A stretch of DNA of 64,000 nucleotides, from contig NZ_JALJWH010000001.1 in the NCBI RefSeq assembly GCF_024168825.1, positions 3,162,001 to 3,226,000 of the forward strand, read 5' to 3'. The DNA comes from Paenarthrobacter sp. A20. Its GTDB lineage: Bacteria; Actinomycetota; Actinomycetes; Actinomycetales; Micrococcaceae. Positions 1 through 64,000 of this stretch are shown here, one piece after another. The position numbers were made by a program, and so were the translations under genes. The notes beneath the pieces are model-generated. The model worked only from the letters and a program-made list of their open reading frames with translations. It was not told where the DNA came from and made no database searches. The first letter of the stretch is position 1, and each line of letters opens with the position of its first letter.

Positions 1-750
1 GTCGTCGTAGCTGGCCCGGGCCTCGGCCAGGGTGTACCTGTCACCGGGCGGAGGGTTGTCCGGGTCCAAGAGGATCTCCAGCACGATTCCCCGGCCATTG
101 GGAACGTAGAAATCCTCCTCAAACGGATCGAGTCCCAGATTGCGGCAGATTTCGACCAGCGTCTCGTGCGGAAAACAGTCCATCGCCCTGGGGGACAAGT
201 ACTGCTCAGTGTTCTCGAAATCATATGGTTCACCGTTTTCGGCGAACTTCCACGGCTCGGAGTTGTACAGACTCAGGAACCGCCGCAGACCGTTCTTGTC
301 GTACACCGTCAGGTCCCGGCCACCCCATCGTCCGCGCGCCGGTCCTTCAGGCATGCGTTTGATGTTCTTGGGCTCGTCGGTGACGCCGATGGTTGTGACA
401 CCGTGGGAAAGCGGAAGCTCCTTGAGTGGAAACCGCAGGTTTGGATCATCACGGGTGTTATGAAAGACGGCCGTCCACTCGGTGTTCCGGGTCTCAACGA
501 GCAGCCACCGCATGCCGTACCCCAGTGGCAGCAGTTTCTCCAGCAGTTCAGGGAGTGTGCCAGTGTGTGCCGTAACACCGATGCCCACGTCCGACTGGTA
601 CGGGCTGCTTTGAAGCCACTCGCACCACGTCACAGCAGTATGATCCAAGGGCCGCTCGAGGTAGCCGATCGTGGTGGTCACGGGCGCCCATGCACCGCCC
701 AACAGCAGTTTGGCTGCCAATTTCTGGGCTGGACTCAGGCGTGGCGGCAT
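1..750 (-). CDS. Hypothetical protein, C-terminus cut by the window edge
   Basis: An open frame of 250 codons on the minus strand begins MPPRLSPAQKLAAKLLLG and is still open at base 1, so the stop lies outside the window. The ATG at 748-750 has a good ribosome binding site (AGGAG about 9 bases upstream). The product is soluble-looking, rich in Trp, Pro and Asp, with no signal peptide or membrane segment. I do not recognise a family. The frame is free of stops over 750 bases and has actinobacterial codon use, so a real gene is likely. Its neighbour to the right is transcribed divergently. Confidence 0.72.
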   Translation of the reverse strand, partial: MPPRLSPAQKLAAKLLLGGAWAPVTTTIGYLERPLDHTAVTWCEWLQSSPYQSDVGIGVTAHTGTLPELLEKLLPLGYGMRWLLVETRNTEWTAVFHNTRDDPNLRFPLKELPLSHGVTTIGVTDEPKNIKRMPEGPARGRWGGRDLTVYDKNGLRRFLSLYNSEPWKFAENGEPYDFENTEQYLSPRAMDCFPHETLVEICRNLGLDPFEEDFYVPNGRGIVLEILLDPDNPPPGDRYTLAEARASYDD

Positions 751-1014
751 TCTCTGGACTCCTGTGGTTCTTCTGGTTCATTGGGCATCGAGGTCGAGCT
801 TGCAATTAAAGGCCAGCCCTGGCTCCTGGATAGCCTCGCACGAAGCCGCGACAGAGACAGTGGACGGCCACGGTTCCGTTCCTGTGCCCGCTTCTATCGC
901 GTGTGATCCAATGCGAAAGCATGAAAGAGGGTGCACGTGAACTTGGTACTATCGCCGTTGGTGTGGTGAATCCATTCATCGCCCGGCCAAGAGACCATTG
1001 GAGTGAAGCCACCT

Positions 1015-1455
1015 GTGACTGAGAACGACCTGCCGCCGGATCCTGTGCAGGACAGCCGGGTGCGTCAGGCGCGGGTGCTCGCCCGGAAGATCAATCTTCT
1101 CCTGGACATCATCATGGATGAGTCTGGCCAGCCGTACGACTACCCAACGCTGAGCGCCAAGGCCGAGCAGCTTACTGGCTACAACATCTCACGTACGCGT
1201 TGGTCGCTGCTGAAGAACGGCAAGATACAGGTCGTTCCGGACGATGCACTGCGTGCCATCGCAGCGGTGTTTGATATCGGTGCTGAGTATCTGCTGCAGG
1301 AAGACGGTAAAATACCCGACCGCGTTGTAGCCGAGCTTGAACTGGTCCGCAGCATGCGGCGGGCCGGCGTGTTGAACTTTGCGGCCAGGACTCTGGGACC
1401 AGTGGATCCGGAAGCCTTCAGGGCGATCGCGAAGATCCTGGATGAAGGTGTGTAG
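1015..1455 (+). CDS. EspR-like helix-turn-helix regulator
   Basis: About 146 residues. An N-terminal Cro/XRE-type helix-turn-helix region (roughly residues 15-85, with SAKAEQLTGYNISRTRWSLL) is followed by a short helical C-terminal part (AELELVRSMRRAGVLNFAAR). This layout is like mycobacterial EspR-type nucleoid regulators, in which the C-terminal helices dimerise. Two GTG starts are possible, 1003 and 1015. I chose 1015 because GGAG at 1000-1003 can serve it, while nothing serves 1003. It heads a three-gene unit with the membrane protein and the basic protein that follow, so it may regulate them. Target genes are unknown. Confidence 0.7.
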   Translation: MTENDLPPDPVQDSRVRQARVLARKINLLLDIIMDESGQPYDYPTLSAKAEQLTGYNISRTRWSLLKNGKIQVVPDDALRAIAAVFDIGAEYLLQEDGKIPDRVVAELELVRSMRRAGVLNFAARTLGPVDPEAFRAIAKILDEGV

Positions 1456-1464
1456 TTCCGTCTG

Positions 1465-1983
1465 ATGGATGAGCAACAAATACAAGAGATTGTCGACAGG
1501 GTTATCGCCGCCCTGGAACAGCTGAAACCGGCGGAGCCCCAGGCCTGGCAGGTCTGGGGCGCCTTCGGGTCCTATGCGACCCTGGCTGCGGCCGTGGTTG
1601 CGTTCTTCATCGGCTGGTGGACCATCAAGCAGAAACGCGAGGCTGACGCCCGGGCCGAGTGGTGGCGACGGACGCAGTGGGCCCTGGAAGCAACAGCGTC
1701 CGAAAACGATGCACTGAACTCTTACGGTGCGGGGATGCTTGATTTGCTGGCCCGTAGCGAGCTGGCGGATGCCAAAGACAAGGAACTCCTCGACGCCGTG
1801 TGGGAAGTCACTGACACGGAGATGCAGGACGATAGCATTGAGCAACTCCTCGAAGAGGCTGCTGGCTTTGGTGACCTCGACGAGGAAGAAAAGGCCGTAG
1901 TCCGTAGTTTCTACAATATGGACGGTACTCCTGAGGCAGGAGACAATGGAGCCAGGAACGTAGGGGAGGAGGCAGATGACTGA
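1465..1983 (+). CDS. Small membrane protein of unknown function
   Basis: 172 residues. A short N-terminal helical stretch (residues 1-25) is followed by one clear membrane segment (about residues 33-52, YATLAAAVVAFFIGWW) and then a charged, acidic cytoplasmic-type tail with the sequence IKQKREADARAEWWRRTQW just after the membrane. There is no signal-peptidase site, so it is probably a single-pass membrane protein. It lies 9 bases after the EspR-like gene and overlaps the next ORF by 8 bases, so the three are probably one operon. I do not recognise the family. The Glu-rich C-terminal half may interact with the basic product of the next gene; that is only inference. Confidence 0.65.
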   Translation: MDEQQIQEIVDRVIAALEQLKPAEPQAWQVWGAFGSYATLAAAVVAFFIGWWTIKQKREADARAEWWRRTQWALEATASENDALNSYGAGMLDLLARSELADAKDKELLDAVWEVTDTEMQDDSIEQLLEEAAGFGDLDEEEKAVVRSFYNMDGTPEAGDNGARNVGEEADD

Positions 1984-2263
1984 ACAATCAAATACCGACA
2001 AGGCCCATAAGGACCAGGTTTTCAGGAAACTGCGGCGTGAGATTCTTGCCGCCCGACTGAAGGTGACACTTGACGAGCAGCTCAAGCGCCCGACGTCTCC
2101 TACGGTCAAGAAGCTTTCTGCCATGAAGCTGCCCGCCATTGTCAGGACTGCTGAGGTTCCGGTGGTGACCACCAACAAAGTCGATAAGCGAGCAGCCGGC
2201 GGAAAAGTACACTACTCCGCAGCGAAACAACAGTCGAGGTCCACGCGGCGCATGGCCAGCTGA
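1976..2263 (+). CDS. Small basic hypothetical protein
   Basis: 95 residues, rich in Lys and Arg, with no hydrophobic segment (MTEQSNTDKAHKDQVFRKLR at the start). The ATG lies inside the end of the preceding gene and has a strong ribosome binding site (AGGGGAGGA). The 8-base overlap points to translational coupling. A perfect terminator hairpin follows 26 bases after the stop, so this is the last gene of the EspR-like operon. No family is recognised. The basic, Ser/Thr-rich tail could bind nucleic acid or the acidic tail of the upstream membrane protein, but nothing in the sequence proves either. Confidence 0.6.
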   Translation: MTEQSNTDKAHKDQVFRKLRREILAARLKVTLDEQLKRPTSPTVKKLSAMKLPAIVRTAEVPVVTTNKVDKRAAGGKVHYSAAKQQSRSTRRMAS

Positions 2264-2288
2264 CACTATCGACCAGCACAGACGAAAA

Positions 2289-2323
2289 AGAAGCCCCATC
2301 CGGATGATCCGGATGGGGCTTCT
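2289..2323 (+). terminator. Perfect 15-bp hairpin terminator
   Basis: AGAAGCCCCATCCGG at 2289-2303 pairs perfectly with 2309-2323 around a 5-base loop. It follows the last gene of the EspR-like operon. The T-run after it is weak (TGTGGTTT). Confidence 0.8.
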
Positions 2324-2474
2324 TGTGGTTTCGGTTATTCGCTCGCCAACTTCTCGACCAGGTTTCAGATCCCTGAGCAGCTGAACTGGGCGAGTCGTGA
2401 GCGGATTCCACTGGACTCAGGAAGAATCGCCAGAGTATTTCCTTTATTGCCAATGACTACGAAAGTGACAGTTT

Positions 2475-3407
2475 GTGGGCTTCTTCAAGAAAAAACAGCG
2501 TGAGCAGGAACCAGTCGACGAGGAGCTGACGTTCTTCACTGTGTCCGAGGCACAGAGGTTCCGTACAACGGTACGCGAGGTCTTCGCCGAGCTGGGCCAT
2601 GAAGTGCAGATCCATGCTGATCACGCACTTGACGCTGACGGCCGCGGATACGGTTTCTGGAATGTCGCCGCTAACTGCCACAGCGCGCAGGAATCCGGGT
2701 GGCGGGAGATCATCCGCCAGCATCTCGAACGTGTGCTGGCGAATTTCGATGGTGCTGATCCCTTCGAAGAACTCACAGCGGAGCAAGCATTCAGCCGCAC
2801 GTACGCGCGACTCTACGAAGAATCAGGTATGCCGAACCTGGACGCATATCCTCACAGCCAGTTCGCTCCTGGTGTCGTGGAGATGCTGGCGCTTGATCTT
2901 CCTGACACGGTGACTTTGTATGCCCGCAAGCATGCCGACACCTTTGGCGGTTGGGAAGCACTCCGGACACAGGGCTTGGCGAATCTCCGCGCCTTGGAGC
3001 ACGAGCAGGTCGAGACCGTTCCTGCCCAAGGTGGCGGTGCGTTCAATGCGCTGTTGGGAGACTCTGTGTACACAGCCAGCAAAGCGCTGCTGCTGCCAGA
3101 CATCGCAACGGAGCTCACCGGCAAGCAACCGCGCCCCGAGCTCGGCTGGCTGATGAGTATTCCCAACAGGCATCAACTCGTGTGGCACGTCATCGAAGAT
3201 GAAGGTGTCTTGGGGGCGCTCGACGGCATGGTGCGGTTCACGGCCATGGGATACAGCGATGCCCCCGGTCCGGTGAGCCCGCACGTCTACTGGTGGAATG
3301 GGACAGGATATGAGCAACTGACCCAGCTATCCGAAGAGGACGGGAGCCTTTCCGTTCATGTCAGCCCGGAGTTCCATGCTGTTCTGGAAGCGACGTCCGG
3401 CGACTGA
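2475..3407 (+). CDS. Hypothetical protein, 310 residues
   Basis: A long clean frame from a GTG at 2475 (GFFKKKQREQEPVDEELTFF). The N-terminus is strongly charged. The middle (about residues 60-110) contains WREIIRQHLERVLANFDG, and the C-terminal half is mixed alpha/beta with SIPNRHQLVWHVIEDEGVLG. There is no signal peptide or membrane segment, so it should be cytoplasmic. I do not recognise the family. It stands alone between the operon terminator at 2.3 kb and a leftward gene pair. The start is uncertain because the ribosome binding site is poor. Confidence 0.62.
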   Translation: MGFFKKKQREQEPVDEELTFFTVSEAQRFRTTVREVFAELGHEVQIHADHALDADGRGYGFWNVAANCHSAQESGWREIIRQHLERVLANFDGADPFEELTAEQAFSRTYARLYEESGMPNLDAYPHSQFAPGVVEMLALDLPDTVTLYARKHADTFGGWEALRTQGLANLRALEHEQVETVPAQGGGAFNALLGDSVYTASKALLLPDIATELTGKQPRPELGWLMSIPNRHQLVWHVIEDEGVLGALDGMVRFTAMGYSDAPGPVSPHVYWWNGTGYEQLTQLSEEDGSLSVHVSPEFHAVLEATSGD

Positions 3408-3579
3408 GTTGGGCAAGTCAACCCCGTAGGCAGGCCCACGTATTAACAACCGAACCTGTCGCGGCCTCATCTGCCTGTGACGAGGTAAATCAATGCCATG
3501 AACGCGTAGACGATCCGAAGGATCAGGCGAAGTGACGAACCGGTGATACGTCACGTTGCTGTGCCCGCATAAGTCCCTA

Positions 3580-4122
3580 CTACGGTTCCTTGTGTTCGCT
3601 GGTTTCGAGTCTGTGCTGTTTCAGGTATTTCTTCCACCAGTCCAGGCACTCGTCGGCCAAGGTCAATACATCCTTGGTTTGCGGTTTGCCATTGCGCTCA
3701 AACTCGATGCTCCCTGAGGTTGAGCGGCCGGCGCTGCCTTCGAGCACAGTAACTGATCCAATTCTTACATCGTCTCCCTTGCCTGGGTCGCGCCCGAAGT
3801 GTTTGGAGGTGTTCGCGAGATTGTTGGCCAGTGACATAATGTGCGAGCCGCTCATCGCCTTAATGATCTGTTCTTCGGTGATGTCGTTCGAATCATCCCT
3901 GTGGATCCAGTCAGCCAGATGCAGCGACATGATGAAGAACGTCATGGCATCCGCCCGCAGGTCACCGTGATCGGTAGGCTTGGAAGCCGTCTCCGTGAGA
4001 ATTCGATGGGCCCTCTGCACGTATCCCCACATCTCAGGCCATCGGCGTTCGTTCAGGGAGATGACTGCTTTCACACCATCCAACATGAACTCAATGGTGA
4101 ACTGTTGAAAACGTGATTTCAA
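3580..4122 (-). CDS. Hypothetical helical protein
   Basis: About 180 residues from the TTG at 4122 (LKSRFQQFTIEFMLDGVKAV), which has GGGA 6 bases upstream. An ATG at 4206 is also in frame but would overlap the upstream gene by 55 bases. The product is mostly helical, and the segment NNLANTSKHFGRD (about residues 110-122) recalls the Asn-...-Lys-His tract of HEPN-like nucleases and nucleotidyltransferase partners. That is a weak likeness, not an assignment. It lies just downstream of another unknown gene on the same strand and they probably share a transcript. Confidence 0.58.
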   Translation of the reverse strand: MKSRFQQFTIEFMLDGVKAVISLNERRWPEMWGYVQRAHRILTETASKPTDHGDLRADAMTFFIMSLHLADWIHRDDSNDITEEQIIKAMSGSHIMSLANNLANTSKHFGRDPGKGDDVRIGSVTVLEGSAGRSTSGSIEFERNGKPQTKDVLTLADECLDWWKKYLKQHRLETSEHKEP

Positions 4123-4151
4123 GTAGATCCCGTATGGGGGGGACAAGAGTC

Positions 4152-4658
4152 TTAGCGAAGAGACCGAACGTACATCAGGGGGTCTGTAAACATGGGTTTG
4201 TCCCATCGTCCTTCAGAGAGGGCCGAAAAGCTTTCTGAAGTGAGAAGGCGGCTGAAACGCAGTTGCGCGGGAGAGCGCCCGTAACCCACGAAGGGAGAAG
4301 CAGTCAGGTCGCGAAACTGGTGGATGGTCGCATCAATGGTGAAGGGGGCCTCCTCGGGAGACGTCGCGAGCTCAAGCCATGTGTGACGGGTCGTGCGACC
4401 GACGGTTGTTTCGTAGGTGACAACCCGCCATGTACCTACGCGGAGGTCCGTGAGCACGTGCCCAATGACAAACGACGCGATGTCACATGATCCCGTGGGA
4501 AATTCCTTCAAGAAGAATTGTTGTTCCCTGTCAGGCATCGCTTGTAGAGCGTCACTGACCCATGCGACGGTTTCGTGGACGACTCGCTCATCGTGTGGTG
4601 TCAACGTCATGAATGTCAAAGTACATGCCCAGGGCCCAAGATGTTTTTGTTGCGCCAC
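4152..4658 (-). CDS. Hypothetical protein with an ambiguous start
   Basis: Up to 168 residues from a GTG at 4658; an internal ATG at 4610 (MTLTPHDERVVHETVAWVSD) would give 152. The best ribosome binding site here (AGGAG at 4672-4676) is spaced for an ATG at 4663, which is in another frame and reads only 15 codons to a stop. Either that is a leader peptide, or the gene start carries a frameshift. The protein has no signal peptide and no family I recognise. It is transcribed with the gene at 3580-4122 and divergently from the PIN-like gene. Confidence 0.5.
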   Translation of the reverse strand: MAQQKHLGPWACTLTFMTLTPHDERVVHETVAWVSDALQAMPDREQQFFLKEFPTGSCDIASFVIGHVLTDLRVGTWRVVTYETTVGRTTRHTWLELATSPEEAPFTIDATIHQFRDLTASPFVGYGRSPAQLRFSRLLTSESFSALSEGRWDKPMFTDPLMYVRSLR

Positions 4659-4755
4659 TCCATGGCTAACACTCCTGCGGCGTCACTTGCCCAGGCACTT
4701 CAGAACTCACCGGAGCGAGTTGCGCTAAGTCCCGGTTCGGCTCGCCTTCAGGATC

Positions 4756-6225
4756 ATGACGTCGAGCGGAAGCGGCATTTTGCCGGACCCAATGCGCGCG
4801 CCGAAGATGGTCACTGTGACCAAAGTGAAACCCAAAGATGGACCGCGAGCACAGCCCGACTGGGTGGCGAAAGTTCGTGCCATTGGCGTCGACACCAACG
4901 CCATAGGCAACGGATCCTTCAACGTCGTCCAATTGCAGCGTCTTACACATCAAGCAAAGCAACATGGACTGGAACTCTGGATCCCTGAACCCGTTATGTG
5001 GGAATGGGCAGAGCATTTGCGGTCGGACCGCGTTGAACTAAATGATGTCCGGACAAGGTTGGTCGCTGCCGGGATCCAGGTCGAGCCTCAACAAGTGGAC
5101 ATCGATGACGCCCTTTCGTTTGTGCGCAATGGACTAGAAAGCCTGGGCGAACACGTCAAGATCTTGTCCATTGAATCGGTCGCCTCTGAAGCGCTGATGG
5201 ATCAAATTCTTTTGCGTGCACCCGGTGAACGGATCTCCAGGGACGGCCGTATCGTCAGGACACCAGCTGGAAAGTCTGTCAAGACCGGCGCCTCCGATAG
5301 CGCGATTTTTCGCACTTTCCTTAACCAGGCCAGAGGCAAGACTGATTCATACGTGATTTTGAGTGGCGATAGTGATGCCAGGAAAGCCCACAAAGCCTGG
5401 AACGTCGATGCAGTCAGGGTCTTCAAAGGTATCGACTCGTTGAACGTAGAGATTTTCCGCATGATGCCCGCACCGGATCACCTCATCTCGAGCTGCGTAG
5501 AATTCCTTCGGCAAAACCTTGGGCAAGTGGATCTCACGTCATTCAGATCCAGAAACAACTTGGTCGAGACGGATCTTGATTTCGCCGGCATAGGAACGAA
5601 GGTTCTTGTAGGGTTTTACGACGCCATGTTGGACAAACCTTCAGACGTGGTCATGTGTCGTGCAGTGGTGGTCACCGACGTGCTGGGTCCCGAAATCACC
5701 TACGACATTTATGGCGAAGCGCATGAGGAACCTGGCGCGCAGCGGACTTATGAGGACTCCGCGGTGAACCTGGAGATCACATTCGAGGTGGAAAACGGGG
5801 CGGTCAAGAGTCTCTCGATGGGGGAGGTGCGCTTCACGTCTGTCATAGAGACCGAGGACGAAGTCTTGGAAGAAGACGGCCCCCTGGTAATACTCCAGAG
5901 CCTGACCGCCGTTCCGGACATGTCAGACTTCGAATGGGATGAGTTGTTTTACGATTCTGCTGAGGCCTCGTTCGAGGTTGATGGAGATCCGCTCCTTCTC
6001 GACTTCAGCGGAAGTGTCTTTGATGAATGGACTCTATTGGCTACATACAGAGGCGCGCAGATTTCTATTTCGGGATGGCCCCGTAACGACGGAAGGCAAC
6101 TGGATGAGGGCTTTGTCGTTGAGGCTACCACCGCATTGACAACCGACTCATCGTTGGTGGGCAACCATCCGAGCTTGGCCCTCAACGCATTGGTCATGAA
6201 TACGCCGAGACCAAGTTCGACTTGA
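4756..6225 (+). CDS. PIN-like (DUF4935-type) ribonuclease-fold protein
   Basis: 489 residues. The N-terminal ~240 residues have the PIN layout: IGVDTNAIG (Asp near 46), PVMWEWAEHL (Glu near 83) and LSGDSDARKA (acidic pair near 205), the metal-binding positions expected of a PIN nuclease. The remaining ~240 residues are acidic and beta-rich, and I cannot name them. PIN-like proteins of this type are predicted RNA-cleaving enzymes, often in defence or toxin settings. It is divergent from two unknown genes and precedes a restriction-like fragment and a KAP NTPase, which fits a defence neighbourhood. The ATG at 4756 has CAGGA just upstream; 4807 is an alternative start. Confidence 0.72.
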   Translation: MTSSGSGILPDPMRAPKMVTVTKVKPKDGPRAQPDWVAKVRAIGVDTNAIGNGSFNVVQLQRLTHQAKQHGLELWIPEPVMWEWAEHLRSDRVELNDVRTRLVAAGIQVEPQQVDIDDALSFVRNGLESLGEHVKILSIESVASEALMDQILLRAPGERISRDGRIVRTPAGKSVKTGASDSAIFRTFLNQARGKTDSYVILSGDSDARKAHKAWNVDAVRVFKGIDSLNVEIFRMMPAPDHLISSCVEFLRQNLGQVDLTSFRSRNNLVETDLDFAGIGTKVLVGFYDAMLDKPSDVVMCRAVVVTDVLGPEITYDIYGEAHEEPGAQRTYEDSAVNLEITFEVENGAVKSLSMGEVRFTSVIETEDEVLEEDGPLVILQSLTAVPDMSDFEWDELFYDSAEASFEVDGDPLLLDFSGSVFDEWTLLATYRGAQISISGWPRNDGRQLDEGFVVEATTALTTDSSLVGNHPSLALNALVMNTPRPSST

Positions 6226-6276
6226 GGTGAGAATACGTCCGGCAGCGCTCCACAATATTCCAGTAAGGGTAGGTCC

Positions 6277-6432
6277 ATGACCAAATTCCGCTCCTCTCGC
6301 CACGACCGTGAGATCCTACTTGCCGACTGGCGCGATGCCGAGCAACTGGCAGCCTGGTTCATGTGCGCGGACACCGGCATGCAGGATGCCAGAGTTGCCG
6401 GTTCTGACCTGTTCTTGACGTTCAGCCATTGA
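6277..6432 (+). pseudogene. 51-codon ORF, possible stub of an Mrr-like restriction protein
   Basis: A short frame (TKFRSSRHDREILLADWRDA then EQLAAWFMCADTGMQDARVA) with ribosome binding site AAGGGTAGG. The pattern Ala-Glu-x-x-Ala-Ala-Trp followed by Asp-Ala-Arg-Val resembles the N-terminal end of Mrr-type restriction endonucleases, where a Gly-Gly-x-Asp catalytic region would come next. Here the frame stops before that point. It could be a broken gene or a true small protein; the likeness is from memory and short. Confidence 0.35.
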
Positions 6433-6475
6433 GTCTGGGACTGTACGCCGGGCCACCATTCATCGCTTCGAGAGG

Positions 6476-7211
6476 ATGAACATGAGCGAGCGTACCAACG
6501 TGGTCTAACTCCTGATCAGCCGAACGCGCCCGTCGATCCTCGCTATCCGAAGCCGAAGTCGTTCGTGACAACGTGGCTGCTGGCCCTGTTCCTTGGAACC
6601 TTTGGCGTCGACCGATTCTACTTGGGCAAGATAGGCTCCGGCATCCTGAAGCTGCTCACCTTGGGAGGCTACGGCATATGGTGGCTGGTTGATGTCATCA
6701 TCGTCGTGGCCGGGCAGCAGACGGACAAACACCGCTGGAGACTCTTCGGCTACGAGCAAAACAAGCTGGTGGCATTGATCGTCAGCTGCGTTGTGGTCCT
6801 GTGCGGGGGTTCTGGGGACTGCCGGTGTGGCAGCCCTCGGCAGAACGGTGGGTCCCGTCGTCGCCGAGTGCGCCGGTCGTGGCTCCCGTGCCGGCGCCTG
6901 CACCGCCGCTGGAACCAGCTCTGCCGGTGCTGACGAAATACGGAGCGCTGTCAGCAGACTGGGAGGCCAACCACAGAGCTGACAATTACTACTCGCCTGG
7001 ATCTGCGTATGATCCTGATCCTGCGCTGCCTTTGAACGGCGGCCACGTTCGTGACAAGTACGTCAGCGTCTTTCGGTTCGGGGTCAGGGTGCTGCTCTAC
7101 GACATGAACCTGACGCCTGGCACCAACGAGCAAGAGGCACTGTTTTTCAGCAACGTCGAGTTGCCCCCGGATGCCAAGGATCGTCTGGCAACGCGAGCTG
7201 CCCGGTTGTAA
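6476..7211 (+). pseudogene. TM2-domain membrane protein, frame broken several times
   Basis: The frame at 6511-6800 reads [20 protein letters not shown] and then [20 protein letters not shown], a TM2 domain of two membrane helices joined by a short turn. Upstream, a good start (ATG at 6476, [10 protein letters not shown]) is in a different frame and stops at 6508. Downstream, the coding frame seems to pass through a second frame ([12 protein letters not shown], near 6810) and ends in a third ([12 protein letters not shown], then a C-terminal domain to the stop at 7211). Three shifts in 700 bases suggest decay, or sequencing error. TM2 proteins of this type are common in Micrococcaceae, but their role is unclear. 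Confidence 0.6.
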
Positions 7212-7373
7212 GCAGATCCAGTTTCAATCCGAAACGCTCCGCAGGCTGGTGCCGCACCAATTGAATGCGACACCAGCAACGGATAATTTCACAAGTTGGC
7301 GGCAGGCGTACGGAGCTCGCAGGAGCTGGGTAAACCCTTTGAGGAAGCGCGCAATAAGCCCGCGTCCTGGCAA

Positions 7374-9494
7374 TTAGCCATCGCTGGATCGTCCGCTTGC
7401 TCGTTCTTGACGCCACCGCAGAAGTTCTTCGAAGGCGAACCTTGCACGCTGCTCCACGGACGGGATTTCGTCGCCTTGGGCCGCAGGAACATCTGCCGGC
7501 TCCTCGAGCGGCAACGTCAGCAGTGGGTCGGGCGGGACAGTATTCTCGAGTTGGTTGGTAAGCAACGTGAGACTGGACGGCAGCGCCTGGTAGTCTCCTG
7601 CGGCGTATGAGGATATGACAAAGTTTGCAGCCAGAGCGGTGAGTGAAAGCGGGCCTGCCTCCAAAGCGGACAAAGTTTCGACCTGCAGCCTGGGCAAGCC
7701 TTCCAGAACAACGAGGTACTGCCACACCGCGAGTATTTCGTCTATGGGAACTTTGGAATTAGCCTTTTGCCATTCCGCCAGCAGCCACGCTGCAGCTTGC
7801 TGGTTCCATATTTCGGTCATGTCATTGAACAATTCATGCTCGGGAGCAGGCGTTGATTGCTCCAGGACCGAACGTTGCGCCACTTCGTTGTCGGATCGGT
7901 TCTTGTTCTGTTGTAAGCCGTGCCCCAGGATTACTGGGCGGGAGAATTTCTCGACGAACACTTCGACGGCGGGTTTATCCCATGGCTCGCAATGCCACAG
8001 CAGGCTGGCCAGCCAGACTGATCGAAGCCGTATGGTCGTTGAGCGGAAGTCTTCGTCGACGTTCCCTCTGGATAATCCGGTGCTGAGGTAGTCGATCAGG
8101 TGCTGCCCGTCCAACTCATGATCCGTGTGGCGGGTGCCCTTCTTCAGCGCCTGGATCTGCATCTGTTCGTTGGGGTGGTCAAACGTCTCAGGGCACTTGT
8201 GCCCAATGGCAACTTCCCCTCGCCGGATTCGGGCCAGATCGCTGATGACAGCAGCGTCGGACATGTCTCCCACAGGCAGGGAAAAGGTGAAGTACCTGTC
8301 GAAGTATTCTGAATCGCTGACTCGGAACTTTCCGCCGTTAGTGCCCCAAAAGGGGTCGGGGAAAGCATGCGGAAATAGCGAAGCCAAAGCTTCCATCAGT
8401 TCAACTATCGTGTCGCCCTTGTATCCACAATCATTGATCCTGCTGCTCCACACCTCTTTGGAAGTGGCTTTGACTCCACGGCTGATTCCCTTCCGTATCA
8501 GTTCGCCCCTCCAGGACGGTAAGCGTCGGTAGAGATCCGGATAGAAGATCCGGAGGAAGGTTATGGCGAAGAAGTCCGCTGGGTCGACATCACCTTGGGC
8601 AAGCTGCAGGAATGTCACCGCTTGCCCGGTATAGCGGTGGCAAGCACGTGGGGTGGTCAGTGTGGTGGCCATGTGGTTGTCGTAGAACGATTCGAACCTG
8701 TTCGCCGGCGACGTTCCGCCGTTGCTTTGAGCCGATGCGCGGGCCAGGATCGGCTTCAACGCGGTATCGATGATCTCCTGAAGAAAATGCTGCTGCGGGT
8801 CCGGGAGGTCCAGAGGGTACTGCACGATCTTTTCCAAGTAGACCTGTGCGTCGCTTTCTTCGCCACCCAGGCCTAGGGACAGCGTTTTGATCGTTGACCT
8901 TCGATCGTAGGCAAGCAGGTAGTTGACCCTGGGGAAGCGACCCAAAAGCCGGATGGTCTTCATCAGCAGCAGCAGGTCCTTGGGCTGAACGCGGTCCACA
9001 TCGTCCACGACGACAAGGACCTTCACTCGTGCTGCATTGATGGTTCCGGCCATGTCTTTGAACGCAGAATCCCAGGATTTTTCCGGCAGGAATTCGCGGA
9101 CCGTTTCGGACACTCCCGTCCCAACATGGGGGATGGCCTTCAAAATAGGTGTTGTGCGCCGCGCGACGTCGACCGCCTTCTTACGAAGACTCTTACGGGT
9201 TCCTCGTGGAAAAGCTTCAAGTATTGCTGCATAGAGTTCGGCCTGTAGACGCATTTCGTCGAAGGACCAAGGGTTGAAGCGGACGACTTTGACGGAATCA
9301 TCAAGGGCGCCTGTGATGAAGTTCAGCACGGATGTCTTGCCTGAGCCCCACGGACCTACGAGTCCGAAGACGGTGCTGTCATTGCTGTCAGCCAGGTTCT
9401 CGATGAGGTCCTTCGCCATTTTGACAAAGGGGCCGCGATCCAGTTTGTCTTTGCGGCGGTCTGTCTCCGGCGCGTCTACCCATGGTTCAGTCAC
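7374..9494 (-). CDS. KAP-family P-loop NTPase
   Basis: About 706 residues from the GTG at 9494; a GTG at 9533 is also in frame without a visible ribosome binding site. Walker A (GPWGSGKTS) lies near residue 47, followed by the RFNPWSFDE motif typical of KAP NTPases and by a Walker B (VLVVVDDVDR) near residue 160. No hydrophobic hairpin within the NTPase domain is evident, so this is probably a soluble member. The C-terminal half is helical and unassigned. KAP NTPases include PifA, which excludes phage, and many lie in defence islands. The gene converges on the broken TM2 gene and stands alone. Confidence 0.85.
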   Translation of the reverse strand: MTEPWVDAPETDRRKDKLDRGPFVKMAKDLIENLADSNDSTVFGLVGPWGSGKTSVLNFITGALDDSVKVVRFNPWSFDEMRLQAELYAAILEAFPRGTRKSLRKKAVDVARRTTPILKAIPHVGTGVSETVREFLPEKSWDSAFKDMAGTINAARVKVLVVVDDVDRVQPKDLLLLMKTIRLLGRFPRVNYLLAYDRRSTIKTLSLGLGGEESDAQVYLEKIVQYPLDLPDPQQHFLQEIIDTALKPILARASAQSNGGTSPANRFESFYDNHMATTLTTPRACHRYTGQAVTFLQLAQGDVDPADFFAITFLRIFYPDLYRRLPSWRGELIRKGISRGVKATSKEVWSSRINDCGYKGDTIVELMEALASLFPHAFPDPFWGTNGGKFRVSDSEYFDRYFTFSLPVGDMSDAAVISDLARIRRGEVAIGHKCPETFDHPNEQMQIQALKKGTRHTDHELDGQHLIDYLSTGLSRGNVDEDFRSTTIRLRSVWLASLLWHCEPWDKPAVEVFVEKFSRPVILGHGLQQNKNRSDNEVAQRSVLEQSTPAPEHELFNDMTEIWNQQAAAWLLAEWQKANSKVPIDEILAVWQYLVVLEGLPRLQVETLSALEAGPLSLTALAANFVISSYAAGDYQALPSSLTLLTNQLENTVPPDPLLTLPLEEPADVPAAQGDEIPSVEQRARFAFEELLRWRQERASGRSSDG

Positions 9495-9996
9495 ACCTGC
9501 GATTCTAGGCAGAAACCACGACCTATGTGGCACGCATACTTGCCTAAGGTCTTCGATCCGGACGAATTCAACAATGACTTATTCCGTCGTTCATTCAGCA
9601 TGAAAGTAGATGAAATGACAAGAAGAATGGAGCTGAGCCTGCCCGGAAGGGGAGATCTCCCGACATGAATTTCGTGTCGGCGCGCTCGATGAGATGAAAG
9701 TGACCTATCCGCGCCTTGGCTGCCCGGCAGGTACGACTTACGCGGCTGCGCGGGTAGGCACTGCAATCCAATGCCATCGCGAATAGTGGCGCATTCGAGG
9801 GCCCATGCGGGCGAGGGTCATGTCGCCTCCTGACCGAACCGCCATGAATGTGTGAAAGGAGGAAATCTGATGACCGTACCTTGTACCGAACCCATCAACT
9901 CCGACGGCCTTCAACGGGTGCCGCTTTGCTGCCTCGGCGGACCTTCGGGTTCCCCTGCCAGCGGCCTCAGAAAAGCAACCTGTATGAGCAAAAAAG

Positions 9997-10019
9997 AAGT
10001 GTGGACAATGTCCACACTT
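9997..10019. repeat. 23-bp perfect palindrome (GTGTGGACA family)
   Basis: Eleven bases each side of one central A, with core GTGTGGACAATGTCCACAC. The 19-bp core recurs inverted at 62045-62063, and half copies flank the IS110 gene at 59929 and 61570. It begins the ~130-bp repeat that also precedes the tRNA-like core near 61.68 kb. Confidence 0.85.
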
Positions 10020-10110
10020 TCCGCCCCAGACTGGCTCGTACTGCCGCCGGACTGGGCCGAATTCGGCATGTTTCCGCAGGATCCCAGTAATGGCAAGGCC
10101 GGGAATCGCG

Positions 10111-10131
10111 TTCGAGTCCCACCTCGGGCAC
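10111..10131 (+). repeat. tRNA-3'-end-like direct repeat, copy A
   Basis: The core TCGAGTCCCACCTCGGGCAC (10112-10131, preceded by T) looks like the T-arm and 3' acceptor strand of a tRNA. It is identical at 55551-55571 and 61678-61698. No complete tRNA can be folded here because the matching 5' acceptor strand is missing. It is most simply a displaced attachment site. Confidence 0.7.
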
Positions 10132-10144
10132 TGTGTTGTCGCAG

Positions 10145-10169
10145 GTCAGGGGCCTATATGGCCCCTGAC
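10145..10169 (+). terminator. Hairpin after tRNA-like copy A
   Basis: GTCAGGGGCC at 10145-10154 pairs perfectly with 10160-10169 around TATAT. There is no T-run on either side. Confidence 0.6.
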
Positions 10170-10217
10170 TGTGTACAAAACCCCTAAAAGTGTGTACAGC
10201 GGCGTAGCGTTTTATGC

Positions 10218-10256
10218 ATGGCCAGCATCTCTAAACGACCCAAAAACTCTTTTTGA
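10218..10256 (+). pseudogene. 12-codon stub resembling an integrase N-terminus
   Basis: Reads MASISKRPKNSF and stops. MASI-x-KRP is a common opening of actinobacterial tyrosine integrases. It lies 87 bases after the tRNA-like core, where an integrase gene often starts. Too short for certainty. Confidence 0.3.
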
Positions 10257-10591
10257 CATCCGCGTCGTCGCGTCCCCAGGGCGCGGCGGCGCGGCAGTCA
10301 TTTTCTGAAGATGCATTGATGACTCCCCGCGCCCGGGTCTGGCCGCGCATTCAAGGCGGACGCGGTCAATTTGTGCATGTCTTATCCCGAGGTCTTGGCA
10401 GCCGCGCATTGTCATCGCCCTTCCGGTTCTACTCAGGTCACGCCTGTCTGGGGAAAGCCCCGTGACACGGCAGTGAATCCCCTGGTTCCAGCGCGTACCA
10501 AACTGCGTCCACCTCTGGCACCGAGCGCCCATCGGGCCTTCGCTACCCGGGCCCTTGATCTCGGCTACCCCAATAGCAGTGGAGTCTTGAC

Positions 10592-11356
10592 TCAAGGGTC
10601 TCGGGCCCCGAAGAACAAGGTTGAGCTTGGCCAGTTCCGCCGGTTTGTCGTACCGCAGGTAGCCGACCAGTTCACGAGCCCGGGCCCAATTTTCTGCTCC
10701 ACGGGAGCGCCGTCGTTCTTGATGCCCGGCCGGGACCGGGTGAAGGTGATCCTATGTTCCTGACAGTAGGCGACCAGGTGATCATTGTTGAAATCCGAAT
10801 CGTTGTCCGAAGCAAAACCCAGGATCGGGAACGGGAACACCGCGCTGACGTGTTCCAAGGCCTCAAGGACCCACTTGCCGGCTTTGTTCCGCACCGAATG
10901 GTTTACCGTCCAGCCGCTGGCGATATCTGCCACCGTCAGGGTGAAACAGAACTCCACGAGGCTGTTGCCGCCCTCGTGTAAAGCTGCCTGTTCATCCGTG
11001 ATGACCAACTCCATCTCACGGCGCAGCGAGGGCGGCAGCATCGGGGCCAGCAGCTTCCCCGCCGGGGCCCGCAGCACAGCCCAGCACTTGACCAGACCAG
11101 GTAACAGCTCGGGAGCGTATACAGGGGCCCTCCCAGGCCTTGGCCTGACGATCTTTAACACCAAAGCGCCGCGCAAGGCCGCCCTGGCATAGTCCCGGTG
11201 CCACCCGGTCAACTCGACCGGCTCATCCAAAATCCTGGACTTCGCCTCCCGGGACGCGCCCTGATACGCAAGAGCCTTCTTGGTCAAAGCCTGCCGTTGG
11301 GCCATCGTGAGCTCCATGAAACGGGCATAACCCCAGACCGCCACCGACACCCTCAA
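10592..11356 (-). pseudogene. Degenerate DDE/integrase-core transposase (ISNCY-like)
   Basis: The frame MELTMAQRQALTKKALAYQG (from 11317) through LTGWHRDYARAALRGALVLK is the N-terminus of a common actinobacterial integrase-core transposase. The middle is missing: MELVITDEQAAL runs straight into HEGGNSLVEFCFTLTVADIA, skipping what should be over 60 residues. A catalytic-core region follows (FASDNDSDFNNDHL), where the usual DNGSEF has changed. The end is out of frame after DGAPVEQK, and the C-terminal ~100 residues are absent. The element is therefore dead. It sits between the tRNA-like repeat and the IclR gene, and marks past insertion at this junction. Confidence 0.75.
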
Positions 11357-11496
11357 CCACGCCGCTACGAGGAGGTTTTCAAATGAGGAAACGTATCCGG
11401 TTGAGCGGAGGTTTTCTATAAGTCAACGCGACTTATTGACGCGGATCACATTCATCCCTATCCTCTTTCAGAACTTACGAAAGGTGTTCGCATATT

Positions 11497-12267
11497 ATGA
11501 ACTCCGCACCCAGGATTTCAAGCACTGTCAGCACGGCGTTGAGGATCCTTCGCCTGCTATCAACACGCCCAGGAGGCTTCCGGCTCAGCGACGTTGCGGA
11601 AGCTTGCAAGATCGGAAAAAGCAGCGCACACGTTCTCCTTTCCACTTTGGTGGAGCAAGGTTTCGTACAAAAGCTGTCCTCTGGCAACTACGGGCTGGGC
11701 ATTACTGCCTTCGAAGTTGGTTCAGCGGTTCCCGAGAACGTTCGATTCGGGGGAGCGATTGCCCGCCCGATGCGGGAGCTGGCCGACACTTCGGGTGAAT
11801 CGGTTTCGCTGGCCCTTCTGCATGGTCGCCATGCGGTCATGGTTCAAAGATTTGAAAGTCGACAGATCCTCAGGGCCGAGATTCGCATTGGAACCCGAAT
11901 GCCGCTCTTCGCTTGCGCATCAGGGAAGTACTTCCTGGCACACATGCCAATGGACGAGGTCAACTCGCTCTACCCCGACAAGGAGCTCCCTCAAGGTGTT
12001 TCGTCCGGGCAACTGCGTACAAAGGCCGCCTTGATCGGGCAATTCGAAGAGATCAGGAGCCGTAACTACGCCTCAAACGTTGGCGAATACGCCGATGGCA
12101 TCAATGGTGTCGCGACAGGTGTCCGGAACGCTTCTGGGGAACTTGTTGCGGCGTTGAGCATCGCAGGTCCGTCTAGCCGATTCGATATCGATTCGTGGAC
12201 TGAACCGCTACTGTCCACCGCGCATTCCATGTCCCTGATTCACGGGAAGCGCGGCCAGGGAGTCTAA
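11497..12267 (+). CDS. IclR-family transcriptional regulator
   Basis: 256 residues. The N-terminal winged helix (about residues 10-70, ALRILRLLSTRPGGFRLSDV, then GKSSAHVLLSTLVEQGFV) is followed by the IclR effector-binding domain (about 85-250), with RIGTRMPLFACASGKYFLAH and the late NGVATGVRNASGELVAALSI. IclR proteins usually sense a small catabolic intermediate and control the neighbouring operon. It lies 31 bases before the hyuA-like gene on the same strand, so it probably controls the amidohydrolase-transporter-aminotransferase operon. The C-terminus is complete. The effector cannot be told from sequence. Confidence 0.9.
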   Translation: MNSAPRISSTVSTALRILRLLSTRPGGFRLSDVAEACKIGKSSAHVLLSTLVEQGFVQKLSSGNYGLGITAFEVGSAVPENVRFGGAIARPMRELADTSGESVSLALLHGRHAVMVQRFESRQILRAEIRIGTRMPLFACASGKYFLAHMPMDEVNSLYPDKELPQGVSSGQLRTKAALIGQFEEIRSRNYASNVGEYADGINGVATGVRNASGELVAALSIAGPSSRFDIDSWTEPLLSTAHSMSLIHGKRGQGV

Positions 12268-12298
12268 CCCCAGCCTCCCAATAATTGAAAGGAACCCG

Positions 12299-14326
12299 AT
12301 GACTTTCGTCGCCGGAATAGATGTCGGCGGCACGTTCACCGACGTGCTGCTATACGAAGAAGACAAGCGCAAGCTGCGCCTTGCTAAGGTCTTTTCCACG
12401 CCTTCCATGCAGGCAGACGGGCTTCTCAACGGCCTGAACCAATTTGGTGTGCCGCTCTCAGAGTTGGACGCCCTGCTCCATGGGACAACAGTGGCCACCA
12501 ATGCTGTGCTCGAACGTAAAGGAGCGCGCACAGCTCTCATCACCACACGAGGTTTTAGGGACGTTTTGGAGTTGCGACGCCGGGACCGGCCGACAACCTA
12601 CGGCCTCACCGGCCAATACACGCCGCTGGTGCCCCGATCACGGTCCTACGAACTCGACGAACGTATTGGATCCGACGGTGAAGTTATCACCCCGCTGTCA
12701 GTGGCCGCGCTCCGGGAGCTGGTGAACGTCCTTCGCGAGGACGGGATCGAGTCCGTGGCGGTATGCCTGATCAACAGCTACGCGAACAGCGTCCACGAGC
12801 TGAAAGTTGCGGATTTCCTACGGCAGGAAATGCCGGAAATGGCTGTATCCGTCTCCTTCGAAATTTCGCCACAGCTAGGTGAGTATGAGAGGGCGAGTAC
12901 CACCGCAATCAATGCGTTCGTAACCAAACAGATGTCCCTCTACCTAGGGACTGTCCAGGACCGTATGCGGGCAGAAGGGTTCAATCACGACGTCTTGGTT
13001 ATGCAGTCCAACGGAGGCGTCATCCCAGCCAAGCAGGCTGGCAAATACGCCGTCCGTACGCTGCTTTCCGGTCCTGCGGCCGGCACCGTTGCCGCGGCGC
13101 ACTTTGGAAAGGCCGCTGGCCTCCCTGATGTGATTTCCTGCGATATGGGTGGCACAAGCTTCGACGTCGCACTCATTCCCGGGGCTCTTCCGTCTGTAAC
13201 CAGTGAGAGCGAGATTGAGTATGGACTGCCCCTGAAGCTGCCGATGATCGACATCAAAACGATCGGTGCCGGCGGCGGATCGATTGCCAGTATCGATAGG
13301 GCGGGAATTCTTCAGGTCGGTCCGGAGAGCGCAGGGTCGTTCCCGGGCCCCGCGTGTTACGGCCGCGGCGGGACTCGGCCGACCATCAGCGATGCGAACA
13401 TGGTTCTGGGCCGAATCGCTGCGACTCAGACGCTAGGAACACAGGATGGGTTCCAGCTCGATTACGAGGCGGCATGGATGGCCATTGAAAACGACATTGC
13501 CATTCCGCTCGGACTCAGCGTTCCCGACGCCGCGTTGGCCATTGTCCGCATTGCCAACGAAATGATGGCTAACGCCATACGTATGGTCAGCGTTGACAAG
13601 GGGCATGATCCGAGAAGATTTTCGCTCGTCGGGTTCGGGGGAGCGGGGCCGTTGCACATAGCCGAACTCGCCCGGTCCATCGGGGCCACCAAAGTCATCA
13701 TTCCTCCCCACCCAGGAGCGCTCAGCGCGTTCGGCTGCCTGATGGGGGATATCAAGTACGACTTCATGACGGCCATCACCTCGGACGTCGACAACTGTTC
13801 CCCCGACTACGTGCGGACCGTTCTTGTCGGGCACCGTCAGGAAGGAGAAGGCAAACTTCACTCCGAGGGCTTCGAGAACAGTGACATCGAAGTTCACCAC
13901 ATTGCAGTGTTGAGTTACGCCAAGCAGATGTACACGATCGACGTCCCGCTTGGCGCCCAGGAAGACGGGTGGTCGCCGGAAGCCCTGACTGAGGCGTTCC
14001 GTGCAAAGTACGCGGAGACCTTCGGGAGCCGGCAACGAAGTGGCGCGATAAACCTGGTTTCCCTGCGGACGGTAGTTACAGGACTGCGGAATGACGTCGA
14101 CTTCGAAGCGCCGCAGCCGGTCCCAGGCGTCGAAAGCTCCAGGACGGTGATATTCGACGACGGCGAACATGAAGTGCCGGTGTTAAGGCGCGAATCATTC
14201 GTCGCTGGCCAGGCCATCGAAGGACCTGCCGTGATTAATCAAACGGATACTACAACAATCCTGCCTCCCCGTAGCGTCGCGATTGTCCAAACCAACGGAA
14301 GTCTCGTAGTTGAGGTAGCAGCATGA
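12299..14326 (+). CDS. Hydantoinase/oxoprolinase A-type subunit (HyuA), cassette 1
   Basis: 675 residues. The N-terminus VAGIDVGGTFTDVLLYEE is the phosphate-1 loop of the ASKHA ATPase fold, and CDMGGTSFDV (near residue 281) is the second loop. The family (N-methylhydantoinase, 5-oxoprolinase, caprolactamase, acetone carboxylase) uses ATP to phosphorylate an amide or ketone oxygen so that a B subunit can complete the reaction. The ribosome binding site GAAAGGAACCCG precedes ATG 12299, and the stop overlaps the B-subunit start as ATGA, typical of a two-subunit enzyme. The nearby class III aminotransferase suggests a lactam or cyclic amide substrate; this is inference. Confidence 0.92.
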   Translation: MTFVAGIDVGGTFTDVLLYEEDKRKLRLAKVFSTPSMQADGLLNGLNQFGVPLSELDALLHGTTVATNAVLERKGARTALITTRGFRDVLELRRRDRPTTYGLTGQYTPLVPRSRSYELDERIGSDGEVITPLSVAALRELVNVLREDGIESVAVCLINSYANSVHELKVADFLRQEMPEMAVSVSFEISPQLGEYERASTTAINAFVTKQMSLYLGTVQDRMRAEGFNHDVLVMQSNGGVIPAKQAGKYAVRTLLSGPAAGTVAAAHFGKAAGLPDVISCDMGGTSFDVALIPGALPSVTSESEIEYGLPLKLPMIDIKTIGAGGGSIASIDRAGILQVGPESAGSFPGPACYGRGGTRPTISDANMVLGRIAATQTLGTQDGFQLDYEAAWMAIENDIAIPLGLSVPDAALAIVRIANEMMANAIRMVSVDKGHDPRRFSLVGFGGAGPLHIAELARSIGATKVIIPPHPGALSAFGCLMGDIKYDFMTAITSDVDNCSPDYVRTVLVGHRQEGEGKLHSEGFENSDIEVHHIAVLSYAKQMYTIDVPLGAQEDGWSPEALTEAFRAKYAETFGSRQRSGAINLVSLRTVVTGLRNDVDFEAPQPVPGVESSRTVIFDDGEHEVPVLRRESFVAGQAIEGPAVINQTDTTTILPPRSVAIVQTNGSLVVEVAA

Positions 14327-16011
14327 CTCACGAAATTGACCCTCTGACCCTTGCCGTCATCCGTGGCAGGCTGGAACAGATTGCGGATGAAATGGATACG
14401 GTCTTCGAACGGATGGCGTTCTCTCCTGTCATCTCGGACGCTTGGGATCGCGCCGATGGAATCTACTCGGCAACTGACGGAAGCATGATCGTGCAAGGCC
14501 TCCGAGGTCTTCCGATCTTTGTGGGAACCATGCAGTACACGGTGGCCTCGGTCATCGAGCAGATTGAGCAGCTGGCACCTGGGGATACATATCTCATCAA
14601 CGATCCGTTTGCTGGCGGAACGCACATCATGGACACCAAGCTCGTTCGCCCCTTCTACTACAAAGGGGAATTGTTCGCATTCCTAGCGAACACAGGACAC
14701 TGGCCCGATCTTGGGGGCCGGGTGCCGGGTGGCTTCGGAGCATCTGCAAGCGACTGCTACCAGGAAGGACTGCGTATCCCCGCAGTGAAGCTCTTCAAGG
14801 AAGACGTGCTCCAAACTGACATTGTGCGGTTGGTACAGCACAATTCGCGCATCCCGGAGGACGTCATGGGTGACATCGACGCGCAGGCCACAGCGCTTCG
14901 TGTAGGTGACAATCGACTGACTGAGCTACTTGATGAATACGGCGTAGACACCGTCAATGCTGTCATTGCACAACTTCGCGATCGAAGCGAAACGCAGATG
15001 CGGTCGTATATCTCGGACATTCCCGATGGCCTCTACACTTTCGTCGAAATCATGGACAACGATGGAATCACCGACGAACCGTTGAGGGTAGATGCTCGAC
15101 TCACGATCCGCGGCGACGAGATGGACATTGATTTCAGTCACTCCTCTGCGCCGTGCACGGGGCCGATGAACTCCGTGAAGGCCGCAACCATTTCCAGCAC
15201 CTTGGTTGCCATCAAGCATGTCTTCCCGGATATCCCCATTAACTCCGGCATCATGGCGCCGTTGAATTTCAACCTGCCTGAGACAGTGTTCCTCAACGCT
15301 CAGCCGCCACGCCCTGTCGCCGGGTGCGCGGCTGAAACCAGCCAGCGCATCATCACAGCCGTTATGGGCGCTTTGGCCAGCGCCGTCCCGGAAATGGTGC
15401 CCGCAGGTTCGTCCGCGACAGTTAACAACCTCTCGATGGGAGGCACCGACGAAGACGGAAGCCAATATGTCATGTACGTCTTCCTTGGCGGGGGTTACGG
15501 CGGACACCTTCAAGGAGATGGACTATCCAATGGTTGCTCGTTGATGAGCATAGGCCGGGTGCAGTCCATAGAGACCCTGGAGCAGCGCTATCCTGTGCGG
15601 TTCAACCGCTACGGGCTGCGTGACGGATCGGCCGGCTTGGGAGAAACTCGCGGAGGTTTCGGCGTTCATTTCGAGTTCGAACTTACGAGTGAGCAGGCCC
15701 AGGCCAGTCTGTTGGGGGACCAGTCCAAAACTCCGCCAGTTGGACGTGCCGGTGGAAACAACGGGCTGCCTTCATCGCCGTGGTTCCAGCTGGACGGAAA
15801 GAAAGTCGTTCTCCCCATGGTCAGCAAGGGAGAGAACGTCGGACTCAAGAAAGGAGACATCGTGTGTCTTCGAACTCCTGGAGGGGCAGGATACGGAGAC
15901 CCGGCCAAACGCACGCAAGAAGCCATAGCCCGAGACATCGAGAATGGCTATCTTTCCTCAGAGGCGCCCGCTGAACTGGACGACGCCTTGGCAGATCTCG
16001 TCCAGATCTAA
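14323..16011 (+). CDS. Hydantoinase/oxoprolinase B-type subunit (HyuB), cassette 1
   Basis: 562 residues, the usual length for HyuB. Family features include the N-terminal LAVIRGRLEQIADEMDTVFE, the INDPFAGGTHIMD region near residue 95 and the C-terminal TPGGAGYGDP. The B subunit carries the part of the active site that hydrolyses the activated amide. Its start overlaps the A-subunit stop by 4 bases (ATGA), so the two are translationally coupled. A 12-bp hairpin follows the stop. It is one of two HyuB proteins here (the other at 27.2 kb). The two are clearly different in sequence, so they probably act on different compounds or are old duplicates. Confidence 0.92.
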   Translation: MTHEIDPLTLAVIRGRLEQIADEMDTVFERMAFSPVISDAWDRADGIYSATDGSMIVQGLRGLPIFVGTMQYTVASVIEQIEQLAPGDTYLINDPFAGGTHIMDTKLVRPFYYKGELFAFLANTGHWPDLGGRVPGGFGASASDCYQEGLRIPAVKLFKEDVLQTDIVRLVQHNSRIPEDVMGDIDAQATALRVGDNRLTELLDEYGVDTVNAVIAQLRDRSETQMRSYISDIPDGLYTFVEIMDNDGITDEPLRVDARLTIRGDEMDIDFSHSSAPCTGPMNSVKAATISSTLVAIKHVFPDIPINSGIMAPLNFNLPETVFLNAQPPRPVAGCAAETSQRIITAVMGALASAVPEMVPAGSSATVNNLSMGGTDEDGSQYVMYVFLGGGYGGHLQGDGLSNGCSLMSIGRVQSIETLEQRYPVRFNRYGLRDGSAGLGETRGGFGVHFEFELTSEQAQASLLGDQSKTPPVGRAGGNNGLPSSPWFQLDGKKVVLPMVSKGENVGLKKGDIVCLRTPGGAGYGDPAKRTQEAIARDIENGYLSSEAPAELDDALADLVQI

Positions 16012-16022
16012 CCCCCCAATCA

Positions 16023-16056
16023 GGTGGCAGCTGAGGCTGCAACTTCAGCTGCCACC
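16023..16056 (+). terminator. 12-bp hairpin between hyuB-like and transporter genes
   Basis: GGTGGCAGCTGA at 16023-16034 pairs with TCAGCTGCCACC at 16045-16056. There is no T-run, so it may only attenuate. It supports placing the transporter start downstream at 16084. Confidence 0.55.
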
Positions 16057-16083
16057 AACCCACCCATTCTGATAGGACATGCA

Positions 16084-17415
16084 GTGAGTGATCTCATGTT
16101 ATCCCCCAAGGAGCAGCAGCAAACCCTCAAGAAAGCCATTATCGGAAGCCTCGTTGGCACCACACTGGAGTGGTACGACTTCTTTCTCTACGGTTCCGCA
16201 GCAGCATTGGTTTTCAACAAGGTGTTCTTTCCGTCATTTGACCCTGTTACAGGAACCCTTTTGGCCTTTCTCACTTTTGCCATGGGATTCCTAGCCCGCC
16301 CACTGGGCGGGGTCATAGCAGGGCACTTCGGCGACAGGATCGGCCGCAAGAACATCCTGCTCGTGACTATCTCCCTCATGGGAGGTTCGACCGTTGCTAT
16401 CGGCCTCCTGCCCAGCTACGACGCAGTGGGCCTTCTTGCGCCAATCCTTCTCATCGTGACACGCATGCTCCAAGGCCTGGCCCTGGGCGGCGAATGGGCT
16501 GGCGGTGCGCTCATGATCGCGGAACGTGCACCAGACGCACGACGGGGCTTCCTCACGAGTTTTGTCCAGGTTGGGGTGCCCATCGGCACCCTTTTGAGCA
16601 CCGGTGTTCTGTTCCTGATGTCGTCGATTCAAAGCAATGAGGACTTCATTGCCTGGGGTTGGCGCGTGCCGTTCCTCCTCTCCATCGTGGTCGTCTTCAT
16701 CGGTATTTACATCCGCCGGCAGGTCACTGAAAGTCCTGCTTTCCTGGCGCTGGAGGAAACCCGTACCGAAGAGCCAAAGAGCCCACCCATCGTGGAGGTA
16801 TTCCGCAAGCAGTCCAGAGAAGTCTTCAAGATCGTCGGAATTCGAGCCGGTGCGGACATCGTCTACTACACCTGCGTGACCTTCACACTCACGTACGTCG
16901 CCCAGACACTGGGCCTGCCGCGGGAAATCGGTCTGATCGCCAGTCTGATTGCTGCAGCCATGCAAATCTTCACCTATCCGTTTTTCGCTGCGCTCAGCGA
17001 TAAATATGGTCGTCGACGGGTCACGGTGTTCGGCGCAGTTGGCTGCTTGGCCTGGATTTTCGCGTTCTTCCCCATGCTGGATACAAAGAGCAGCGTATTC
17101 ATCATCCTCGGGGTCGTTCTCGGCCTGTTCTTCCATTCAGCCATGTATGGTGTGCAGGCGGCATGGATCTGTGAACTGTTCGACACCGAACACCGATACA
17201 GTGGGGCGTCCATTGGCTACCAGCTCTCCGGCATCGTTGGTGGCAGTCTCGCACCGACGATCTCCCTGTGGCTGCTCAGCACCTTCCACTCAACTCTGTC
17301 CATCCAGATCTACGTGGGGCTAGGGTGTCTCATCGTTGCGATCACCGCCCTTGCCACGAGGGAAACACGAGGCACCAGGATTCATCCAACGGTCTCCATA
17401 AAGGAGCCCAGCTAA
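16084..17415 (+). CDS. MHS-type MFS transporter
   Basis: About 443 residues with 12 predicted membrane helices. The opening LKKAIIGSLVGTTLEWYDFF is the signature start of the metabolite:H+ symporter (ProP/ShiA/KgtP) branch, and GHFGDRIGRKNILL and SDKYGRRRV are the two MFS motif-A loops. It should import a carboxylate, betaine or similar compound by proton symport. A GTG at 16024 is in frame, but GTG 16084 has AGGAC at the right distance and avoids the hairpin at 16023-16056. It lies between the HyuAB pair and the aminotransferase, so it probably brings in the cassette 1 substrate. Confidence 0.9.
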   Translation: MSDLMLSPKEQQQTLKKAIIGSLVGTTLEWYDFFLYGSAAALVFNKVFFPSFDPVTGTLLAFLTFAMGFLARPLGGVIAGHFGDRIGRKNILLVTISLMGGSTVAIGLLPSYDAVGLLAPILLIVTRMLQGLALGGEWAGGALMIAERAPDARRGFLTSFVQVGVPIGTLLSTGVLFLMSSIQSNEDFIAWGWRVPFLLSIVVVFIGIYIRRQVTESPAFLALEETRTEEPKSPPIVEVFRKQSREVFKIVGIRAGADIVYYTCVTFTLTYVAQTLGLPREIGLIASLIAAAMQIFTYPFFAALSDKYGRRRVTVFGAVGCLAWIFAFFPMLDTKSSVFIILGVVLGLFFHSAMYGVQAAWICELFDTEHRYSGASIGYQLSGIVGGSLAPTISLWLLSTFHSTLSIQIYVGLGCLIVAITALATRETRGTRIHPTVSIKEPS

Positions 17416-18591
17416 ATGGCAGGCGTGCAGATGTCAACGAATTCCGGCCTTTTCCGGGAGGCGCTGCAGTTTCTTCCCGGCGGGAATACCCGATCGACGC
17501 TCTTCGTCCCGCCTAGTGCGCCGTACGCAGCATATGGTGACGGCGCACGCATAACCGACGTAGACGGGCACAAGGTCATCGATTGCAACAACAACTACAC
17601 ATCTCTGATCCACGGCCATAAGTTTCGGCCTGTGCTCGATAAGGTCCACGAGATAGTTGAACACGGCACGTCCTTCGGATTGCCGACCGAATCCGAAATC
17701 CGGCTCGCGGAAGAGCTCAGTAAGAGACTGCCGGCAGCCGAGCAGTGGCGCTTTGTCAATTCAGGGACAGAGGCGGTGATGCACGCAATGCGGATCGCTA
17801 GGGCCCATACGAACAGAGATGTGATTGTGCGTTTCGTCGGAAGTTATCACGGAACCTCGGACGCGGTTGTCGACTTGAACATGCCGGGAATACCACGGAG
17901 CGTGGCTGATTCAGTAGTCACTATGCCTATCGGAGACGCATGGCAGTTCAAGGCATTTATGCGGGAACGGGGTCGGGATGTGGCAGCAGTTCTCATTGAC
18001 TTGATGCCGAACCGTGCCGGACTTCAACCTGCCAACGATTCATTCGTGTCATTAGTCCGCGAAGAAACCAAACTGCACGATGCCCTGCTCATTATTGATG
18101 AGGTCATCACCTTCAGGTCAAGTTTTGGAGGTTTGCAGGGTGTTTACGAGGTCGAACCTGACCTTACAACCCTTGGCAAAGTCATCGGAGGCGGGTTTCC
18201 CGTCGGAGCGGTTGGCGGGAAACCCGCCGTCATGGACGTTACCAATCCAGCATTGCCCGGCACCATTGCATGGGGTGGCACCTTCAGCGCCAATCCTGTA
18301 ACCATGAATGCCGGATTAGTTGCCCTGGACTACTTCCAGCAGCATGACATTACCAAGCTCAACGCGAAAGGCGACGCGCTCCGCGAGGCATTCCTGCAGG
18401 CGGGGATTCAGTGCAACGGATTCGGATCGCTCATAAGGATCTTTCCAGCCGACATGACTACTACGTGGTGGAAGGCTTACCGGGAAGGGGTGCTTCTGGG
18501 TACGTCTGGACTGATTGCGCTGTCGACAGCTATGGATGAGGGCGTCATTGAAGAGATCCTTCAGTGCGTCATCAGAATCAGCCAGCAGTAG
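17416..18591 (+). CDS. Class III aminotransferase (GSAM-like), cassette 1
   Basis: 391 residues. The PLP-enzyme motifs are in order: FVNSGTEAVMHAMRIAR (near 113), LLIIDEVITFR (Asp of the DEV motif near 225) and TLGKVIGGGFPVGAVGG with the PLP lysine near residue 255. The sequence is of the glutamate-1-semialdehyde aminomutase-like group, but the setting is catabolic, so a transaminase acting on a non-alpha amino group is more likely than haem synthesis. The ATG directly follows the transporter stop, with AAAGGAG upstream, so it is the last gene of the cassette. A paralogue lies at 22.9 kb next to the second HyuAB pair. Confidence 0.9.
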   Translation: MAGVQMSTNSGLFREALQFLPGGNTRSTLFVPPSAPYAAYGDGARITDVDGHKVIDCNNNYTSLIHGHKFRPVLDKVHEIVEHGTSFGLPTESEIRLAEELSKRLPAAEQWRFVNSGTEAVMHAMRIARAHTNRDVIVRFVGSYHGTSDAVVDLNMPGIPRSVADSVVTMPIGDAWQFKAFMRERGRDVAAVLIDLMPNRAGLQPANDSFVSLVREETKLHDALLIIDEVITFRSSFGGLQGVYEVEPDLTTLGKVIGGGFPVGAVGGKPAVMDVTNPALPGTIAWGGTFSANPVTMNAGLVALDYFQQHDITKLNAKGDALREAFLQAGIQCNGFGSLIRIFPADMTTTWWKAYREGVLLGTSGLIALSTAMDEGVIEEILQCVIRISQQ

Positions 18592-18630
18592 TCGAACCTG
18601 GGAGACCCGGGTGTCGGAAACTGGTTGTAG

Positions 18631-18658
18631 GCACCAGGCACCAGGCACCAGGCACCAG
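18631..18658 (+). repeat. Four tandem copies of GCACCAG
   Basis: A perfect 7-bp unit repeated four times in the gap after the aminotransferase. It could vary by slippage; no function is visible. Confidence 0.9.
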
Positions 18659-18687
18659 GCAGCCGCCGTAGCCCCGAGGTAAAGCTA

Positions 18688-18727
18688 ATCTGAAAGGCGC
18701 GGAACCTGCGTTCCGTGCCTTTCAGAT
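18688..18727. terminator. 18-bp hairpin between convergent genes
   Basis: 18688-18705 (ATCTGAAAGGCGCGGAAC) pairs with 18710-18727 around CTGC with one G-T wobble. It lies between the cassette 1 aminotransferase and the leftward TetR gene, so it can serve both directions. Confidence 0.8.
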
Positions 18728-18767
18728 CACGGGAATCCATACTCCTGCCCGGGGGGAGAGGAGGGTG

Positions 18768-19427
18768 CTACGGTTCGCCGGGCAGTTCGGCCCCAAGAAT
18801 GATGCGGGACACTTGCACCGCTTTGTCGGCCATGATGCCGAGTTCCGCGTCGTTATAGTTGCCAGGAGCCCATCGCGTAGCACCCTCCAGCAGGGTCACC
18901 ACAATCCGGACCTTTTCTTCGGGATGTGGGTGGCCCATGTCCCGGGCGGCGGCGGCGTACATGTTTTCGTGGAGTGCAACCCAGTCATCCACTTGGGCCC
19001 GCAGGTCTGCGGGAAGGATCGAGGCCATCCTGTCGGTTGCCACGAGCAGGTCCCACAGATTGCTTTCGGGAAGCCTGACCTGTCTGGTGAAATGCAGCCT
19101 CACCATGGCGTCCCAGAAGTCATCTGCTGATTCAGCGTGATCAACGGCCTCGAGAAGAGCCGTGCCGAAACGGTGAAAGTGCCAGCGCAGTGATTCCGCG
19201 ACGATTTCGTCCCTGCCGTTGGGGAAATGCGAGTAGAGGCTCGGCGGTTTGATGTTGACGGCGTTGGCGATGGTCCGCATGGAGACTGAACTGAACCCGT
19301 TGGCGATGGCTAGTTGCAGAAAGGCCTCGAGTATGTGGCGTCTTGAAGCCCCCTGGCCGGCCCAATCCCATTCTTCCAAGCGGTGGGCGAAGGTGTCGCG
19401 GGCGGCCTTGTAGGAGGAACTGCTCAT
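18768..19427 (-). CDS. TetR-family repressor 1
   Basis: 219 residues. The N-terminal helix-turn-helix is clear (RHILEAFLQLAIANGFSSVS and MRTIANAVNIKPPSLYSHFP, about residues 28-72), followed by a helical ligand domain. It is a paralogue of the TetR at 49.4 kb, sharing (D)EIVAESLRW just after the recognition helix and NLWDLL/NIWDLL in the ligand domain. A 20-bp palindrome at 19520-19539 lies in its divergent promoter region and is almost repeated in front of the second TetR gene, so both proteins may bind the same operator. The rightward transcript from this region carries a small ORF and the GAF/Fis regulator. Confidence 0.9.
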   Translation of the reverse strand: MSSSSYKAARDTFAHRLEEWDWAGQGASRRHILEAFLQLAIANGFSSVSMRTIANAVNIKPPSLYSHFPNGRDEIVAESLRWHFHRFGTALLEAVDHAESADDFWDAMVRLHFTRQVRLPESNLWDLLVATDRMASILPADLRAQVDDWVALHENMYAAAARDMGHPHPEEKVRIVVTLLEGATRWAPGNYNDAELGIMADKAVQVSRIILGAELPGEP

Positions 19428-19519
19428 GCTTTGACCCTAACAGTCGTGGGGGTTGACCCTTCGGAAGCGGTCCATCGCCGTGGCACATTAAACATGGTCC
19501 AACTTTACGCAAACTCTTG

Positions 19520-19539
19520 GCTAACGACCATTAGTTAGC
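19520..19539. promoter_or_regulatory. Probable TetR operator, copy 1
   Basis: GCTAACGA-CCAT-TAGTTAGC, an 8-4-8 inverted repeat with one mismatch. It lies between the divergent TetR gene and the rightward small ORF and GAF/Fis gene. The same sequence, perfect, occurs at 49383-49402, and the match extends into the following GCTAC-C/A-CTG. Confidence 0.75.
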
Positions 19540-19610
19540 TACCCTGAAAGAGGCAAGACCAGCACGGCTGGTTTCGCCGCTATCAGCGCCTTAACAGAGA
19601 GGAACGGATC

Positions 19611-19835
19611 ATGTTGGTCGAAGATTCGAACCGGGGGGCCAAAGGAAGCAACATGACCTTTGGCAGTGGGCTTTCTGGCATGGTCGCCGCCTACATCAGC
19701 GCCCGCGCGCTGGAAGACGATGCGGCTCACAACGACAACTGGCAAGCGCAGCAAGCCTTCCACCCCAAGGGTCAGGGCCGGGGACGGACGTGGCTTGGCT
19801 CCCGCCGCCGCGGTGGTACCGCCGTCGTTTCTTAA
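19611..19835 (+). CDS. Small hypothetical protein
   Basis: 74 residues (MLVEDSNRGAKGSNMTFGSG...), with a Gly/Arg-rich basic C-terminus and the ribosome binding site GAGAGGAAC. It is the first ORF after the TetR operator and precedes the GAF/Fis regulator by 32 bases. No family is recognised. It could be a small protein or a leader that sets expression of the regulator. Confidence 0.5.
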   Translation: MLVEDSNRGAKGSNMTFGSGLSGMVAAYISARALEDDAAHNDNWQAQQAFHPKGQGRGRTWLGSRRRGGTAVVS

Positions 19836-19867
19836 ATACCTGGCTCCAGCAGAAAGAACCAACTGAC

Positions 19868-21670
19868 ATGTCCTCTGCCGAAGTACTTTCCCCTTGGGTG
19901 CCGCGCGAGCCGCTGCTGCAAATCAACCGGCTACGCGAACTCTTCCTCATGCAGCCCCATGCCGACCTCAGCGGAATCCGACCCATCGTGGCTCGCTCCT
20001 GGTACAGGAGCAGGGCTGCAGGCGTTGATGCTGTGGCAGACCGAGGCTTCTTTGACGAGGGTCGCGTGGATGAACACACCATCCAGGCAGCGGGCCCACA
20101 CCTGCAGAAACTGGACGAGGTCGCCGCAGACCTTGGCGGGTACGTCAACCTGACAGCGCCCAATGGCGTCCTGGTCAAAGCGGACTACCTGCGGGATGAC
20201 GGCTTCCCCGCCGGATACTCGCTCCTTGAGGAGAGCTGCGGAAGCAACGGTGAAGGTCTCGCGCTTGAAGAAGGACGGGGGGTGTGGCTCGCACCGGAGG
20301 AGCACTTCCGTGAGGACATGCGCGGAAACTGGTGTTTTGCTTCCCTCGTCCGCGACCCTTTCCACAACAGGGTTCGGGCCGTCATCGGACTGACTCTACC
20401 CGGCAACCGGGTCACTTCCTTGGAGCCATCGTCCACTTTGCTGATGCTGGAAGGGGTAGCCTCCCGGATCGAGCGTGACATTGAGGTACGGACCTCATCC
20501 AGGGAACGCGCTCTGCTCAGCGAATACCTGAGGATCTCCCGACGCCGTGGCAACCGGGCAGTGATTGCCCTGGACGGCAAGAACTCCCTCCTCAACGCAA
20601 CAGCAACGGCGACCTTGGAGGACGGCGACGTCTCCGTCATCTCCGGGTATGCGAAAGCGGTCATGTCCTCCGGCCGCGAACTCAACTGTGAGGTCTCGCT
20701 CCAGGGGCCTGGGATCTCCACCCTGGAAGTTTCGCCCGTGACCTTATCTGCAGCCAACGTAGGGGCAATCGTGGTGGTCCGCCCACACTCACCCACGAAG
20801 GAACGTCCAACCCAACCCCATAGCGACGAGGTAAAGCCGCAGGCTGCCTTGCCGGATGCAGCGGACAGAATCGTGAAGCATCTTGACGGGACGAGCATGG
20901 GCTTCAAGCGGACCTTGAGCCTTGCCCGGAAGGCTGTGGAGCAGGAGCGTTCTGTTGTCATCATTGGTGAGTTGGGTAGCGGTAAACGCCGGCTTGCGGG
21001 CGCAATTGCCGACACTCGTGGGCAGCACGTAGTGGTCGATGCCAGGGGTGGCTCTCTACGGAATAACCAACTCCGGGATGTGATCCATCGGGTATCCACC
21101 GAACTGCCATCAACATTGATCGTCGAACATGCCGACGAACTTTCACAGAACGAGGCAGCAGAGCTCGCCCGGAACCTTAGGGGCAATGCCACCACCAAGC
21201 TTGCTTTCACCATCACACATCCAACCGATGCCACCTTGATACTCTCGGAGGCGTTCAACGTCTTGGAGATTTCGGTTGAGCCGCTACGCAACAGACGTGA
21301 GGACATTCCGCAGCTTGCGGTAGCTATTGCTGAAGAGATGGGAGACCGGAGGTTATCCCGACGGCTTCTTACAACGCTGACGCATGCTGACTGGCCGCGA
21401 AACATCGACCAGCTCCGAGCCGTAGTGTCCAACGCCGTTGAACGCGCCAGTGGAGCAGAAGTAACCGTAGACGACCTCCCGCAGGGGTTTCATCGGGTTC
21501 TGACCAAGGGGCGGCTGTCCCGTCTGGAGGACGCCGAACTCAGCGAGCTGCGAACTGCACTGCAGGAGGCATCGGGTAACAGGAGCCTCGCGGCAGAGAC
21601 CTTGCAGATTGGACGCTCCACCCTCTACCGCCGGATGGACTACTTCCGCAGTAGAGGCTTCGACCTCTAA
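19868..21670 (+). CDS. GAF/Fis-type activator with a degenerate AAA+ domain
   Basis: 601 residues, resembling AcoR-type activators. The N-terminal sensor part (to about residue 220) includes LEESCGSNGEGLALEEGRGV and WCFASLVRDPFHNRVRAVIG, a GAF-like pattern. The AAA+ region has a weakened Walker A (GELGSGKRR, near 366) and no GAFTGA loop, the element that contacts sigma-54. The C-terminus ends in a Fis-type helix-turn-helix (NRSLAAETLQIGRSTLYRRM). It therefore probably activates sigma-70-type promoters. I chose ATG 19868 because the in-frame upstream codons lie within the preceding ORF. It is the best candidate for binding the 17-bp palindrome found seven times downstream. Confidence 0.85.
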   Translation: MSSAEVLSPWVPREPLLQINRLRELFLMQPHADLSGIRPIVARSWYRSRAAGVDAVADRGFFDEGRVDEHTIQAAGPHLQKLDEVAADLGGYVNLTAPNGVLVKADYLRDDGFPAGYSLLEESCGSNGEGLALEEGRGVWLAPEEHFREDMRGNWCFASLVRDPFHNRVRAVIGLTLPGNRVTSLEPSSTLLMLEGVASRIERDIEVRTSSRERALLSEYLRISRRRGNRAVIALDGKNSLLNATATATLEDGDVSVISGYAKAVMSSGRELNCEVSLQGPGISTLEVSPVTLSAANVGAIVVVRPHSPTKERPTQPHSDEVKPQAALPDAADRIVKHLDGTSMGFKRTLSLARKAVEQERSVVIIGELGSGKRRLAGAIADTRGQHVVVDARGGSLRNNQLRDVIHRVSTELPSTLIVEHADELSQNEAAELARNLRGNATTKLAFTITHPTDATLILSEAFNVLEISVEPLRNRREDIPQLAVAIAEEMGDRRLSRRLLTTLTHADWPRNIDQLRAVVSNAVERASGAEVTVDDLPQGFHRVLTKGRLSRLEDAELSELRTALQEASGNRSLAAETLQIGRSTLYRRMDYFRSRGFDL

Positions 21671-21689
21671 CCCCGAAACCGTGTAGTGA

Positions 21690-21723
21690 AGCAGCCGGCC
21701 GCCGCTAGTGGCCGGCTGCTTTT
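21690..21723 (+). terminator. Terminator of the GAF/Fis gene
   Basis: AGCAGCCGGCC at 21690-21700 pairs perfectly with 21710-21720 and is followed by TTTT. Confidence 0.8.
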
Positions 21724-21772
21724 GGGCTGTGCCCACCCTGACGGCAACTGGTGGGACACTGTCCCACCTCAG

Positions 21773-21789
21773 TGTCTCGAATTGGCACG
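21773..21789. promoter_or_regulatory. 17-bp operator, site 1 (before hydroxyacid dehydrogenase)
   Basis: TGTCTCGAATTGGCACG, matching the consensus TGTCYCAA-N2-TGGNACA. Just upstream, 21751-21767 (GTGGGACACTGTCCCAC) holds two more half sites. It lies 108 bases before the first gene of cassette 2. Confidence 0.7.
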
Positions 21790-21896
21790 GATGAACCTTC
21801 ACATATCGCGTTGTACTTGAAATCACCCGGACACCAGCACCCTTCCAACGGGTGCTCGGCAGATGAAAAGGGTACTCAACGAACAGGACGACGACT

Positions 21897-22844
21897 ATGA
21901 CCCGCGATGCCCAGGGAACCATTCTTGTGGCCCCCCATCACTTTCCGAACCTTGACCGCGAGCACGCACTCGCAAAGGAGTTCGGTTACACACTCAACCC
22001 GGCGGCCGACGTCGAAGCCTTCCGTCAAGGCCTTCCCGAAGCCGACATCGTCATGATCACCCCCTACGCGAAACTCACAGCCGCGGACTTCCCGGTGATG
22101 TCCAAATGCAAGGCTGTCATCAGGTATGGCATTGGCTACGACAACATCGATGTTGACGCAGCCACTGCAGCGGACATTCCCGTGTCCATTGTCCCGGGCA
22201 CCGCTTCGGAGGAAGTGGCCTCGCACGCGTTCGCGATGGGGTTGGCATTGGCCCGCCGTCTGCCGGCAGGCAACGCCTCGATCCAGAACCTCGGTTGGGC
22301 CGGGACCATCGGCTACGACACCCCGGTTCTGTCCGAACTCGAGGTCGGGGTCCTGGGGATGGGCCGCATTGGTCAACACGTTGCCCGCATGTATCAAGCC
22401 GTCGGGGCACGGGTCCGGGCCTACGACCCGTTCGTGACTGAGAGCTTTGTGGAGCTGACCTCCTTGGACGACATCCTGGAAAACTCCGACGTCGTCTCGC
22501 TCCACCTGCCGCTGTCCGCGGATACCGCAAACCTGATCTCCAAGGACGTTCTGGCGCGCATGCGTAGGGGCGCAGTAGTGGTCAACGTATCCCGCGGCGG
22601 TCTCATTGAGGAATCAGCCCTTGCCGAGGCACTCACCTCGGGCCACATTGCAGGTGCTGGCATCGACACCTTTGCCGAAGAGCCGCTTGGGGCTGAGCAC
22701 CCGCTCCGCACAGCACCCAACACCATCCTGACGCCCCATATTGCCTGGCGTTCCAACCGCTCCACAGGTGCACTTCAGGAGGGCGCCGTTGAACGTGTCC
22801 GCTTGGCCCTGACCGGGCAGCCGCTCATCGACCTCGTGAACTGA
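21897..22844 (+). CDS. D-2-hydroxyacid dehydrogenase
   Basis: 315 residues. The Rossmann motif VLGMGRIGQ (near 157) is followed by the family's catalytic trio: Arg in VNVSRGGLI, Glu in FAEEP and His in TPHIAW. It should interconvert a 2-keto acid and a D-2-hydroxyacid with NAD(P)H in the cytoplasm. It is the first gene of cassette 2 and has the 17-bp operator upstream, with the aminotransferase 19 bases downstream. It could reduce or oxidise the 2-keto product of the pathway. C-terminal-binding-protein-like and phosphoglycerate-dehydrogenase-like members look alike, so the substrate is open. Confidence 0.88.
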   Translation: MTRDAQGTILVAPHHFPNLDREHALAKEFGYTLNPAADVEAFRQGLPEADIVMITPYAKLTAADFPVMSKCKAVIRYGIGYDNIDVDAATAADIPVSIVPGTASEEVASHAFAMGLALARRLPAGNASIQNLGWAGTIGYDTPVLSELEVGVLGMGRIGQHVARMYQAVGARVRAYDPFVTESFVELTSLDDILENSDVVSLHLPLSADTANLISKDVLARMRRGAVVVNVSRGGLIEESALAEALTSGHIAGAGIDTFAEEPLGAEHPLRTAPNTILTPHIAWRSNRSTGALQEGAVERVRLALTGQPLIDLVN

Positions 22845-22863
22845 AAAGACTGGAGAGAACCAA

Positions 22864-24153
22864 GTGGGAACAGAACACCAGAAAACCATCACACAAAGCC
22901 ACCCTTTGGAGGATCCACATCTGCGCAGGGGGCCTCGTGGATTCCCCTTGTTGCCTGGCGGTTACGGCCGCTCGACCTATTACACGGGAGCGCCGAGCCC
23001 GTACGCCATCCGGGGCGAGGGCTACCGGGTCTGGGATGACCGTGGTCATGAACTGATCGACGCGAACAACAACTTCACCTCCTTGATTCACGGGAACGCG
23101 CACCCTGAAATAACGGAGGCAGCGACCAAAGCGCTCACCGCCGGCGCCAGCTGGGGAATCCCCAACCTCTACGAGTGGGAACTGGCAGACCTCCTGCTTT
23201 CCCGCCTGCCTGAGCTCGACCAGGTACGGTTCGCCAACTCCGGCACCGAGGCCGTGATGTCCGCAATCCGCATCGCCCGGGCGAGCACCGGACGCGAACG
23301 AGTCATCGTCACCAAGGGCGGCTACCACGGAACATCCGACGTGGCATTGGTCCCGGGTGGCCCTGCCTACCAGCGTGGAGTAACCCGTGGCGTGATCAAC
23401 GATGTCACCGCGGTTCCCCTCAACGACGTCGATGTCCTGCGCCAGGAAGTTGAAGCAGCACCGGACTCCTACGCAGCCATCATTCTGGACCTGTTGCCCA
23501 ACAGAGCCGGCCTCCTCCGGATCTCCGAGGAGTTCGTGCACACCGCCAGGGACCTCGCGACCCGGTACGGGATCGTCCTGATCATCGACGAGGTCATCAG
23601 CCTGCGCCTGGGATTCAACGGCTTCAGCGGTGAATATGGTGTTTCCCCTGACTTGCTCACCACGGGCAAATTGATCGGTGGCGGCTTCCCTGTTGGCGCT
23701 GTTGCCGGCAAGGCTGAGCTGATGGCCGAGGTGGATCCGACCCGTCCCGGTAGCTTGCCCCATGGTGGAACTTTCTCCGGCAACCCGGTCAGTATGGCCG
23801 CGGGGTCGGTCGCCTTGCGCCTCTTCACTCAAGAGGAAGTAAAAAGGCTGAATCACCTGGGCGACACGACCCGGGACACAGTGAACGCGAAGATCGCCGA
23901 CGCCGGCTGGGAAGTGCGCGGCCGCGGCTCTCTGCTGCGCGCGGTTCCGGCGGGTGCGGAAAAAGTTGACGAGCAGACTCAGCACGAGCTGTGGTGGGCA
24001 TCTTACGAGCGCGGCTTGCTCGGTTCACCAGCAAACCTGCTGTCCTTGTCCACCCCTATGGACGAAAAGGTTGCGGGAGACATCGCTGACCGCTTGGCCG
24101 ACGCCGTGCTGGCCGTGGCAAACCAGAACCCGGCAACGGAAGGCGCGAAGTAA
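22864..24153 (+). CDS. Class III aminotransferase (GSAM-like), cassette 2
   Basis: 429 residues from a GTG with GGAGAGAACC upstream. It shows FANSGTEAVMSAIRIARAST, LIIDEVISLR and TTGKLIGGGFPVGAVAG, with the PLP lysine near residue 269. It is a paralogue of the enzyme at 17.4 kb; this copy is longer at the N-terminus. It lies between the hydroxyacid dehydrogenase and the FAH-family gene in what looks like a five-gene operon ending with the second HyuAB pair. The expected role is to remove an amino group freed by ring opening, giving an aldehyde or keto acid. Confidence 0.9.
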   Translation: MGTEHQKTITQSHPLEDPHLRRGPRGFPLLPGGYGRSTYYTGAPSPYAIRGEGYRVWDDRGHELIDANNNFTSLIHGNAHPEITEAATKALTAGASWGIPNLYEWELADLLLSRLPELDQVRFANSGTEAVMSAIRIARASTGRERVIVTKGGYHGTSDVALVPGGPAYQRGVTRGVINDVTAVPLNDVDVLRQEVEAAPDSYAAIILDLLPNRAGLLRISEEFVHTARDLATRYGIVLIIDEVISLRLGFNGFSGEYGVSPDLLTTGKLIGGGFPVGAVAGKAELMAEVDPTRPGSLPHGGTFSGNPVSMAAGSVALRLFTQEEVKRLNHLGDTTRDTVNAKIADAGWEVRGRGSLLRAVPAGAEKVDEQTQHELWWASYERGLLGSPANLLSLSTPMDEKVAGDIADRLADAVLAVANQNPATEGAK

Positions 24154-24155
24154 CC

Positions 24156-25055
24156 ATGAAGATTGTTTCCTACCACCACGAATCGGGCGTCCGCGGGGGA
24201 GTCCTCATCGACGATGCCGTCTATGACCTGGAGCTGCTCCTTCAAGGCTCCACAGAAGCCATCCACGGAGCCACGACTTCCGTCCGTGAGTTCCTGTCAC
24301 TCTACGGTGACCGGATCCCTGCCATTTCCTCCGGCATTACAGCACTTGCCTCCGAGGACCCCGTGGCCCGCGTCGGCGCATTGAACGAGGTCCGGTTGAC
24401 CACACCCATCACCGATCCGGCCAAGGTTCTGTGCATTGGACTCAATTACAAAGACCACGTTGCCGAAACCGGGCGTGCTTTCCCCGAATATCCGGACGTC
24501 TTCGCCAAATTCGCCTCCACCATGATTGGCCCCGAGGACGAGATCGGCGGCGCCCAGATCAGCAATAACCTCGATTTCGAAGGAGAAGTTGCCGTCATCA
24601 TAGGACGGCGGGCGGCTGAGGTCTCCGAGGACGAAGCCTTGGATTATGTCGCAGCCCTTGCGCCTCTCAACGATGTCACGGCACGCGATCTCCAGTACCG
24701 CGGGACCCAGTGGCTGGCTGGTAAGGCCGTGGACGGTTCAACCCCGTGGGGTCCCGCCATTGTCACGCTGGATGAAGTGGGAGACCCGCAAAAGCTGGAC
24801 ATCGCGACACGGGTCAATGGCATCGAAGTGCAGCGCTCGAATACCGAGCATCAGATCTTCTCCATAGCCCGCATCGTCTCCTACCTTTCGAGTTTCCTCA
24901 CTCTCGAACCAGGAGACGTGATCGCCACAGGCACACCACAAGGCATTGGTGCCAAGCGGAATCCTCCAGTCTGGCTTGAACCGGGCGACACGGTGGAAAT
25001 CGAGATCGACAAGGTGGGCCTGCTGCGTAACCGCGTCGGCAAGCCCCAGCTTTAA
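24156..25055 (+). CDS. Fumarylacetoacetate hydrolase (FAH) family protein
   Basis: 299 residues. The FAH motifs are present: IGLNYKDHVAET (near 92), the acidic metal ligands around NNLDFEGEVAVIIG (near 135) and IATGTPQGIG near the end. Members are Mg2+-dependent and hydrolyse acylpyruvates, decarboxylate or dehydrate 2-keto-3-deoxy sugar acids. It starts 2 bases after the aminotransferase stop. With the IlvD/Edd dehydratase at 36 kb it could form the second half of a non-phosphorylative sugar-acid route; that link is inference. Confidence 0.88.
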   Translation: MKIVSYHHESGVRGGVLIDDAVYDLELLLQGSTEAIHGATTSVREFLSLYGDRIPAISSGITALASEDPVARVGALNEVRLTTPITDPAKVLCIGLNYKDHVAETGRAFPEYPDVFAKFASTMIGPEDEIGGAQISNNLDFEGEVAVIIGRRAAEVSEDEALDYVAALAPLNDVTARDLQYRGTQWLAGKAVDGSTPWGPAIVTLDEVGDPQKLDIATRVNGIEVQRSNTEHQIFSIARIVSYLSSFLTLEPGDVIATGTPQGIGAKRNPPVWLEPGDTVEIEIDKVGLLRNRVGKPQL

Positions 25056-25079
25056 CCCCTCCAACTCTAAGAAAGTTAG

Positions 25080-27176
25080 ATGACCATGAGTGAAGTACAG
25101 ACACAACCAGGTGAAGCGAGGTACCGCATCGCCGTCGATACCGGTGGCACGTTTACGGACGTGGTGGTCGGCTCGAACACAGGCGACATGGCGGTCGGCA
25201 AGGCCCTAACCACCTATGACCGCGTTTTCACTGGCTTTGAAGCCTCAGTCCGCAGGGCTGCCGAGTCGGTTGGCTGGAGCGGCGATGACGTCCTGCGCAA
25301 TGCAGACGTGATTGTTTACGGCACAACGCACGCAACCAACGCAGTTCTCACCGGCAAGGTGGCCAAGACTGCTCTCTTGACCACTGACGGATTCGCCGAC
25401 ACCCTCCTGCTTCGCGAAGGCGGACGCCGGGATGCTTTTGACTCCAAAGCTGCCTACCCTCCGCCGTACATCCCGCGTCACTTGACCTTCGAAATCACGG
25501 AGCGGATTTCCGCCGAGGGTGATGTCCTGGTGCCGCTGGATGAAGCGAAAGTGCGCGAGGTGCTCGGCTCCTTCAAAGAACAGGGAATCGAGGCAGTGGC
25601 CGTTTCTTTCCTGTGGTCGATCATCAACGACGCCCACGAGAAGCGCGTGGCGGAACTCATCCAAGAGATCCTTCCCGATGTGCCGTACACGTTGTCCAAC
25701 GAGGCCAACCCAACAATTCGCGAATACCGCCGTTCCTCGGCCGCGTCGATTGATGCCTCGCTGAAACCGCTGATGGCGGACCACCTTGGCAAATTGCGCT
25801 CCGACCTCCAGGAGTACGGGTTTGGCGGTGACCTCTTGGTAGTGACCTCTGAAGGCGCCGTGCTCGACGTCGTAGATGTTCTGGACCGCCCGGTACTGTT
25901 GCTGAACTCCGGCCCCTCCATGGCACCACTGGTTGGTGCGGCCGCTGCTCCCGAGCGCGACACTGTGGTGGTCTGCGATATGGGCGGCACCACATTCGAC
26001 GTGTCCCTGGTTGAACAGGGCGTCGTTCGCCACACTAGGGAAGCCTGGCTGGGAGAGCCCTTTGTGGGCCACCTGACAGGTCTGTCTTCGGTGGCTGTTT
26101 CCAGCATTGGCGCCGGCGGTGGCAGCATCGCCTGGATCGACGGCGGCGGTCTGCTTCGGGTGGGTCCGCAAAGTGCCCGGAGTACTCCCGGACCGGCCGC
26201 GTATGGTCGCGGTGGCGAGGAACCCACCGTCACGGACGCTTGCGTAGCTTTGGGTTACCTCGACGCTGACGGATTTGAAGGCGGATTCACGCTGAACCGT
26301 GAGGCTGCCATCCGCGCCATCGATACCCGCATCGCTGGCCCCTTGAACATGGATACTTTGCAGGCTGCACAGGCCATTTTGGATGTATCCGCCAACCACA
26401 TGGCAACAGCAATCCGCCAAGCTTCCTTGGAACAGGGTGTTGACCCTCGAGGTGCCCTGATTGTGGCGGGCGGCGGTGCAGGTGCCATGGTGGCGGCCGC
26501 CATCGGCGTGCTCCTGGAAGCTGATACGGTCCTGATTCCCGCGACTGCGGGCGTGCTCGCTGCCTACGGCGCGCATCGCGCTCCGATTGCTACGGAATTT
26601 CTCTCGCCCTTGCACAACGACACCCGTAGCTTCGACGCTGGCTCCGCTTCGCGGGCCGTTGAGGAGCTAACGGGCAAGGCAGAGGTATTCGCCAAGAGGT
26701 TCGATGGTGTGGGCGCTGCTCCCAGCGTCACCTATTTTGTTGACGCCCGCTACCCGGGCCAGGCCTGGGACTTGCGTGTGTACTTGGACGCTGCGCCCGA
26801 TACCGCCAGTGATGCAGCGGGCATCGTTGAGCGTGCCTTCCACGAAGAGCACGATCGCCGCAACGGCACGCACGATCCGGACAGCCGCGTGGAGATCATC
26901 ACGTGGGGCGTCAGGGTCGAAATCCCGCGGCCTGAGCTGACCAAAGATCAAGCCGAAGTGGGCCGTGGGACTGAAGTCCACCGCACGGACTCCATTGTGT
27001 TCGGGGGCGAAAGTTTCAGCACCCAGCGATACCGCGGAGTCACCCTTGCCCCCCGGGACAAGATCGTTGGCCCTGCTGTCATCGACCAGCCCACAACCAC
27101 CATCGTGGTGCCACCGGAGTGGAACGCCACGCTCGACGAACGATCCAATATCTACCTCACCCGTAAGGAGGCGTAA
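25080..27176 (+). CDS. Hydantoinase/oxoprolinase A-type subunit (HyuA), cassette 2
   Basis: 698 residues. AVDTGGTFTDVVV (near 20) and CDMGGTTFDVSL (near 300) form the ASKHA phosphate-binding loops, and GAGGGSIAWIDGGGLLRVGP is typical of the family. It is a diverged second copy of the protein at 12.3 kb. It starts 24 bases after the FAH gene and is 2 bases from its B subunit. It should bind ATP and activate the amide carbonyl of a cyclic substrate. A second ATG (25086) is possible, with little effect. Confidence is high for the family and low for the substrate. Confidence 0.92.
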   Translation: MTMSEVQTQPGEARYRIAVDTGGTFTDVVVGSNTGDMAVGKALTTYDRVFTGFEASVRRAAESVGWSGDDVLRNADVIVYGTTHATNAVLTGKVAKTALLTTDGFADTLLLREGGRRDAFDSKAAYPPPYIPRHLTFEITERISAEGDVLVPLDEAKVREVLGSFKEQGIEAVAVSFLWSIINDAHEKRVAELIQEILPDVPYTLSNEANPTIREYRRSSAASIDASLKPLMADHLGKLRSDLQEYGFGGDLLVVTSEGAVLDVVDVLDRPVLLLNSGPSMAPLVGAAAAPERDTVVVCDMGGTTFDVSLVEQGVVRHTREAWLGEPFVGHLTGLSSVAVSSIGAGGGSIAWIDGGGLLRVGPQSARSTPGPAAYGRGGEEPTVTDACVALGYLDADGFEGGFTLNREAAIRAIDTRIAGPLNMDTLQAAQAILDVSANHMATAIRQASLEQGVDPRGALIVAGGGAGAMVAAAIGVLLEADTVLIPATAGVLAAYGAHRAPIATEFLSPLHNDTRSFDAGSASRAVEELTGKAEVFAKRFDGVGAAPSVTYFVDARYPGQAWDLRVYLDAAPDTASDAAGIVERAFHEEHDRRNGTHDPDSRVEIITWGVRVEIPRPELTKDQAEVGRGTEVHRTDSIVFGGESFSTQRYRGVTLAPRDKIVGPAVIDQPTTTIVVPPEWNATLDERSNIYLTRKEA

Positions 27177-27178
27177 CC

Positions 27179-28939
27179 ATGACGCGCGAATTCGATCCCG
27201 TAAAGCTCTCGGTCCTCGCTAATGCATTCGACGGCATTGTCCGCGAGATGACCAACGGCCTGCTGCGTTCCGCCCGTTCCTCTGTCATCAACACTGCCCG
27301 CGACTTTTCGTGTGCTGTTCTGACCGCTGATAACCAGCTGCTGGCAGCAGCAGAGGGCGTCCCGGTGCACGTCTTCGGTGCCGGACCGCTCGGCGAGGAC
27401 ATGGTGCAGCTGCACGACGACATCCGTGAAGGTGACGCATTCCTGCACAACGATCCCTACATGGGCAACTCGCATGCTGCCGACCATGTGATCCTCGTTC
27501 CGATCTTCGTCCATGGACGTCACCTCTTCACGGCCGTCACCAAGGCCCACCAGGCCGACTGCGGCAACTCGCTGCCAACCACCTTCTTCGCCACGGCACG
27601 GGATGTGTATGAAGAAGGTGCACTGATCTTCCCGTGTGTCCGTGTTCAGCGTGACCATAAGGACATCGACGACATCATCCGTATGTGCCGGTCCCGCATC
27701 CGTGTGCCTGACCAGTGGTACGGGGACTACCTGGCATCGGTCGGTGCGTCGCGCATCGCCGAACGCCGCATTCACGAGCTCGCCGAGAAGTTTGGTGTCG
27801 AAGACCTGGTGGACTTCGTGGATGCCTGGTTCGACTACTCGGAACGCCTCACCGCGACTGCGATCGAAACGCTGCCCGAGTACGTCCTCCATGGCTCCTC
27901 GGTCCACGATCCCTTCCCCGGAACCAGCGCGGACGGCGTGCACCTGCAGGCAACCGTTGAAGTGAAGCCCAAACAGGGCAAGATCGTCATTGACCTGCGT
28001 GACAACCCGGACAATCTCCCCAATGGCCTGAACCTCACAAAGGCCACGGCTACGGGTGCTGCCTTGGCCGGCATCCTCTCCGGCATCCCGGAGAACCTTC
28101 CGAGCAACGCGGGCACCTTCCGTCGAGTGGAAGTTCTGCTCCGGGACGGCTGCGCCGTCGGAGTTCCCAAACACCCGTACTCCTGCTCATCGGGCACCAC
28201 CAACCTCGCCGACCGGGTTGTCAACATCGTTCAAGCCGCGTTCTCCCAAATAGAGGACGGCTACGGCACGGCCGAGGGAGCGGCGGGACAGGCACCGGCA
28301 AAATCTGTCATCTCCGGTATAGACGAACGTAACGGCAACGCCTATGTCAACCAGATCCTTGTTGGCGGCGTCGGTGGACCAGCTACACCCTACGTTGACG
28401 GCTGGCCTACGTATCAGCGACCCGTCTGCGGCGCACTGCTTTACCACGACAGCGTCGAGGTAGATGAGCAGCGCTACCCCATCTTGGTTCACGAACGCAC
28501 CCTGGTTGCTGATACCGGGGGAGCAGGAAGGCAACGAGGTGGCCTCGCGACCCGTGTGACCATGGAACCCCGGGGTGAAAGCGTCACGCTGACGTACGGA
28601 ATCGAGGGCAAGATCAACCCGCCGAAGGGGGTCCGCGGCGGCCACGATGGTACCAAGCCGTCAACCTGGGTTGAGGATCTCACTACCGGTGAACGTCGCG
28701 AGATCCCCGTGGTGGGTCGCTACGATCTCCAGTCCGGCGAAAAGGTCGTATCCATCACCCCGGGAGGCGGTGGATACGGTGACCCGCTGGAACGTGACGT
28801 ACTCGCAGTCCTGGACGACTACCGCGAATCACGGATTTCCCTGGAAGCAGCAGCAGCACAATACGGAGTCATTATTACCGACGGCGGCATTGACGAAGCA
28901 GCAACGGCCAAGACGCGCGAATCGCGCCTGGCCAGCTAG
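27179..28939 (+). CDS. Hydantoinase/oxoprolinase B-type subunit (HyuB), cassette 2
   Basis: 586 residues with a strong ribosome binding site (AGGAGGCGTAACC). The sequence has VLANAFDGIVREMTNGLLRS, FLHNDPYMGNSHAADH (the NDP motif of HyuB proteins, near 98) and a C-terminal SITPGGGGYGDP. It completes the amidohydrolase with the A subunit two bases upstream. A hairpin follows 23 bases after the stop, closing the cassette 2 operon. The order dehydrogenase, aminotransferase, FAH, HyuA, HyuB differs from cassette 1, so the cassettes were probably assembled separately. Confidence 0.92.
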   Translation: MTREFDPVKLSVLANAFDGIVREMTNGLLRSARSSVINTARDFSCAVLTADNQLLAAAEGVPVHVFGAGPLGEDMVQLHDDIREGDAFLHNDPYMGNSHAADHVILVPIFVHGRHLFTAVTKAHQADCGNSLPTTFFATARDVYEEGALIFPCVRVQRDHKDIDDIIRMCRSRIRVPDQWYGDYLASVGASRIAERRIHELAEKFGVEDLVDFVDAWFDYSERLTATAIETLPEYVLHGSSVHDPFPGTSADGVHLQATVEVKPKQGKIVIDLRDNPDNLPNGLNLTKATATGAALAGILSGIPENLPSNAGTFRRVEVLLRDGCAVGVPKHPYSCSSGTTNLADRVVNIVQAAFSQIEDGYGTAEGAAGQAPAKSVISGIDERNGNAYVNQILVGGVGGPATPYVDGWPTYQRPVCGALLYHDSVEVDEQRYPILVHERTLVADTGGAGRQRGGLATRVTMEPRGESVTLTYGIEGKINPPKGVRGGHDGTKPSTWVEDLTTGERREIPVVGRYDLQSGEKVVSITPGGGGYGDPLERDVLAVLDDYRESRISLEAAAAQYGVIITDGGIDEAATAKTRESRLAS

Positions 28940-28961
28940 AAGTACCAGCCATAGCAACTGA

Positions 28962-28993
28962 TTCCGGGGCGGGGTATAGTCCTCGCCCCGGAA
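28962..28993 (+). terminator. Terminator of the cassette 2 operon
   Basis: TTCCGGGGCG at 28962-28971 pairs with CGCCCCGGAA at 28984-28993. No strong T-run follows. Confidence 0.65.
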
Positions 28994-29022
28994 GGTTTCA
29001 CCAACTACTGACGGAGAATCAC

Positions 29023-30156
29023 ATGGAACCCATTCGAGTCGGCATTATCGGCGTCGGAAACGTTCTCAACCAATACCTGGACAAGATCGGTGTCCACCCG
29101 GACGTGAACGTCGTGGCACTCGCCGACGTGAACCCGGACGCTGTAAAAGCCCGGGCAGCGGAGTATTCGGTTGCCAAGGCGCTCTCACCGGATGAGCTTC
29201 TGGCCGATGACGAGGTTGAGCTGGTCCTGAACCTCACTCCACCCAAGCTCCACGCACCTGTGACACTCCAAGCGATCGCTGCCGGCAAGCACGTCCTCTC
29301 GGAAAAGCCGTTCGCTACTTCCCTCGAGGAAGCACAGCAGATTCTGGATGCCGCTCGGGAGGCAGGCGTCAAAGTGGGGTCCGCCCCCACCACCTTCCTT
29401 GGCTCCGGCATGCAGACGAGCCGCAAGCTCATCGATGACGGTTGGATCGGAGAGCCTGTAGCCGCTTTCGCATCCTTCGCATGCCGCGGCTACGAGCACT
29501 GGCACCCCAACGTTGACCCCTTCTACAGCCCCGGCGCCGGCCCCATGCTGGACATTGGGCCGTACTTGATCACCAACCTGGTGAACTTCTTCGGTCCCGT
29601 GAAACGCGTTTCTGCCACAACACCGCGTTCATCTGAGACCCGGCCGCGTCCGGGCAAAGACGGCGAAGTCATCCACATCAAGACTCCGACACACGTCACC
29701 GGCACTCTCGACTTCGAGTCCGGTGCGACCGCCACCGTCATGGTGAGTTGGGACATTTGGAATCACAATCTGCCGCATTTGGAGGTCTACGGAACAGGGG
29801 GCTCCTTGGCTGCACCGAACCCGGACCACTTTTCCGGCGCTCCCGTGCTGCGACGCGGTGAACCCGGTGACCTGGCCCTGGACATGACTCCTCCGGGTGG
29901 AGGCGACTGGCGCGAAACGCCCATCACACATCGGGACGACGCCTACCGGGGCATTGGCTTGGCTGAATTCGGCTATGCCATCCGCAAGGGCTTGGAACCT
30001 CGCACAGGAGGGGACTTCGCTTACCACGTACTCGAAGTCCTGCTCGCCTTCGAGGCCTCCTCGGAGCAGGGCCGCCACATCGAGATCGAAAGCACCTGCC
30101 AGCGGCCACGTCCACTGCCTTCTGTGGGGCCGCAGGAGCCCTACCGCTTCGACTAA
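29023..30156 (+). CDS. Gfo/Idh/MocA oxidoreductase 1
   Basis: 377 residues. The N-terminal Rossmann fold has GIIGVGNVLNQY in place of the usual GxGxxG, the LSEKPFATSLEEA motif (EKP near residue 94) and a C-terminal sugar-binding-like domain with DIGPYLITNLVNFFG. Family members oxidise or reduce sugars, cyclitols or their acids with NAD(P). It stands between two strong hairpins with no own 17-bp operator, so it may be read from cassette 2 or an unseen promoter. It is one of three family members in 12 kb, suggesting several oxidation steps on a polyol-like ring. Confidence 0.88.
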   Translation: MEPIRVGIIGVGNVLNQYLDKIGVHPDVNVVALADVNPDAVKARAAEYSVAKALSPDELLADDEVELVLNLTPPKLHAPVTLQAIAAGKHVLSEKPFATSLEEAQQILDAAREAGVKVGSAPTTFLGSGMQTSRKLIDDGWIGEPVAAFASFACRGYEHWHPNVDPFYSPGAGPMLDIGPYLITNLVNFFGPVKRVSATTPRSSETRPRPGKDGEVIHIKTPTHVTGTLDFESGATATVMVSWDIWNHNLPHLEVYGTGGSLAAPNPDHFSGAPVLRRGEPGDLALDMTPPGGGDWRETPITHRDDAYRGIGLAEFGYAIRKGLEPRTGGDFAYHVLEVLLAFEASSEQGRHIEIESTCQRPRPLPSVGPQEPYRFD

Positions 30157-30171
30157 AAAGTCACCAAGAAA

Positions 30172-30213
30172 CAGCAGCCGACGGCGGTACACGCGTACCG
30201 CCGTCGGCTGCTG
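30172..30213 (+). terminator. Strong terminator after Gfo/Idh/MocA 1
   Basis: A perfect stem of 19 bp (30172-30190 with 30195-30213) around ACGC, extendable by A-T pairs and followed by TTTTCT. Confidence 0.9.
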
Positions 30214-30254
30214 TTTTCTGCTTTCTACTGATTTACCGCGGAGGAAACCTGCCG

Positions 30255-30271
30255 CGTATCAAAGTGGGACA
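30255..30271. promoter_or_regulatory. 17-bp operator, site 2 (before iolD)
   Basis: CGTATCAAAGTGGGACA. The right half is perfect, the left has two changes from TGTCYCAA. It lies 86 bases before iolD. Confidence 0.6.
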
Positions 30272-30356
30272 CACCACGGCCCCCCGACGGTGAAAACCTG
30301 AAGTTCGGGCGAATCGGTTTGCAAATGCCGACGCACCTTCGAATTTAGGAGATCGC

Positions 30357-32306
30357 ATGACTAGCACAGCCGCTGCTGACATCGGCACCGTGGTCGACAA
30401 CAAGGCCGTCCGCCGCCGCACTGTCGCACAAGCAATCGTTGAATACCTTCAGGTCCAATACAGCGAATTGGACGGTGAGCGTCGTCGCCTCGTTCCCGGC
30501 ATGTACGGCATTTTTGGCCACGGAAATTCCGTTGGATTGGCGCAGGGAATCGACGAGTACGGTGTGGATTTCCCCCACTACCAGGGCAAGAATGAGCAGT
30601 CCATGGTCCATGCAGCCATTGGTTTCGCAAAGGCTTCCAACCGCGCAGCCACCCTTGCGTGCACGGCTTCCGCAGGGCCGGGGTCTACCAACATGGTTTC
30701 CGGGGCCGCGACGGCAACCACCAACCGCCTCCCCGTGCTTCTGTTCCCTGCCGACATCATCAACAACCGTTTTGGTGATCCGGTGCTGCAGCAGATCGAG
30801 CATCCGGTAGAGAGGGACGTCTCCGCCAACGACTGCTTCCGTCCGGTCAGCCGCTATTTCGACCGCATCACTCATCCGGCCCAACTGCTGTCCACCCTTC
30901 CGGAGGCCATGCGTGTCCTTACCGATCCCGTGGAAACCGGCGCCGTCGTGGTCTGTCTTCCACAAGATATTCAAGGCGCGGAGTTCGACTTCCCGGAGTC
31001 CTTCTTCACGCCGCGGGTGTGGCACATTCGTCGTCGTCCGGCTGTGGAGGACGAATACCGCGATGCTGCCGACATCATCGCGAACGCCGAGCGTCCCCTG
31101 CTGATTTCAGGAGGTGGTGTCCGGTACTCGAAGGCCCAGGAGGAACTGGCACGCTTCAGCGCCGAGTTCGGCATCCCGGTTACGGAAACCTATTCAGGCA
31201 AGGGCAGCGGCCCCATCAGTGAGCTGAATCTGGGTGCGCTGGGTGTGACCGGAACGGTGGGAGCCAACGAAATCGCCGATGGCGCTGATGTTGTCATTAC
31301 TGTTGGTTCACGCCTCCAGGACTTCATCACCGCTTCACACTCGTTGTTCCAGAACCCCAACGTGAAGTTCGTCAACCTCAACGTTGGCTCGTTCGACGCG
31401 CACAAGATGGGTTCATTCCCGGTCATCGGCGATGCGAAACTTTCGCTTGCGGCGCTGCGGGAACGACTGGCAGCCATTGACTTCGGTACCTCCGCTGATT
31501 ACCGCAGCGAGATCGCGGACGCTCGGAAGGCCACCCTTGAGGTGCGCAAGCACGATCTTCAGGCATTCCCCGGTGAAAACATGAGCCAGGCCCAGGTCAT
31601 CGACGTTCTGAACCGCACCGCAACCAACCAGGACGCCCTGATCCTGGGCTCCGGTGGTGTGGTTGAGGGCATCCACAAGGCCTGGGATACGTCCAACGGC
31701 GCCGAAATCCACTTCGAGTACGCCAACTCGTGCATGGGCCATGAGATTCCGGCCGGCCTCGGCTACCGGATCGCACGTGGGGACGCGCCGGGAGAGGTCT
31801 ACGTCTTGATCGGTGACGGCACCTACTTCATGCAGCCAACGGAGCTGGTCACGGCCGTACAGGAACGCAAAAAGATCATCACCATTGTGATCGACAACCG
31901 CGGACATCAGTGCATCTGGCCTCTACAGGTGTCCAAGGGTGGCCCCGGGCGCGAGTTCGGTACGCAGTACCGGGAACGCAGCAGTGAGTCCGGTCGCCTT
32001 GACGGGGCAGTTCTGGACTTCGACATTGCCGCCAATGCCGCCAGCATGGGATGTGCAGCTTGGTCCACCTCCACCGTTGAGGAGTTCCAGAATGCGCTCA
32101 AGGAGGCCAAGGAAGGGGACGGCCCCGCAGTGATCGTCGCTCGGGTGGAGCCTTGGCGCTACCTGTCCGGCAGCGGAGCCTTCTGGGACGTGGGAGTGCC
32201 TATGACCTCGCAGCGTCCGGGCAGCCAGGAGGGTACTGCAAAGCACTTGGAGGGCCGCGCCCGCCAGCGCTTCTACGCAGCCACCACTGCACCTGACCAG
32301 CGCTAA
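30357..32306 (+). CDS. iolD: IolD-type trihydroxycyclohexanedione hydrolase
   Basis: 649 residues, the usual IolD length and a thiamine-diphosphate enzyme. The opening RRTVAQAIVEYLQVQYSELD and GMYGIFGHGNSVGLAQGIDE are characteristic of IolD; the cofactor motif begins IGDGTYFM near residue 484. IolD opens the ring of 3D-(3,5/4)-trihydroxycyclohexane-1,2-dione to 5-deoxyglucuronate in myo-inositol breakdown. None of iolB, iolC, iolE or a clear iolG operon is in the window, so this is a solitary IolD and may act on another cyclic 1,2-dione. It has the 17-bp operator upstream and is followed by the aldehyde dehydrogenase. Confidence 0.85.
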   Translation: MTSTAAADIGTVVDNKAVRRRTVAQAIVEYLQVQYSELDGERRRLVPGMYGIFGHGNSVGLAQGIDEYGVDFPHYQGKNEQSMVHAAIGFAKASNRAATLACTASAGPGSTNMVSGAATATTNRLPVLLFPADIINNRFGDPVLQQIEHPVERDVSANDCFRPVSRYFDRITHPAQLLSTLPEAMRVLTDPVETGAVVVCLPQDIQGAEFDFPESFFTPRVWHIRRRPAVEDEYRDAADIIANAERPLLISGGGVRYSKAQEELARFSAEFGIPVTETYSGKGSGPISELNLGALGVTGTVGANEIADGADVVITVGSRLQDFITASHSLFQNPNVKFVNLNVGSFDAHKMGSFPVIGDAKLSLAALRERLAAIDFGTSADYRSEIADARKATLEVRKHDLQAFPGENMSQAQVIDVLNRTATNQDALILGSGGVVEGIHKAWDTSNGAEIHFEYANSCMGHEIPAGLGYRIARGDAPGEVYVLIGDGTYFMQPTELVTAVQERKKIITIVIDNRGHQCIWPLQVSKGGPGREFGTQYRERSSESGRLDGAVLDFDIAANAASMGCAAWSTSTVEEFQNALKEAKEGDGPAVIVARVEPWRYLSGSGAFWDVGVPMTSQRPGSQEGTAKHLEGRARQRFYAATTAPDQR

Positions 32307-32312
32307 GCGCAA

Positions 32313-32344
32313 CAGGCGGGGCCGTCATGCGACGGTCCCGCCTG
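32313..32344 (+). terminator. Hairpin after iolD
   Basis: 32313-32326 (CAGGCGGGGCCGTC) pairs with 32331-32344 around ATGC with one wobble. No T-run follows; some read-through into the aldehyde dehydrogenase gene is likely. Confidence 0.7.
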
Positions 32345-32395
32345 ACCCATTTACCGGACCATACTCAGCCTAAATACTGACAAAGGAGTACCAAC

Positions 32396-33751
32396 ATGAG
32401 CGCATTTACCGTTATTGATCCAGCCACGGGAACCAAGCACGCACAATACCCAGCGGCCACAGATGCAGAGGTAGAAGCCGGCCTGACCGCAGCCCAGGCT
32501 ACCTACCAGGACTGGTCACGCACCACCACAGTGGCTGAGCGGGCTGCTTTGGCCAAGCGCCTGGCCGAACTCTTCGTGGAACGCAAGGACAAGCTGGCAG
32601 CCATCATCAACCGGGAGATGGGCAAGCCCCTCGCACAGGCGGCCGGAGAAGCAGAGTTCTCCGGTTCCATCGCCGCAGCCTTCGCCGAGCACGCAGAGGA
32701 ATGGCTGGCCGACGAGGACCTTGAGGTAGCCGATGGTCTGCGGACGTTCTTCCGGTACCAAGGCCTGGGCGTAGTTCTGGGCATCATGCCGTGGAACTAC
32801 CCGTACTATCAGGTGGCACGCTTCGCGATTCCCAACATCATCCTGGGCAACACCGTGATAGTCCGCCACGCGAGCCAATGCCCGGAATCTGCTCTGGCAC
32901 TTGAAGAGCTGTTCCGCGACGCCGGCTTCCCGGACGGCGCCTACGTCAACCTCTTCGCCACACATCAGCAGATCTCAGACATCATCGCGGATGACCGCAT
33001 CCAAGGCGTTTCTCTCACTGGCTCCGAGCAGGTAGGCGCAATCGTGGCTGAGCAGGCAGGCCGTGCCTTGAAAAAGTGCGTGCTGGAGCTCGGCGGTGCC
33101 GACGTATTCATTGTTCTCGACACGGACGACCTGGATCAAGCAGTGCGAAAAGCTGTCATGGGACGGATGGGCAACACCGGTCAGTCGTGCAATGGCTCGA
33201 AGCGAATCGTCGTGCTGGATAAGCACTTCGATGAGTTCTCCGAAAAGTTCAAGGCAGCCATTGCCGGCCAATCGTACGATAACGGCGACTTTGGCCCGAT
33301 GTCTTCAGATTCAGCCACTAAGTTCCTGAAGGGGCAGGTACAGGGAGCCATCGATCAAGGTGCCGAAATCCTGGTGGGCAATAACGAACCGCAGGGCAAC
33401 GTCTTCACCCCGACAGTCATTACCAACATCACTCCTGCCATGGACGTCTACAGTGAAGAGCTCTTCGGACCGGTTGCCCAGCTTTACAAGGTCAGCAGCG
33501 ATGAGGAAGCCATCAAACTCGCGAATTCGTCGCCGTATGGCCTCGGTTCCGTGGTGATTTGTGATGACCACGAGCGTGCCGAGCGGGTAGGGAACCAGCT
33601 CGACGTCGGAATGGTGTTCATTGGCGCCTACGACCTCAGCGGAGCCGATGTACCGTTCGGTGGTGTCAAGAAGTCCGGTTATGGACGGGAACTGGGCAAG
33701 GTGGGCATGCTCGAGTTCGCCAACAAGAAGTTGTTCCGCTTCGCCAAGTAA
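32396..33751 (+). CDS. NAD(P)-dependent aldehyde dehydrogenase (succinate-semialdehyde type)
   Basis: 451 residues, short for the superfamily and typical of the compact GabD-like group. The catalytic Cys lies in NTGQSCNGSKR (near residue 265) and the general-base Glu in VLELGGADVF (near 231); INREMGKPLAQAAGE is an early family motif. It should oxidise a semialdehyde to the acid, for example the product of the class III aminotransferases. RBS AAAGGAG precedes ATG 32396, 89 bases after iolD. A strong terminator follows. The true substrate is unknown. Confidence 0.9.
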   Translation: MSAFTVIDPATGTKHAQYPAATDAEVEAGLTAAQATYQDWSRTTTVAERAALAKRLAELFVERKDKLAAIINREMGKPLAQAAGEAEFSGSIAAAFAEHAEEWLADEDLEVADGLRTFFRYQGLGVVLGIMPWNYPYYQVARFAIPNIILGNTVIVRHASQCPESALALEELFRDAGFPDGAYVNLFATHQQISDIIADDRIQGVSLTGSEQVGAIVAEQAGRALKKCVLELGGADVFIVLDTDDLDQAVRKAVMGRMGNTGQSCNGSKRIVVLDKHFDEFSEKFKAAIAGQSYDNGDFGPMSSDSATKFLKGQVQGAIDQGAEILVGNNEPQGNVFTPTVITNITPAMDVYSEELFGPVAQLYKVSSDEEAIKLANSSPYGLGSVVICDDHERAERVGNQLDVGMVFIGAYDLSGADVPFGGVKKSGYGRELGKVGMLEFANKKLFRFAK

Positions 33752-33767
33752 TTAACAACCCAACAAG

Positions 33768-33799
33768 AGGAGGCCGGATCATTGACGATCCGGCCTCCT
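33768..33799. terminator. Bidirectional terminator
   Basis: A 13-bp perfect stem (33768-33780 with 33787-33799) around ATTGAC, followed by TTTTATT. It lies between the convergent aldehyde dehydrogenase and Gfo/Idh/MocA 2 genes. Confidence 0.9.
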
Positions 33800-33826
33800 T
33801 TTATTGCGGGTGGAGTGAGGTTGTGC

Positions 33827-35011
33827 CTAGGCCTGGTAGGTGGTTTTCCCGGAAACCTCCGGAATCTGGACCCAGTCGCCGGAGCCGGCGCTACGCAGCG
33901 AGGCATCAACGAGTTCGGAGGCTGACCAGCCATCCGCGGCGGACGGACCCAGTTGTTTCCCTTCGGCCACCGAACGCAAGAAGAGTGCCGCTTCAATGGT
34001 CTTGAGGTCATTGAAGCCGATGCCGGGGCCGGGTCCGGGCTGGAAGCGGCCGAACTCGCCGAAGGACGGGGGAGTCATGATGGTGCGATAGCCAGTGCGG
34101 TCGGTGGCGAGTTCCAATTGGTTCATTCGTTCGAAATTCCAGCGCAATGATCCCTCGGTGCCGTAGACCTCGATGATGTACTCGGCGTGTGGGCCGATGG
34201 CGACACGGGTGGATTCGAACATGCCGATTGCTCCACCCTCAAAACGGGCAAGCATGGCAGTGTAATCCTCGTTCTCCACCTCTCGGGTGACGTCGGAAGC
34301 CTGACCCATGTCGAAGGAATTCGAGGAGTTGCCAGCTGGGAGCGGCCGGTCCTTGATGAATGTCTCGGTGACGGCGTTCAGCGACGTGATGCGACCCACC
34401 AGGAACTGGGCGAGGTCGAAACCGTGGCTCAGTACGTCGCCCAGGACGCCGGATCCTGCACGTGCCTGCTCATAGCGCCAGGTGAAGACTTGGTTTGGAT
34501 CAGAGGCGTATCCGGTGAGGAGACGGATCTGCACATTGGTGATCTTGCCCAGAGTTCCGGACCTGATCAGCCTGCGCGCTTCTGCCACTGCCGGGGCGTG
34601 CCGGTAGTTGAACCCAACGGAGGTGATGAGGCCAGCGGCCTCGGCCCCTTGGGCGATCTCACGGGACTCTTGGGCGCTGCGGCCCATGGGCTTCTCAATC
34701 CAGAAGTGTTTACCTGCCTCGATGGTGGCAAGCGCTATTTCATGGTGAAGGAAGTTGGGTGAGCAGATAGATACGACATCCACGTCCGGGTTTTCCAGCA
34801 CTTTGCGGTAATCCGTGGCCGTTTGCTTGTAGCCGAGCGCGTCTTCGGCGTGATGGCGGCCGGCATCGTCCGGGTCGGCAGCGATCACCAGCTCTGGATG
34901 GCGGGGCAGTTCAGGAAAGAACTGCTTGGTCGCCAGATACGCGCGAGAATGCAGCCTCCCCATCCATCCGACCGAAATCAGGCCAACCCCAAGGCGGTTT
35001 TGCTGTTCCAA
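33827..35011 (-). CDS. Gfo/Idh/MocA oxidoreductase 2
   Basis: 394 residues. It has the N-terminal Rossmann fold (LGVGLISVGWMGRLHSRAYL), the WIEKPMGRSAQES motif (EKP near 94), and a long C-terminal domain ending near DASLRSAGSGDW. The sequence resembles the myo-inositol 2-dehydrogenase/glucose-fructose oxidoreductase branch. It is the only leftward gene in the 29-41 kb block and shares its promoter region, with the 17-bp operator at 35110, with the divergent SDR gene. Both should respond to the same regulator. Confidence 0.88.
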   Translation of the reverse strand: MEQQNRLGVGLISVGWMGRLHSRAYLATKQFFPELPRHPELVIAADPDDAGRHHAEDALGYKQTATDYRKVLENPDVDVVSICSPNFLHHEIALATIEAGKHFWIEKPMGRSAQESREIAQGAEAAGLITSVGFNYRHAPAVAEARRLIRSGTLGKITNVQIRLLTGYASDPNQVFTWRYEQARAGSGVLGDVLSHGFDLAQFLVGRITSLNAVTETFIKDRPLPAGNSSNSFDMGQASDVTREVENEDYTAMLARFEGGAIGMFESTRVAIGPHAEYIIEVYGTEGSLRWNFERMNQLELATDRTGYRTIMTPPSFGEFGRFQPGPGPGIGFNDLKTIEAALFLRSVAEGKQLGPSAADGWSASELVDASLRSAGSGDWVQIPEVSGKTTYQA

Positions 35012-35109
35012 GAGCGCTCCTTAGTCTCTACCGCTGTCCCGCGGTGCTGTGCCGCAGACTGACGGCGGCATCTGTTGATCAGCCTAGGAACGTTGTCAGT
35101 GTGCTCTGT

Positions 35110-35126
35110 GTCTCAATGTGAGACAG
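35110..35126. promoter_or_regulatory. 17-bp operator, site 3 (divergent Gfo/SDR promoter)
   Basis: TGTCTCAATGTGAGACA is a perfect palindrome apart from the central base: TGTCTCA-ATG-TGAGACA. It lies between two divergent genes, so one site may serve both. An extra half site (AGTGGGACG) follows near 35151. Confidence 0.8.
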
Positions 35127-35199
35127 CTGGGGGTAGCTGCGCGCTGTTTTAGTGGGACGTACTAGTCCGCCACTGCCAAGCAAGAGGAGCCCGTCGCCG

Positions 35200-35967
35200 A
35201 TGATGGACCGCGAGCAACAACTTCGAACGGAACCCCTTCGGGTTCTCATCACTGGTGCAACCTCAGGCGTTGGGGAAGCGACCGCAAGACTCTTCGCCAA
35301 GCGGGGTCACCGGCTCGCGTTACTGGCCCGGCGTTCTGAAGAATTGCAGCGTGTGGCAGACGATATCGACGCCGGCGCCCACACGGTGGTTGCCGACGTC
35401 GCCGCTGCCAGCGAGGTCAAGAACGCCGTGCGGGGCGCGATCCACACACTAGGTGGCTTGGACGTAGTGGTCAACGCTGCGGGTGTAGCCGGACATGTTG
35501 CGTTGGAAGACCTTACCGAAGACCGCTGGCACGAAGTGCTGGAGACAAACTTGTCCGGCACCTTCTACGTGGCGCGGGAGGCTGCACTCCATATGAGACG
35601 GTCCGGTGGCGGCTCGATCGTCAACGTCGCATCCGATCTCGCCGCCATGGGCGTGCCAGGCCTTGTTCACTACTGCGCGGCGAAAGCAGGCGTTGTGGGA
35701 CTCACCCGCGCCATGGCACTGGAACTGGCGCCACTGGTCCGAGTCAACGCCGTTTGCCCGGGACCGATTGACACGCCCATGGTGCGTGAAGGGCTGGCCG
35801 CGGCGCCGGACCCAACAGAGGCCCGGAGATTGAAAGAGAGCACTGTGCCGCTGAACCGTCTCGCGGATCCCGACGAAGTGGCAGCAGCCATCTATTTCCT
35901 GGCGGTCGACGGAACCTTTGCGACCGGAACCAGCATGGCGTTCGACGGCGGCACCTCGGCCGCGTAG
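35200..35967 (+). CDS. Short-chain dehydrogenase/reductase (SDR)
   Basis: About 255 residues. The cofactor motif ITGATSGVGEAT (TGxxxGxG), the NAAG motif (VVNAAGVAG), the catalytic Ser (SIVNVASDL) and the active YxxxK (HYCAAKAG) are all present. It ends FDGGTSAA as in classical 250-residue SDRs. I chose ATG 35200 because AAGAGGAG precedes it; the GTG at 35152 lies in the operator region. It is followed 53 bases later by the IlvD/Edd-type dehydratase, so it probably makes or uses that enzyme's hydroxyacid, for example by oxidising a sugar or lactone. Confidence 0.9.
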   Translation: MMDREQQLRTEPLRVLITGATSGVGEATARLFAKRGHRLALLARRSEELQRVADDIDAGAHTVVADVAAASEVKNAVRGAIHTLGGLDVVVNAAGVAGHVALEDLTEDRWHEVLETNLSGTFYVAREAALHMRRSGGGSIVNVASDLAAMGVPGLVHYCAAKAGVVGLTRAMALELAPLVRVNAVCPGPIDTPMVREGLAAAPDPTEARRLKESTVPLNRLADPDEVAAAIYFLAVDGTFATGTSMAFDGGTSAA

Positions 35968-36020
35968 GCATCGTCACCAATTACCTGTCAAGACCGATCA
36001 AGCCCAAGGAGCTAAAAGAC

Positions 36021-37781
36021 ATGGAAGAGTCGAGCTATAAGGACCTCCGCAGTGCGCGCTGGTTTGCACCCCACGACCTCACGGGATTCGTTCACCGAAC
36101 AGCGATTCAAGCTGAGGGCTTCTCCCGCTTCGCACTCAAGGACAAACCGGTCATCGGCATCGCGAACTCGTGGTCGGAGCTTGTCAACTGCAATATTCAC
36201 TTCAAGCTGCTGGCCGACGCTGTCAAGCGCGGTGTCCTCATGGCCGGTGGGCTGCCCCTGGAGTTCCCCACCATTTCCCTGGGCGAGAGTCTCATGAAGC
36301 CTTCAGCCATGCAGTTCCGAAACCTCATGGCCATGGACGTTGAAGAATCCATCCGCGCCTACCCGTTGGACGCCATCGTGCTCCTGGGCGGCTGCGACAA
36401 GACCGTTCCAGCCCAACTCATGGGTGCTGCGAGTGCGGACGTCCCGACCATCATGCTCACCGGTGGGCCCCAAGAGCCGGCGCACTTCCGTGGTAAGCAG
36501 CTTGGTGTCGGCACGGACACGTGGAAGTATGCCGATGAGCTGCGTGCAGGAAAGATCACCGAGGCTGACTTCGACGAGCTTGAGTCGGCTGCCAAGCCCT
36601 CTGCTGGACACTGCAGCGAAATGGGAACCGCCTCTACCATGACGTCGCTGGTTGAGGCTCTCGGCATGTGTTTGCCGGGCACTGCATCAATCCCGGCCGT
36701 GGACGCGCGTCGTGCCCAAGCTGCCGAAGCCACAGGACGCCGGGCAGTTGAAATGGCCATGTCACAGGGACCAAAGCCAAGCGAAATATTGACGAAAGAG
36801 GCGTTCGATAACGCCATCACCCTCCTGATGGCCGTGGGTGGTTCCACTAACGCAGTAGTGCATCTTCTGGCGCTCGCGAGGCGCGTCGGTTACGAGTTGC
36901 CGCTGGATCGCTTCCATGAGATTTCGCAACGTACGCCTCGCATTGTCAACGTCCGCCCCTCGGGCGAGTACTTGGTGCAGCAGCTGTTCCAGGTGGGCGG
37001 CATTTCCACGGTACTCAAGGAATTGGCGCCGCTCCTGAACAAGGACGCCATTACCGTCACAGGTGAGTCCCTCGAAAATGGTTACAACTCGGCCCCCGAA
37101 CCCGATGGCGTAGTGGTCAGCACGCTCGAAGCCCCATTTGATGCCTCCGGAGGCATCGCCGTCGTCCGCGGCTCCTTGGCACCCAACGGTGCGGTCATCA
37201 AGCGAAGCGCGGCATCCAAGGATCTGTTGCAGCACAAGGGATCGGCGGTGGTGTTCGAGGACATTTATGATCTTGGGCGCAGGATTGACGATCCCGAGCT
37301 GGACATCACCGAAGACTCTGTTCTGGTCTTGCGAAACAGCGGGCCCGTGGGAGCTCCCGGGATGCCTGAATGGGGCATGCTGCCCATTCCCGAAAGGCTG
37401 TTGCGGCGCGGCATCCGTGACATTGTCCGTATTTCCGATGCCAGGATGAGCGGCACCGCCTTTGGAACCACAGTGTTGCACGTATCGCCTGAGGCGGCGG
37501 TGGGTGGACCGCTGGCGATAGTCCGGGACGGGGATCCCATTGTGCTGGACGTAGAGAACCAGCGCCTGGACCTGGATATCCCCGCTGATGAGATCAAGAG
37601 CCGACTTGCCGAACTCAAGCTCCCCGAACCGAAATACCGGCGTGGCTACGGACGGCTCTTCATCGATCACGTCAACCAGGCCGACGAAGGCTGTGACTTC
37701 GACTTCCTCAAGGGCCTTCCCGATGAGGAACCACAGCGTTTGCCCTATGGCCTCATGAGCGGTTGGCAGGGCGGCTGGTGA
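36021..37781 (+). CDS. IlvD/Edd-family dehydratase (sugar-acid type)
   Basis: 586 residues. Three Cys that would bind an iron-sulfur cluster are seen: SELVNCNIHF (near 57), GGCDKT (near 125) and AGHCSEMGTAST (near 198). This spacing is as in the [2Fe-2S] arabonate/xylonate dehydratases. Those enzymes remove water from a sugar acid to give a 2-keto-3-deoxy acid. Branched-chain amino acid synthesis (IlvD) is the alternative role, but the placement between an SDR and a hydroxyacid dehydrogenase, with no other ilv genes, makes catabolism more likely. Its stop overlaps the next gene. Confidence 0.88.
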   Translation: MEESSYKDLRSARWFAPHDLTGFVHRTAIQAEGFSRFALKDKPVIGIANSWSELVNCNIHFKLLADAVKRGVLMAGGLPLEFPTISLGESLMKPSAMQFRNLMAMDVEESIRAYPLDAIVLLGGCDKTVPAQLMGAASADVPTIMLTGGPQEPAHFRGKQLGVGTDTWKYADELRAGKITEADFDELESAAKPSAGHCSEMGTASTMTSLVEALGMCLPGTASIPAVDARRAQAAEATGRRAVEMAMSQGPKPSEILTKEAFDNAITLLMAVGGSTNAVVHLLALARRVGYELPLDRFHEISQRTPRIVNVRPSGEYLVQQLFQVGGISTVLKELAPLLNKDAITVTGESLENGYNSAPEPDGVVVSTLEAPFDASGGIAVVRGSLAPNGAVIKRSAASKDLLQHKGSAVVFEDIYDLGRRIDDPELDITEDSVLVLRNSGPVGAPGMPEWGMLPIPERLLRRGIRDIVRISDARMSGTAFGTTVLHVSPEAAVGGPLAIVRDGDPIVLDVENQRLDLDIPADEIKSRLAELKLPEPKYRRGYGRLFIDHVNQADEGCDFDFLKGLPDEEPQRLPYGLMSGWQGGW

Positions 37782-38830
37782 GTAGCTACGCATCCGAACA
37801 CGAGAACGCCCGGGGGAGTGCCGATGAGGGGAAGGCCCGGGAAGCTGTGTCGCGGCCGAAAGTGATGGTGATTGTTCAGGAGGGCCGGCCGCTGCCTCCG
37901 CTTGAACGGTTGGAAGCCGAAGCTGATGTCGCGGTGGTGCGCACTGCAGATGAGTTTCGGGCCGCCCAGCCAGGAACAGAGGTCCTGTTCCTGAACGATT
38001 TCCGGACCAAACTCCTTCGGGAAGTAGGACCCGGCGATTTGCGCTGGATACACACGTCCAGCATCGGTGTGGACAGCCTCATGACCAGGGAGATCATCGA
38101 CAGCGACATTGTGGTCAGCAACTCCCGCGGCGTGTGTGAGCGCCCCATCGCTGAGTGGGTCCTGGGGGTGTTGCTGATGTTTACCAAGGATTTGCGCCGC
38201 ACCATCGAGCTTCAGCAGGCCCGGACATGGCAGCACCGCGAAACCGAGCCACTGCTGGGCCGGAAGGTCTTGGTTGTGGGGCCGGGACCGGTGGGCCGCG
38301 AAACCGTCCTTCTCCTCCGTGCTGCCGGAATGGACGTCGACATTGTGGGTCGATCTGCGAGGAATGACGCACAGCTGGGACACATCTCCGGTTTTGATGA
38401 CCTTGACCGGCTTCTGGGCATCGCTGATGACGTGGTGCTGACATTGCCGCTCACAGAAGAAACCCGCGGCCTGTTCAACTCGTCGCGATTCAAGAAAATG
38501 CAGCCCGGAGCTCGCTTGGTAAATGTGGGCCGCGGGGCGGTAGTGGTGGAGCAAGACCTTCTGGAGTCACTTGACTCCGGCCGCCTAGGCGGCGCAGCCT
38601 TGGACGTCTTTGAGCATGAGCCATTGGATGCCGCTAATCCGCTGTGGAGCCGGCGGGACATCCTGGTCTCACCTCATGCCTCCGGGGACCTGATCGGGTG
38701 GCGGGGAAAAGTGGTGGATTGTTTTGCCCGGAACCTCAGTCTCTGGAAGGCCAATGAACCCTTGAATGATGTGGTGGACCTGAAAAAACTTGATCCAGAT
38801 GCTTCTGCCATGGCGCCCCAAAGGCCCTGA
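37778..38830 (+). CDS. D-2-hydroxyacid dehydrogenase 2
   Basis: About 350 residues from the GTG at 37778, which overlaps the dehydratase stop (GTGA). The Rossmann loop is VVGPGPVGRET (near 165), and the catalytic Arg (VGRGAVV) and His (VSPHASGDL) are present, with EHEPL giving the Glu. The first ~30 residues are poorly conserved and very charged. The translational coupling means the two enzymes are made together, so it may reduce the 2-keto acid formed by the dehydratase, or act as an NAD(P)-linked glyoxylate-type reductase. A TTG at 37763 is a less likely start. Confidence 0.88.
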   Translation: MSSYASEHENARGSADEGKAREAVSRPKVMVIVQEGRPLPPLERLEAEADVAVVRTADEFRAAQPGTEVLFLNDFRTKLLREVGPGDLRWIHTSSIGVDSLMTREIIDSDIVVSNSRGVCERPIAEWVLGVLLMFTKDLRRTIELQQARTWQHRETEPLLGRKVLVVGPGPVGRETVLLLRAAGMDVDIVGRSARNDAQLGHISGFDDLDRLLGIADDVVLTLPLTEETRGLFNSSRFKKMQPGARLVNVGRGAVVVEQDLLESLDSGRLGGAALDVFEHEPLDAANPLWSRRDILVSPHASGDLIGWRGKVVDCFARNLSLWKANEPLNDVVDLKKLDPDASAMAPQRP

Positions 38831-38840
38831 TAAAGCCTTT

Positions 38841-38888
38841 TCCCATGGGATATTTCGTGAGCTGAACAGGCCGGAATATCCCATGGGA
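38841..38888. promoter_or_regulatory. Two inverted TCCCATGGGA palindromes
   Basis: TCCCATGGGATATT (38841-38854) is repeated inverted at 38875-38888, and each arm contains the 10-bp palindrome TCCCATGGGA. The pair sits just upstream of operator site 4, between the dehydrogenase stop and the permease start. It may be an extra operator or a terminator; there is no T-run. Confidence 0.55.
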
Positions 38889-38893
38889 TCCCG

Positions 38894-38910
38894 TGTCCCA
38901 AGCTGGTACA
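38894..38910. promoter_or_regulatory. 17-bp operator, site 4 (before APC permease 1)
   Basis: TGTCCCAAGCTGGTACA. A possible -10 element (TAGTGT) begins 22 bases downstream, the same distance as at the second permease gene. Confidence 0.78.
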
Positions 38911-38972
38911 GTGCTTCCACGATCCCCGTCGGTAGTGTGATTCAGCACTCAAAATTTCGCGACGAGGATTAC

Positions 38973-40436
38973 ATGTCAAGCACACCAAGAGGTACGACGA
39001 AAACGCCGGCTCAAACCCAGGAACACAAGCTCAGCGGCAACATGGGCGTAGGCGAGCTCGTGATGAACGTTCTCGCTTTTTCATCACCGCTGACGACCGT
39101 TGCAGGCACACTGCCTGTGATGCTTCTCTTCAGCGGCCATACGGCACCGGGCATCTACCTGCTGGTGACGCTCATGCTGCTGATTTTCTCAGTCGGCTTC
39201 GTCAAGATGAGCCGCAGCGTTGAAGCTCCCGGCGGTTTCTATTCATTTGTCACAGCCGGCCTGGGTAAACCTGCGGGCCTCGGGGGAGCACTGCTGGCGC
39301 TCTTTGGCTACATCTTCATAGGGTTCTTCGCACCGTCCCTTTTCGCTCTCACGCTCCAGAGCTTCGTGGTCAACACACTGAACGGGCCCGACATCCCCTG
39401 GTATTGGTACGGGCTCGGCATCATCGCCATCACCACCCTCTTGGCCTATAACCGCATTGACCTCTCGGCAAAGGTCCTGACCGTTGTCATGCTGCTTGAA
39501 TCTGCAGTTGTCATCATCTTCGACGTTGCGGCCTTCTCCACAGGATCCGCAGAGGCGGTTCAGGGGATCGGCTTCTCGATGCCATGGATCACCGATGCCG
39601 GATTGGGGCTGGCGTTGTTGTTCGCCGTCGGAAACTTTTTCGGGTTCGAGGCGACCGTCATCTACCGGGATGAAGTCAGGAATCCGGATCGCACCATCCC
39701 CAGGGCCACGTACATTGCAGTGGTGGGCATCGGATTGTTTTACGCTGTGGCGGCGTGGGCTTACACCTCCTTCATCGGTCCTGACAAAGTCCAGGATGAA
39801 GCTGCAGCAAACACAGTGAACCTGTTCAACGATGGTGCCACGGTGCTGGTGGGAAAGATCTTTGCGGATATTGCAATTGTCCTGCTCATCACCTCGATCC
39901 TGGCGTCAATGCTCTCGATCCAGAACATCGCCGCCAGGTACAGTTTCTCGCTGGCCGCCGATGGAGCGTTGCCCTCGATTCTAGGTCGCGTGCATCCCCG
40001 TCATAAGTCGCCCTACATGTCGGCATTGGCCATTGGCCTGTTGTGGGCCGTCGCAACCGTCGTCTTCACCGTCATTGGGGTAGCCCCAGAGGCCTTGTAC
40101 CCGATTGCAAGCGGGAGTGGCACTTTCGCAGTCCTGCTTCTGATGTTCATCACCAGCTTTGCCGTGCTTGTTTATTTCGTTCGCCGCCGGCGGGTGGACC
40201 CGGATTCGGTCTGGAAGACCATCGTGGCTCCGATTGTCAGCGTCTTTTTCCTGGGGCTCATCACCTACTTGGCCATCACAAATTACCCGGAACTTATCGG
40301 TGGGTCGGCAGTGATGACTGCCATCTTCATGAGTTTCACTTTTGCCTTGTTCTTCGGCGGGATTGTCTACGCATACCTCCTGCGTTCCAAGCGGCCTGAT
40401 GTTTATGCGCGCTTGGGCCGGCAAAAGATCGACTAA
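38973..40436 (+). CDS. APC-superfamily permease 1
   Basis: 487 residues and about 12 membrane helices. The conserved start LSGNMGVGELVMNVLAFSSP and GGFYSFVTAGLGKPAGLGGA are of the amino acid-polyamine-organocation type. It should import an amino acid or a related amine by cation or proton coupling. ATG 38973 was chosen because the in-frame codons before it run through the operator and an upstream palindrome. A paralogue of identical length (487) lies at 50.2 kb and has a closely similar promoter. A Gfo/Idh/MocA gene follows 41 bases after the stop. Confidence 0.9.
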   Translation: MSSTPRGTTKTPAQTQEHKLSGNMGVGELVMNVLAFSSPLTTVAGTLPVMLLFSGHTAPGIYLLVTLMLLIFSVGFVKMSRSVEAPGGFYSFVTAGLGKPAGLGGALLALFGYIFIGFFAPSLFALTLQSFVVNTLNGPDIPWYWYGLGIIAITTLLAYNRIDLSAKVLTVVMLLESAVVIIFDVAAFSTGSAEAVQGIGFSMPWITDAGLGLALLFAVGNFFGFEATVIYRDEVRNPDRTIPRATYIAVVGIGLFYAVAAWAYTSFIGPDKVQDEAAANTVNLFNDGATVLVGKIFADIAIVLLITSILASMLSIQNIAARYSFSLAADGALPSILGRVHPRHKSPYMSALAIGLLWAVATVVFTVIGVAPEALYPIASGSGTFAVLLLMFITSFAVLVYFVRRRRVDPDSVWKTIVAPIVSVFFLGLITYLAITNYPELIGGSAVMTAIFMSFTFALFFGGIVYAYLLRSKRPDVYARLGRQKID

Positions 40437-40477
40437 CAAAAAAGGTTCCTCTTCCTATATAGACCTGGAGATCTGCA

Positions 40478-41485
40478 ATGACGCATCAAATCAGAGTCGG
40501 CCTGTTCGGAACCGGGCGCATAGGTCAAGTACATGCCATGAGCTTGGCTACCCTGGACGAGGCTACGCTGTCTTGGGTTTGTGATCCCTTCATCGAAGGT
40601 GCTAAACAAACCGCAGCTGAATTCGGTGGTCGGGTGACCGACGATCCTGATGAAGTCTTCGCTTCAGGTGAGATCGATGCTGTCATCGTGGCCTCTCCCA
40701 CGGCGACTCATTTGGACCTCGTCGCAAAGGCGATCGAGGCGGACGTGCCAGTCCTCTGTGAGAAACCGATCGACCTGGAAATTTCCCGCGTGAACGCTTT
40801 TCGGGAGATAGCGGCATTGTCAGACGTTCCGGTTGCCCTTGGCTTCAACAAGCGCTTTGACCGCCATTTCGTGGAGCTGAAACGCCGCGTGGCCGCTGAG
40901 GAAATAGGAGTTCTGGAGCAGCTGCTGATCACCAGCCGGGACCCGGGGGAGCCCCCGGCAGCCTATCTTCCCCAGTCCGGCGGAATCTTCCGGGACATGA
41001 CCATCCATGACCTTGATATGGCACGATACTTCATTCCAAATATCGTTGAAGTTTCAGCACAAGGTGCAAACGTATTCAGCGACGCCATCCGTCACGCGGG
41101 CGATTTCGATTCCACCGTTGTCACCTTGCGGGGATCCAACGATGAACTCGTGACGATCATCAATTCGCGCCACTCAGCCTACGGTTATGACCAGCGGATC
41201 GAAGCCTTCGGGTCAAAGGGGCTTCTGCAGGTGGGGAATAAGAACGATAACCTCGTCCGGCACTGGGGTCCTCGATCCGTTGAATCCATTGGACCATACC
41301 AGGACTTCTTCCTGGAGCGCTATGCAGAGGCCTATCGACTGGAAGTTGCAGAGTTCCTCCGTGCTGTTCGAGGCCTGCCTTCCAGGAGTCCCGGGTTCGA
41401 GGACGGCCGTGCTGCATTGATTCTTGCGGATGCTGCGGAGAAATCCGCCCGAACCGGCACTGCCGTTGAAGTGGACCTGAGCTAA
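40478..41485 (+). CDS. Gfo/Idh/MocA oxidoreductase 3 (inositol-dehydrogenase-like)
   Basis: 335 residues, the length of IolG-type inositol 2-dehydrogenases. It has VGLFGTGRIGQVHAMSLATL (the NAD-binding GxGxxG), PVLCEKPIDLEISRVNAFRE (EKP near 93) and FNKRFDRHF, FRDMTIHDLDMARYF, where Asp and His match the catalytic pair in this group. It lies after APC permease 1, and is probably co-transcribed. Among the three family members here this one most resembles a true inositol dehydrogenase, but IolD is 8 kb away, in a different operon. Confidence 0.87.
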   Translation: MTHQIRVGLFGTGRIGQVHAMSLATLDEATLSWVCDPFIEGAKQTAAEFGGRVTDDPDEVFASGEIDAVIVASPTATHLDLVAKAIEADVPVLCEKPIDLEISRVNAFREIAALSDVPVALGFNKRFDRHFVELKRRVAAEEIGVLEQLLITSRDPGEPPAAYLPQSGGIFRDMTIHDLDMARYFIPNIVEVSAQGANVFSDAIRHAGDFDSTVVTLRGSNDELVTIINSRHSAYGYDQRIEAFGSKGLLQVGNKNDNLVRHWGPRSVESIGPYQDFFLERYAEAYRLEVAEFLRAVRGLPSRSPGFEDGRAALILADAAEKSARTGTAVEVDLS

Positions 41486-41506
41486 TCAGGTAATAAGGCC
41501 GCCTGC

Positions 41507-41548
41507 CCTGGGCCGCAGATGTTCCCGCAACGACAACTGCGGCCCAGG
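41507..41548 (+). terminator. Terminator after Gfo/Idh/MocA 3
   Basis: CCTGGGCCGCAG (41507-41518) pairs perfectly with CTGCGGCCCAGG (41537-41548), and TCGGGCATTTTC follows. Confidence 0.75.
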
Positions 41549-41613
41549 TCGGGCATTTTCAATCGTCAGAACACTGGTGATGCGGTGCCAAGGGAAAGGA
41601 TGGGTAGCTGGAC

Positions 41614-41850
41614 ATGAACGCAGCCCATAAGTCAGAGAACTCAATGCAGGCCAGCTGGACACCGCCCGCCGGGTTCTGGGAGAAGGTGGAGCCTGGCGAT
41701 GCTGTCCGTTTGCAGAGGCCCGGTTGGCCTCCCTATGACGGATACGTTGACGATGCGACTCCCGACGGTGATATGGTCTGGGTTCTCTCGGTGGGTGAGC
41801 GTCGACTATTTCACATCGCCGACGGCTACAGCCTCGTTGCGTGGCCGTAA
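41614..41850 (+). CDS. Small conserved-looking hypothetical protein
   Basis: 78 residues, MNAAHKSENSMQASWTPPAG, with EKVEPGDAVRLQRPGWPPYD, then YVDDATPDGDMVWVLSVGER. It has the look of a small SH3-like beta barrel. It is followed by its own terminator hairpin (41862-41894) and precedes the ABC operon. RBS GAAAGGATGGGTAG is upstream of ATG 41614. No function is recognised. Confidence 0.65.
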   Translation: MNAAHKSENSMQASWTPPAGFWEKVEPGDAVRLQRPGWPPYDGYVDDATPDGDMVWVLSVGERRLFHIADGYSLVAWP

Positions 41851-41861
41851 GCAGCTGATTT

Positions 41862-41894
41862 TAGCTTCCAGTATTCTCGCTGGAAGCTATTTTT
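41862..41894 (+). terminator. Terminator with T-run
   Basis: TAGCTTCCAG (41862-41871) pairs with CTGGAAGCTA (41880-41889), followed by TTTTT. Confidence 0.9.
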
Positions 41895-41923
41895 AGTTAA
41901 GTAATTGAAACGTATCATTCTCG

Positions 41924-41940
41924 TGTTCCAAAGTGGCACA
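41924..41940. promoter_or_regulatory. 17-bp operator, site 5 (before the ABC importer)
   Basis: TGTTCCAAAGTGGCACA, a good match to TGTCYCAA-N2-TGGNACA. It lies 175 bases before the ABC ATPase start. Confidence 0.75.
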
Positions 41941-42115
41941 CATCCACGGAACGCTCATCCGTCAAAGTTCTAGTAAGTGAAACAGTGTGGCGAAGGTCAC
42001 GCGGCTCGGGGCTTTAGAACCATCCCGAATCAGCAGGTCAAACAACGTAGTTTGATGGACCGCGCCTCAAGTGTTTCACCGGATCATTCACATGGCCCTA
42101 ACGAACGAGGATGAG

Positions 42116-43000
42116 ATGACCGAAGCACCACCGGCGACCCCTCCACTGGTCGCCCTCAAGGACATACACAAGACATTCGGAGCAGTGTCCGCCTTGCGCG
42201 GCGTCAGCATCGATGTCCAGCCTGGCGAGACCTTCGCACTGCTGGGCGACAATGCCGCCGGCAAATCTACGCTCATGAAGGTACTGACGGGCGTGTATCA
42301 ACCAGACCGAGGTTCCATCGAACTGGACGGCAAAGCGACCGAGTTCCCAACCCCATCAGCTTCACGCGATCAGGGCGTGGAGATGGTCTACCAGGACTTC
42401 GCCTTGGCGGACAACCTTGATGTTCGTTCCAACATTTTCCTGGGCCGGGAGCCGCAGAAGAACATCCTCGGCCCCCTATTGCGGATCATCGACCGCAAAA
42501 AGATGGAACTCGAAACCAAACGGGTACTCGAACGCTTGGACATCCCCATCAATCCACGTCTCAAGGTCAAGAGATTGTCAGGCGGACAGCGTCAGGCCGT
42601 CGCCATTGGCAGGGCGTTGGCATTCGATGCCCGCTTGATCATCATGGATGAGCCCACGGCAAACCTGTCGGTGGCCAAGGTGGACAAGCTCATTGAAGTG
42701 ACCCAGCGCCTCAAAGATCTCGGCATCGCCGTCATCATCATCACTCACCGGCTGGATGAGGCATTTGCCGTGGCAGATCGTTTCGCGGTGATGCGCCAAG
42801 GCCAAGTAGTGGGTCGCTTCCGGGTTGGTGAGGTTACTGAAGCACAGGTGGCACACCTCATCTCCCACGGCACGTTGGATGACTACATCGACGACGGCGC
42901 CGGCATCCCCGACAACCGCCGCAAGATCGGAAGCACCTCATCGATGGACGTCGTTGATGTGATGGCCGCTCCTGGCACTACGAATGCGAGCCACTCATGA
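42116..43000 (+). CDS. Ribose-type ABC importer, ATPase
   Basis: 294 residues and one ABC domain, not the double domain of RbsA. Walker A GDNAAGKSTLMK (near 47), signature LSGGQRQAVAIGRAL, Walker B RLIIMDEPTANL and the H-loop VIIITHRLDE are all present. ATG 42116 has GAGGA just upstream; in-frame starts at 42071 and 42092 are weaker. It drives uptake with the permease that overlaps its stop (ATGA) and the binding protein. Single-domain ATPases of this group occur in importers of sugars, cyclitols and autoinducers. The operon has the 17-bp operator upstream, so the substrate may be the inducer's parent compound. Confidence 0.92.
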   Translation: MTEAPPATPPLVALKDIHKTFGAVSALRGVSIDVQPGETFALLGDNAAGKSTLMKVLTGVYQPDRGSIELDGKATEFPTPSASRDQGVEMVYQDFALADNLDVRSNIFLGREPQKNILGPLLRIIDRKKMELETKRVLERLDIPINPRLKVKRLSGGQRQAVAIGRALAFDARLIIMDEPTANLSVAKVDKLIEVTQRLKDLGIAVIIITHRLDEAFAVADRFAVMRQGQVVGRFRVGEVTEAQVAHLISHGTLDDYIDDGAGIPDNRRKIGSTSSMDVVDVMAAPGTTNASHS

Positions 43001-43995
43001 GTCTCACCATGGAAAATATCAAGACAAAGCTCGGACCCGCTGACCTTAAAGAGGGAATGACTGCCACCAAGGTCAAGCGCTTCATTGGTGACTATGGGAT
43101 CATCATCCTTTTCGTGGTAATCCTTATCTTCCTCGCGGCTGCTGCGCCAAACTTCCTGACCCTGAACAACATCGTCAACGTGGTCCGGCAGTCGTCCATC
43201 ATAGGACTGATTGCCCTAGGGATGACGTTCATTATGATCACCGCCGGCATTGACCTTTCTGTCGGTTCAATTGTGGGTTTGGCCGGTATGACTTTCGCCT
43301 TGCTGGCCCCGGCAAGTGGTGGTGCCTTCTGGTTGCCGCTGGTTGCAGGCCTCGCAGTAGGCCTGCTGGTTGGATTCCTGAGCGCAGCGTTGGTGGTCTG
43401 GGGAGCCATCCTGCCGTTCCTGGCAACACTGGCAACCATGGCCATTGCCCGCACGGCAGTTCTGGTCATGACGGACGGGCAGGTTGTTTCCGGGCTGAGC
43501 GGACCTGCTGAATGGCTCGGGTCGGGTTTCATCGGTCCGGTTCCTGTCCCGGTGATTATTTTCTTGATCGCCGCAGTTATCTGTGAGTTTGTCCTCAGCC
43601 GCACCAAATTCGGTTCGCATGTATATGCCGTAGGCGGCAACGAAGAGTCCGCCAAGAAAGTGGGCATCTCCACCAGCCGGGTGCTCTTCACCGTTTACCT
43701 CATCGGTGGCGTGACAGCCGCGCTGGGCGGACTGGTTCTTACCGCCCGTCTCGACGGGGCTGCGCCCGTAGCTGGCACCGGCTACGAACTTCAGGTGATT
43801 GCCGCTGTCGTCATTGGAGGAACGAGTCTCTTCGGTGGCGTAGGCACCATCCGCGGAACGGTCATCGGTGTCCTCCTGCTGGGCGTGGTCATGAATGGCA
43901 TGAACCTGATGGGGGTCTCGTCGTACTACCAGCAAGGAGTTCAAGGCATCATCCTGGTGCTCGCCGTGCTGCTGAACCGGTGGAAGTCTGACTAG
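42997..43995 (+). CDS. Ribose-type ABC importer, permease
   Basis: 332 residues with about 8-10 membrane helices. MITAGIDLSVGSIVGLAGMT is the hallmark of RbsC-type permeases, and NGMNLMGVSSYYQQGVQG near the end is also conserved. The first 25 residues are cytoplasmic. It overlaps the ATPase gene by 4 bases, so the two are co-translated, and it precedes the binding-protein gene. A homodimer of this subunit would form the channel. Confidence 0.93.
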   Translation: MSLTMENIKTKLGPADLKEGMTATKVKRFIGDYGIIILFVVILIFLAAAAPNFLTLNNIVNVVRQSSIIGLIALGMTFIMITAGIDLSVGSIVGLAGMTFALLAPASGGAFWLPLVAGLAVGLLVGFLSAALVVWGAILPFLATLATMAIARTAVLVMTDGQVVSGLSGPAEWLGSGFIGPVPVPVIIFLIAAVICEFVLSRTKFGSHVYAVGGNEESAKKVGISTSRVLFTVYLIGGVTAALGGLVLTARLDGAAPVAGTGYELQVIAAVVIGGTSLFGGVGTIRGTVIGVLLLGVVMNGMNLMGVSSYYQQGVQGIILVLAVLLNRWKSD

Positions 43996-44084
43996 CCACT
44001 GCAGTAACCGAAATGCCCCGAACCCAATGGGGTCCACAGAACCAACAATCTCCTCAGCAATCAGAACCATTGAAAGGAACCATC

Positions 44085-45053
44085 ATGGGAATGCGACAGA
44101 AGCTCGCCGTAACCACCGCTATGCTGGCCGCTGGAGCCCTCACACTCACCGGCTGCGGGGGGAGTAGTACCCCCGGCACGTCGGAGGCTGCAGGCAAGTC
44201 CTACAACATTGGCGTTGTGGTTCTTGACCTTCAGGACCCGGACCTGGCGCACATGACGGACGCCATGAAGAAGACTGCCGATGAAAAGGGCGTCAAGCTC
44301 AACATCACCGACTCCAAGAAGGACGTAGGAAGTGAGCTCAACCAGGTTGAAGATCTTCTCACCCGTCAGGTAGACGCCGTCATCATGCAGCCTTTGGATG
44401 GCGAGGCCAGCCAGAACGCAGCGAAGCGTGTCATCGCGGCCAACATACCGCTGTTCATTCTGTCCACCGAGTTCGCCGAAGGTTCGGACGTTGGATATAA
44501 GAGCTACATCGGTGTGGATGACACCGTGGCCGGTGAAATGCAGGCTGAGTACCTGAACAAGGCTCTTCCGGAGGGTGGCAACATTGTGTTCGCCGCGGGC
44601 ATCTACGGTGCCTCCTGGACCGATCGCCGCAAGAACGGCTTCGACAGCAAGATCAACAAGAACTTCAAGATCGTGGCTGAATTCCAGGCGAAGGGAAGCC
44701 GTGACGACGCCAAACGCAACATGGAAGACACGCTTCAGCGCTTTAGCGCCGGCCAGATCGACGCCGTAGTGGCCAACAATGACGAAATGGCCATCGGTGC
44801 AGCCTCCGCTATTGCTGACGCGGGACGAACTGCCGAGTTCAAGGCCGTAGTCGGCGTCGACGGTACTGAACCAGCCATGCAGGACATCAAAGCCGGGACA
44901 ATGTCGGCTACCGTCCGACAGGACTCTGCTGGACAGGGCGTCAAGGCAGTTGAAGTTGTCACTGACTTCCTCAAGGGCGGCAATGTGGAGAACCGCTACA
45001 CGCTGCCATTCACGCTCATTACCAAGGACAACCTTTCCGAGTTCTTGAAGTAA
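44085..45053 (+). CDS. Ribose-type ABC importer, substrate-binding lipoprotein
   Basis: About 322 residues. The start GMRQKLAVTTAMLAAGALTL is a signal peptide, and LTGC is the lipobox, so the mature protein begins at the Cys and is anchored on the outer face of the membrane. The mature part is the type 1 periplasmic binding fold (IGVVVLDLQDPDLAHMTDAM, then DAVIMQPLDGEASQNAAKRV and VVANNDEMAIGAASAI), closest to RbsB-type proteins. ATG 44085 has AAAGGAACC upstream. A strong terminator follows, so this is the end of the ABC operon. The ligand cannot be told from the sequence. Confidence 0.93.
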   Translation: MGMRQKLAVTTAMLAAGALTLTGCGGSSTPGTSEAAGKSYNIGVVVLDLQDPDLAHMTDAMKKTADEKGVKLNITDSKKDVGSELNQVEDLLTRQVDAVIMQPLDGEASQNAAKRVIAANIPLFILSTEFAEGSDVGYKSYIGVDDTVAGEMQAEYLNKALPEGGNIVFAAGIYGASWTDRRKNGFDSKINKNFKIVAEFQAKGSRDDAKRNMEDTLQRFSAGQIDAVVANNDEMAIGAASAIADAGRTAEFKAVVGVDGTEPAMQDIKAGTMSATVRQDSAGQGVKAVEVVTDFLKGGNVENRYTLPFTLITKDNLSEFLK

Positions 45054-45071
45054 GCAGCGAGATCAGTCAAG

Positions 45072-45101
45072 CGGGCACAGCGGGTTTATCCGCTGTGCCC
45101 G
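45072..45101 (+). terminator. Terminator of the ABC operon
   Basis: CGGGCACAGCGG (45072-45083) pairs perfectly with CCGCTGTGCCCG (45090-45101) around GTTTAT, followed by TTCTGTTTT. Confidence 0.9.
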
Positions 45102-45178
45102 TTCTGTTTTGGCACAATCCAGGGCATACCGCGGCTGCTTACACTTCTTCCCGAAACCTACGAATGGAGAACGCAACC

Positions 45179-48118
45179 ATGCCCCATGGTGACAACGGCG
45201 ACACGGCTCTGAGGCAGTTGCTCGCCCGGTTGGAGCATCACGGCGTCGAGGTGGACGACTCTTCGCGAAGGCTGTCTGAGTACTCCTACGATGCATCGAA
45301 TTATCGGGTAAGACCCGCCGCCGTGGCTTTCCCCAAAAGTGTCGATGACGTACGAACAGTCGTGCGCCTATGTTCGGCATTGGCAGTGCCGATGACGACG
45401 CGCGGCGGGGGTACCTCGATGGCAGGGAACGCCATCGGCGACGGTTTGGTGATGGATCTCTCCCGCCGCATGAATGCGGTAGGGGCTCTCGACGCCGAAG
45501 ATAGAACAGTCTGGGCCGACGCTGGGGTTGTCCTCGGTGAGCTGCGCGCCCACGTTGAAAAGGCCACGACGGGGACGCTGACATTCGCACCGGATCCTTC
45601 CTCCCTGACCCGGGCCACCATCGGTGGTTCCATCGGCAATGACGCCTGCGGAAATCACTCCGTGGCCTATGGGCGCATGACGCATCATGTGCGGGAGGTG
45701 GATCTTGTCACTGCTGACGGCGCTTACCTGAGGGCCGGGCGTGGTTTTCTCCGCGCTGTTGACGAATCAGACACCCATTCCGTTGCTCGTGCGCTGGAGC
45801 TTACCGAGGGCCTGGAGGCTTTGGCCGCAAAGAACATGGCCAGGCTACGCGTTGAACTTCAGACCATTCCCAGGCAGGTTTCCGGGTACCACGTGGGCCA
45901 TCTGCTGCCGGAACACGGATTCGATGTGGCCGCCGCATTGGCAGGCAGCGAAGGTACGTGCGCTGTCATCGTGCGGGCAAAGGTGGGCCTCGTGCCGAAG
46001 CCCGTCACCACCGCACTGCTCTGCCTGGGATATCGCGACACCATTGATTCTGCCCGTGACGTGATGACCATTTTGTCCGCCAAGCCGAGCGCCATCGAGG
46101 GGCTGGATGTTTCGATCGTGGACATCATGAGGCACCGGCGAGGAGCGGCCAGCGTTGAGTCGTTGCCTGGGGGGAGTGCCTTCCTCATGGTGGAGTTTTC
46201 GGCCGACACTTTGCAGCTGGCCGACACTTCCTGTCAGGAACTGGCCGACAAGCTCGGCGCGAACGGGCGCGTTGTTGATTTCAGGATCGTCACTGACCCT
46301 GTTGAGCGAGGAAAGCTGTGGCGGGTACGTGAAGACGGCGCCGGACTCTCGTCGCTGCGGATCGACGGAGTTCAAACGTGGCCGGGCTGGGAAGATTCTG
46401 CTGTGGCCCCTGAACGGCTTGCCGACTACTTGGCGGACCTTCTTCCACTGGTGAAAAGGTACGGCTACACCGCCCTCATGTACGGCCACTTTGGAGCGGG
46501 GTGTGTGCACATGCGGTTGGACTACGACCTCCGCAGCGACTCCGGACGTAAGGTCTTCAGTGACTTCACCCATGACGCGGCTGACCTGGTGGTGACCCAT
46601 GGTGGCTCGCTGTCCGGCGAGCATGGTGACGGCAGGGCACGCAGCGAATTGCTGGAAGTCATGTATTCCCGGGAGATGATCGGCATCTTCAGGTCCTTCA
46701 AACACCTCTGGGATCCGGCACAAATCCTCAACCCCGGGATCATCGTTCATCCAGTTCCCTTCGCTGCCTCGCTGGCCTTGGAAGGTGTCGTCAAGCCTGG
46801 ACCCACTCACGGTGGGCTGACCGCAGACCCGGGTGCCGCCGTCGTGCTTTCCTCTGGAAATCGCGAACTGCTGAAGGTCTCCAGTCCATTTGTGGGTAAC
46901 TCCCACGCCTGTATCGGAGTGGGCAGATGCCGTTCCACCAGCGGCGGGTTTATGTGCCCCAGTTATCGGGCCACGAAGGATGAAAAGGATTCGACCCGTG
47001 GCCGTGCGCGGGTGCTGCAGGAACTGACCCGGGCAAACGGCAGCAGCAAGGATGGCTGGTCAAGCCCGGAAGTCCGGGAGGCCCTGGACCTTTGCCTCTC
47101 TTGCAAAGCCTGCTCCACGGATTGCCCCACAGGTGTAGACATTGCCGAGGCAAAATCAGAATTGGTCGATGAGTACTATCGTGGGCGGATCCGGCCGTTC
47201 ACGCATTACTCCATTGGGTGGCTGCCGCGGTGGCTTCCGTTGCTGACGCGGGTGGCGCCACTGGCCAACCTGGGAGCATCATTCCGGCCGTTCAGGCTTG
47301 CGGGGGAGTGGCTGGGCATCAGTGCCCGACGACGACTCCCGGCTTTTGCGGCGAACGGCAGGATCCGGAAGCGGCTGCGGGAAGCAAAATTTGCGGACAA
47401 TGCCGACATCCTGGTGTTCATCGACAGCTTTACCCGCGCCTTTAGGCCCGAGGTGGTTCCGGCTGCTGCCCGCGTGCTCCGTGACACAGGCAAATCTGTA
47501 GGCTGTACGCCGGACGCCTGCTGCGGTCTGACGTGGATCTCCACCGGGCAGCGCGAAGGGGCCCGACGGCGGTTGGCTCAGTTAATCAGCAAGCTCGACG
47601 ACGGCACGGACCGGGACATTGTTGTCCTTGAACCCAGTTGCGCTGCCACCATCCGGGACGAAGGTCCGAAACTGGTAGGAGGCGACGCTGCTGCGAGGGT
47701 CGCGGCCAGAGTTCGATCCTTCGCCGTCGCCGTGGACGAGGCCGTTACGCGAGGATGGAAACCGAAGGCCCTGCCGCCCGAATCAGCAGTATTGCAAACG
47801 CACTGCCACGAGCATGCCGTGTTCGGTTCGGGCGCCCAGAAACGGGTCCTGGAAGCCTGGGGAGTTTCCAACCTGGTGGAATCGTCCTCGTGCTGTGGTG
47901 TGGCCGGCAACTTCGGTTTCGAGGCAGAGCACTTTGACGTGTCGATGAAAGTTGCGGAGCACTCGATCATTCCATCAATTGGTCAGGCTGATGATGGTGC
48001 ACTCGTACTTACGGACGGTTTCAGTTGTGCCATGCAGGTCTCGCAGGTGGACCCTGAATACACCAGCAAGCATCTGGCCGTGGCGCTGGATCCGTATAGC
48101 GCCCGATGGGCGGACTGA
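45179..48118 (+). CDS. FAD/Fe-S D-lactate-dehydrogenase-like oxidase
   Basis: 979 residues, a fusion of two modules. The N-terminal ~550 residues are a GlcD/Ydl-type flavin domain (TTRGGGTSMAGNAIGDG near 67, GGSIGNDACGNHSVAYGRMT near 149). The C-terminal half has ferredoxin-like Cys in SHACIGVGRCRSTSGGFMC (near 580) and CLSCKACSTDCPTG (near 639), and two CCG-type motifs (CCGLTWISTGQ near 780, SCCGVAGNFG near 904). Such proteins oxidise a D-2-hydroxyacid and pass electrons to the quinone pool. The paired hydroxyacid dehydrogenases here suggest it oxidises a pathway hydroxyacid. ATG 45179 has GGAGA at the right distance. No membrane helix is visible. Confidence 0.9.
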   Translation: MPHGDNGDTALRQLLARLEHHGVEVDDSSRRLSEYSYDASNYRVRPAAVAFPKSVDDVRTVVRLCSALAVPMTTRGGGTSMAGNAIGDGLVMDLSRRMNAVGALDAEDRTVWADAGVVLGELRAHVEKATTGTLTFAPDPSSLTRATIGGSIGNDACGNHSVAYGRMTHHVREVDLVTADGAYLRAGRGFLRAVDESDTHSVARALELTEGLEALAAKNMARLRVELQTIPRQVSGYHVGHLLPEHGFDVAAALAGSEGTCAVIVRAKVGLVPKPVTTALLCLGYRDTIDSARDVMTILSAKPSAIEGLDVSIVDIMRHRRGAASVESLPGGSAFLMVEFSADTLQLADTSCQELADKLGANGRVVDFRIVTDPVERGKLWRVREDGAGLSSLRIDGVQTWPGWEDSAVAPERLADYLADLLPLVKRYGYTALMYGHFGAGCVHMRLDYDLRSDSGRKVFSDFTHDAADLVVTHGGSLSGEHGDGRARSELLEVMYSREMIGIFRSFKHLWDPAQILNPGIIVHPVPFAASLALEGVVKPGPTHGGLTADPGAAVVLSSGNRELLKVSSPFVGNSHACIGVGRCRSTSGGFMCPSYRATKDEKDSTRGRARVLQELTRANGSSKDGWSSPEVREALDLCLSCKACSTDCPTGVDIAEAKSELVDEYYRGRIRPFTHYSIGWLPRWLPLLTRVAPLANLGASFRPFRLAGEWLGISARRRLPAFAANGRIRKRLREAKFADNADILVFIDSFTRAFRPEVVPAAARVLRDTGKSVGCTPDACCGLTWISTGQREGARRRLAQLISKLDDGTDRDIVVLEPSCAATIRDEGPKLVGGDAAARVAARVRSFAVAVDEAVTRGWKPKALPPESAVLQTHCHEHAVFGSGAQKRVLEAWGVSNLVESSSCCGVAGNFGFEAEHFDVSMKVAEHSIIPSIGQADDGALVLTDGFSCAMQVSQVDPEYTSKHLAVALDPYSARWAD

Positions 48119-48316
48119 ATGGAGTACTTTGGGGTCTTCCTGGTTCTAGTGGCTGCCGGGTTGCGTTTGGTTGGCGACCACTTGGCCAAGCCTGGCCCGC
48201 AGCCCCGGGCTACAGCAACAATGCGAGGTGTCCACAGCGTCCCGCCTCGTGCAGCGGCGCTTCTGATTGCTGCGTCCGGGATCTTCATCTTTGTTGTCAG
48301 TATCAGTTCGCGTTGA
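48119..48316 (+). CDS. Small two-helix membrane protein
   Basis: 65 residues, directly abutting the stop of the preceding gene (TGA then ATG). It has two hydrophobic segments (YFGVFLVLVAAGLRLV, residues 3-18, and ALLIAASGIFIFVVSIS, about 47-63). It may anchor the neighbouring FAD/Fe-S enzyme at the membrane, which otherwise has no visible helix; that is inference. No family is recognised. Confidence 0.5.
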   Translation: MEYFGVFLVLVAAGLRLVGDHLAKPGPQPRATATMRGVHSVPPRAAALLIAASGIFIFVVSISSR

Positions 48317-48338
48317 GTCCGGGAATTCTAGTGTGCGG

Positions 48339-48355
48339 TGTCTCAAACTGACACG
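48339..48355. promoter_or_regulatory. 17-bp operator, site 6
   Basis: TGTCTCAAACTGACACG. It lies just after the small membrane-protein ORF and 73 bases before the 65-residue ORF at 48431. Confidence 0.68.
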
Positions 48356-48427
48356 GATGGAAAGGTCTGCAGGAACCCAAACTGGAATTGACCAAAAGGC
48401 ACAACTAATTCTTAAGGGTTGATCCCG

Positions 48428-48625
48428 ATGATGAACAGGAAGCTCGCACAAGGACGCCACGTTGAGTGGCTGCGAACCTCACCTCACTCCAGTGAGACGG
48501 ATTCCGGAGAGCGCAGCGACCATGCACTAAAGCGGTCTGGCAGAACTGTACATCGACTCCTTCAGGAAATGTCGGAGGGCCGCGATACGAGTGATGCGTG
48601 GCCGTGGCCGATTCGGGGCATCTAG
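48428..48625 (+). CDS. Small hypothetical protein under operator site 6
   Basis: About 65 residues (ATG 48428 or 48431; MNRKLAQGRHVEWLRTSPHS...). AAGGG at 48414-48418 is 9 bases upstream. It is basic at the N-terminus and has RTVHRLLQEMSEGRDTSDAW near the end, then WPWP. A hairpin terminator follows 18 bases after the stop, so it could be a leader or small regulatory protein for the transcript. No family is recognised. Confidence 0.45.
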   Translation: MMNRKLAQGRHVEWLRTSPHSSETDSGERSDHALKRSGRTVHRLLQEMSEGRDTSDAWPWPIRGI

Positions 48626-48642
48626 ACCCTCCAAGCTGCGGT

Positions 48643-48682
48643 CCGTAGCGCTTGTTCCTGGCACTGTGTTCAAGCGCTACGG
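48643..48682 (+). terminator. Terminator after the small ORF
   Basis: CCGTAGCGCTTG (48643-48654, extended by GGT upstream) pairs with CAAGCGCTACGG (48671-48682), followed by CCCGCTTTCTTTCC. Confidence 0.75.
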
Positions 48683-48720
48683 CCCGCTTTCTTTCCTTTC
48701 GCAGGAGAACTGAGGGCGTC

Positions 48721-49401
48721 GTGAGTCTCCAAGATTTGGCTTTCATTGCCTGTGAACCTGGAAAGCTGCTGGTGGAGATACTGGCGCCGGCTGTTCCTGG
48801 TCCATACGTAGAAGCATTCATGGAGGCCGTCCAGTCTCTTGAATCAGTCGCAATCAATGGTTTTAAGAAGATGAAAGATGGCGTCCTTCTCGACTACGAC
48901 GAGCGTTCCATAGGTGCGAAGGACCTCGAGGCTTTCCTAGCGGCTGCCTATTCAACGGTCACCTATGACCATGGCGAGCATCGTCCATCAACGCACATCT
49001 TGCCGATCACGTTTGGAGGTCCGGCGGGACCGGATCTGGCTGTGGCAGGCGTCCTTTTAGGTACGTCGGAAAGCACCCTGATCAGGCGGATCTGCCGAAG
49101 TAGACACACTGTGAGAATGTTCTCGGAGCCCGGGGCGTCTGCGCTCCTCGAATTGCCGTGGTCGGACAGTGGCCTCCAAACACTTCAGGCGAGCAGATCC
49201 AAACGGGCTGTGCCTCCAGGGTCGCTGACCCTATCTGGTGCGGGCCTGACCATTGCCAGCCGCGCAGCCTATTCAGACGAACTTATCATCGGACGGGTGA
49301 CCGAGAGATCGGTCGGAACTGCCGCGCTCCTGCGAATGGGCGATCATATATGGCTGAGAAAACGGTTGGGTTCTCCCTCTGGGCTAACGAGTGTTCGTTA
49401 G
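48721..49401 (+). CDS. PxpB/KipI-like (allophanate hydrolase subunit 1 domain) protein
   Basis: About 226 residues from GTG 48721; a TTG at 48652 is in frame but reads through the terminator hairpin. The C-terminal half (SKRAVPPGSLTLSGAGLTIA, then SDELIIGRVTERS) follows the conserved PxpB/KipI pattern of a Pro-rich loop, VPPGS, a Gly-Ala-Gly and a final IGR. PxpB normally works with PxpC and PxpA as 5-oxoprolinase. Neither partner is in the window, so it may work alone, regulate, or act with HyuAB. The end overlaps the second TetR operator. Confidence 0.68.
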   Translation: MSLQDLAFIACEPGKLLVEILAPAVPGPYVEAFMEAVQSLESVAINGFKKMKDGVLLDYDERSIGAKDLEAFLAAAYSTVTYDHGEHRPSTHILPITFGGPAGPDLAVAGVLLGTSESTLIRRICRSRHTVRMFSEPGASALLELPWSDSGLQTLQASRSKRAVPPGSLTLSGAGLTIASRAAYSDELIIGRVTERSVGTAALLRMGDHIWLRKRLGSPSGLTSVR

Positions 49402-49402
49402 C
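49383..49402. promoter_or_regulatory. Probable TetR operator, copy 2
   Basis: GCTAACGAgtgtTCGTTAGC, a perfect 8-4-8 palindrome. It lies across the end of the PxpB-like gene and 40 bases before the TetR 2 start. TACACT just after it could be a -10 box, so binding would block this promoter. Confidence 0.85.
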
Positions 49403-49442
49403 TACACTGGAGTCATCACTGTCGATCAACGGGGTGGGTGAT

Positions 49443-50108
49443 GTGAGCGAGTCGCCGCGACTGCAAGCTAACGCCGCTGTCAGAAAATTCCTGTCAGGGC
49501 GTGATTGGTCAACGCAGACTCCGACCCGGCGCCGAATCGTGGCAGGCTTCCTGCAACTCTCTGCGACCCGCGGTTTTGAGTCAGTCAGCCTGCGCACCTT
49601 AGCCAGGGAGGTCGGTATGCAAGCACCCAGCATCTACTCGAGCTTTCCGGGGGGAAAAGACGAGATCGTGGCGGAGTCGCTCCGGTGGTTTACACATGCC
49701 TTTGCTTATGACCTTCTGGCCGGAGCCGAGAAAGCGACGTCTGCCGAAGAGTACTGGGCTGCGCTTGTCCAAGGCCACCTGGCTCAGCAACTGCAAAGAC
49801 CCGAACCGAATATATGGGACCTCCTGATCGCTACGGATAAGGTGGCACGCTTTCTAAAGGACGAGGTCCGCGCAGAGGCCGACCTTTGGACCAGTCTCCA
49901 CCAAGACATGTACATTGCCGCAGCCGATGAGATGGGGCTCAAGCTCTCGGCCTCTACCGTCCAACAGATACTCACTTTGCTTGATGGTGTTGGTCGATGG
50001 GCCGATCGGAGCGGCGGGGACCAGGAACTTTCTCTACTGACTGACCGGGCCGTGGCACTGACCCTTTCCATCCTCGAGATCAACGCCGAAATCCGAAGTG
50101 CCGTCTAA
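49443..50108 (+). CDS. TetR-family repressor 2
   Basis: About 221 residues from GTG 49443, matching the length of TetR 1 at 19.4 kb. The helix-turn-helix is RRRIVAGFLQLSATRGFESV, then REVGMQAPSIYSSFPGGKDE (about residues 27-75), followed by a ligand domain with shared NIWDLLIATDK (NLWDLLVATDR in TetR 1). The longer in-frame start upstream would overlap the PxpB-like gene and lacks support. The perfect operator before it suggests autorepression, and the copy at 19.5 kb suggests that it or its paralogue also acts on the GAF/Fis regulator gene. Confidence 0.88.
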   Translation: MSESPRLQANAAVRKFLSGRDWSTQTPTRRRIVAGFLQLSATRGFESVSLRTLAREVGMQAPSIYSSFPGGKDEIVAESLRWFTHAFAYDLLAGAEKATSAEEYWAALVQGHLAQQLQRPEPNIWDLLIATDKVARFLKDEVRAEADLWTSLHQDMYIAAADEMGLKLSASTVQQILTLLDGVGRWADRSGGDQELSLLTDRAVALTLSILEINAEIRSAV

Positions 50109-50165
50109 CTCCACATGCGGCAATAGTGCGGCCTGCTCGGTCTCGCTGGGGCATCCACTGGAAGG

Positions 50166-50182
50166 TGTCCCAAGGTGGCACA
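50166..50182. promoter_or_regulatory. 17-bp operator, site 7 (before APC permease 2)
   Basis: TGTCCCAAGGTGGCACA, the best match to the consensus together with site 4. A possible -10 (TACTGT) begins 22 bases downstream. Confidence 0.82.
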
Positions 50183-50244
50183 AGGGCGCGACGCCGGCCA
50201 TCGATACTGTGATTCGGAACTCATAACCAAGTGACGAGGCCTAC

Positions 50245-51708
50245 ATGCAACACAAGACAATTGACGCTCCTCAGGCGACGCGCCATGCCCAGGAAACCCG
50301 ACTCAGCGGCAACATGGGGGTGGGGGAACTTGTGATGAACGTGCTGGCATTCTCGTCACCTCTGGCCACCGTGGCGGGAACTCTCCCCGTTCTCCTGATG
50401 TTCAGCGGCCAGACCGCCCCAGCTATCTATGTCCTTATAACTCTGATGTTGCTGATGTTCTCTGTGGGCTTTGTGAAGATGAGCCGGAGCGTCAAGGGAC
50501 CTGGCGGCTTCTACTCCTTCGTTACGGCCGGCTTGGGAAAGCCTGCTGGTCTTGGAGGCGCCTTTCTTGCGCTGTTTGGCTACATCTTCATCGGATTCTT
50601 TGCACCTTCGTTCTTCGGTGTGACCCTTAACGGTTTCGTCATGAATTCCCTGAATGGCCCGGATGTCCCTTGGTATTGGTACGCGCTAGGTATTATCGCT
50701 GTGACCACACTCCTTGCGTATAACCGCATCGATCTCTCGGCGAAGGTGCTCACTGTCGTCATGCTCTTGGAAGTGGCCGTGGTGGTGGTGTTTGACATCG
50801 TGTCCTTCTCAGCCAACGGGATGGAGGCAGTTCAGGGAGCGGTCTTTGCCCTTCCCTCCCTGGGGGATGCAACTCTGGGCCTGGCGCTGCTGTTCGCCGT
50901 CGGGAACTTCTTCGGATTTGAAGCCACGGTCATTTATCGGGATGAGGTCAAGAACCCTGACCGGACCATACCCAGGGCGACCTACATCGCAGTTGTCGGC
51001 ATTGGGCTCTTCTATGCCCTTGCGGCGTGGGCGTTCATTGCTTTCCTGGGCCCTGACAACGTACAGGCCGCGGCGGAGTCCAATACTGTGAACCTCTTCA
51101 ACGACGCCGTTGCAGCTCTGGTTGGGAAGATCTTTGCGGATATTGCTGTGGTGCTGCTCATTACGTCGGTACTCGCGTGTATGTTGTCGATCCAGAACAT
51201 CGCGGCGCGGTACAGCTTTGCATTGGCGCGAGATCACGCGTTGCCAACGGTTCTTGGGCGGGTGCATCCCAAGCACAAGTCGCCATTTGTTTCAGCCTTG
51301 GCCGTTGGAGTCATCTGGGGTGCCGCTACGGTCGTCTTCACAGTTCTGGGAGTTTCGCCTGATGTCCTTTATCCAATTGCCAGCGGTAGCGGTACTTTTG
51401 CAGTGCTGCTCCTAATGTTCATCACGAGTTTTGCTGTGCTCGTTTACTTCCTGCGGCGCCGCAGCTTTGCACCTGAATCTATTTGGAAGAGCATCATAGC
51501 TCCACTGGTCAGTGTCATTTTCCTCGGCGTCATTACGTACCTGGCTATCACCAACTACCCTGAACTGATCGGCGGTTCAGCCCTGCTCACTGTGATCTTC
51601 ATGAGCTTTACCTTCGCCCTGTTCTTCGGCGGCATCTTTTACGCGCTCTTCCTCCGATCCAAGCGTCCCAACGTTTATGCGAGGCTGGGCCGGCAGAATG
51701 TCGACTGA
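50245..51708 (+). CDS. APC-superfamily permease 2
   Basis: 487 residues with about 12 membrane helices and very close to the permease at 39 kb (same LSGNMGVGELVMNVLAFSSP and the same GFYSFVTAGLGKPAGLGGAF region). The N-terminal 20 residues differ most. The two genes have the same operator spacing and a similar leader up to GACGAGG before the start, so both gene and promoter were duplicated. It should import an amino acid or amine. A small ORF follows 86 bases later. Confidence 0.92.
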   Translation: MQHKTIDAPQATRHAQETRLSGNMGVGELVMNVLAFSSPLATVAGTLPVLLMFSGQTAPAIYVLITLMLLMFSVGFVKMSRSVKGPGGFYSFVTAGLGKPAGLGGAFLALFGYIFIGFFAPSFFGVTLNGFVMNSLNGPDVPWYWYALGIIAVTTLLAYNRIDLSAKVLTVVMLLEVAVVVVFDIVSFSANGMEAVQGAVFALPSLGDATLGLALLFAVGNFFGFEATVIYRDEVKNPDRTIPRATYIAVVGIGLFYALAAWAFIAFLGPDNVQAAAESNTVNLFNDAVAALVGKIFADIAVVLLITSVLACMLSIQNIAARYSFALARDHALPTVLGRVHPKHKSPFVSALAVGVIWGAATVVFTVLGVSPDVLYPIASGSGTFAVLLLMFITSFAVLVYFLRRRSFAPESIWKSIIAPLVSVIFLGVITYLAITNYPELIGGSALLTVIFMSFTFALFFGGIFYALFLRSKRPNVYARLGRQNVD

Positions 51709-51794
51709 TCCGCATCGGGACCTTTCCGCCTTCTTCTCTTTCCCCAAGCGAATCGCCACGGTCGCTCGCTGCTGCCAATGTTAGGAGAATCCCA

Positions 51795-52016
51795 ATGAAC
51801 AGCTACTACCCGCTCGCTCTTCTGCTCGCGCGACAGGAAGCGGCGCAAAGCGCTCTGGAAACGGCAAACAGCGCTCTTCCACACGCCCCTGTCGTCCCTG
51901 TCCACGAAGGATCGTCACATCCTTGGTTGGATGCCCTGCGCGGGCGCGTTGCAACGATTCTCCATCGCGTTGCGTGGGCACTTGAGCCAGAGGATCACAT
52001 CGGCATCGATCACTAG
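51795..52016 (+). CDS. Small hypothetical protein after APC permease 2
   Basis: 73 residues (MNSYYPLALLLARQEAAQSA...). RBS TAGGAGAATCCCA is well placed. The sequence is helical and amphipathic (LDALRGRVATILHRVAWALE near the end), with no obvious membrane segment, and the tail is acidic (EPEDHIGIDH). It may accompany the permease. No family is recognised. Confidence 0.55.
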   Translation: MNSYYPLALLLARQEAAQSALETANSALPHAPVVPVHEGSSHPWLDALRGRVATILHRVAWALEPEDHIGIDH

Positions 52017-52176
52017 CCAGGCTTTTCGCGCCAGTAGCGGGTGGACTGATTGCGCTTCCGCGCTCCGATCCATGAACTCAATCTCCCGGACGGTGCCAGG
52101 GCTTGGACACGGCACCGTGTAGAGGCCCAGCCCTAGCCCGATACCCCAACAGGGCATCATCGGTCGGCTGTTCCCT

Positions 52177-53208
52177 TCAGGGCATGTCGAGCCGGGTTTT
52201 GTAGGCGGTGTTTTGGTTGGTGTTCCAGCCTGCGATGATTCCTGCGCCTAGCACGTGGTCGGTGAGTCTGGCGAAGCGGTAGCCGGGGTCGGTGTCGAGG
52301 GCGAGTTGCATGTATTGGTGTGCTTTGGATCCTCGGCCTTCCCACCAGTTGATGTAGCCGATGGTGGTGAGGATGGGTGCTGCATGTTGTGGGCTGGTTC
52401 GTGTGTAGGCGTGGATGAGGAGTTGTTGTGCCCACTCGACGCGTGACCATTGGGGTGCTGTCTGGTTTTGGGCGAAGAGGGTATGTTGTGGTGGTTCGTT
52501 GATGCCGGGAATGTCGGCCATGAGCCTGTCGCGGATGTGGGGGAATTGGAAGTTCGCGATGAGCGTGGTGCAGTCATCGTCGGTGGGGAAGTCGTTGCTG
52601 TCGAGCATGCCCGTCCAGAGATGGCTCGCTTGTAGCGCCGCGTGATGGGGTGCCTGTGATCGGATGGTGTTCATGCACGTCTCGACGGCGGTGGCGTGGT
52701 CTGCTTCTTGGGTCGGCGTTGGGAGGGTGATGCGGTTGGTGGGTTCGATGGTGCTGCCGCGGTAGATGAATTCGGCGTTGACGCGGCTGTATTCGGTGGT
52801 GCTGAGGGGCAGGGTGATGTCTTGTCCGGGTTCGCTGTCGTAGGGGGAGTAGGTGTTGTCGTCGACGAAGATTCCGTCACGGATGGTGATGCCGTTTTCG
52901 GCGAGGACTCCGGTGAGTGCGGCGATGGTTGCTGCGTGTGGTTTGGGCTGGCCGGGTTCGCAGTAGTGTGAGGTGTAGAGGGCGAAGACGATGCTTGTCG
53001 CGCTGGTGTCGCTGGTGAGGTAGCTGCTGACGGTGCGGGCGTAGTGAAGTTCGGCTCCGGGGTAGCGGGGTAGGTCGATGCGGAGGGTGGCTCCGACTTT
53101 TCCCTTGTCCAAGGTGATGCAGACCAGACTCTCGTTGGGCCAGAACCCTAGGGTGTGCCCGATGAAGCTGAGCAGGTCTGCGGGGTCTTTGATGGTGAGC
53201 GCATTCAT
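52177..53208 (-). CDS. DUF4192 protein
   Basis: 343 residues from ATG 53208 (MNALTIKDPADLLSFIGHTL), preceded by AGGAACAGGACA. FIGHTLGFWPNESLVCITL is the hallmark of the actinobacterial DUF4192 family, whose role is unknown and which is frequent on plasmids and islands. The C-terminal region has tetratricopeptide-like helices (GYINWWEGRGSKAHQYMQLA, near 285). It is separated from the catabolic genes and is transcribed leftward, with no partner. No signal peptide. Confidence 0.85.
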   Translation of the reverse strand: MNALTIKDPADLLSFIGHTLGFWPNESLVCITLDKGKVGATLRIDLPRYPGAELHYARTVSSYLTSDTSATSIVFALYTSHYCEPGQPKPHAATIAALTGVLAENGITIRDGIFVDDNTYSPYDSEPGQDITLPLSTTEYSRVNAEFIYRGSTIEPTNRITLPTPTQEADHATAVETCMNTIRSQAPHHAALQASHLWTGMLDSNDFPTDDDCTTLIANFQFPHIRDRLMADIPGINEPPQHTLFAQNQTAPQWSRVEWAQQLLIHAYTRTSPQHAAPILTTIGYINWWEGRGSKAHQYMQLALDTDPGYRFARLTDHVLGAGIIAGWNTNQNTAYKTRLDMP

Positions 53209-53503
53209 TGTCCTGTTCCTTTGCCTATTTCTTGCTGGTTCCGTGGGCCATTGGTCACGTTGCCGGTCTCGTGCGGCTGGGAAGGGCGTCACCACTGTGG
53301 CGAGTGACGCCGTCGACGTCGGCGCCCTGGGCGCGCTGGTTCCGTGGAGGCCGGGTCCAGCAATGACCGGATATCAGAAATGACAAACAGCGGTGTTGCT
53401 TCTGCCTTTTCATGGACAAGTCGTTGAGTCGCAGCATGACTCAGCCATCGACTCTGCGGTACGCCGCCGTCGACTAATTTCCCGCGGATGACCTGACCGG
53501 GCT

Positions 53504-53755
53504 GTGCCCGTAGGGCAGCTGGAGTCTTGCGCGCTGCAGCCCGGATCGATGATGCCGAACAACTCAGCCATGGAGGGCAGGGCCGACATCAGCTTGGCCT
53601 GTGGCATCATCATCGGCAAAAAGGGATGCAGTCAGTCTGAGGCCTTCGAAATGCTCATGAACTCCTCAAATCTCCGGAACCTGAAGGTTCATGTGATCGC
53701 CGCGGAAGTTGTCGCGGGGACGGGGGAGACCCGCCTACCGCCCTTTGAACGATAG
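53504..53755 (+). pseudogene. ANTAR-domain fragment
   Basis: 83 codons. GRADISLACGIIIGKKGCSQ, then SEAFEMLMNSSNLRNLKVHV and IAAEVV follow the ANTAR RNA-binding pattern (three helices binding two-hexaloop RNA to prevent termination). The usual N-terminal GAF or response-regulator part is absent, and the upstream sequence has no open frame for it, so this is probably a truncated remnant. A short free-standing ANTAR protein is possible. Confidence 0.55.
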
Positions 53756-53885
53756 GTGACGCTGCTCAGTCCCACATCGTCTCGAGCGTCATGCGGGCTG
53801 GCCGACCGGCTCCCGACATACGCGCCGTTATCGGCTGCGCCTATCCCTTTTGTGGATAGGGAAGGGGACTCAGAATCAGCGCGCC

Positions 53886-54707
53886 TCAAAGGTCGAACGC
53901 AATGATGAATGGTTTGCCGTTGGCTTTGCGTGCCTCCGCGAGGACGTTCATGCGAAGTGCCTGTTCCTGCGAAGCAGCAGGGCTTTGGGGAGGGATTCCG
54001 GGGAGCAGGGTCCATAGTTCTCGGAAGAGGACCAAGGCCATCAGAATCACTCGCGTTTCCGATTCAATTTCGCTGTGGAGGGGGTCGATCCTCTCGGGAT
54101 AGATGCTATCCACGATTCGCGGGAGCAGCGCACCTGGGGACCCGTGGGTCTGTTCGGACCATGCCGAGTATAGGAGCTTGTAGTTCACGTGGTGAAGCCG
54201 GTTCGTCGATTCCCTGGCTAGCTCTGCGATGTTTCTGCCGCACCAGGTCTGCCTCCATTGAGGCGAACCGTCCCGTCGAGGCTTGGCACGAAATTCGTCG
54301 TAAGTTTCTCCTTCGAGGGCCTGCCTGATTTCGAGGACTTGTTTCAGCTGTGTTCGTTCCCCTCGTTCATGCTCGTACTCGAGGTTTGCGAGAGTTGCCA
54401 AGGCTTCCTGCAGGCTCCCGAATCTGATGAACTTGATCGCGGCGAGTTCCCTATCGTGATAGCTGTTGAGATGTTCCATGTTCAGGACGATTTCGTAAAG
54501 CTGACGGACAGGAGAAGTGGCTGTTTCCCAGTGGCCGGCTGACACGAGGACGCGGGCTGCATGGATGACGCTGATACAGCGTTCGAAGACGCCACGATCG
54601 AATCGCCCGAGTTCGGTGTCGGGGTTGGTCGAGAGCGCTACTTTTCTCGCGTCCTGGATGAGGTCGTCCAAGAGTTCCAAGAGCTTTGTGACAATCTCCG
54701 CTGACAT
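53886..54707 (-). CDS. DUF5677-like helical protein
   Basis: About 273 residues from ATG 54707 (GAAAGGACGCT upstream); a longer in-frame start at 54779 has no ribosome binding site. The N-terminal half reads FDRGVFERCISVIHAARVLV and ATSPVRQLYEIVLNMEHLNS, the mostly helical pattern of DUF5677-type proteins, which may be HEPN-related. Then AWSEQTHGSPGALL, near 180, has the Glu-x-x-His that recurs in that group. Function unknown. It is divergent from the toxin-antitoxin pair with 142 bases between them. Confidence 0.6.
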   Translation of the reverse strand: MSAEIVTKLLELLDDLIQDARKVALSTNPDTELGRFDRGVFERCISVIHAARVLVSAGHWETATSPVRQLYEIVLNMEHLNSYHDRELAAIKFIRFGSLQEALATLANLEYEHERGERTQLKQVLEIRQALEGETYDEFRAKPRRDGSPQWRQTWCGRNIAELARESTNRLHHVNYKLLYSAWSEQTHGSPGALLPRIVDSIYPERIDPLHSEIESETRVILMALVLFRELWTLLPGIPPQSPAASQEQALRMNVLAEARKANGKPFIIAFDL

Positions 54708-54824
54708 AGCGTCCTTTCGAATGCGTTGGCCATTGCAGTCTGGCACCAGCGTGACATGGCTGGTGCACTCGGAGCGCATTCGCGAGACGGTCGTGTGGAT
54801 TATCAGCCCCTAAGTCAATCCTTT

Positions 54825-54839
54825 GTACCGTTTTGGTAC
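54825..54839. promoter_or_regulatory. Small palindrome before the antitoxin
   Basis: GTACC-GTTTT-GGTAC ends 9 bases before the antitoxin start. RHH antitoxins commonly bind such repeats to repress their own operon. Confidence 0.5.
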
Positions 54840-54848
54840 CATGTGGAT

Positions 54849-55055
54849 ATGGCAATGAATCTTCGCGTCCCGGAAGACCTCGATCGCAGGCTTGAGAAGC
54901 TCGCGGCCGAGGAACATACCTCCAAGTCGGCGTTGCTGCTTCAGGGTGCCGAACTGATCCTGCAGCGCCACGCGCGCCGGAGTGAGATCAGCGAGGGCTT
55001 GGAGTTCGTCATGAGCCATGACGCCGAGCTGTTGACGCGGCTTGAGGACGCGTGA
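54849..55055 (+). CDS. Ribbon-helix-helix antitoxin
   Basis: 68 residues. NLRVPEDLDRRLEKLAAEEH is the RHH beta-strand plus first helix, and TSKSALLLQGAELILQRHAR the second helix. The C-terminal ~25 residues (SEGLEFVMSHDAELLTRLED) should wrap the toxin. ATG 54849 fits. Its stop overlaps the toxin start by 4 bases (GTGA), which is typical of a toxin-antitoxin pair. The palindrome directly upstream is the likely operator. Confidence 0.85.
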   Translation: MAMNLRVPEDLDRRLEKLAAEEHTSKSALLLQGAELILQRHARRSEISEGLEFVMSHDAELLTRLEDA

Positions 55056-55420
55056 CCGCGTACCTAGACATTGAGGATGCGCTGCAAGTAATCGACCGGT
55101 ACGGGTTCCACATCCGTGATGTTGGCTTGCTCGCCTCGGCCCTGGCCCGGCCCGCGACAACAGTCATGGGCTCTGAGGCGTATCCTGAATTGGCGATGAA
55201 GGCGGCCGCGTTGCTTGAGTCTGTGGCCCGTTTCCATCCGCTCATTGACGGCAACAAGCGCACCGCCTGGACGCTCATGGTCCTGCTGTTGTGGATCAAC
55301 GGCTACCGCCATGACTTCACGACTGACGAGGGCTTCGACCTGGTGGTCCGAGTTGCTGCAGGCAACATCGAACTCCGGGATTCCGCCGCCGTGATCTCGA
55401 AGCATTTGGTGGAACGGTAA
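55052..55420 (+). CDS. doc: Doc-type Fic-domain toxin
   Basis: 122 residues. The catalytic motif is FHPLIDGNKRTAW (near residue 70), a variant of the Fic/Doc HxFx(D/N)xNKR with Leu in the usual Phe position. Small Doc proteins of this length phosphorylate elongation factor Tu and stop translation until the antitoxin binds. A variant motif may still be active because the His, Asp, Asn, Lys and Arg are kept. It starts as GTG within the antitoxin stop. The pair sits immediately left of tRNA-like repeat B, near an island boundary, which fits an addiction role. Confidence 0.88.
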   Translation: MTAYLDIEDALQVIDRYGFHIRDVGLLASALARPATTVMGSEAYPELAMKAAALLESVARFHPLIDGNKRTAWTLMVLLLWINGYRHDFTTDEGFDLVVRVAAGNIELRDSAAVISKHLVER

Positions 55421-55550
55421 TCCTGCCTCACCTTTCAGAAGAGGCCTGAGCACACTTGGCGCCCGTCAGACTCGGCCAGACTGGTATCGGAATGGGCCGT
55501 AGTCGGGATGTCTTCGGGTGTGCCCAGTGTTCGCAAGGCTTGGAACGCAC

Positions 55551-55571
55551 TTCGAGTCCCACCTCGGGCAC
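55551..55571 (+). repeat. tRNA-3'-end-like direct repeat, copy B
   Basis: The same 21-bp core as at 10111 and 61678. The left flank (GCAAGGCTTGGAACGCAC) is a diverged form of the flank at the other two copies. A terminator hairpin follows, as after a real tRNA gene. Confidence 0.75.
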
Positions 55572-55577
55572 AGCAAA

Positions 55578-55599
55578 CCCCTCGTCAGAGGGGGCTTTT
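55578..55599 (+). terminator. Terminator after tRNA-like copy B
   Basis: CCCCTC-GTCA-GAGGGG (55578-55593), then GCTTTT. The same hairpin follows copy C. Confidence 0.75.
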
Positions 55600-55713
55600 G
55601 CCTTAACGAGGCCCCAATAGCCCTCCGCGGGTATCTCATGATTGTCGGTACTCGCCGGTACTCTGATGCCCACCAGTCTATTCAAACGTAGCGACGTCAA
55701 CAGGGGGTATTCA

Positions 55714-58700
55714 GTGAGTCATCGATTGCCGCATCTTGCCAGCCAGATCCAAATTGAACAGTGGGGCGAGACGCAACAGGCGCAGTCGCGACTTCCGAAT
55801 CTTGTTCGAAATCTTGTCGCGGACTTGGTTCCCGATGTTCAGGAATTGGTCATGCCCGGTGATGAGCACGTTAATCTGTCTGGCTATGACGGAGTCGTCC
55901 ATTCGCCCGTTCAGACTCCCTTTGTTCCAGAGGGGAAGAGCGTCTGGGAGTTCGGCGTCGGCGGCAACCCCAAAGGTAAAGCTGACGCCGACTATGAGAC
56001 GCGAACGAAGGAGCCTTATGGCGTCAACCCATCCGATACGACGTTCGTCTTTGTGACTCCTCACTGCTGGGCCAACGGGCGTAAATGGGCCCAAGAAAAG
56101 ACAGCGCTCAATGACTGGAAGAGCGTACAGGTGAGGACAGCTTCTGACCTGTATGCCGCTTTGGAACGGTCGCCGCGGACTCATGTCCGCTTTTCGGAGG
56201 AGATCGGAGTTCCTGCTAATGGAGTTCAGAGCCTTATCAAGTGGTGGGAGAACTTCACGAGTGGCACACGGGGGCTCCTCACTCCTGAACTGCTCACGGC
56301 GGGTAGAACCGAGGAAGCGGCCCGGCTGCTTACGGCGATAACTGAGGAGCCCGCACGGCATCTGTGGATTGCCGCACCCGATCCAGACGACGTGTTGAGC
56401 TTTGTGGCCGCTGTTGTGCACAAGGCAGACCCAGTGATCAGGCAAGACATTCTGGATCGGACGCTGGTCGTTTTCGATCCAGGAGCTCTTGCTTACCTGG
56501 GCGAGACGGAAGGGCTACTGCTTCTTGTCCCGTTTGAGGAGTCACTCGTGCGACGGGCCGACCTCGTAAACGGTCATTACATCATCTTGCATAGCTCGTC
56601 CGGAACGACGGGGGACTTCGAGCTGCGGGGAACCCCTATCGGAGAGGCCGAGAAGATCCTCAAGAGCCTTGGCGTAGAAGATGACCGGGTGAGCGTCCTG
56701 GCCCGGGCGATCAACAAGAGCGTCCCACTCTATAAGCGGCGGCTAACGGGTGTGTCGAGCGCGGCAACCGTCGTAGTCAGGGCCTTCGCGGACGATTCCA
56801 TCGCACGCAGATCGTGGATGCTGGGGTCGTGGAACCTCAGGTCGCCCGGTGATGTCGCGGCCGTCGAGCGCGTCGCCGGCAGTGTTGAGGCCTTTCAGAA
56901 GGCGACGAACGCGTTGCTTGACGGAGCTGCGCCGATATTCACCCGAGTTGGTTCAGCGTGGAAGATATTTGACCGCCAAGACTCCATAGGTCAGGTCGTC
57001 GCTAAGGTCACGGCGGATGATCTGACGTCGGTCGAAGCCGTCGTGCAGGAGATTCTCGGCGCCGTTGACCCGAAGCTCGAATTGCCAAGAGACGAGCGAT
57101 GGAAGGCTGCTATCCACGGAAAGGTCAGGAACCACTCCTCGGATCTTCGGAAGGGCCTGGCCGCAACGCTCGCTCAATTTGGTTCGTTGGAGGGCGACGC
57201 CAACCGTGTAGTAGGTGGACAGAGTCTGAGCGGCTGGGCGCAGCTGATGGTCAGGGCTCTCCTCCAACGAGCCAACGAAGACAAGACCGGCAAGGTGTGG
57301 GAGTCGCTTCTTGACGTGCTCTCACTTCTGGCCGAGGCTGCGCCCGACTTCCTTCTTGAAGCGGTTGAAGCGGCGCTGGAGCCTGGCGGCGCGCTCAGTG
57401 TTGGCATGTTCCCTGACTCTGAACGCACGTTCCTGTCTCCAACTAGCCCACATGTCTACCTACAGTGGGCCCTTGAAGTTCTAGCGTGGTCTCCGGTGTA
57501 CTTTAGTGAGGCCTCGCAGCTCATCATGCTCTTGGCGGCCAAGGCGCCGAATGACTCGATATCAAACCACCCGACGGGGGTACTCGCAGGGCTCTTCCTT
57601 CCGTGGCGGCCGCAGACTTCCGCGTCTCTGAAGTCGCGGAATACGGTCCTGTCCAAGTTCGTCAAGAGCAATCCGGCCGAGGCTTGGAAGCTCTTACTTG
57701 CCCTCTTCCCTGGCCGGCATGGGTTCGTAACAGTATCCGGTGGCCCGGAGTTCCATGATTGGAAGGAACGGGCCACCGAGTCGAACGTATCGATGCCCGA
57801 CTACGTGGACTCGGTCAGCCGAATTGTCGACCTAGGTATTCAGCTCGCGCGGCAGGAGCCAAGTCGGCTCGTCGACCTCGTCTCGAAGATCGATGACTTG
57901 AGCAGTGAGCCGCGCGATCGGCTACTGAGACTATTCGCGGAGTTCGGCCGAGACGGAACATTGGACGAAACGGACTCAGAGGCCGTCTGGAAGGAGCTGA
58001 CCTCGTTTATGCGGCGGCATCGCGAGTACAGCGACTCCCAGTGGGCCCTCGACGAGGCAACCCTAGGGTCCCTCGACCAGGTTGCTGAGCTTTTCAAACC
58101 TGCAAGGCGAGAGGAGCAGGTCTCATGGCTCTTTGATTACCACCCGGAATTGGGTGACATCTCACGTAGAGACAACTATGAAGAGTACGACCGGGAACTT
58201 CAACGTCGGCAGACCGCCGCTGCCGAGGAAGTGTTCGCACAGAGTGGCCTCCATGGGTTGCTTGACTTGGCCGCCACGGTAAGGAGGCCGTGGTCCGTCG
58301 GCCATGCAATCACTCAATCTTCAAACGTAGATCTCGACGGCGACACCCTAGCCCCTCTCATCGTCGACGAACGTGCAGGGGTCACGGAGTTTGCGCACGC
58401 CGCGATCGCGCAACTTGCCAAGGAGGGCGACGAAGCAATCGTGGCATTGGCCAAGCGCCATACTGAACCGCCGCTTCTCGCGGCTCGGATCTTGCGAATC
58501 GTTGACGATCTCCCGAGCGCGTGGGAAGCCTTGGAGCAGTTGGGTGAGCAGGTCAGCCAACACTACTGGGAGGAATTCCAGACCCATGGACGCGGTCAAT
58601 TTCAGCTTGTGAACGAGACTGCTCGCCGTCTCGGAAATCATAAGCGATATGCGGCTGCTCTGGATTTGATGGCGATGTATTCCCATGGCGGCAAGGTCAA

Positions 58701-59499
58701 GCTGGATCCTGAGCTAATCCTGGATCTGATTGATGCCTTTTCGTCCGAGGATCCTGAGACCGGAGTTCTTTCGCAGTACGATATCGGTGCCTTACTCGAT
58801 TATGTCGAACGAGACGACGCGATCGACGTGCGGCGGCTTGGGCTTTTGCAGTGGAACCTGCTCCCTGCTTTAGACGAGTCTGCGAGCATCCGAGCGCTTG
58901 AGTCTTTGTTGGCTGGTTCAGCTGACTTCTTTGTCCAGATGATCAGCTTCCTCTATCGCAGGGGCGATGAGGAGGAGGAACCCAAGGTCCCTGAAAATGT
59001 GTCCTCGAACGCGTGGCATCTCCTGGACCGCTGGACGATGATCCCGGGATCTAATCCCAACGACGGAATCGTTGACGAGACCGCGCTGTTTCAATGGGTC
59101 GAGGACGTTCGCCGGCTTCTCGAGGAATCAGGTCGTCTCGACGTTGGAGAGGCCCATATCGGTATAGTTCTCGCCCGGGCCAAGATTGATGCCCAAGACT
59201 CGATCTGGCCATGCGTCCCAGTGCGAAATTTCCTCGAGGGCCAGAGTAGCGAAGTGATCAACCGGAATTTCAAGGTCGGTATCTTCAATAAGCGAGGTGC
59301 TACATCGCGTAGCTTGACGGAGGGAGGCGAACAAGAGCGAGTACTTGCGAAGGAATACCGCAACTACGCCGCCGAGCTTGTCGATGAGTGGCCCAAGACC
59401 GCACGGCTCCTGCGTGAGATTGCCAAGGGGTACGAAGACGATGCGCGCGGGCATGATGAAGAATCTCAAAGAATTCAGGAAGGGTTCGGGCTGAGGTAG
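55714..59499 (+). CDS. 1261-residue protein with PD-(D/E)XK-like N-terminus
   Basis: From GTG 55714 (VSHRLPHLASQIQIEQWGET) with CAGGGGG upstream. The first ~150 residues show Asp in LSGYDGVVHS, Glu in SVWEFGVGGN and Lys in NPKGKADADYETR, in the order and spacing of a PD-(D/E)XK nuclease. Next (about 190-370) is an alpha/beta region, LTPELLTAGRTEEAARLLTA to RTLVVFDPGALAYLGE, that may be a degenerate NTPase-type domain with no Walker A. The last ~700 residues are helical repeats. I cannot name the family. The layout of nuclease plus large sensor-like repeats, and the island position between repeats B and C, suggest an anti-phage or anti-plasmid effector. Role is inference. Confidence 0.7.
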   Translation: MSHRLPHLASQIQIEQWGETQQAQSRLPNLVRNLVADLVPDVQELVMPGDEHVNLSGYDGVVHSPVQTPFVPEGKSVWEFGVGGNPKGKADADYETRTKEPYGVNPSDTTFVFVTPHCWANGRKWAQEKTALNDWKSVQVRTASDLYAALERSPRTHVRFSEEIGVPANGVQSLIKWWENFTSGTRGLLTPELLTAGRTEEAARLLTAITEEPARHLWIAAPDPDDVLSFVAAVVHKADPVIRQDILDRTLVVFDPGALAYLGETEGLLLLVPFEESLVRRADLVNGHYIILHSSSGTTGDFELRGTPIGEAEKILKSLGVEDDRVSVLARAINKSVPLYKRRLTGVSSAATVVVRAFADDSIARRSWMLGSWNLRSPGDVAAVERVAGSVEAFQKATNALLDGAAPIFTRVGSAWKIFDRQDSIGQVVAKVTADDLTSVEAVVQEILGAVDPKLELPRDERWKAAIHGKVRNHSSDLRKGLAATLAQFGSLEGDANRVVGGQSLSGWAQLMVRALLQRANEDKTGKVWESLLDVLSLLAEAAPDFLLEAVEAALEPGGALSVGMFPDSERTFLSPTSPHVYLQWALEVLAWSPVYFSEASQLIMLLAAKAPNDSISNHPTGVLAGLFLPWRPQTSASLKSRNTVLSKFVKSNPAEAWKLLLALFPGRHGFVTVSGGPEFHDWKERATESNVSMPDYVDSVSRIVDLGIQLARQEPSRLVDLVSKIDDLSSEPRDRLLRLFAEFGRDGTLDETDSEAVWKELTSFMRRHREYSDSQWALDEATLGSLDQVAELFKPARREEQVSWLFDYHPELGDISRRDNYEEYDRELQRRQTAAAEEVFAQSGLHGLLDLAATVRRPWSVGHAITQSSNVDLDGDTLAPLIVDERAGVTEFAHAAIAQLAKEGDEAIVALAKRHTEPPLLAARILRIVDDLPSAWEALEQLGEQVSQHYWEEFQTHGRGQFQLVNETARRLGNHKRYAAALDLMAMYSHGGKVKLDPELILDLIDAFSSEDPETGVLSQYDIGALLDYVERDDAIDVRRLGLLQWNLLPALDESASIRALESLLAGSADFFVQMISFLYRRGDEEEEPKVPENVSSNAWHLLDRWTMIPGSNPNDGIVDETALFQWVEDVRRLLEESGRLDVGEAHIGIVLARAKIDAQDSIWPCVPVRNFLEGQSSEVINRNFKVGIFNKRGATSRSLTEGGEQERVLAKEYRNYAAELVDEWPKTARLLREIAKGYEDDARGHDEESQRIQEGFGLR

Positions 59500-60082
59500 G
59501 TGATTTTGGGCTTAATGAACACCGCGCCGTCGCTCATGGTAAGTCAAGGAACAGCCTCGTTTAACCTCTGGTTTCGACTGCTGTAGGCGCGAATTCTTGC
59601 GACCTCTTTTGCGAATTCTTCGCATCAGGGTCGGTTTGGCCCACGGTGAAGGCTCCTTTGACTTGCGAGAACGCTGGGTTGGAGGGCCTTGTCTTGTCCG
59701 TATCCGTTCAAACCGTGCGGAACGCCCTGGCGAAAGGGCGGCCTTATTGGCGTGAGTCGTAGATTCAGGCAACGGGTACTGCGGGGTCCATCCCTGCGGT
59801 TGGTATCCGGCTCGATCTTGGAAGTGCGGGTACGGGTTGCTGCGGGCGGCTCTGAACCGCAGAATCTTTCGGTGGGGACCTTCCCGGCATCCCGTGTCGT
59901 GTTAGTCCCGTCAGAATTGGCAAGAGGGGTGTGGACAGTGATGCTCCTATTGTTGTCAATGGTCGCTGGACTAGGCGCCGTGTAGGTTACCGTGGCCTCC
60001 ACTCCGGCCTCAAGGGTCGCTGCCGCGATCGCTGCGCGACGGCCGGGGGCCGCCCTTGACCCCGGGGCTTCGGTGTCCACGG
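59500..60082. other. Region without a clear gene
   Basis: Open frames exist on both strands (about 98 and 151 codons) but none has a recognisable domain, and the two overlap in opposite directions. The left half copy of the GTGTGGACA palindrome lies at 59929-59943, 140 bases from the end of the IS110 gene. This may be the non-coding end of the IS110 element plus older flanking DNA. Confidence 0.5.
59929..59943 (+). repeat. Left half of a split GTGTGGACA palindrome
   Basis: GTGTGGACAGTGATG. An inverted copy with one mismatch (GTGTGGACAGTAATG on the minus strand) is at 61570-61584, so the two face each other across the IS110 gene. Confidence 0.7.
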
Positions 60083-61345
60083 TCAGGTTGGAAGCGCCCG
60101 GTTCACCGGTGGATAGGGTGTCTGCGCGTGTGCGGTGGATTGGTTGTTGAGCCAGGTCTCGTAGCGGTGGTGGACGTCGCTGTCGTGGGAAAGTCCTCGT
60201 TCCAGACGGGACAGTGTGGTGGGCCAGACGCTCAGGGCATCGGCTGCTTCTTGAAGGGTCAATCCTTTGGTTGCGCGTGCTTTCCGGAGGGTGGCGGCGT
60301 CGGGAGCGGGACGCGGGTGTTGGAGCTGGTTATAGATTTCGCGGGCGACGTAGCGTTTGAGGCAGCGCATGATTTCTTTGGTTCCTTTGCCTTCCTGGCG
60401 TCGCCTGGCCACGTAGGCCCGGGTTTGGTTGTCATAGCGCATTCGGACGAGCACTACGCGGTGGATGGCTTTGTTGGCCTGTCGGTCACCGGCGCGGCTT
60501 AGTCGGTGCCGGGTCGTTTTGCCTGAGGAGGCGGGGATCGGGGCGACGCCGACGAGGGCGGCGAACTTCGCCTCGGTGGTGACGCGTTCGGGGTTGTCTC
60601 CTACGGTGACGAGGAGCTGGCTGGCGACGTCGGTGCCGACGCCCTGAATGTGGCGCAGCATTGGTGCGTGGAGGGTAAGGACGGTGTCGAGTTCGGCGTC
60701 GATCAGTGCGAGCTCCTGGTGCAGGTGCCGGTAGCGGACGGCGAGCCGCTTCAGCACGGTCGCGGTGCTGGTCAGGGGCTCGGATGGGGCGCCGGAGGGT
60801 CGCGTCTTTTCTAACGCGGCCATCAACGCCGGGCTCGTCATGGACCGGTATCTGGCGCGGATGGTCTCCGGTGCGGTTGTCAGGATCGTTTTCACCTGGG
60901 CCATCACCGCAACCCGGGCCCGCATTGCGGTTGCACGCTCGGCCCGCAGCACCCGCAGGGATTCCACTGCACCGTCCCGGGATTTCGGGGTGACGCCCGC
61001 CCTGCCGGAGAGCACCGATTCGGCGGCTTGATAGGCATCGAGCGGATCGGATTTTCCCCGCAGCCGGCGTGCCTGCCGGTTCGGGCGCATCACTTCCACC
61101 ACGCGGATGCCCTTTCGGGTGAGCACGCGTGAGAGTTCGGCGCCGTAGCTGCCGGTTCCTCCCACACCGGCGGCGAGAACGGAACCGAAGCCGGTGATGA
61201 AGTCGGTGATCCCCTGATAGCCGGCTCCCGCTGCCGGGAATTCCTTGTCCGCCAGATGTTGGCCGGTGTCGGTGATGACTCCGACGTGGTGGGTATCGGC
61301 GTGGGTGTCGATCCCGGCGATGACTTTCAGATATTCCTTTGTCAT
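60083..61345 (-). mobile_element. IS110-family transposase with a C-terminal helix-turn-helix
   Basis: About 420 residues from ATG 61345 (MTKEYLKVIAGIDTHADTHH). The RuvC-like DEDD domain is at the N-terminus (AGIDTHADTH, and RGKSDPLDAYQAAESV near 100). The C-terminal part has PIPASSGKTTRHRLSRAGDR, the serine-containing motif of IS110 proteins (near 285). The last ~60 residues add a helix-turn-helix, LRKARATKGLTLQEAADALS, WPTTLSRLERGL, which most IS110 proteins lack. IS110 elements lack ordinary inverted repeats and use a bridge RNA from a non-coding end, so the 61346-61570 region is the place to look for it. The frame is intact, so it may be active. Confidence 0.9.
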
Positions 61346-61569
61346 GATGAAACTGCCCTGACCTTTGAAAGCGATGGGAAAAGGGCACGCCGGCCGGGTG
61401 GGCAGACAAGACAGTAGTGGGACTCTTCGGAACAAGCTCCTATGAGGTCATGCCCACTTGGCCGTCGCGTTTACTGCGGCCGTGTTGTGGTGGACAGATC
61501 ATTGTCAAGACAACCCTCACGCGGGCGTCAGCCACACTTCGAGCCACACCGCAACACACCCAATTCCAT

Positions 61570-61584
61570 CATTACTGTCCACAC
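61570..61584 (-). repeat. Right half of a split GTGTGGACA palindrome
   Basis: Inverted partner of 59929-59943. It continues into TTTCCGCCCCGGACTGG, the same sequence that follows the intact palindrome at 9997, so this is the right part of a former full palindrome. Confidence 0.7.
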
Positions 61585-61677
61585 TTTCCGCCCCGGACTG
61601 GGTCGTACGCCCATCGGACTGGCCCGGATTCCGCATGTTCCCGCCACTTCCCCGTGTTTTCAAGGCCGGGAATCACG

Positions 61678-61698
61678 TTCGAGTCCCACCTCGGGCAC
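61678..61698 (+). repeat. tRNA-3'-end-like direct repeat, copy C
   Basis: Third copy of the 21-bp core. Its left flank back to 61577 matches that of copy A over about 120 bases with scattered differences; its right flank matches copy B. Confidence 0.8.
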
Positions 61699-61704
61699 AG
61701 CATA

Positions 61705-61727
61705 CCCCCTCGTCAGAGGGGGTTTTT
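61705..61727 (+). terminator. Terminator after tRNA-like copy C
   Basis: CCCCCTC-GTCA-GAGGGGG (61705-61722), followed by TTTTT. Confidence 0.85.
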
Positions 61728-62044
61728 GCTTTAACGTGTGTACATTCTGTTTAGTCAGGTCCCTCTGACACTGGCCGCGGGGTGTGCCTGGCGCCGCGGG
61801 TCGCCTGTTTGGTTGTTGGGAAGCGGGTTCAGGGTCTTGGCAGGTTGGCCCTCCGCTGGCTGTGATCTGGGGTTATGCGTTCCTCTCCTGGTTCGTCAGG
61901 TAGGTCGTGGTTGTCCTACACCTCTTCATGGGTAGGTGCTTTGTGCGCAACATGACTTTGGGAACTTGCGTCAAAGATCCTGGTTTCGGCTCGTTCCTGA
62001 GGTGAAGAGGCTTAGCTGGGGAAGGCTTTGTCAGGCCAAAGGGG

Positions 62045-62063
62045 GTGTGGACATTGTCCACAC
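62045..62063. repeat. GTGTGGACA palindrome, inverted copy
   Basis: GTGTGGACATTGTCCACAC is the exact reverse complement of the core at 9999-10017. It is isolated from the tRNA-like repeat. Confidence 0.85.
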
Positions 62064-62549
62064 TTAAATCTCCTTTGTTGAGCCTGATTCCGGCCATTGG
62101 CTTCTCCCTTATTCCGCCTACACCTATTCATGCATGGGAGTGGCCGTAGCGACATGACGCGGATCCTGAAGCGCTGCGTGTGCAGAGTCATTGCGCGAGG
62201 AGAGTTCAGTAATAACGGTCGCCCGAGTGGGTTTCAATGTGGTCTTGGCCGTGTCATCGACGCGCACGGCGTAATCAACTGGGACACGGGCCCGCTGCAG
62301 ATGACCGTTCCCAGCGGTGCCAGCAGAACATTGCAGAGACGACGTTTCTCGGCTGATTCCGTGGTCTCTCCCATGGATCGATTTGGATCCTCCGTCGGCT
62401 GCCCGCCACACCGCTCAGTGCCCGTTCCGTAAGGGTCTTTCTTGCGTCTGAGGTATGCGCTTCGCTGCTTGGCCGGGGAAGCGCCTTCTTCCTGCTGGCC
62501 CGACACCCAGTCAGCTTCAGGGGTGGAGAGAGCTAATAGGTTCGCTAGC

Positions 62550-62593
62550 GACAAGGGCAAAGACCAGGACGAATCCTGGCCTTTGCCCTTGTC
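62550..62593 (-). terminator. Long hairpin downstream of the ABC permease operon
   Basis: GACAAGGGCAAAG pairs with CTTTGCCCTTGTC, and after one mismatch CCAGG pairs with CCTGG around a 6-base loop. It lies 65 bases beyond the leftward permease stop. No T-run. Confidence 0.6.
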
Positions 62594-62657
62594 TCTCGCT
62601 ATTGATGGGTTCGCGCCGTCAATTTGGGTGGAAGGTTTTGGAAGGAAGGATGATTAG

Positions 62658-63494
62658 CTAGCCCTTGACTGAGCCCGCCGTGAGTCCTTGGACGATGAAC
62701 TTGCTGGCGAAGGCGAAGATGACCAAGGTCGGCACCACCGTCAGCACTGCGGCAGCTGACATGGAACCCCAATCGATGTTGAAGCTGGAGATGAACCCGG
62801 CCAGTGCCGTCGGGATTGTCTTGTTGGCGTCGCTGTTCATCAAGGTCACCGACAGGAAGAGCTCGTTCCAGCAATTCACAAAGTTGAACACGAAGCTCGC
62901 GGCCACGCCTGGCAGCATCACGGGGACCAGCACCCTGAACAGTGCACCTACGCGGGAACAGCCATCGATCATGGCCGCCTCCTCCAGTGCATCGGGGACG
63001 TTCTCGAAGAACCCGCGCAGCATGATGGTGCAGAAAGGGATGCAGATCGCGATGTAAATCAGAATCAGCCCCGTCTTGGAATCCACGAGGCCAAAGTCGC
63101 TCATCATCAGGTACAGCGGGCCCAGCGCTATGAAGCCGGGGATCATCTGGGTCACCAGGAACGCGCCCATGACCGCGCCGCGGCCGGAGAACTCGAAGCG
63201 GGCCAACACGTAGGCGGACAGCAGCGAGATCAAGGTGGCCGCGGTGGACGCAACGGTGGCCACGATCAGGCTGTTGATCATGTACTGGCCGAAGTCCGAC
63301 TTGGTGAAGAGGCCGATGTAGTTCTCCAGGGATAGCTGGCGCGGCCAGTAGTCCAGCGGTAGCGAGTAGATCGCCCCCGGTTCCTTCAATGATGTGATGA
63401 TGATCCAGTACAACGGAAACACGGTGACCAGCAGGCACAGTGAAAGGAAGACGACCTTGCCGATGCGCCCGGCGATGCTTGCTCGGTTGATCAT
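62658..63494 (-). CDS. Carbohydrate ABC importer permease, MalG type
   Basis: 278 residues with six membrane helices. The EAA loop is LEEAAMIDGCSRVGALFRVL (near 170), which docks to the ATPase. The early segment FPLYWIIITSLKEPGAIYSL is typical of MalG-type permeases. Its ATG overlaps the stop of the upstream permease gene by 4 bases. It is the last gene of an importer whose binding protein and perhaps other genes lie beyond the right edge. The substrate is probably an oligosaccharide or glycoside. Confidence 0.93.
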   Translation of the reverse strand: MINRASIAGRIGKVVFLSLCLLVTVFPLYWIIITSLKEPGAIYSLPLDYWPRQLSLENYIGLFTKSDFGQYMINSLIVATVASTAATLISLLSAYVLARFEFSGRGAVMGAFLVTQMIPGFIALGPLYLMMSDFGLVDSKTGLILIYIAICIPFCTIMLRGFFENVPDALEEAAMIDGCSRVGALFRVLVPVMLPGVAASFVFNFVNCWNELFLSVTLMNSDANKTIPTALAGFISSFNIDWGSMSAAAVLTVVPTLVIFAFASKFIVQGLTAGSVKG

Positions 63495-64000
63495 TTCTGC
63501 GCCTTTCGGGGTCGGACCGTCATGAGGTAGAAGGCGGCGAAGAGCATGAGGGTGACGACGACGATCAGGCCCAGGGCCGATGCCTTGCCGTAGTCGCCCT
63601 CCTGCGTAATTTTGATCATGTAGGTGGTAATGATGTGCGTCTGGTCGGCCGGTCCGCCGCCTGTCATCGCGAAGATGATGTCGGGAAAGTTGAAGATCCA
63701 GATGACCCGCAGCAGGATCGTTAGGGCCAGCGTGGTGGCGATGCTGGGAAGAGTGATGTTGAAGAAGGTCCGCACCTTACCTGCACCGTCGATCGCCGCT
63801 GCCTCGTACATCTCGTCAGAGACGGACTGCAGGGCGGCGAGGATCATGATGGCGAAGAAGGTCACGCCGTACCAGATGTTGGCGATGACGATGGCCGTCA
63901 TGGCAAAGCCTGGTTCCGCCAGCCACGGGATGGGGGATTCGATCAGCCCGGCCTTCATGAGCAGATCGTTGACCACGCCGAACTCGGCGTTGAACATCCA
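63491..64000 (-). CDS. Carbohydrate ABC importer permease, MalF type, N-terminus cut
   Basis: The visible 170 codons begin WMFNAEFGVVNDLLMKAGLI and remain open at base 64000, so the true start lies outside. It has the EAA loop YEAAAIDGAGKVRTFFNITL (near visible residue 65) and the GGGPADQTHIITTYMIKITQ region of MalF-type permeases. It pairs with the MalG-type subunit, whose start overlaps its stop (ATGA). Confidence 0.92.
   Translation of the reverse strand, partial: WMFNAEFGVVNDLLMKAGLIESPIPWLAEPGFAMTAIVIANIWYGVTFFAIMILAALQSVSDEMYEAAAIDGAGKVRTFFNITLPSIATTLALTILLRVIWIFNFPDIIFAMTGGGPADQTHIITTYMIKITQEGDYGKASALGLIVVVTLMLFAAFYLMTVRPRKAQK

Follow-up and report, generated by a model that had tools for sequence, protein, structure and literature searches.

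A palindrome recurring ahead of catabolic promoters in Paenarthrobacter is a probable operator of a DhaR-like, Fis-type activator

Which protein, if any, reads the palindrome that recurs throughout a catabolic gene cluster of Paenarthrobacter sp. A20? The window, the whole stretch of 64,000 nucleotides that was analysed (contig NZ_JALJWH010000001.1, positions 3,162,001 to 3,226,000), holds seven copies of it at matching spots ahead of eight promoters in a nutrient-degradation cluster of ~30 kb (Table 1). A preliminary description had written these copies as TGTCYCAA-N2-TGGNACA and attributed them to a single regulator, the neighbouring GAF/Fis protein. All seven copies exist, and this string, at up to two mismatches on both strands, gave 11 matches against 0.82 expected, a number reached in none of 100 shuffles. 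As a consensus, however, it is too narrow, being exact at only two of the seven sites. The corrected form TGTNYCANNNTGRNACA, that is TGTNYCA-N3-TGRNACA, fits better, and the start of the third site moves from 35110 to 35109. The framework TGT-N11-ACA is complete at four of the seven sites, with one end base altered at the remaining three.

Table 1 Palindromic sites and adjoining features of the window. Mismatches are to TGTNYCA-N3-TGRNACA, with those to the earlier string TGTCYCAA-N2-TGGNACA in brackets; hexamers begin 22 nt beyond the palindrome.
Feature	Position	Strand	Sequence	Mismatches	-10-like hexamer	Description or genes downstream
IclR gene	11497..12267
TetR1 gene	18768..19427					divergent from the Fis-type regulator gene
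Regulator gene	19868..21670	+				600 aa; putative sensory N-terminal half, AAA+ without GAFTGA loop, Fis-type helix-turn-helix
Everted half-site pair	21752..21766	.	TGGGACA-C-TGTCCCA			just upstream of site 1
Site 1	21773..21789	+	TGTCTCGAATTGGCACG	2 (2)	TGTACT	2-hydroxyacid dehydrogenase/aminotransferase/FAAH/HyuA/HyuB/Gfo operon
Site 2	30255..30271	+	CGTATCAAAGTGGGACA	1 (2)	AAACCT	iolD-aldehyde dehydrogenase
Site 3	35109..35125	.	TGTCTCAATGTGAGACA	0 (1)	TAGGCT (-), TTTAGT (+)	shared by divergent Gfo2 (-) and SDR-IlvD-2HADH2 (+)
Site 4	38894..38910	+	TGTCCCAAGCTGGTACA	0 (0)	TAGTGT	APC permease 1-Gfo3 (IolG)
Site 5	41924..41940	+	TGTTCCAAAGTGGCACA	0 (1)	CAAAGT	ABC sugar-type importer and D-2-hydroxyglutarate-dehydrogenase-like gene
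Site 6	48339..48355	+	TGTCTCAAACTGACACG	1 (2)	CAAACT	65-aa ORF, CT_C_D gene, TetR gene
65-aa ORF	48428..48625
TetR2 gene	49440..50108					between sites 6 and 7
Site 7	50166..50182	+	TGTCCCAAGGTGGCACA	0 (0)	TACTGT	APC permease 2

The strict consensus proved to be specific to the cluster. By pattern search it occurs at four places in the 5.38-Mb genome, all four within the cluster, and its reversed control at none. Allowing one mismatch gave 15 places genome-wide, six of them in the cluster, and the nine outside are about the control level (6). At two mismatches the window alone contains 16 places, nine of which are not among the seven sites; because such places are numerous, site 1 rests on conservation. 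In all 16 clusters, that of the window among them, the site is kept as TGTNYCGNNNTGGNACG ahead of the 2-hydroxyacid dehydrogenase gene. All seven sites were entirely intergenic according to a simple gene caller, whose calls do not include the CT_C_D gene or the 65-aa ORF, and the intergenic share of positions 21000-51800 is 12.5%. The IclR-controlled cassette of the window contained no match to the consensus at one mismatch or fewer. The 65-aa ORF behind site 6 was present in 7 of 14 loci searched, with 67–97% identity, all Arthrobacter-type. Both halves of the everted pair adjoining site 1 occur in seven of the nine Arthrobacter-type loci of the alignment, and the pair is possibly an accessory operator. 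Autoregulation via the motif was rejected: in the window, the regulator gene has no site at one mismatch or fewer ahead of it. As a separate observation, a Brevibacterium locus (L070) carries a strict site ~370 bp upstream of its regulator gene.

At all eight promoters of the window a -10-like hexamer begins exactly 22 nt beyond the palindrome, and none of 20,000 shuffles, each scored at its best offset, did as well. Over 75 oriented sites, the target-weighted score at gap 22 was 2.24 of 3, compared to a mean of 0.66. No -35 element was visible: at a spacer of 17, matches to TTGACA numbered 1.11, compared with 1.44 in the background. The -10-like hexamers were called by sequence resemblance, and the starts are predicted rather than mapped. 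By sequence, this layout is that of a class II activator promoter, in which the operator abuts the -35 region at a fixed distance from the -10 and the -35 hexamer is missing. The same regulator might instead bind as a repressor, occluding the -35 region until an inducer releases it; the palindrome sits where the -35 would begin, and polymerase could be blocked by a protein bound near -43. We consider this unlikely, because a repressor needs neither a missing -35 nor one exact spacing of 22 nt at all eight promoters, and Fis-type AAA+ regulators are mostly activators. We infer activation rather than repression, as we do the start positions and the extents of the operons.

The candidate activator, encoded just before site 1, was examined for the features of its presumed class. 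Pfam identified a Fis-type helix-turn-helix (HTH_8, PF02954; E 4.8e-10, 39.4 bits against a cut-off of 22) and AAA_lid_14 (3.3e-10). A GAF domain was not found by Pfam, although in the predicted model the N-terminal half resembles the N-terminal part of DhaR. In the alignment, the GAFTGA loop is missing from the AAA+ domain. This loss does not track the motif, because relatives without palindromes have lost GAFTGA too. A search of the organism's own genome for sigma-54 (PF04552) gave no match at E<=0.001, while the same search was positive in 4 of 14 control genomes. Of the three hallmarks of sigma-54 enhancer-binding proteins considered here, the GAFTGA loop is lacking, a genomic sigma-54 was not found and an operator of the TGT-N10-12-ACA type is present. 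Source databases often label such actinobacterial regulators as "sigma-54-dependent" or "acetoin/glycerol" regulators.

Comparison of orthologous clusters linked the sites to this protein. Among 59 genomes, own genome included, an orthologue at E<=1e-30 occurs in three, each of which has a cluster with multiple sites over these operons; of the remaining 56 genomes, 12 have one to four scattered strict sites. All 15 further genomes reached via the orthologue contain strict sites, one to six each, adding up to 56 against three for the reversed control, and by coordinates 50 of the 56 fall within the cluster stretch. In 16 mapped clusters from six genera, sites precede the same kinds of operons despite rearrangement, IolD among them, although in some clusters certain operons lack one. 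Since most of these clusters were retrieved by way of the regulator, finding it there is by construction. The 59 genomes offer no clean control of a cluster without regulator, since relatives of HyuB2 at E<=1e-100 are confined to the three regulator-bearing genomes. Around relatives of Gfo2 in eight genomes without the regulator, 78 kb contained no motif match at one mismatch or fewer, a comparison that comprises eight places at 48–53% identity and leaves out 14 further ones at 36–38%.

Two other readings of the palindrome were considered. TetR and IclR proteins likewise bind short palindromes, and since the TetR1 gene diverges from the regulator gene and TetR2 is flanked by sites 6 and 7, either of these or the IclR protein might read the sites instead. 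Within the fetched stretches, however, ten of the 16 clusters were found to have TetR1, eight to have TetR2, three to have IclR and six to have neither TetR, whereas sites were found in all 16; as the palindrome also lies near other operons having their own Fis-type regulator, we regard such a reader as highly improbable. The 7-bp inverted repeats with their 3-nt loop could also form short hairpins, in which case the palindromes would be RNA hairpins, terminators or mobile-element ends and not an operator. This is hard to credit for elements that lie upstream of a predicted -10 at a fixed distance, accompany the regulator across genera, and have arms 96–100% fixed at nine positions (2, 3, 6, 7, 11, 12 and 15–17) around a variable centre.

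The palindrome also occurs beside other Fis-type regulators (490–616 aa) of related genomes, in 15 of 20 loci; the other five (L127, L128, L129, L131 and L140) have no site at one mismatch or fewer. Loci L121-L139 together gave 19 motif matches and no reversed-control match. Across the class, five of the 23 motif places have one of the 29 Fis genes within 3 kb; a rough binomial, taking the sequence searched to be 700 Mb, puts P at about 3e-14. The 59 genomes contain 38 motif places, of which 29 have a strong Fis gene within 50 kb and nine do not; 17 of those 29 belong to the regulator's own clusters or to the paralogue inside one. A general rule of 22 nt for Fis-type loci was rejected: in L121-L139 this gap had a mean of 0.75, and the best value, 1.19, fell at gap 32. 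By eye, enzyme-gene promoters at L124 (9989) and L125 (4111 and 8785, + direction) fit the 22-nt gap. Twelve of 135 matching plasmid records were examined. One locus (L141) holds a true orthologue of the regulator; 9 of the 11 more distant loci (24–33% identity) have no site at one mismatch or fewer, and extension of the code to such homologues was rejected. A Rhizobium leguminosarum locus (L142, 32.5%) has six sites, only one of them with a good hexamer at gap 22, and an RHA1 locus (L143) has one site.

Taken together, co-distribution, the orthologue-bearing genomes, the other Fis loci and the TetR and IclR absences support the earlier attribution of the sites to one regulator, the Fis-type protein, as far as sequence comparison can tell. 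We think it likely that the palindrome is the operator of a DhaR-like, sigma-54-independent Fis-type activator that would switch on the cluster promoters. In this mechanism, a dimer of its C-terminal helix-turn-helix would bind TGTNYCA-N3-TGRNACA, and an inducer, presumably the cluster substrate or an intermediate, would occupy the putative N-terminal sensory half. The occupied regulator would sit about 43 bp ahead of the start, in place of the missing -35 element, and from there recruit ordinary sigma-70-type RNA polymerase. The eight promoters would be turned on together, the single site between Gfo2 and SDR serving both divergent ones. IolD (748.6 bits) and IolG (356.9 bits) exceed their NCBIfam cut-offs, while HyuA2/HyuB2 resemble caprolactamase and FAAH resembles 2,4-diketo-3-deoxyrhamnonate hydrolase, both below cut-off. 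The substrate is plausibly a compound that resembles a cyclitol or sugar acid and bears an amide or amine.

These results define a predicted regulon of about 20 genes. They also provide a candidate operator, and a predicted layout of the promoters, for a group of regulators in actinobacteria often named sigma-54-dependent though no sigma-54 was found here, and allow related regulators to be paired with their targets. To a broader proposition we give somewhat less than an even chance: that actinobacteria without sigma-54 turned enhancer-binding proteins into class II activators of the ordinary polymerase, keeping TGT-N11-ACA and moving it from 100–250 bp upstream to adjoin the -35 position and replace the -35, so that TGTNYCA-N3-TGRNACA would be a lineage-wide code. 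If true, sequence alone would allow many as yet uncharacterised regulators of this Fis type to be matched to their target operons.

Among the open-access matches listed, no such operator has been recognised for actinobacterial regulators. The regulators described as AcoR-like in alkane monooxygenase clusters of actinobacteria, such as that of Mycolicibacterium chubuense NBB4, are of the same general protein type, their regulatory role being not experimentally confirmed according to PMC8784404; at one mismatch or fewer, the palindrome is absent from the locus of the NBB4 hmo regulator (L147, 26.8% identity). The operator class itself is already known for sigma-54 activators: PMC6615313 gives TGT-N10-12-ACA sites for Fis-type enhancer-binding proteins of Clostridiales, which share the helix-turn-helix family PF02954 with NifA, FhlA and the present regulator, whose sites are TGT-N11-ACA. 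The sites of those activators lie mostly 100–250 bp upstream of sigma-54 promoters, whereas here they lie 22 nt from a -10-like hexamer, and unlike those activators the present system has no GAFTGA loop and no sigma-54 was found. The best NCBIfam match of the regulator is Escherichia coli DhaR, activator of the dihydroxyacetone kinase operon (82.6 bits, residues 463–593). This is far under the equivalog cut-off of 551 bits (NF008485), and the protein was rejected as a DhaR equivalog itself. DhaR likewise lacks GAFTGA (PMC3162934) and has a Fis-type helix-turn-helix, and the predicted N-terminal half of the regulator matches the DhaR(N) crystal structures 4lrx, 4lry and 4lrz. No dihydroxyacetone kinase was found among the cluster genes scanned; unlike DhaR, the regulator has a cluster of many operons as its putative target.

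The seven palindromes form a real regulon, for which a corrected consensus can be given. The string proposed in the preliminary description, TGTCYCAA-N2-TGGNACA, matches exactly at 38894 and 50166 and needs one or two mismatches at the remaining five sites; TGTNYCA-N3-TGRNACA is a better statement of the half-site symmetry. The places themselves are real, with the third site beginning at 35109 rather than 35110. When the motif was counted across the 5.38-Mb genome, as had been proposed, the strict consensus occurred at four places, all within the cluster, and the reversed control at none. Allowing up to one mismatch gave 15 places, six of them in the cluster; the nine outside are close to background, because the control gives six. 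The site at 21773 carries two mismatches, a level at which 9/16 places in the window lie elsewhere, and is kept as TGTNYCGNNNTGGNACG in 16/16 upstream regions (window counted). All seven sites fall outside called genes, as had been described, in a region that is 12.5% intergenic by our own simple gene caller. Directly upstream of site 1 lies an everted half-site pair, TGGGACA-C-TGTCCCA, both halves of which are present by alignment in 7/9 Arthrobacter-type loci; this pair is perhaps a second operator.

Co-occurrence and motif-first searches both indicate that the earlier assignment of all sites to one regulator, the Fis-type protein encoded at 19868–21670, is correct at the level of sequence. 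Among 59 genomes, our own counted, an orthologue (E ≤ 1e-30) was found in three, namely our own, G023 and G004, the last with two clusters. Each carries several sites over the same operons; strict sites in 12 of the 56 genomes without an orthologue number one to four each and are scattered. A scan of genome contigs yielded 19 loci, 17 of them with an orthologue at 57–89% identity; two of these are G004 again, which leaves 15 further genomes, and the remaining two of the 19 are weak Hyphomonadaceae loci (30–32%). All 15 genomes contain strict sites (one to six each, 56 in total versus three for the control), and 50 of the 56 lie inside the cluster stretch by coordinates. The six outside come from G064 and G069 (one each) and G065 and G072 (two each), both of those in G072 adjoining other Fis-type genes.

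Genes and sites were mapped in 16 clusters, window counted, with G059, G062 and G070 left out. The comparison of orthologous clusters upheld the grouping, as sites recur before the same operons (IolD, the APC permeases, the ABC importer and a 65-aa ORF, and also between Gfo2 and SDR or IlvD) despite a gene order that varies among Arthrobacter, Leucobacter, Pseudolysinimonas, Brevibacterium, Nocardia and Amycolatopsis. Some operons lack a site in some clusters. Four sites at ≤1 mismatch fall inside called genes (L024, L065, L078 and L081), the first three close to the 3' end of an adjacent gene. Most clusters were reached by way of the regulator, so finding it in them carries no independent weight; searches that began from the motif do provide independent evidence for the regulator–site association. 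On a 1.0-Mb plasmid of Arthrobacter sp. StoSoilB13, an orthologue at 83% has four palindromes nearby at ≤1 mismatch, one of them strict, suggesting that the cluster can be plasmid-borne.

The sites might instead be read by another regulator encoded in the window, yet in the fetched stretches TetR1 occurs in 10/16 clusters, TetR2 in 8/16 and IclR in 3/16, and six clusters contain neither TetR. Among the 59 genomes, HyuB2 (E ≤ 1e-100) is confined to those carrying the regulator, which leaves no cleaner control than Gfo2 relatives (48–53% identity); 78 kb around them in eight genomes lacking the regulator contained no site at ≤1 mismatch. Two relatives differ from the window in having a palindrome close to their IclR/HyuAB cassette, which may thus be linked to the regulon there. 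As for the genes after site 6, the 65-aa ORF was recovered in 7/14 loci searched (67–97% identity, all Arthrobacter-type), and the CT_C_D gene has a good match in G023 and is poorly conserved in other clusters.

Coordinates of features in the window and in compared loci
Feature	Stretch	Coordinates	Remark
65-aa ORF	window	48428–48625	after site 6; no Pfam match
CT_C_D domain gene (5-oxoprolinase/KipI-type)	window	48721–49401	between site 6 and TetR gene
Everted half-site pair	window	21752–21766	
Palindrome near IclR/HyuAB cassette	L049	7039–7055	
Palindrome near IclR/HyuAB cassette	L026	10228–10244	
Variant palindrome, 4-base spacer	L140 (own genome)	6729–6746	
Six palindromes	L142 (Rhizobium leguminosarum plasmid)	5857–15419	

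A common palindrome-to-hexamer spacing was first spotted by eye and tested afterwards. At 8/8 window promoters, two or all three of the T1-A2-T6 positions are matched by the hexamer that starts 22 nt past the palindrome. These scores add up to 19 of 24; 20,000 shuffles, with every offset considered, reached 16 at best. We selected 75 oriented sites out of 108 rows (those with ≥57% identity to a protein of the window, leaving aside G023 and a single duplicate stretch), covering eight target classes that exclude those of sites 1 and 6. Here the target-weighted score reached 2.24 at gap 22; the runner-up scored 1.30 and the mean was 0.66. T occupies position 27 in 95%, and positions 19 (T, 61%) and 20 (G, 77%) resemble an extended −10. 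No −35 element was found by sequence at the promoters. With the hexamer placed at −12 to −7, the palindrome would span about −51 to −35, with its centre at −43. The fixed gap and the absent −35 argue for an activator standing in for that element, which is the likely mechanism at the regulon promoters: the regulator is predicted to sit at the palindrome centred near −43, take the −35 role and activate transcription. At the Gfo2/SDR site the 22-nt gap holds in both directions, and this arrangement would fit two divergent promoters.

The palindrome also accompanies other Fis-type regulators. PF02954 (E ≤ 1e-6) was detected at 24 places in the 59 genomes. Of the 38 strict motif places, 29 have such a gene no more than 50 kb away and 14 no more than 5 kb away; this regulator's clusters account for 17 of the 29 (one beside an in-cluster paralogue) and other Fis-type genes for the remaining 12. 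We collected 20 further Fis-type loci, comprising 19 strong places, counted without the regulator itself and the G004 paralogue, and a weak own-genome paralogue. A site at ≤1 mismatch is present in 15, in 12 of these within the gap directly adjoining the regulator gene; L127, L128 (no Fis gene called), L129, L131 and L140 have none. L121–L139 hold 19 motif matches versus none for the reversed control. The 22-nt spacing is not general at these other loci. Across 148 genomes of the class, own genome excluded, 5/23 motif places lie ≤3 kb from one of 29 Fis places, and 9/11 more distant homologues on plasmids lack the palindrome.

A variant palindrome, TGTCTCA-N4-TGAGACA, accompanies the own-genome paralogue, whose neighbours are amidohydrolase, FeS-assembly-P and ADH genes. 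In G004, G061 and G071 (L027, L064, L080), a second Fis-type regulator, 34–35% identical, is inserted in the cluster between ALDH and Gfo2 and brings FMO-type, SDR, ALDH and APC genes with its own palindromes. In another phylum, the R. leguminosarum plasmid encodes a regulator 32.5% identical, without GAFTGA, and some of the palindromes there are close to APC permease, aminotransferase and aldehyde dehydrogenase genes.

DhaR works with sigma-70. GAFTGA is reported to be absent from DhaR (PMC3162934). The AcoR-like regulator of an actinobacterial monooxygenase cluster is stated to have no experimental confirmation (PMC8784404), and among the matches listed from a mainly open-access literature we did not find this operator reported for actinobacterial regulators. 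The operator class is already known, because 15 groups of Clostridiales Fis-type activators are described as using TGT/ACA inverted repeats 10–12 bp apart, mostly 100–250 bp upstream of sigma-54 promoters (PMC6615313). The window sites differ in their proximal, fixed position without sigma-54.
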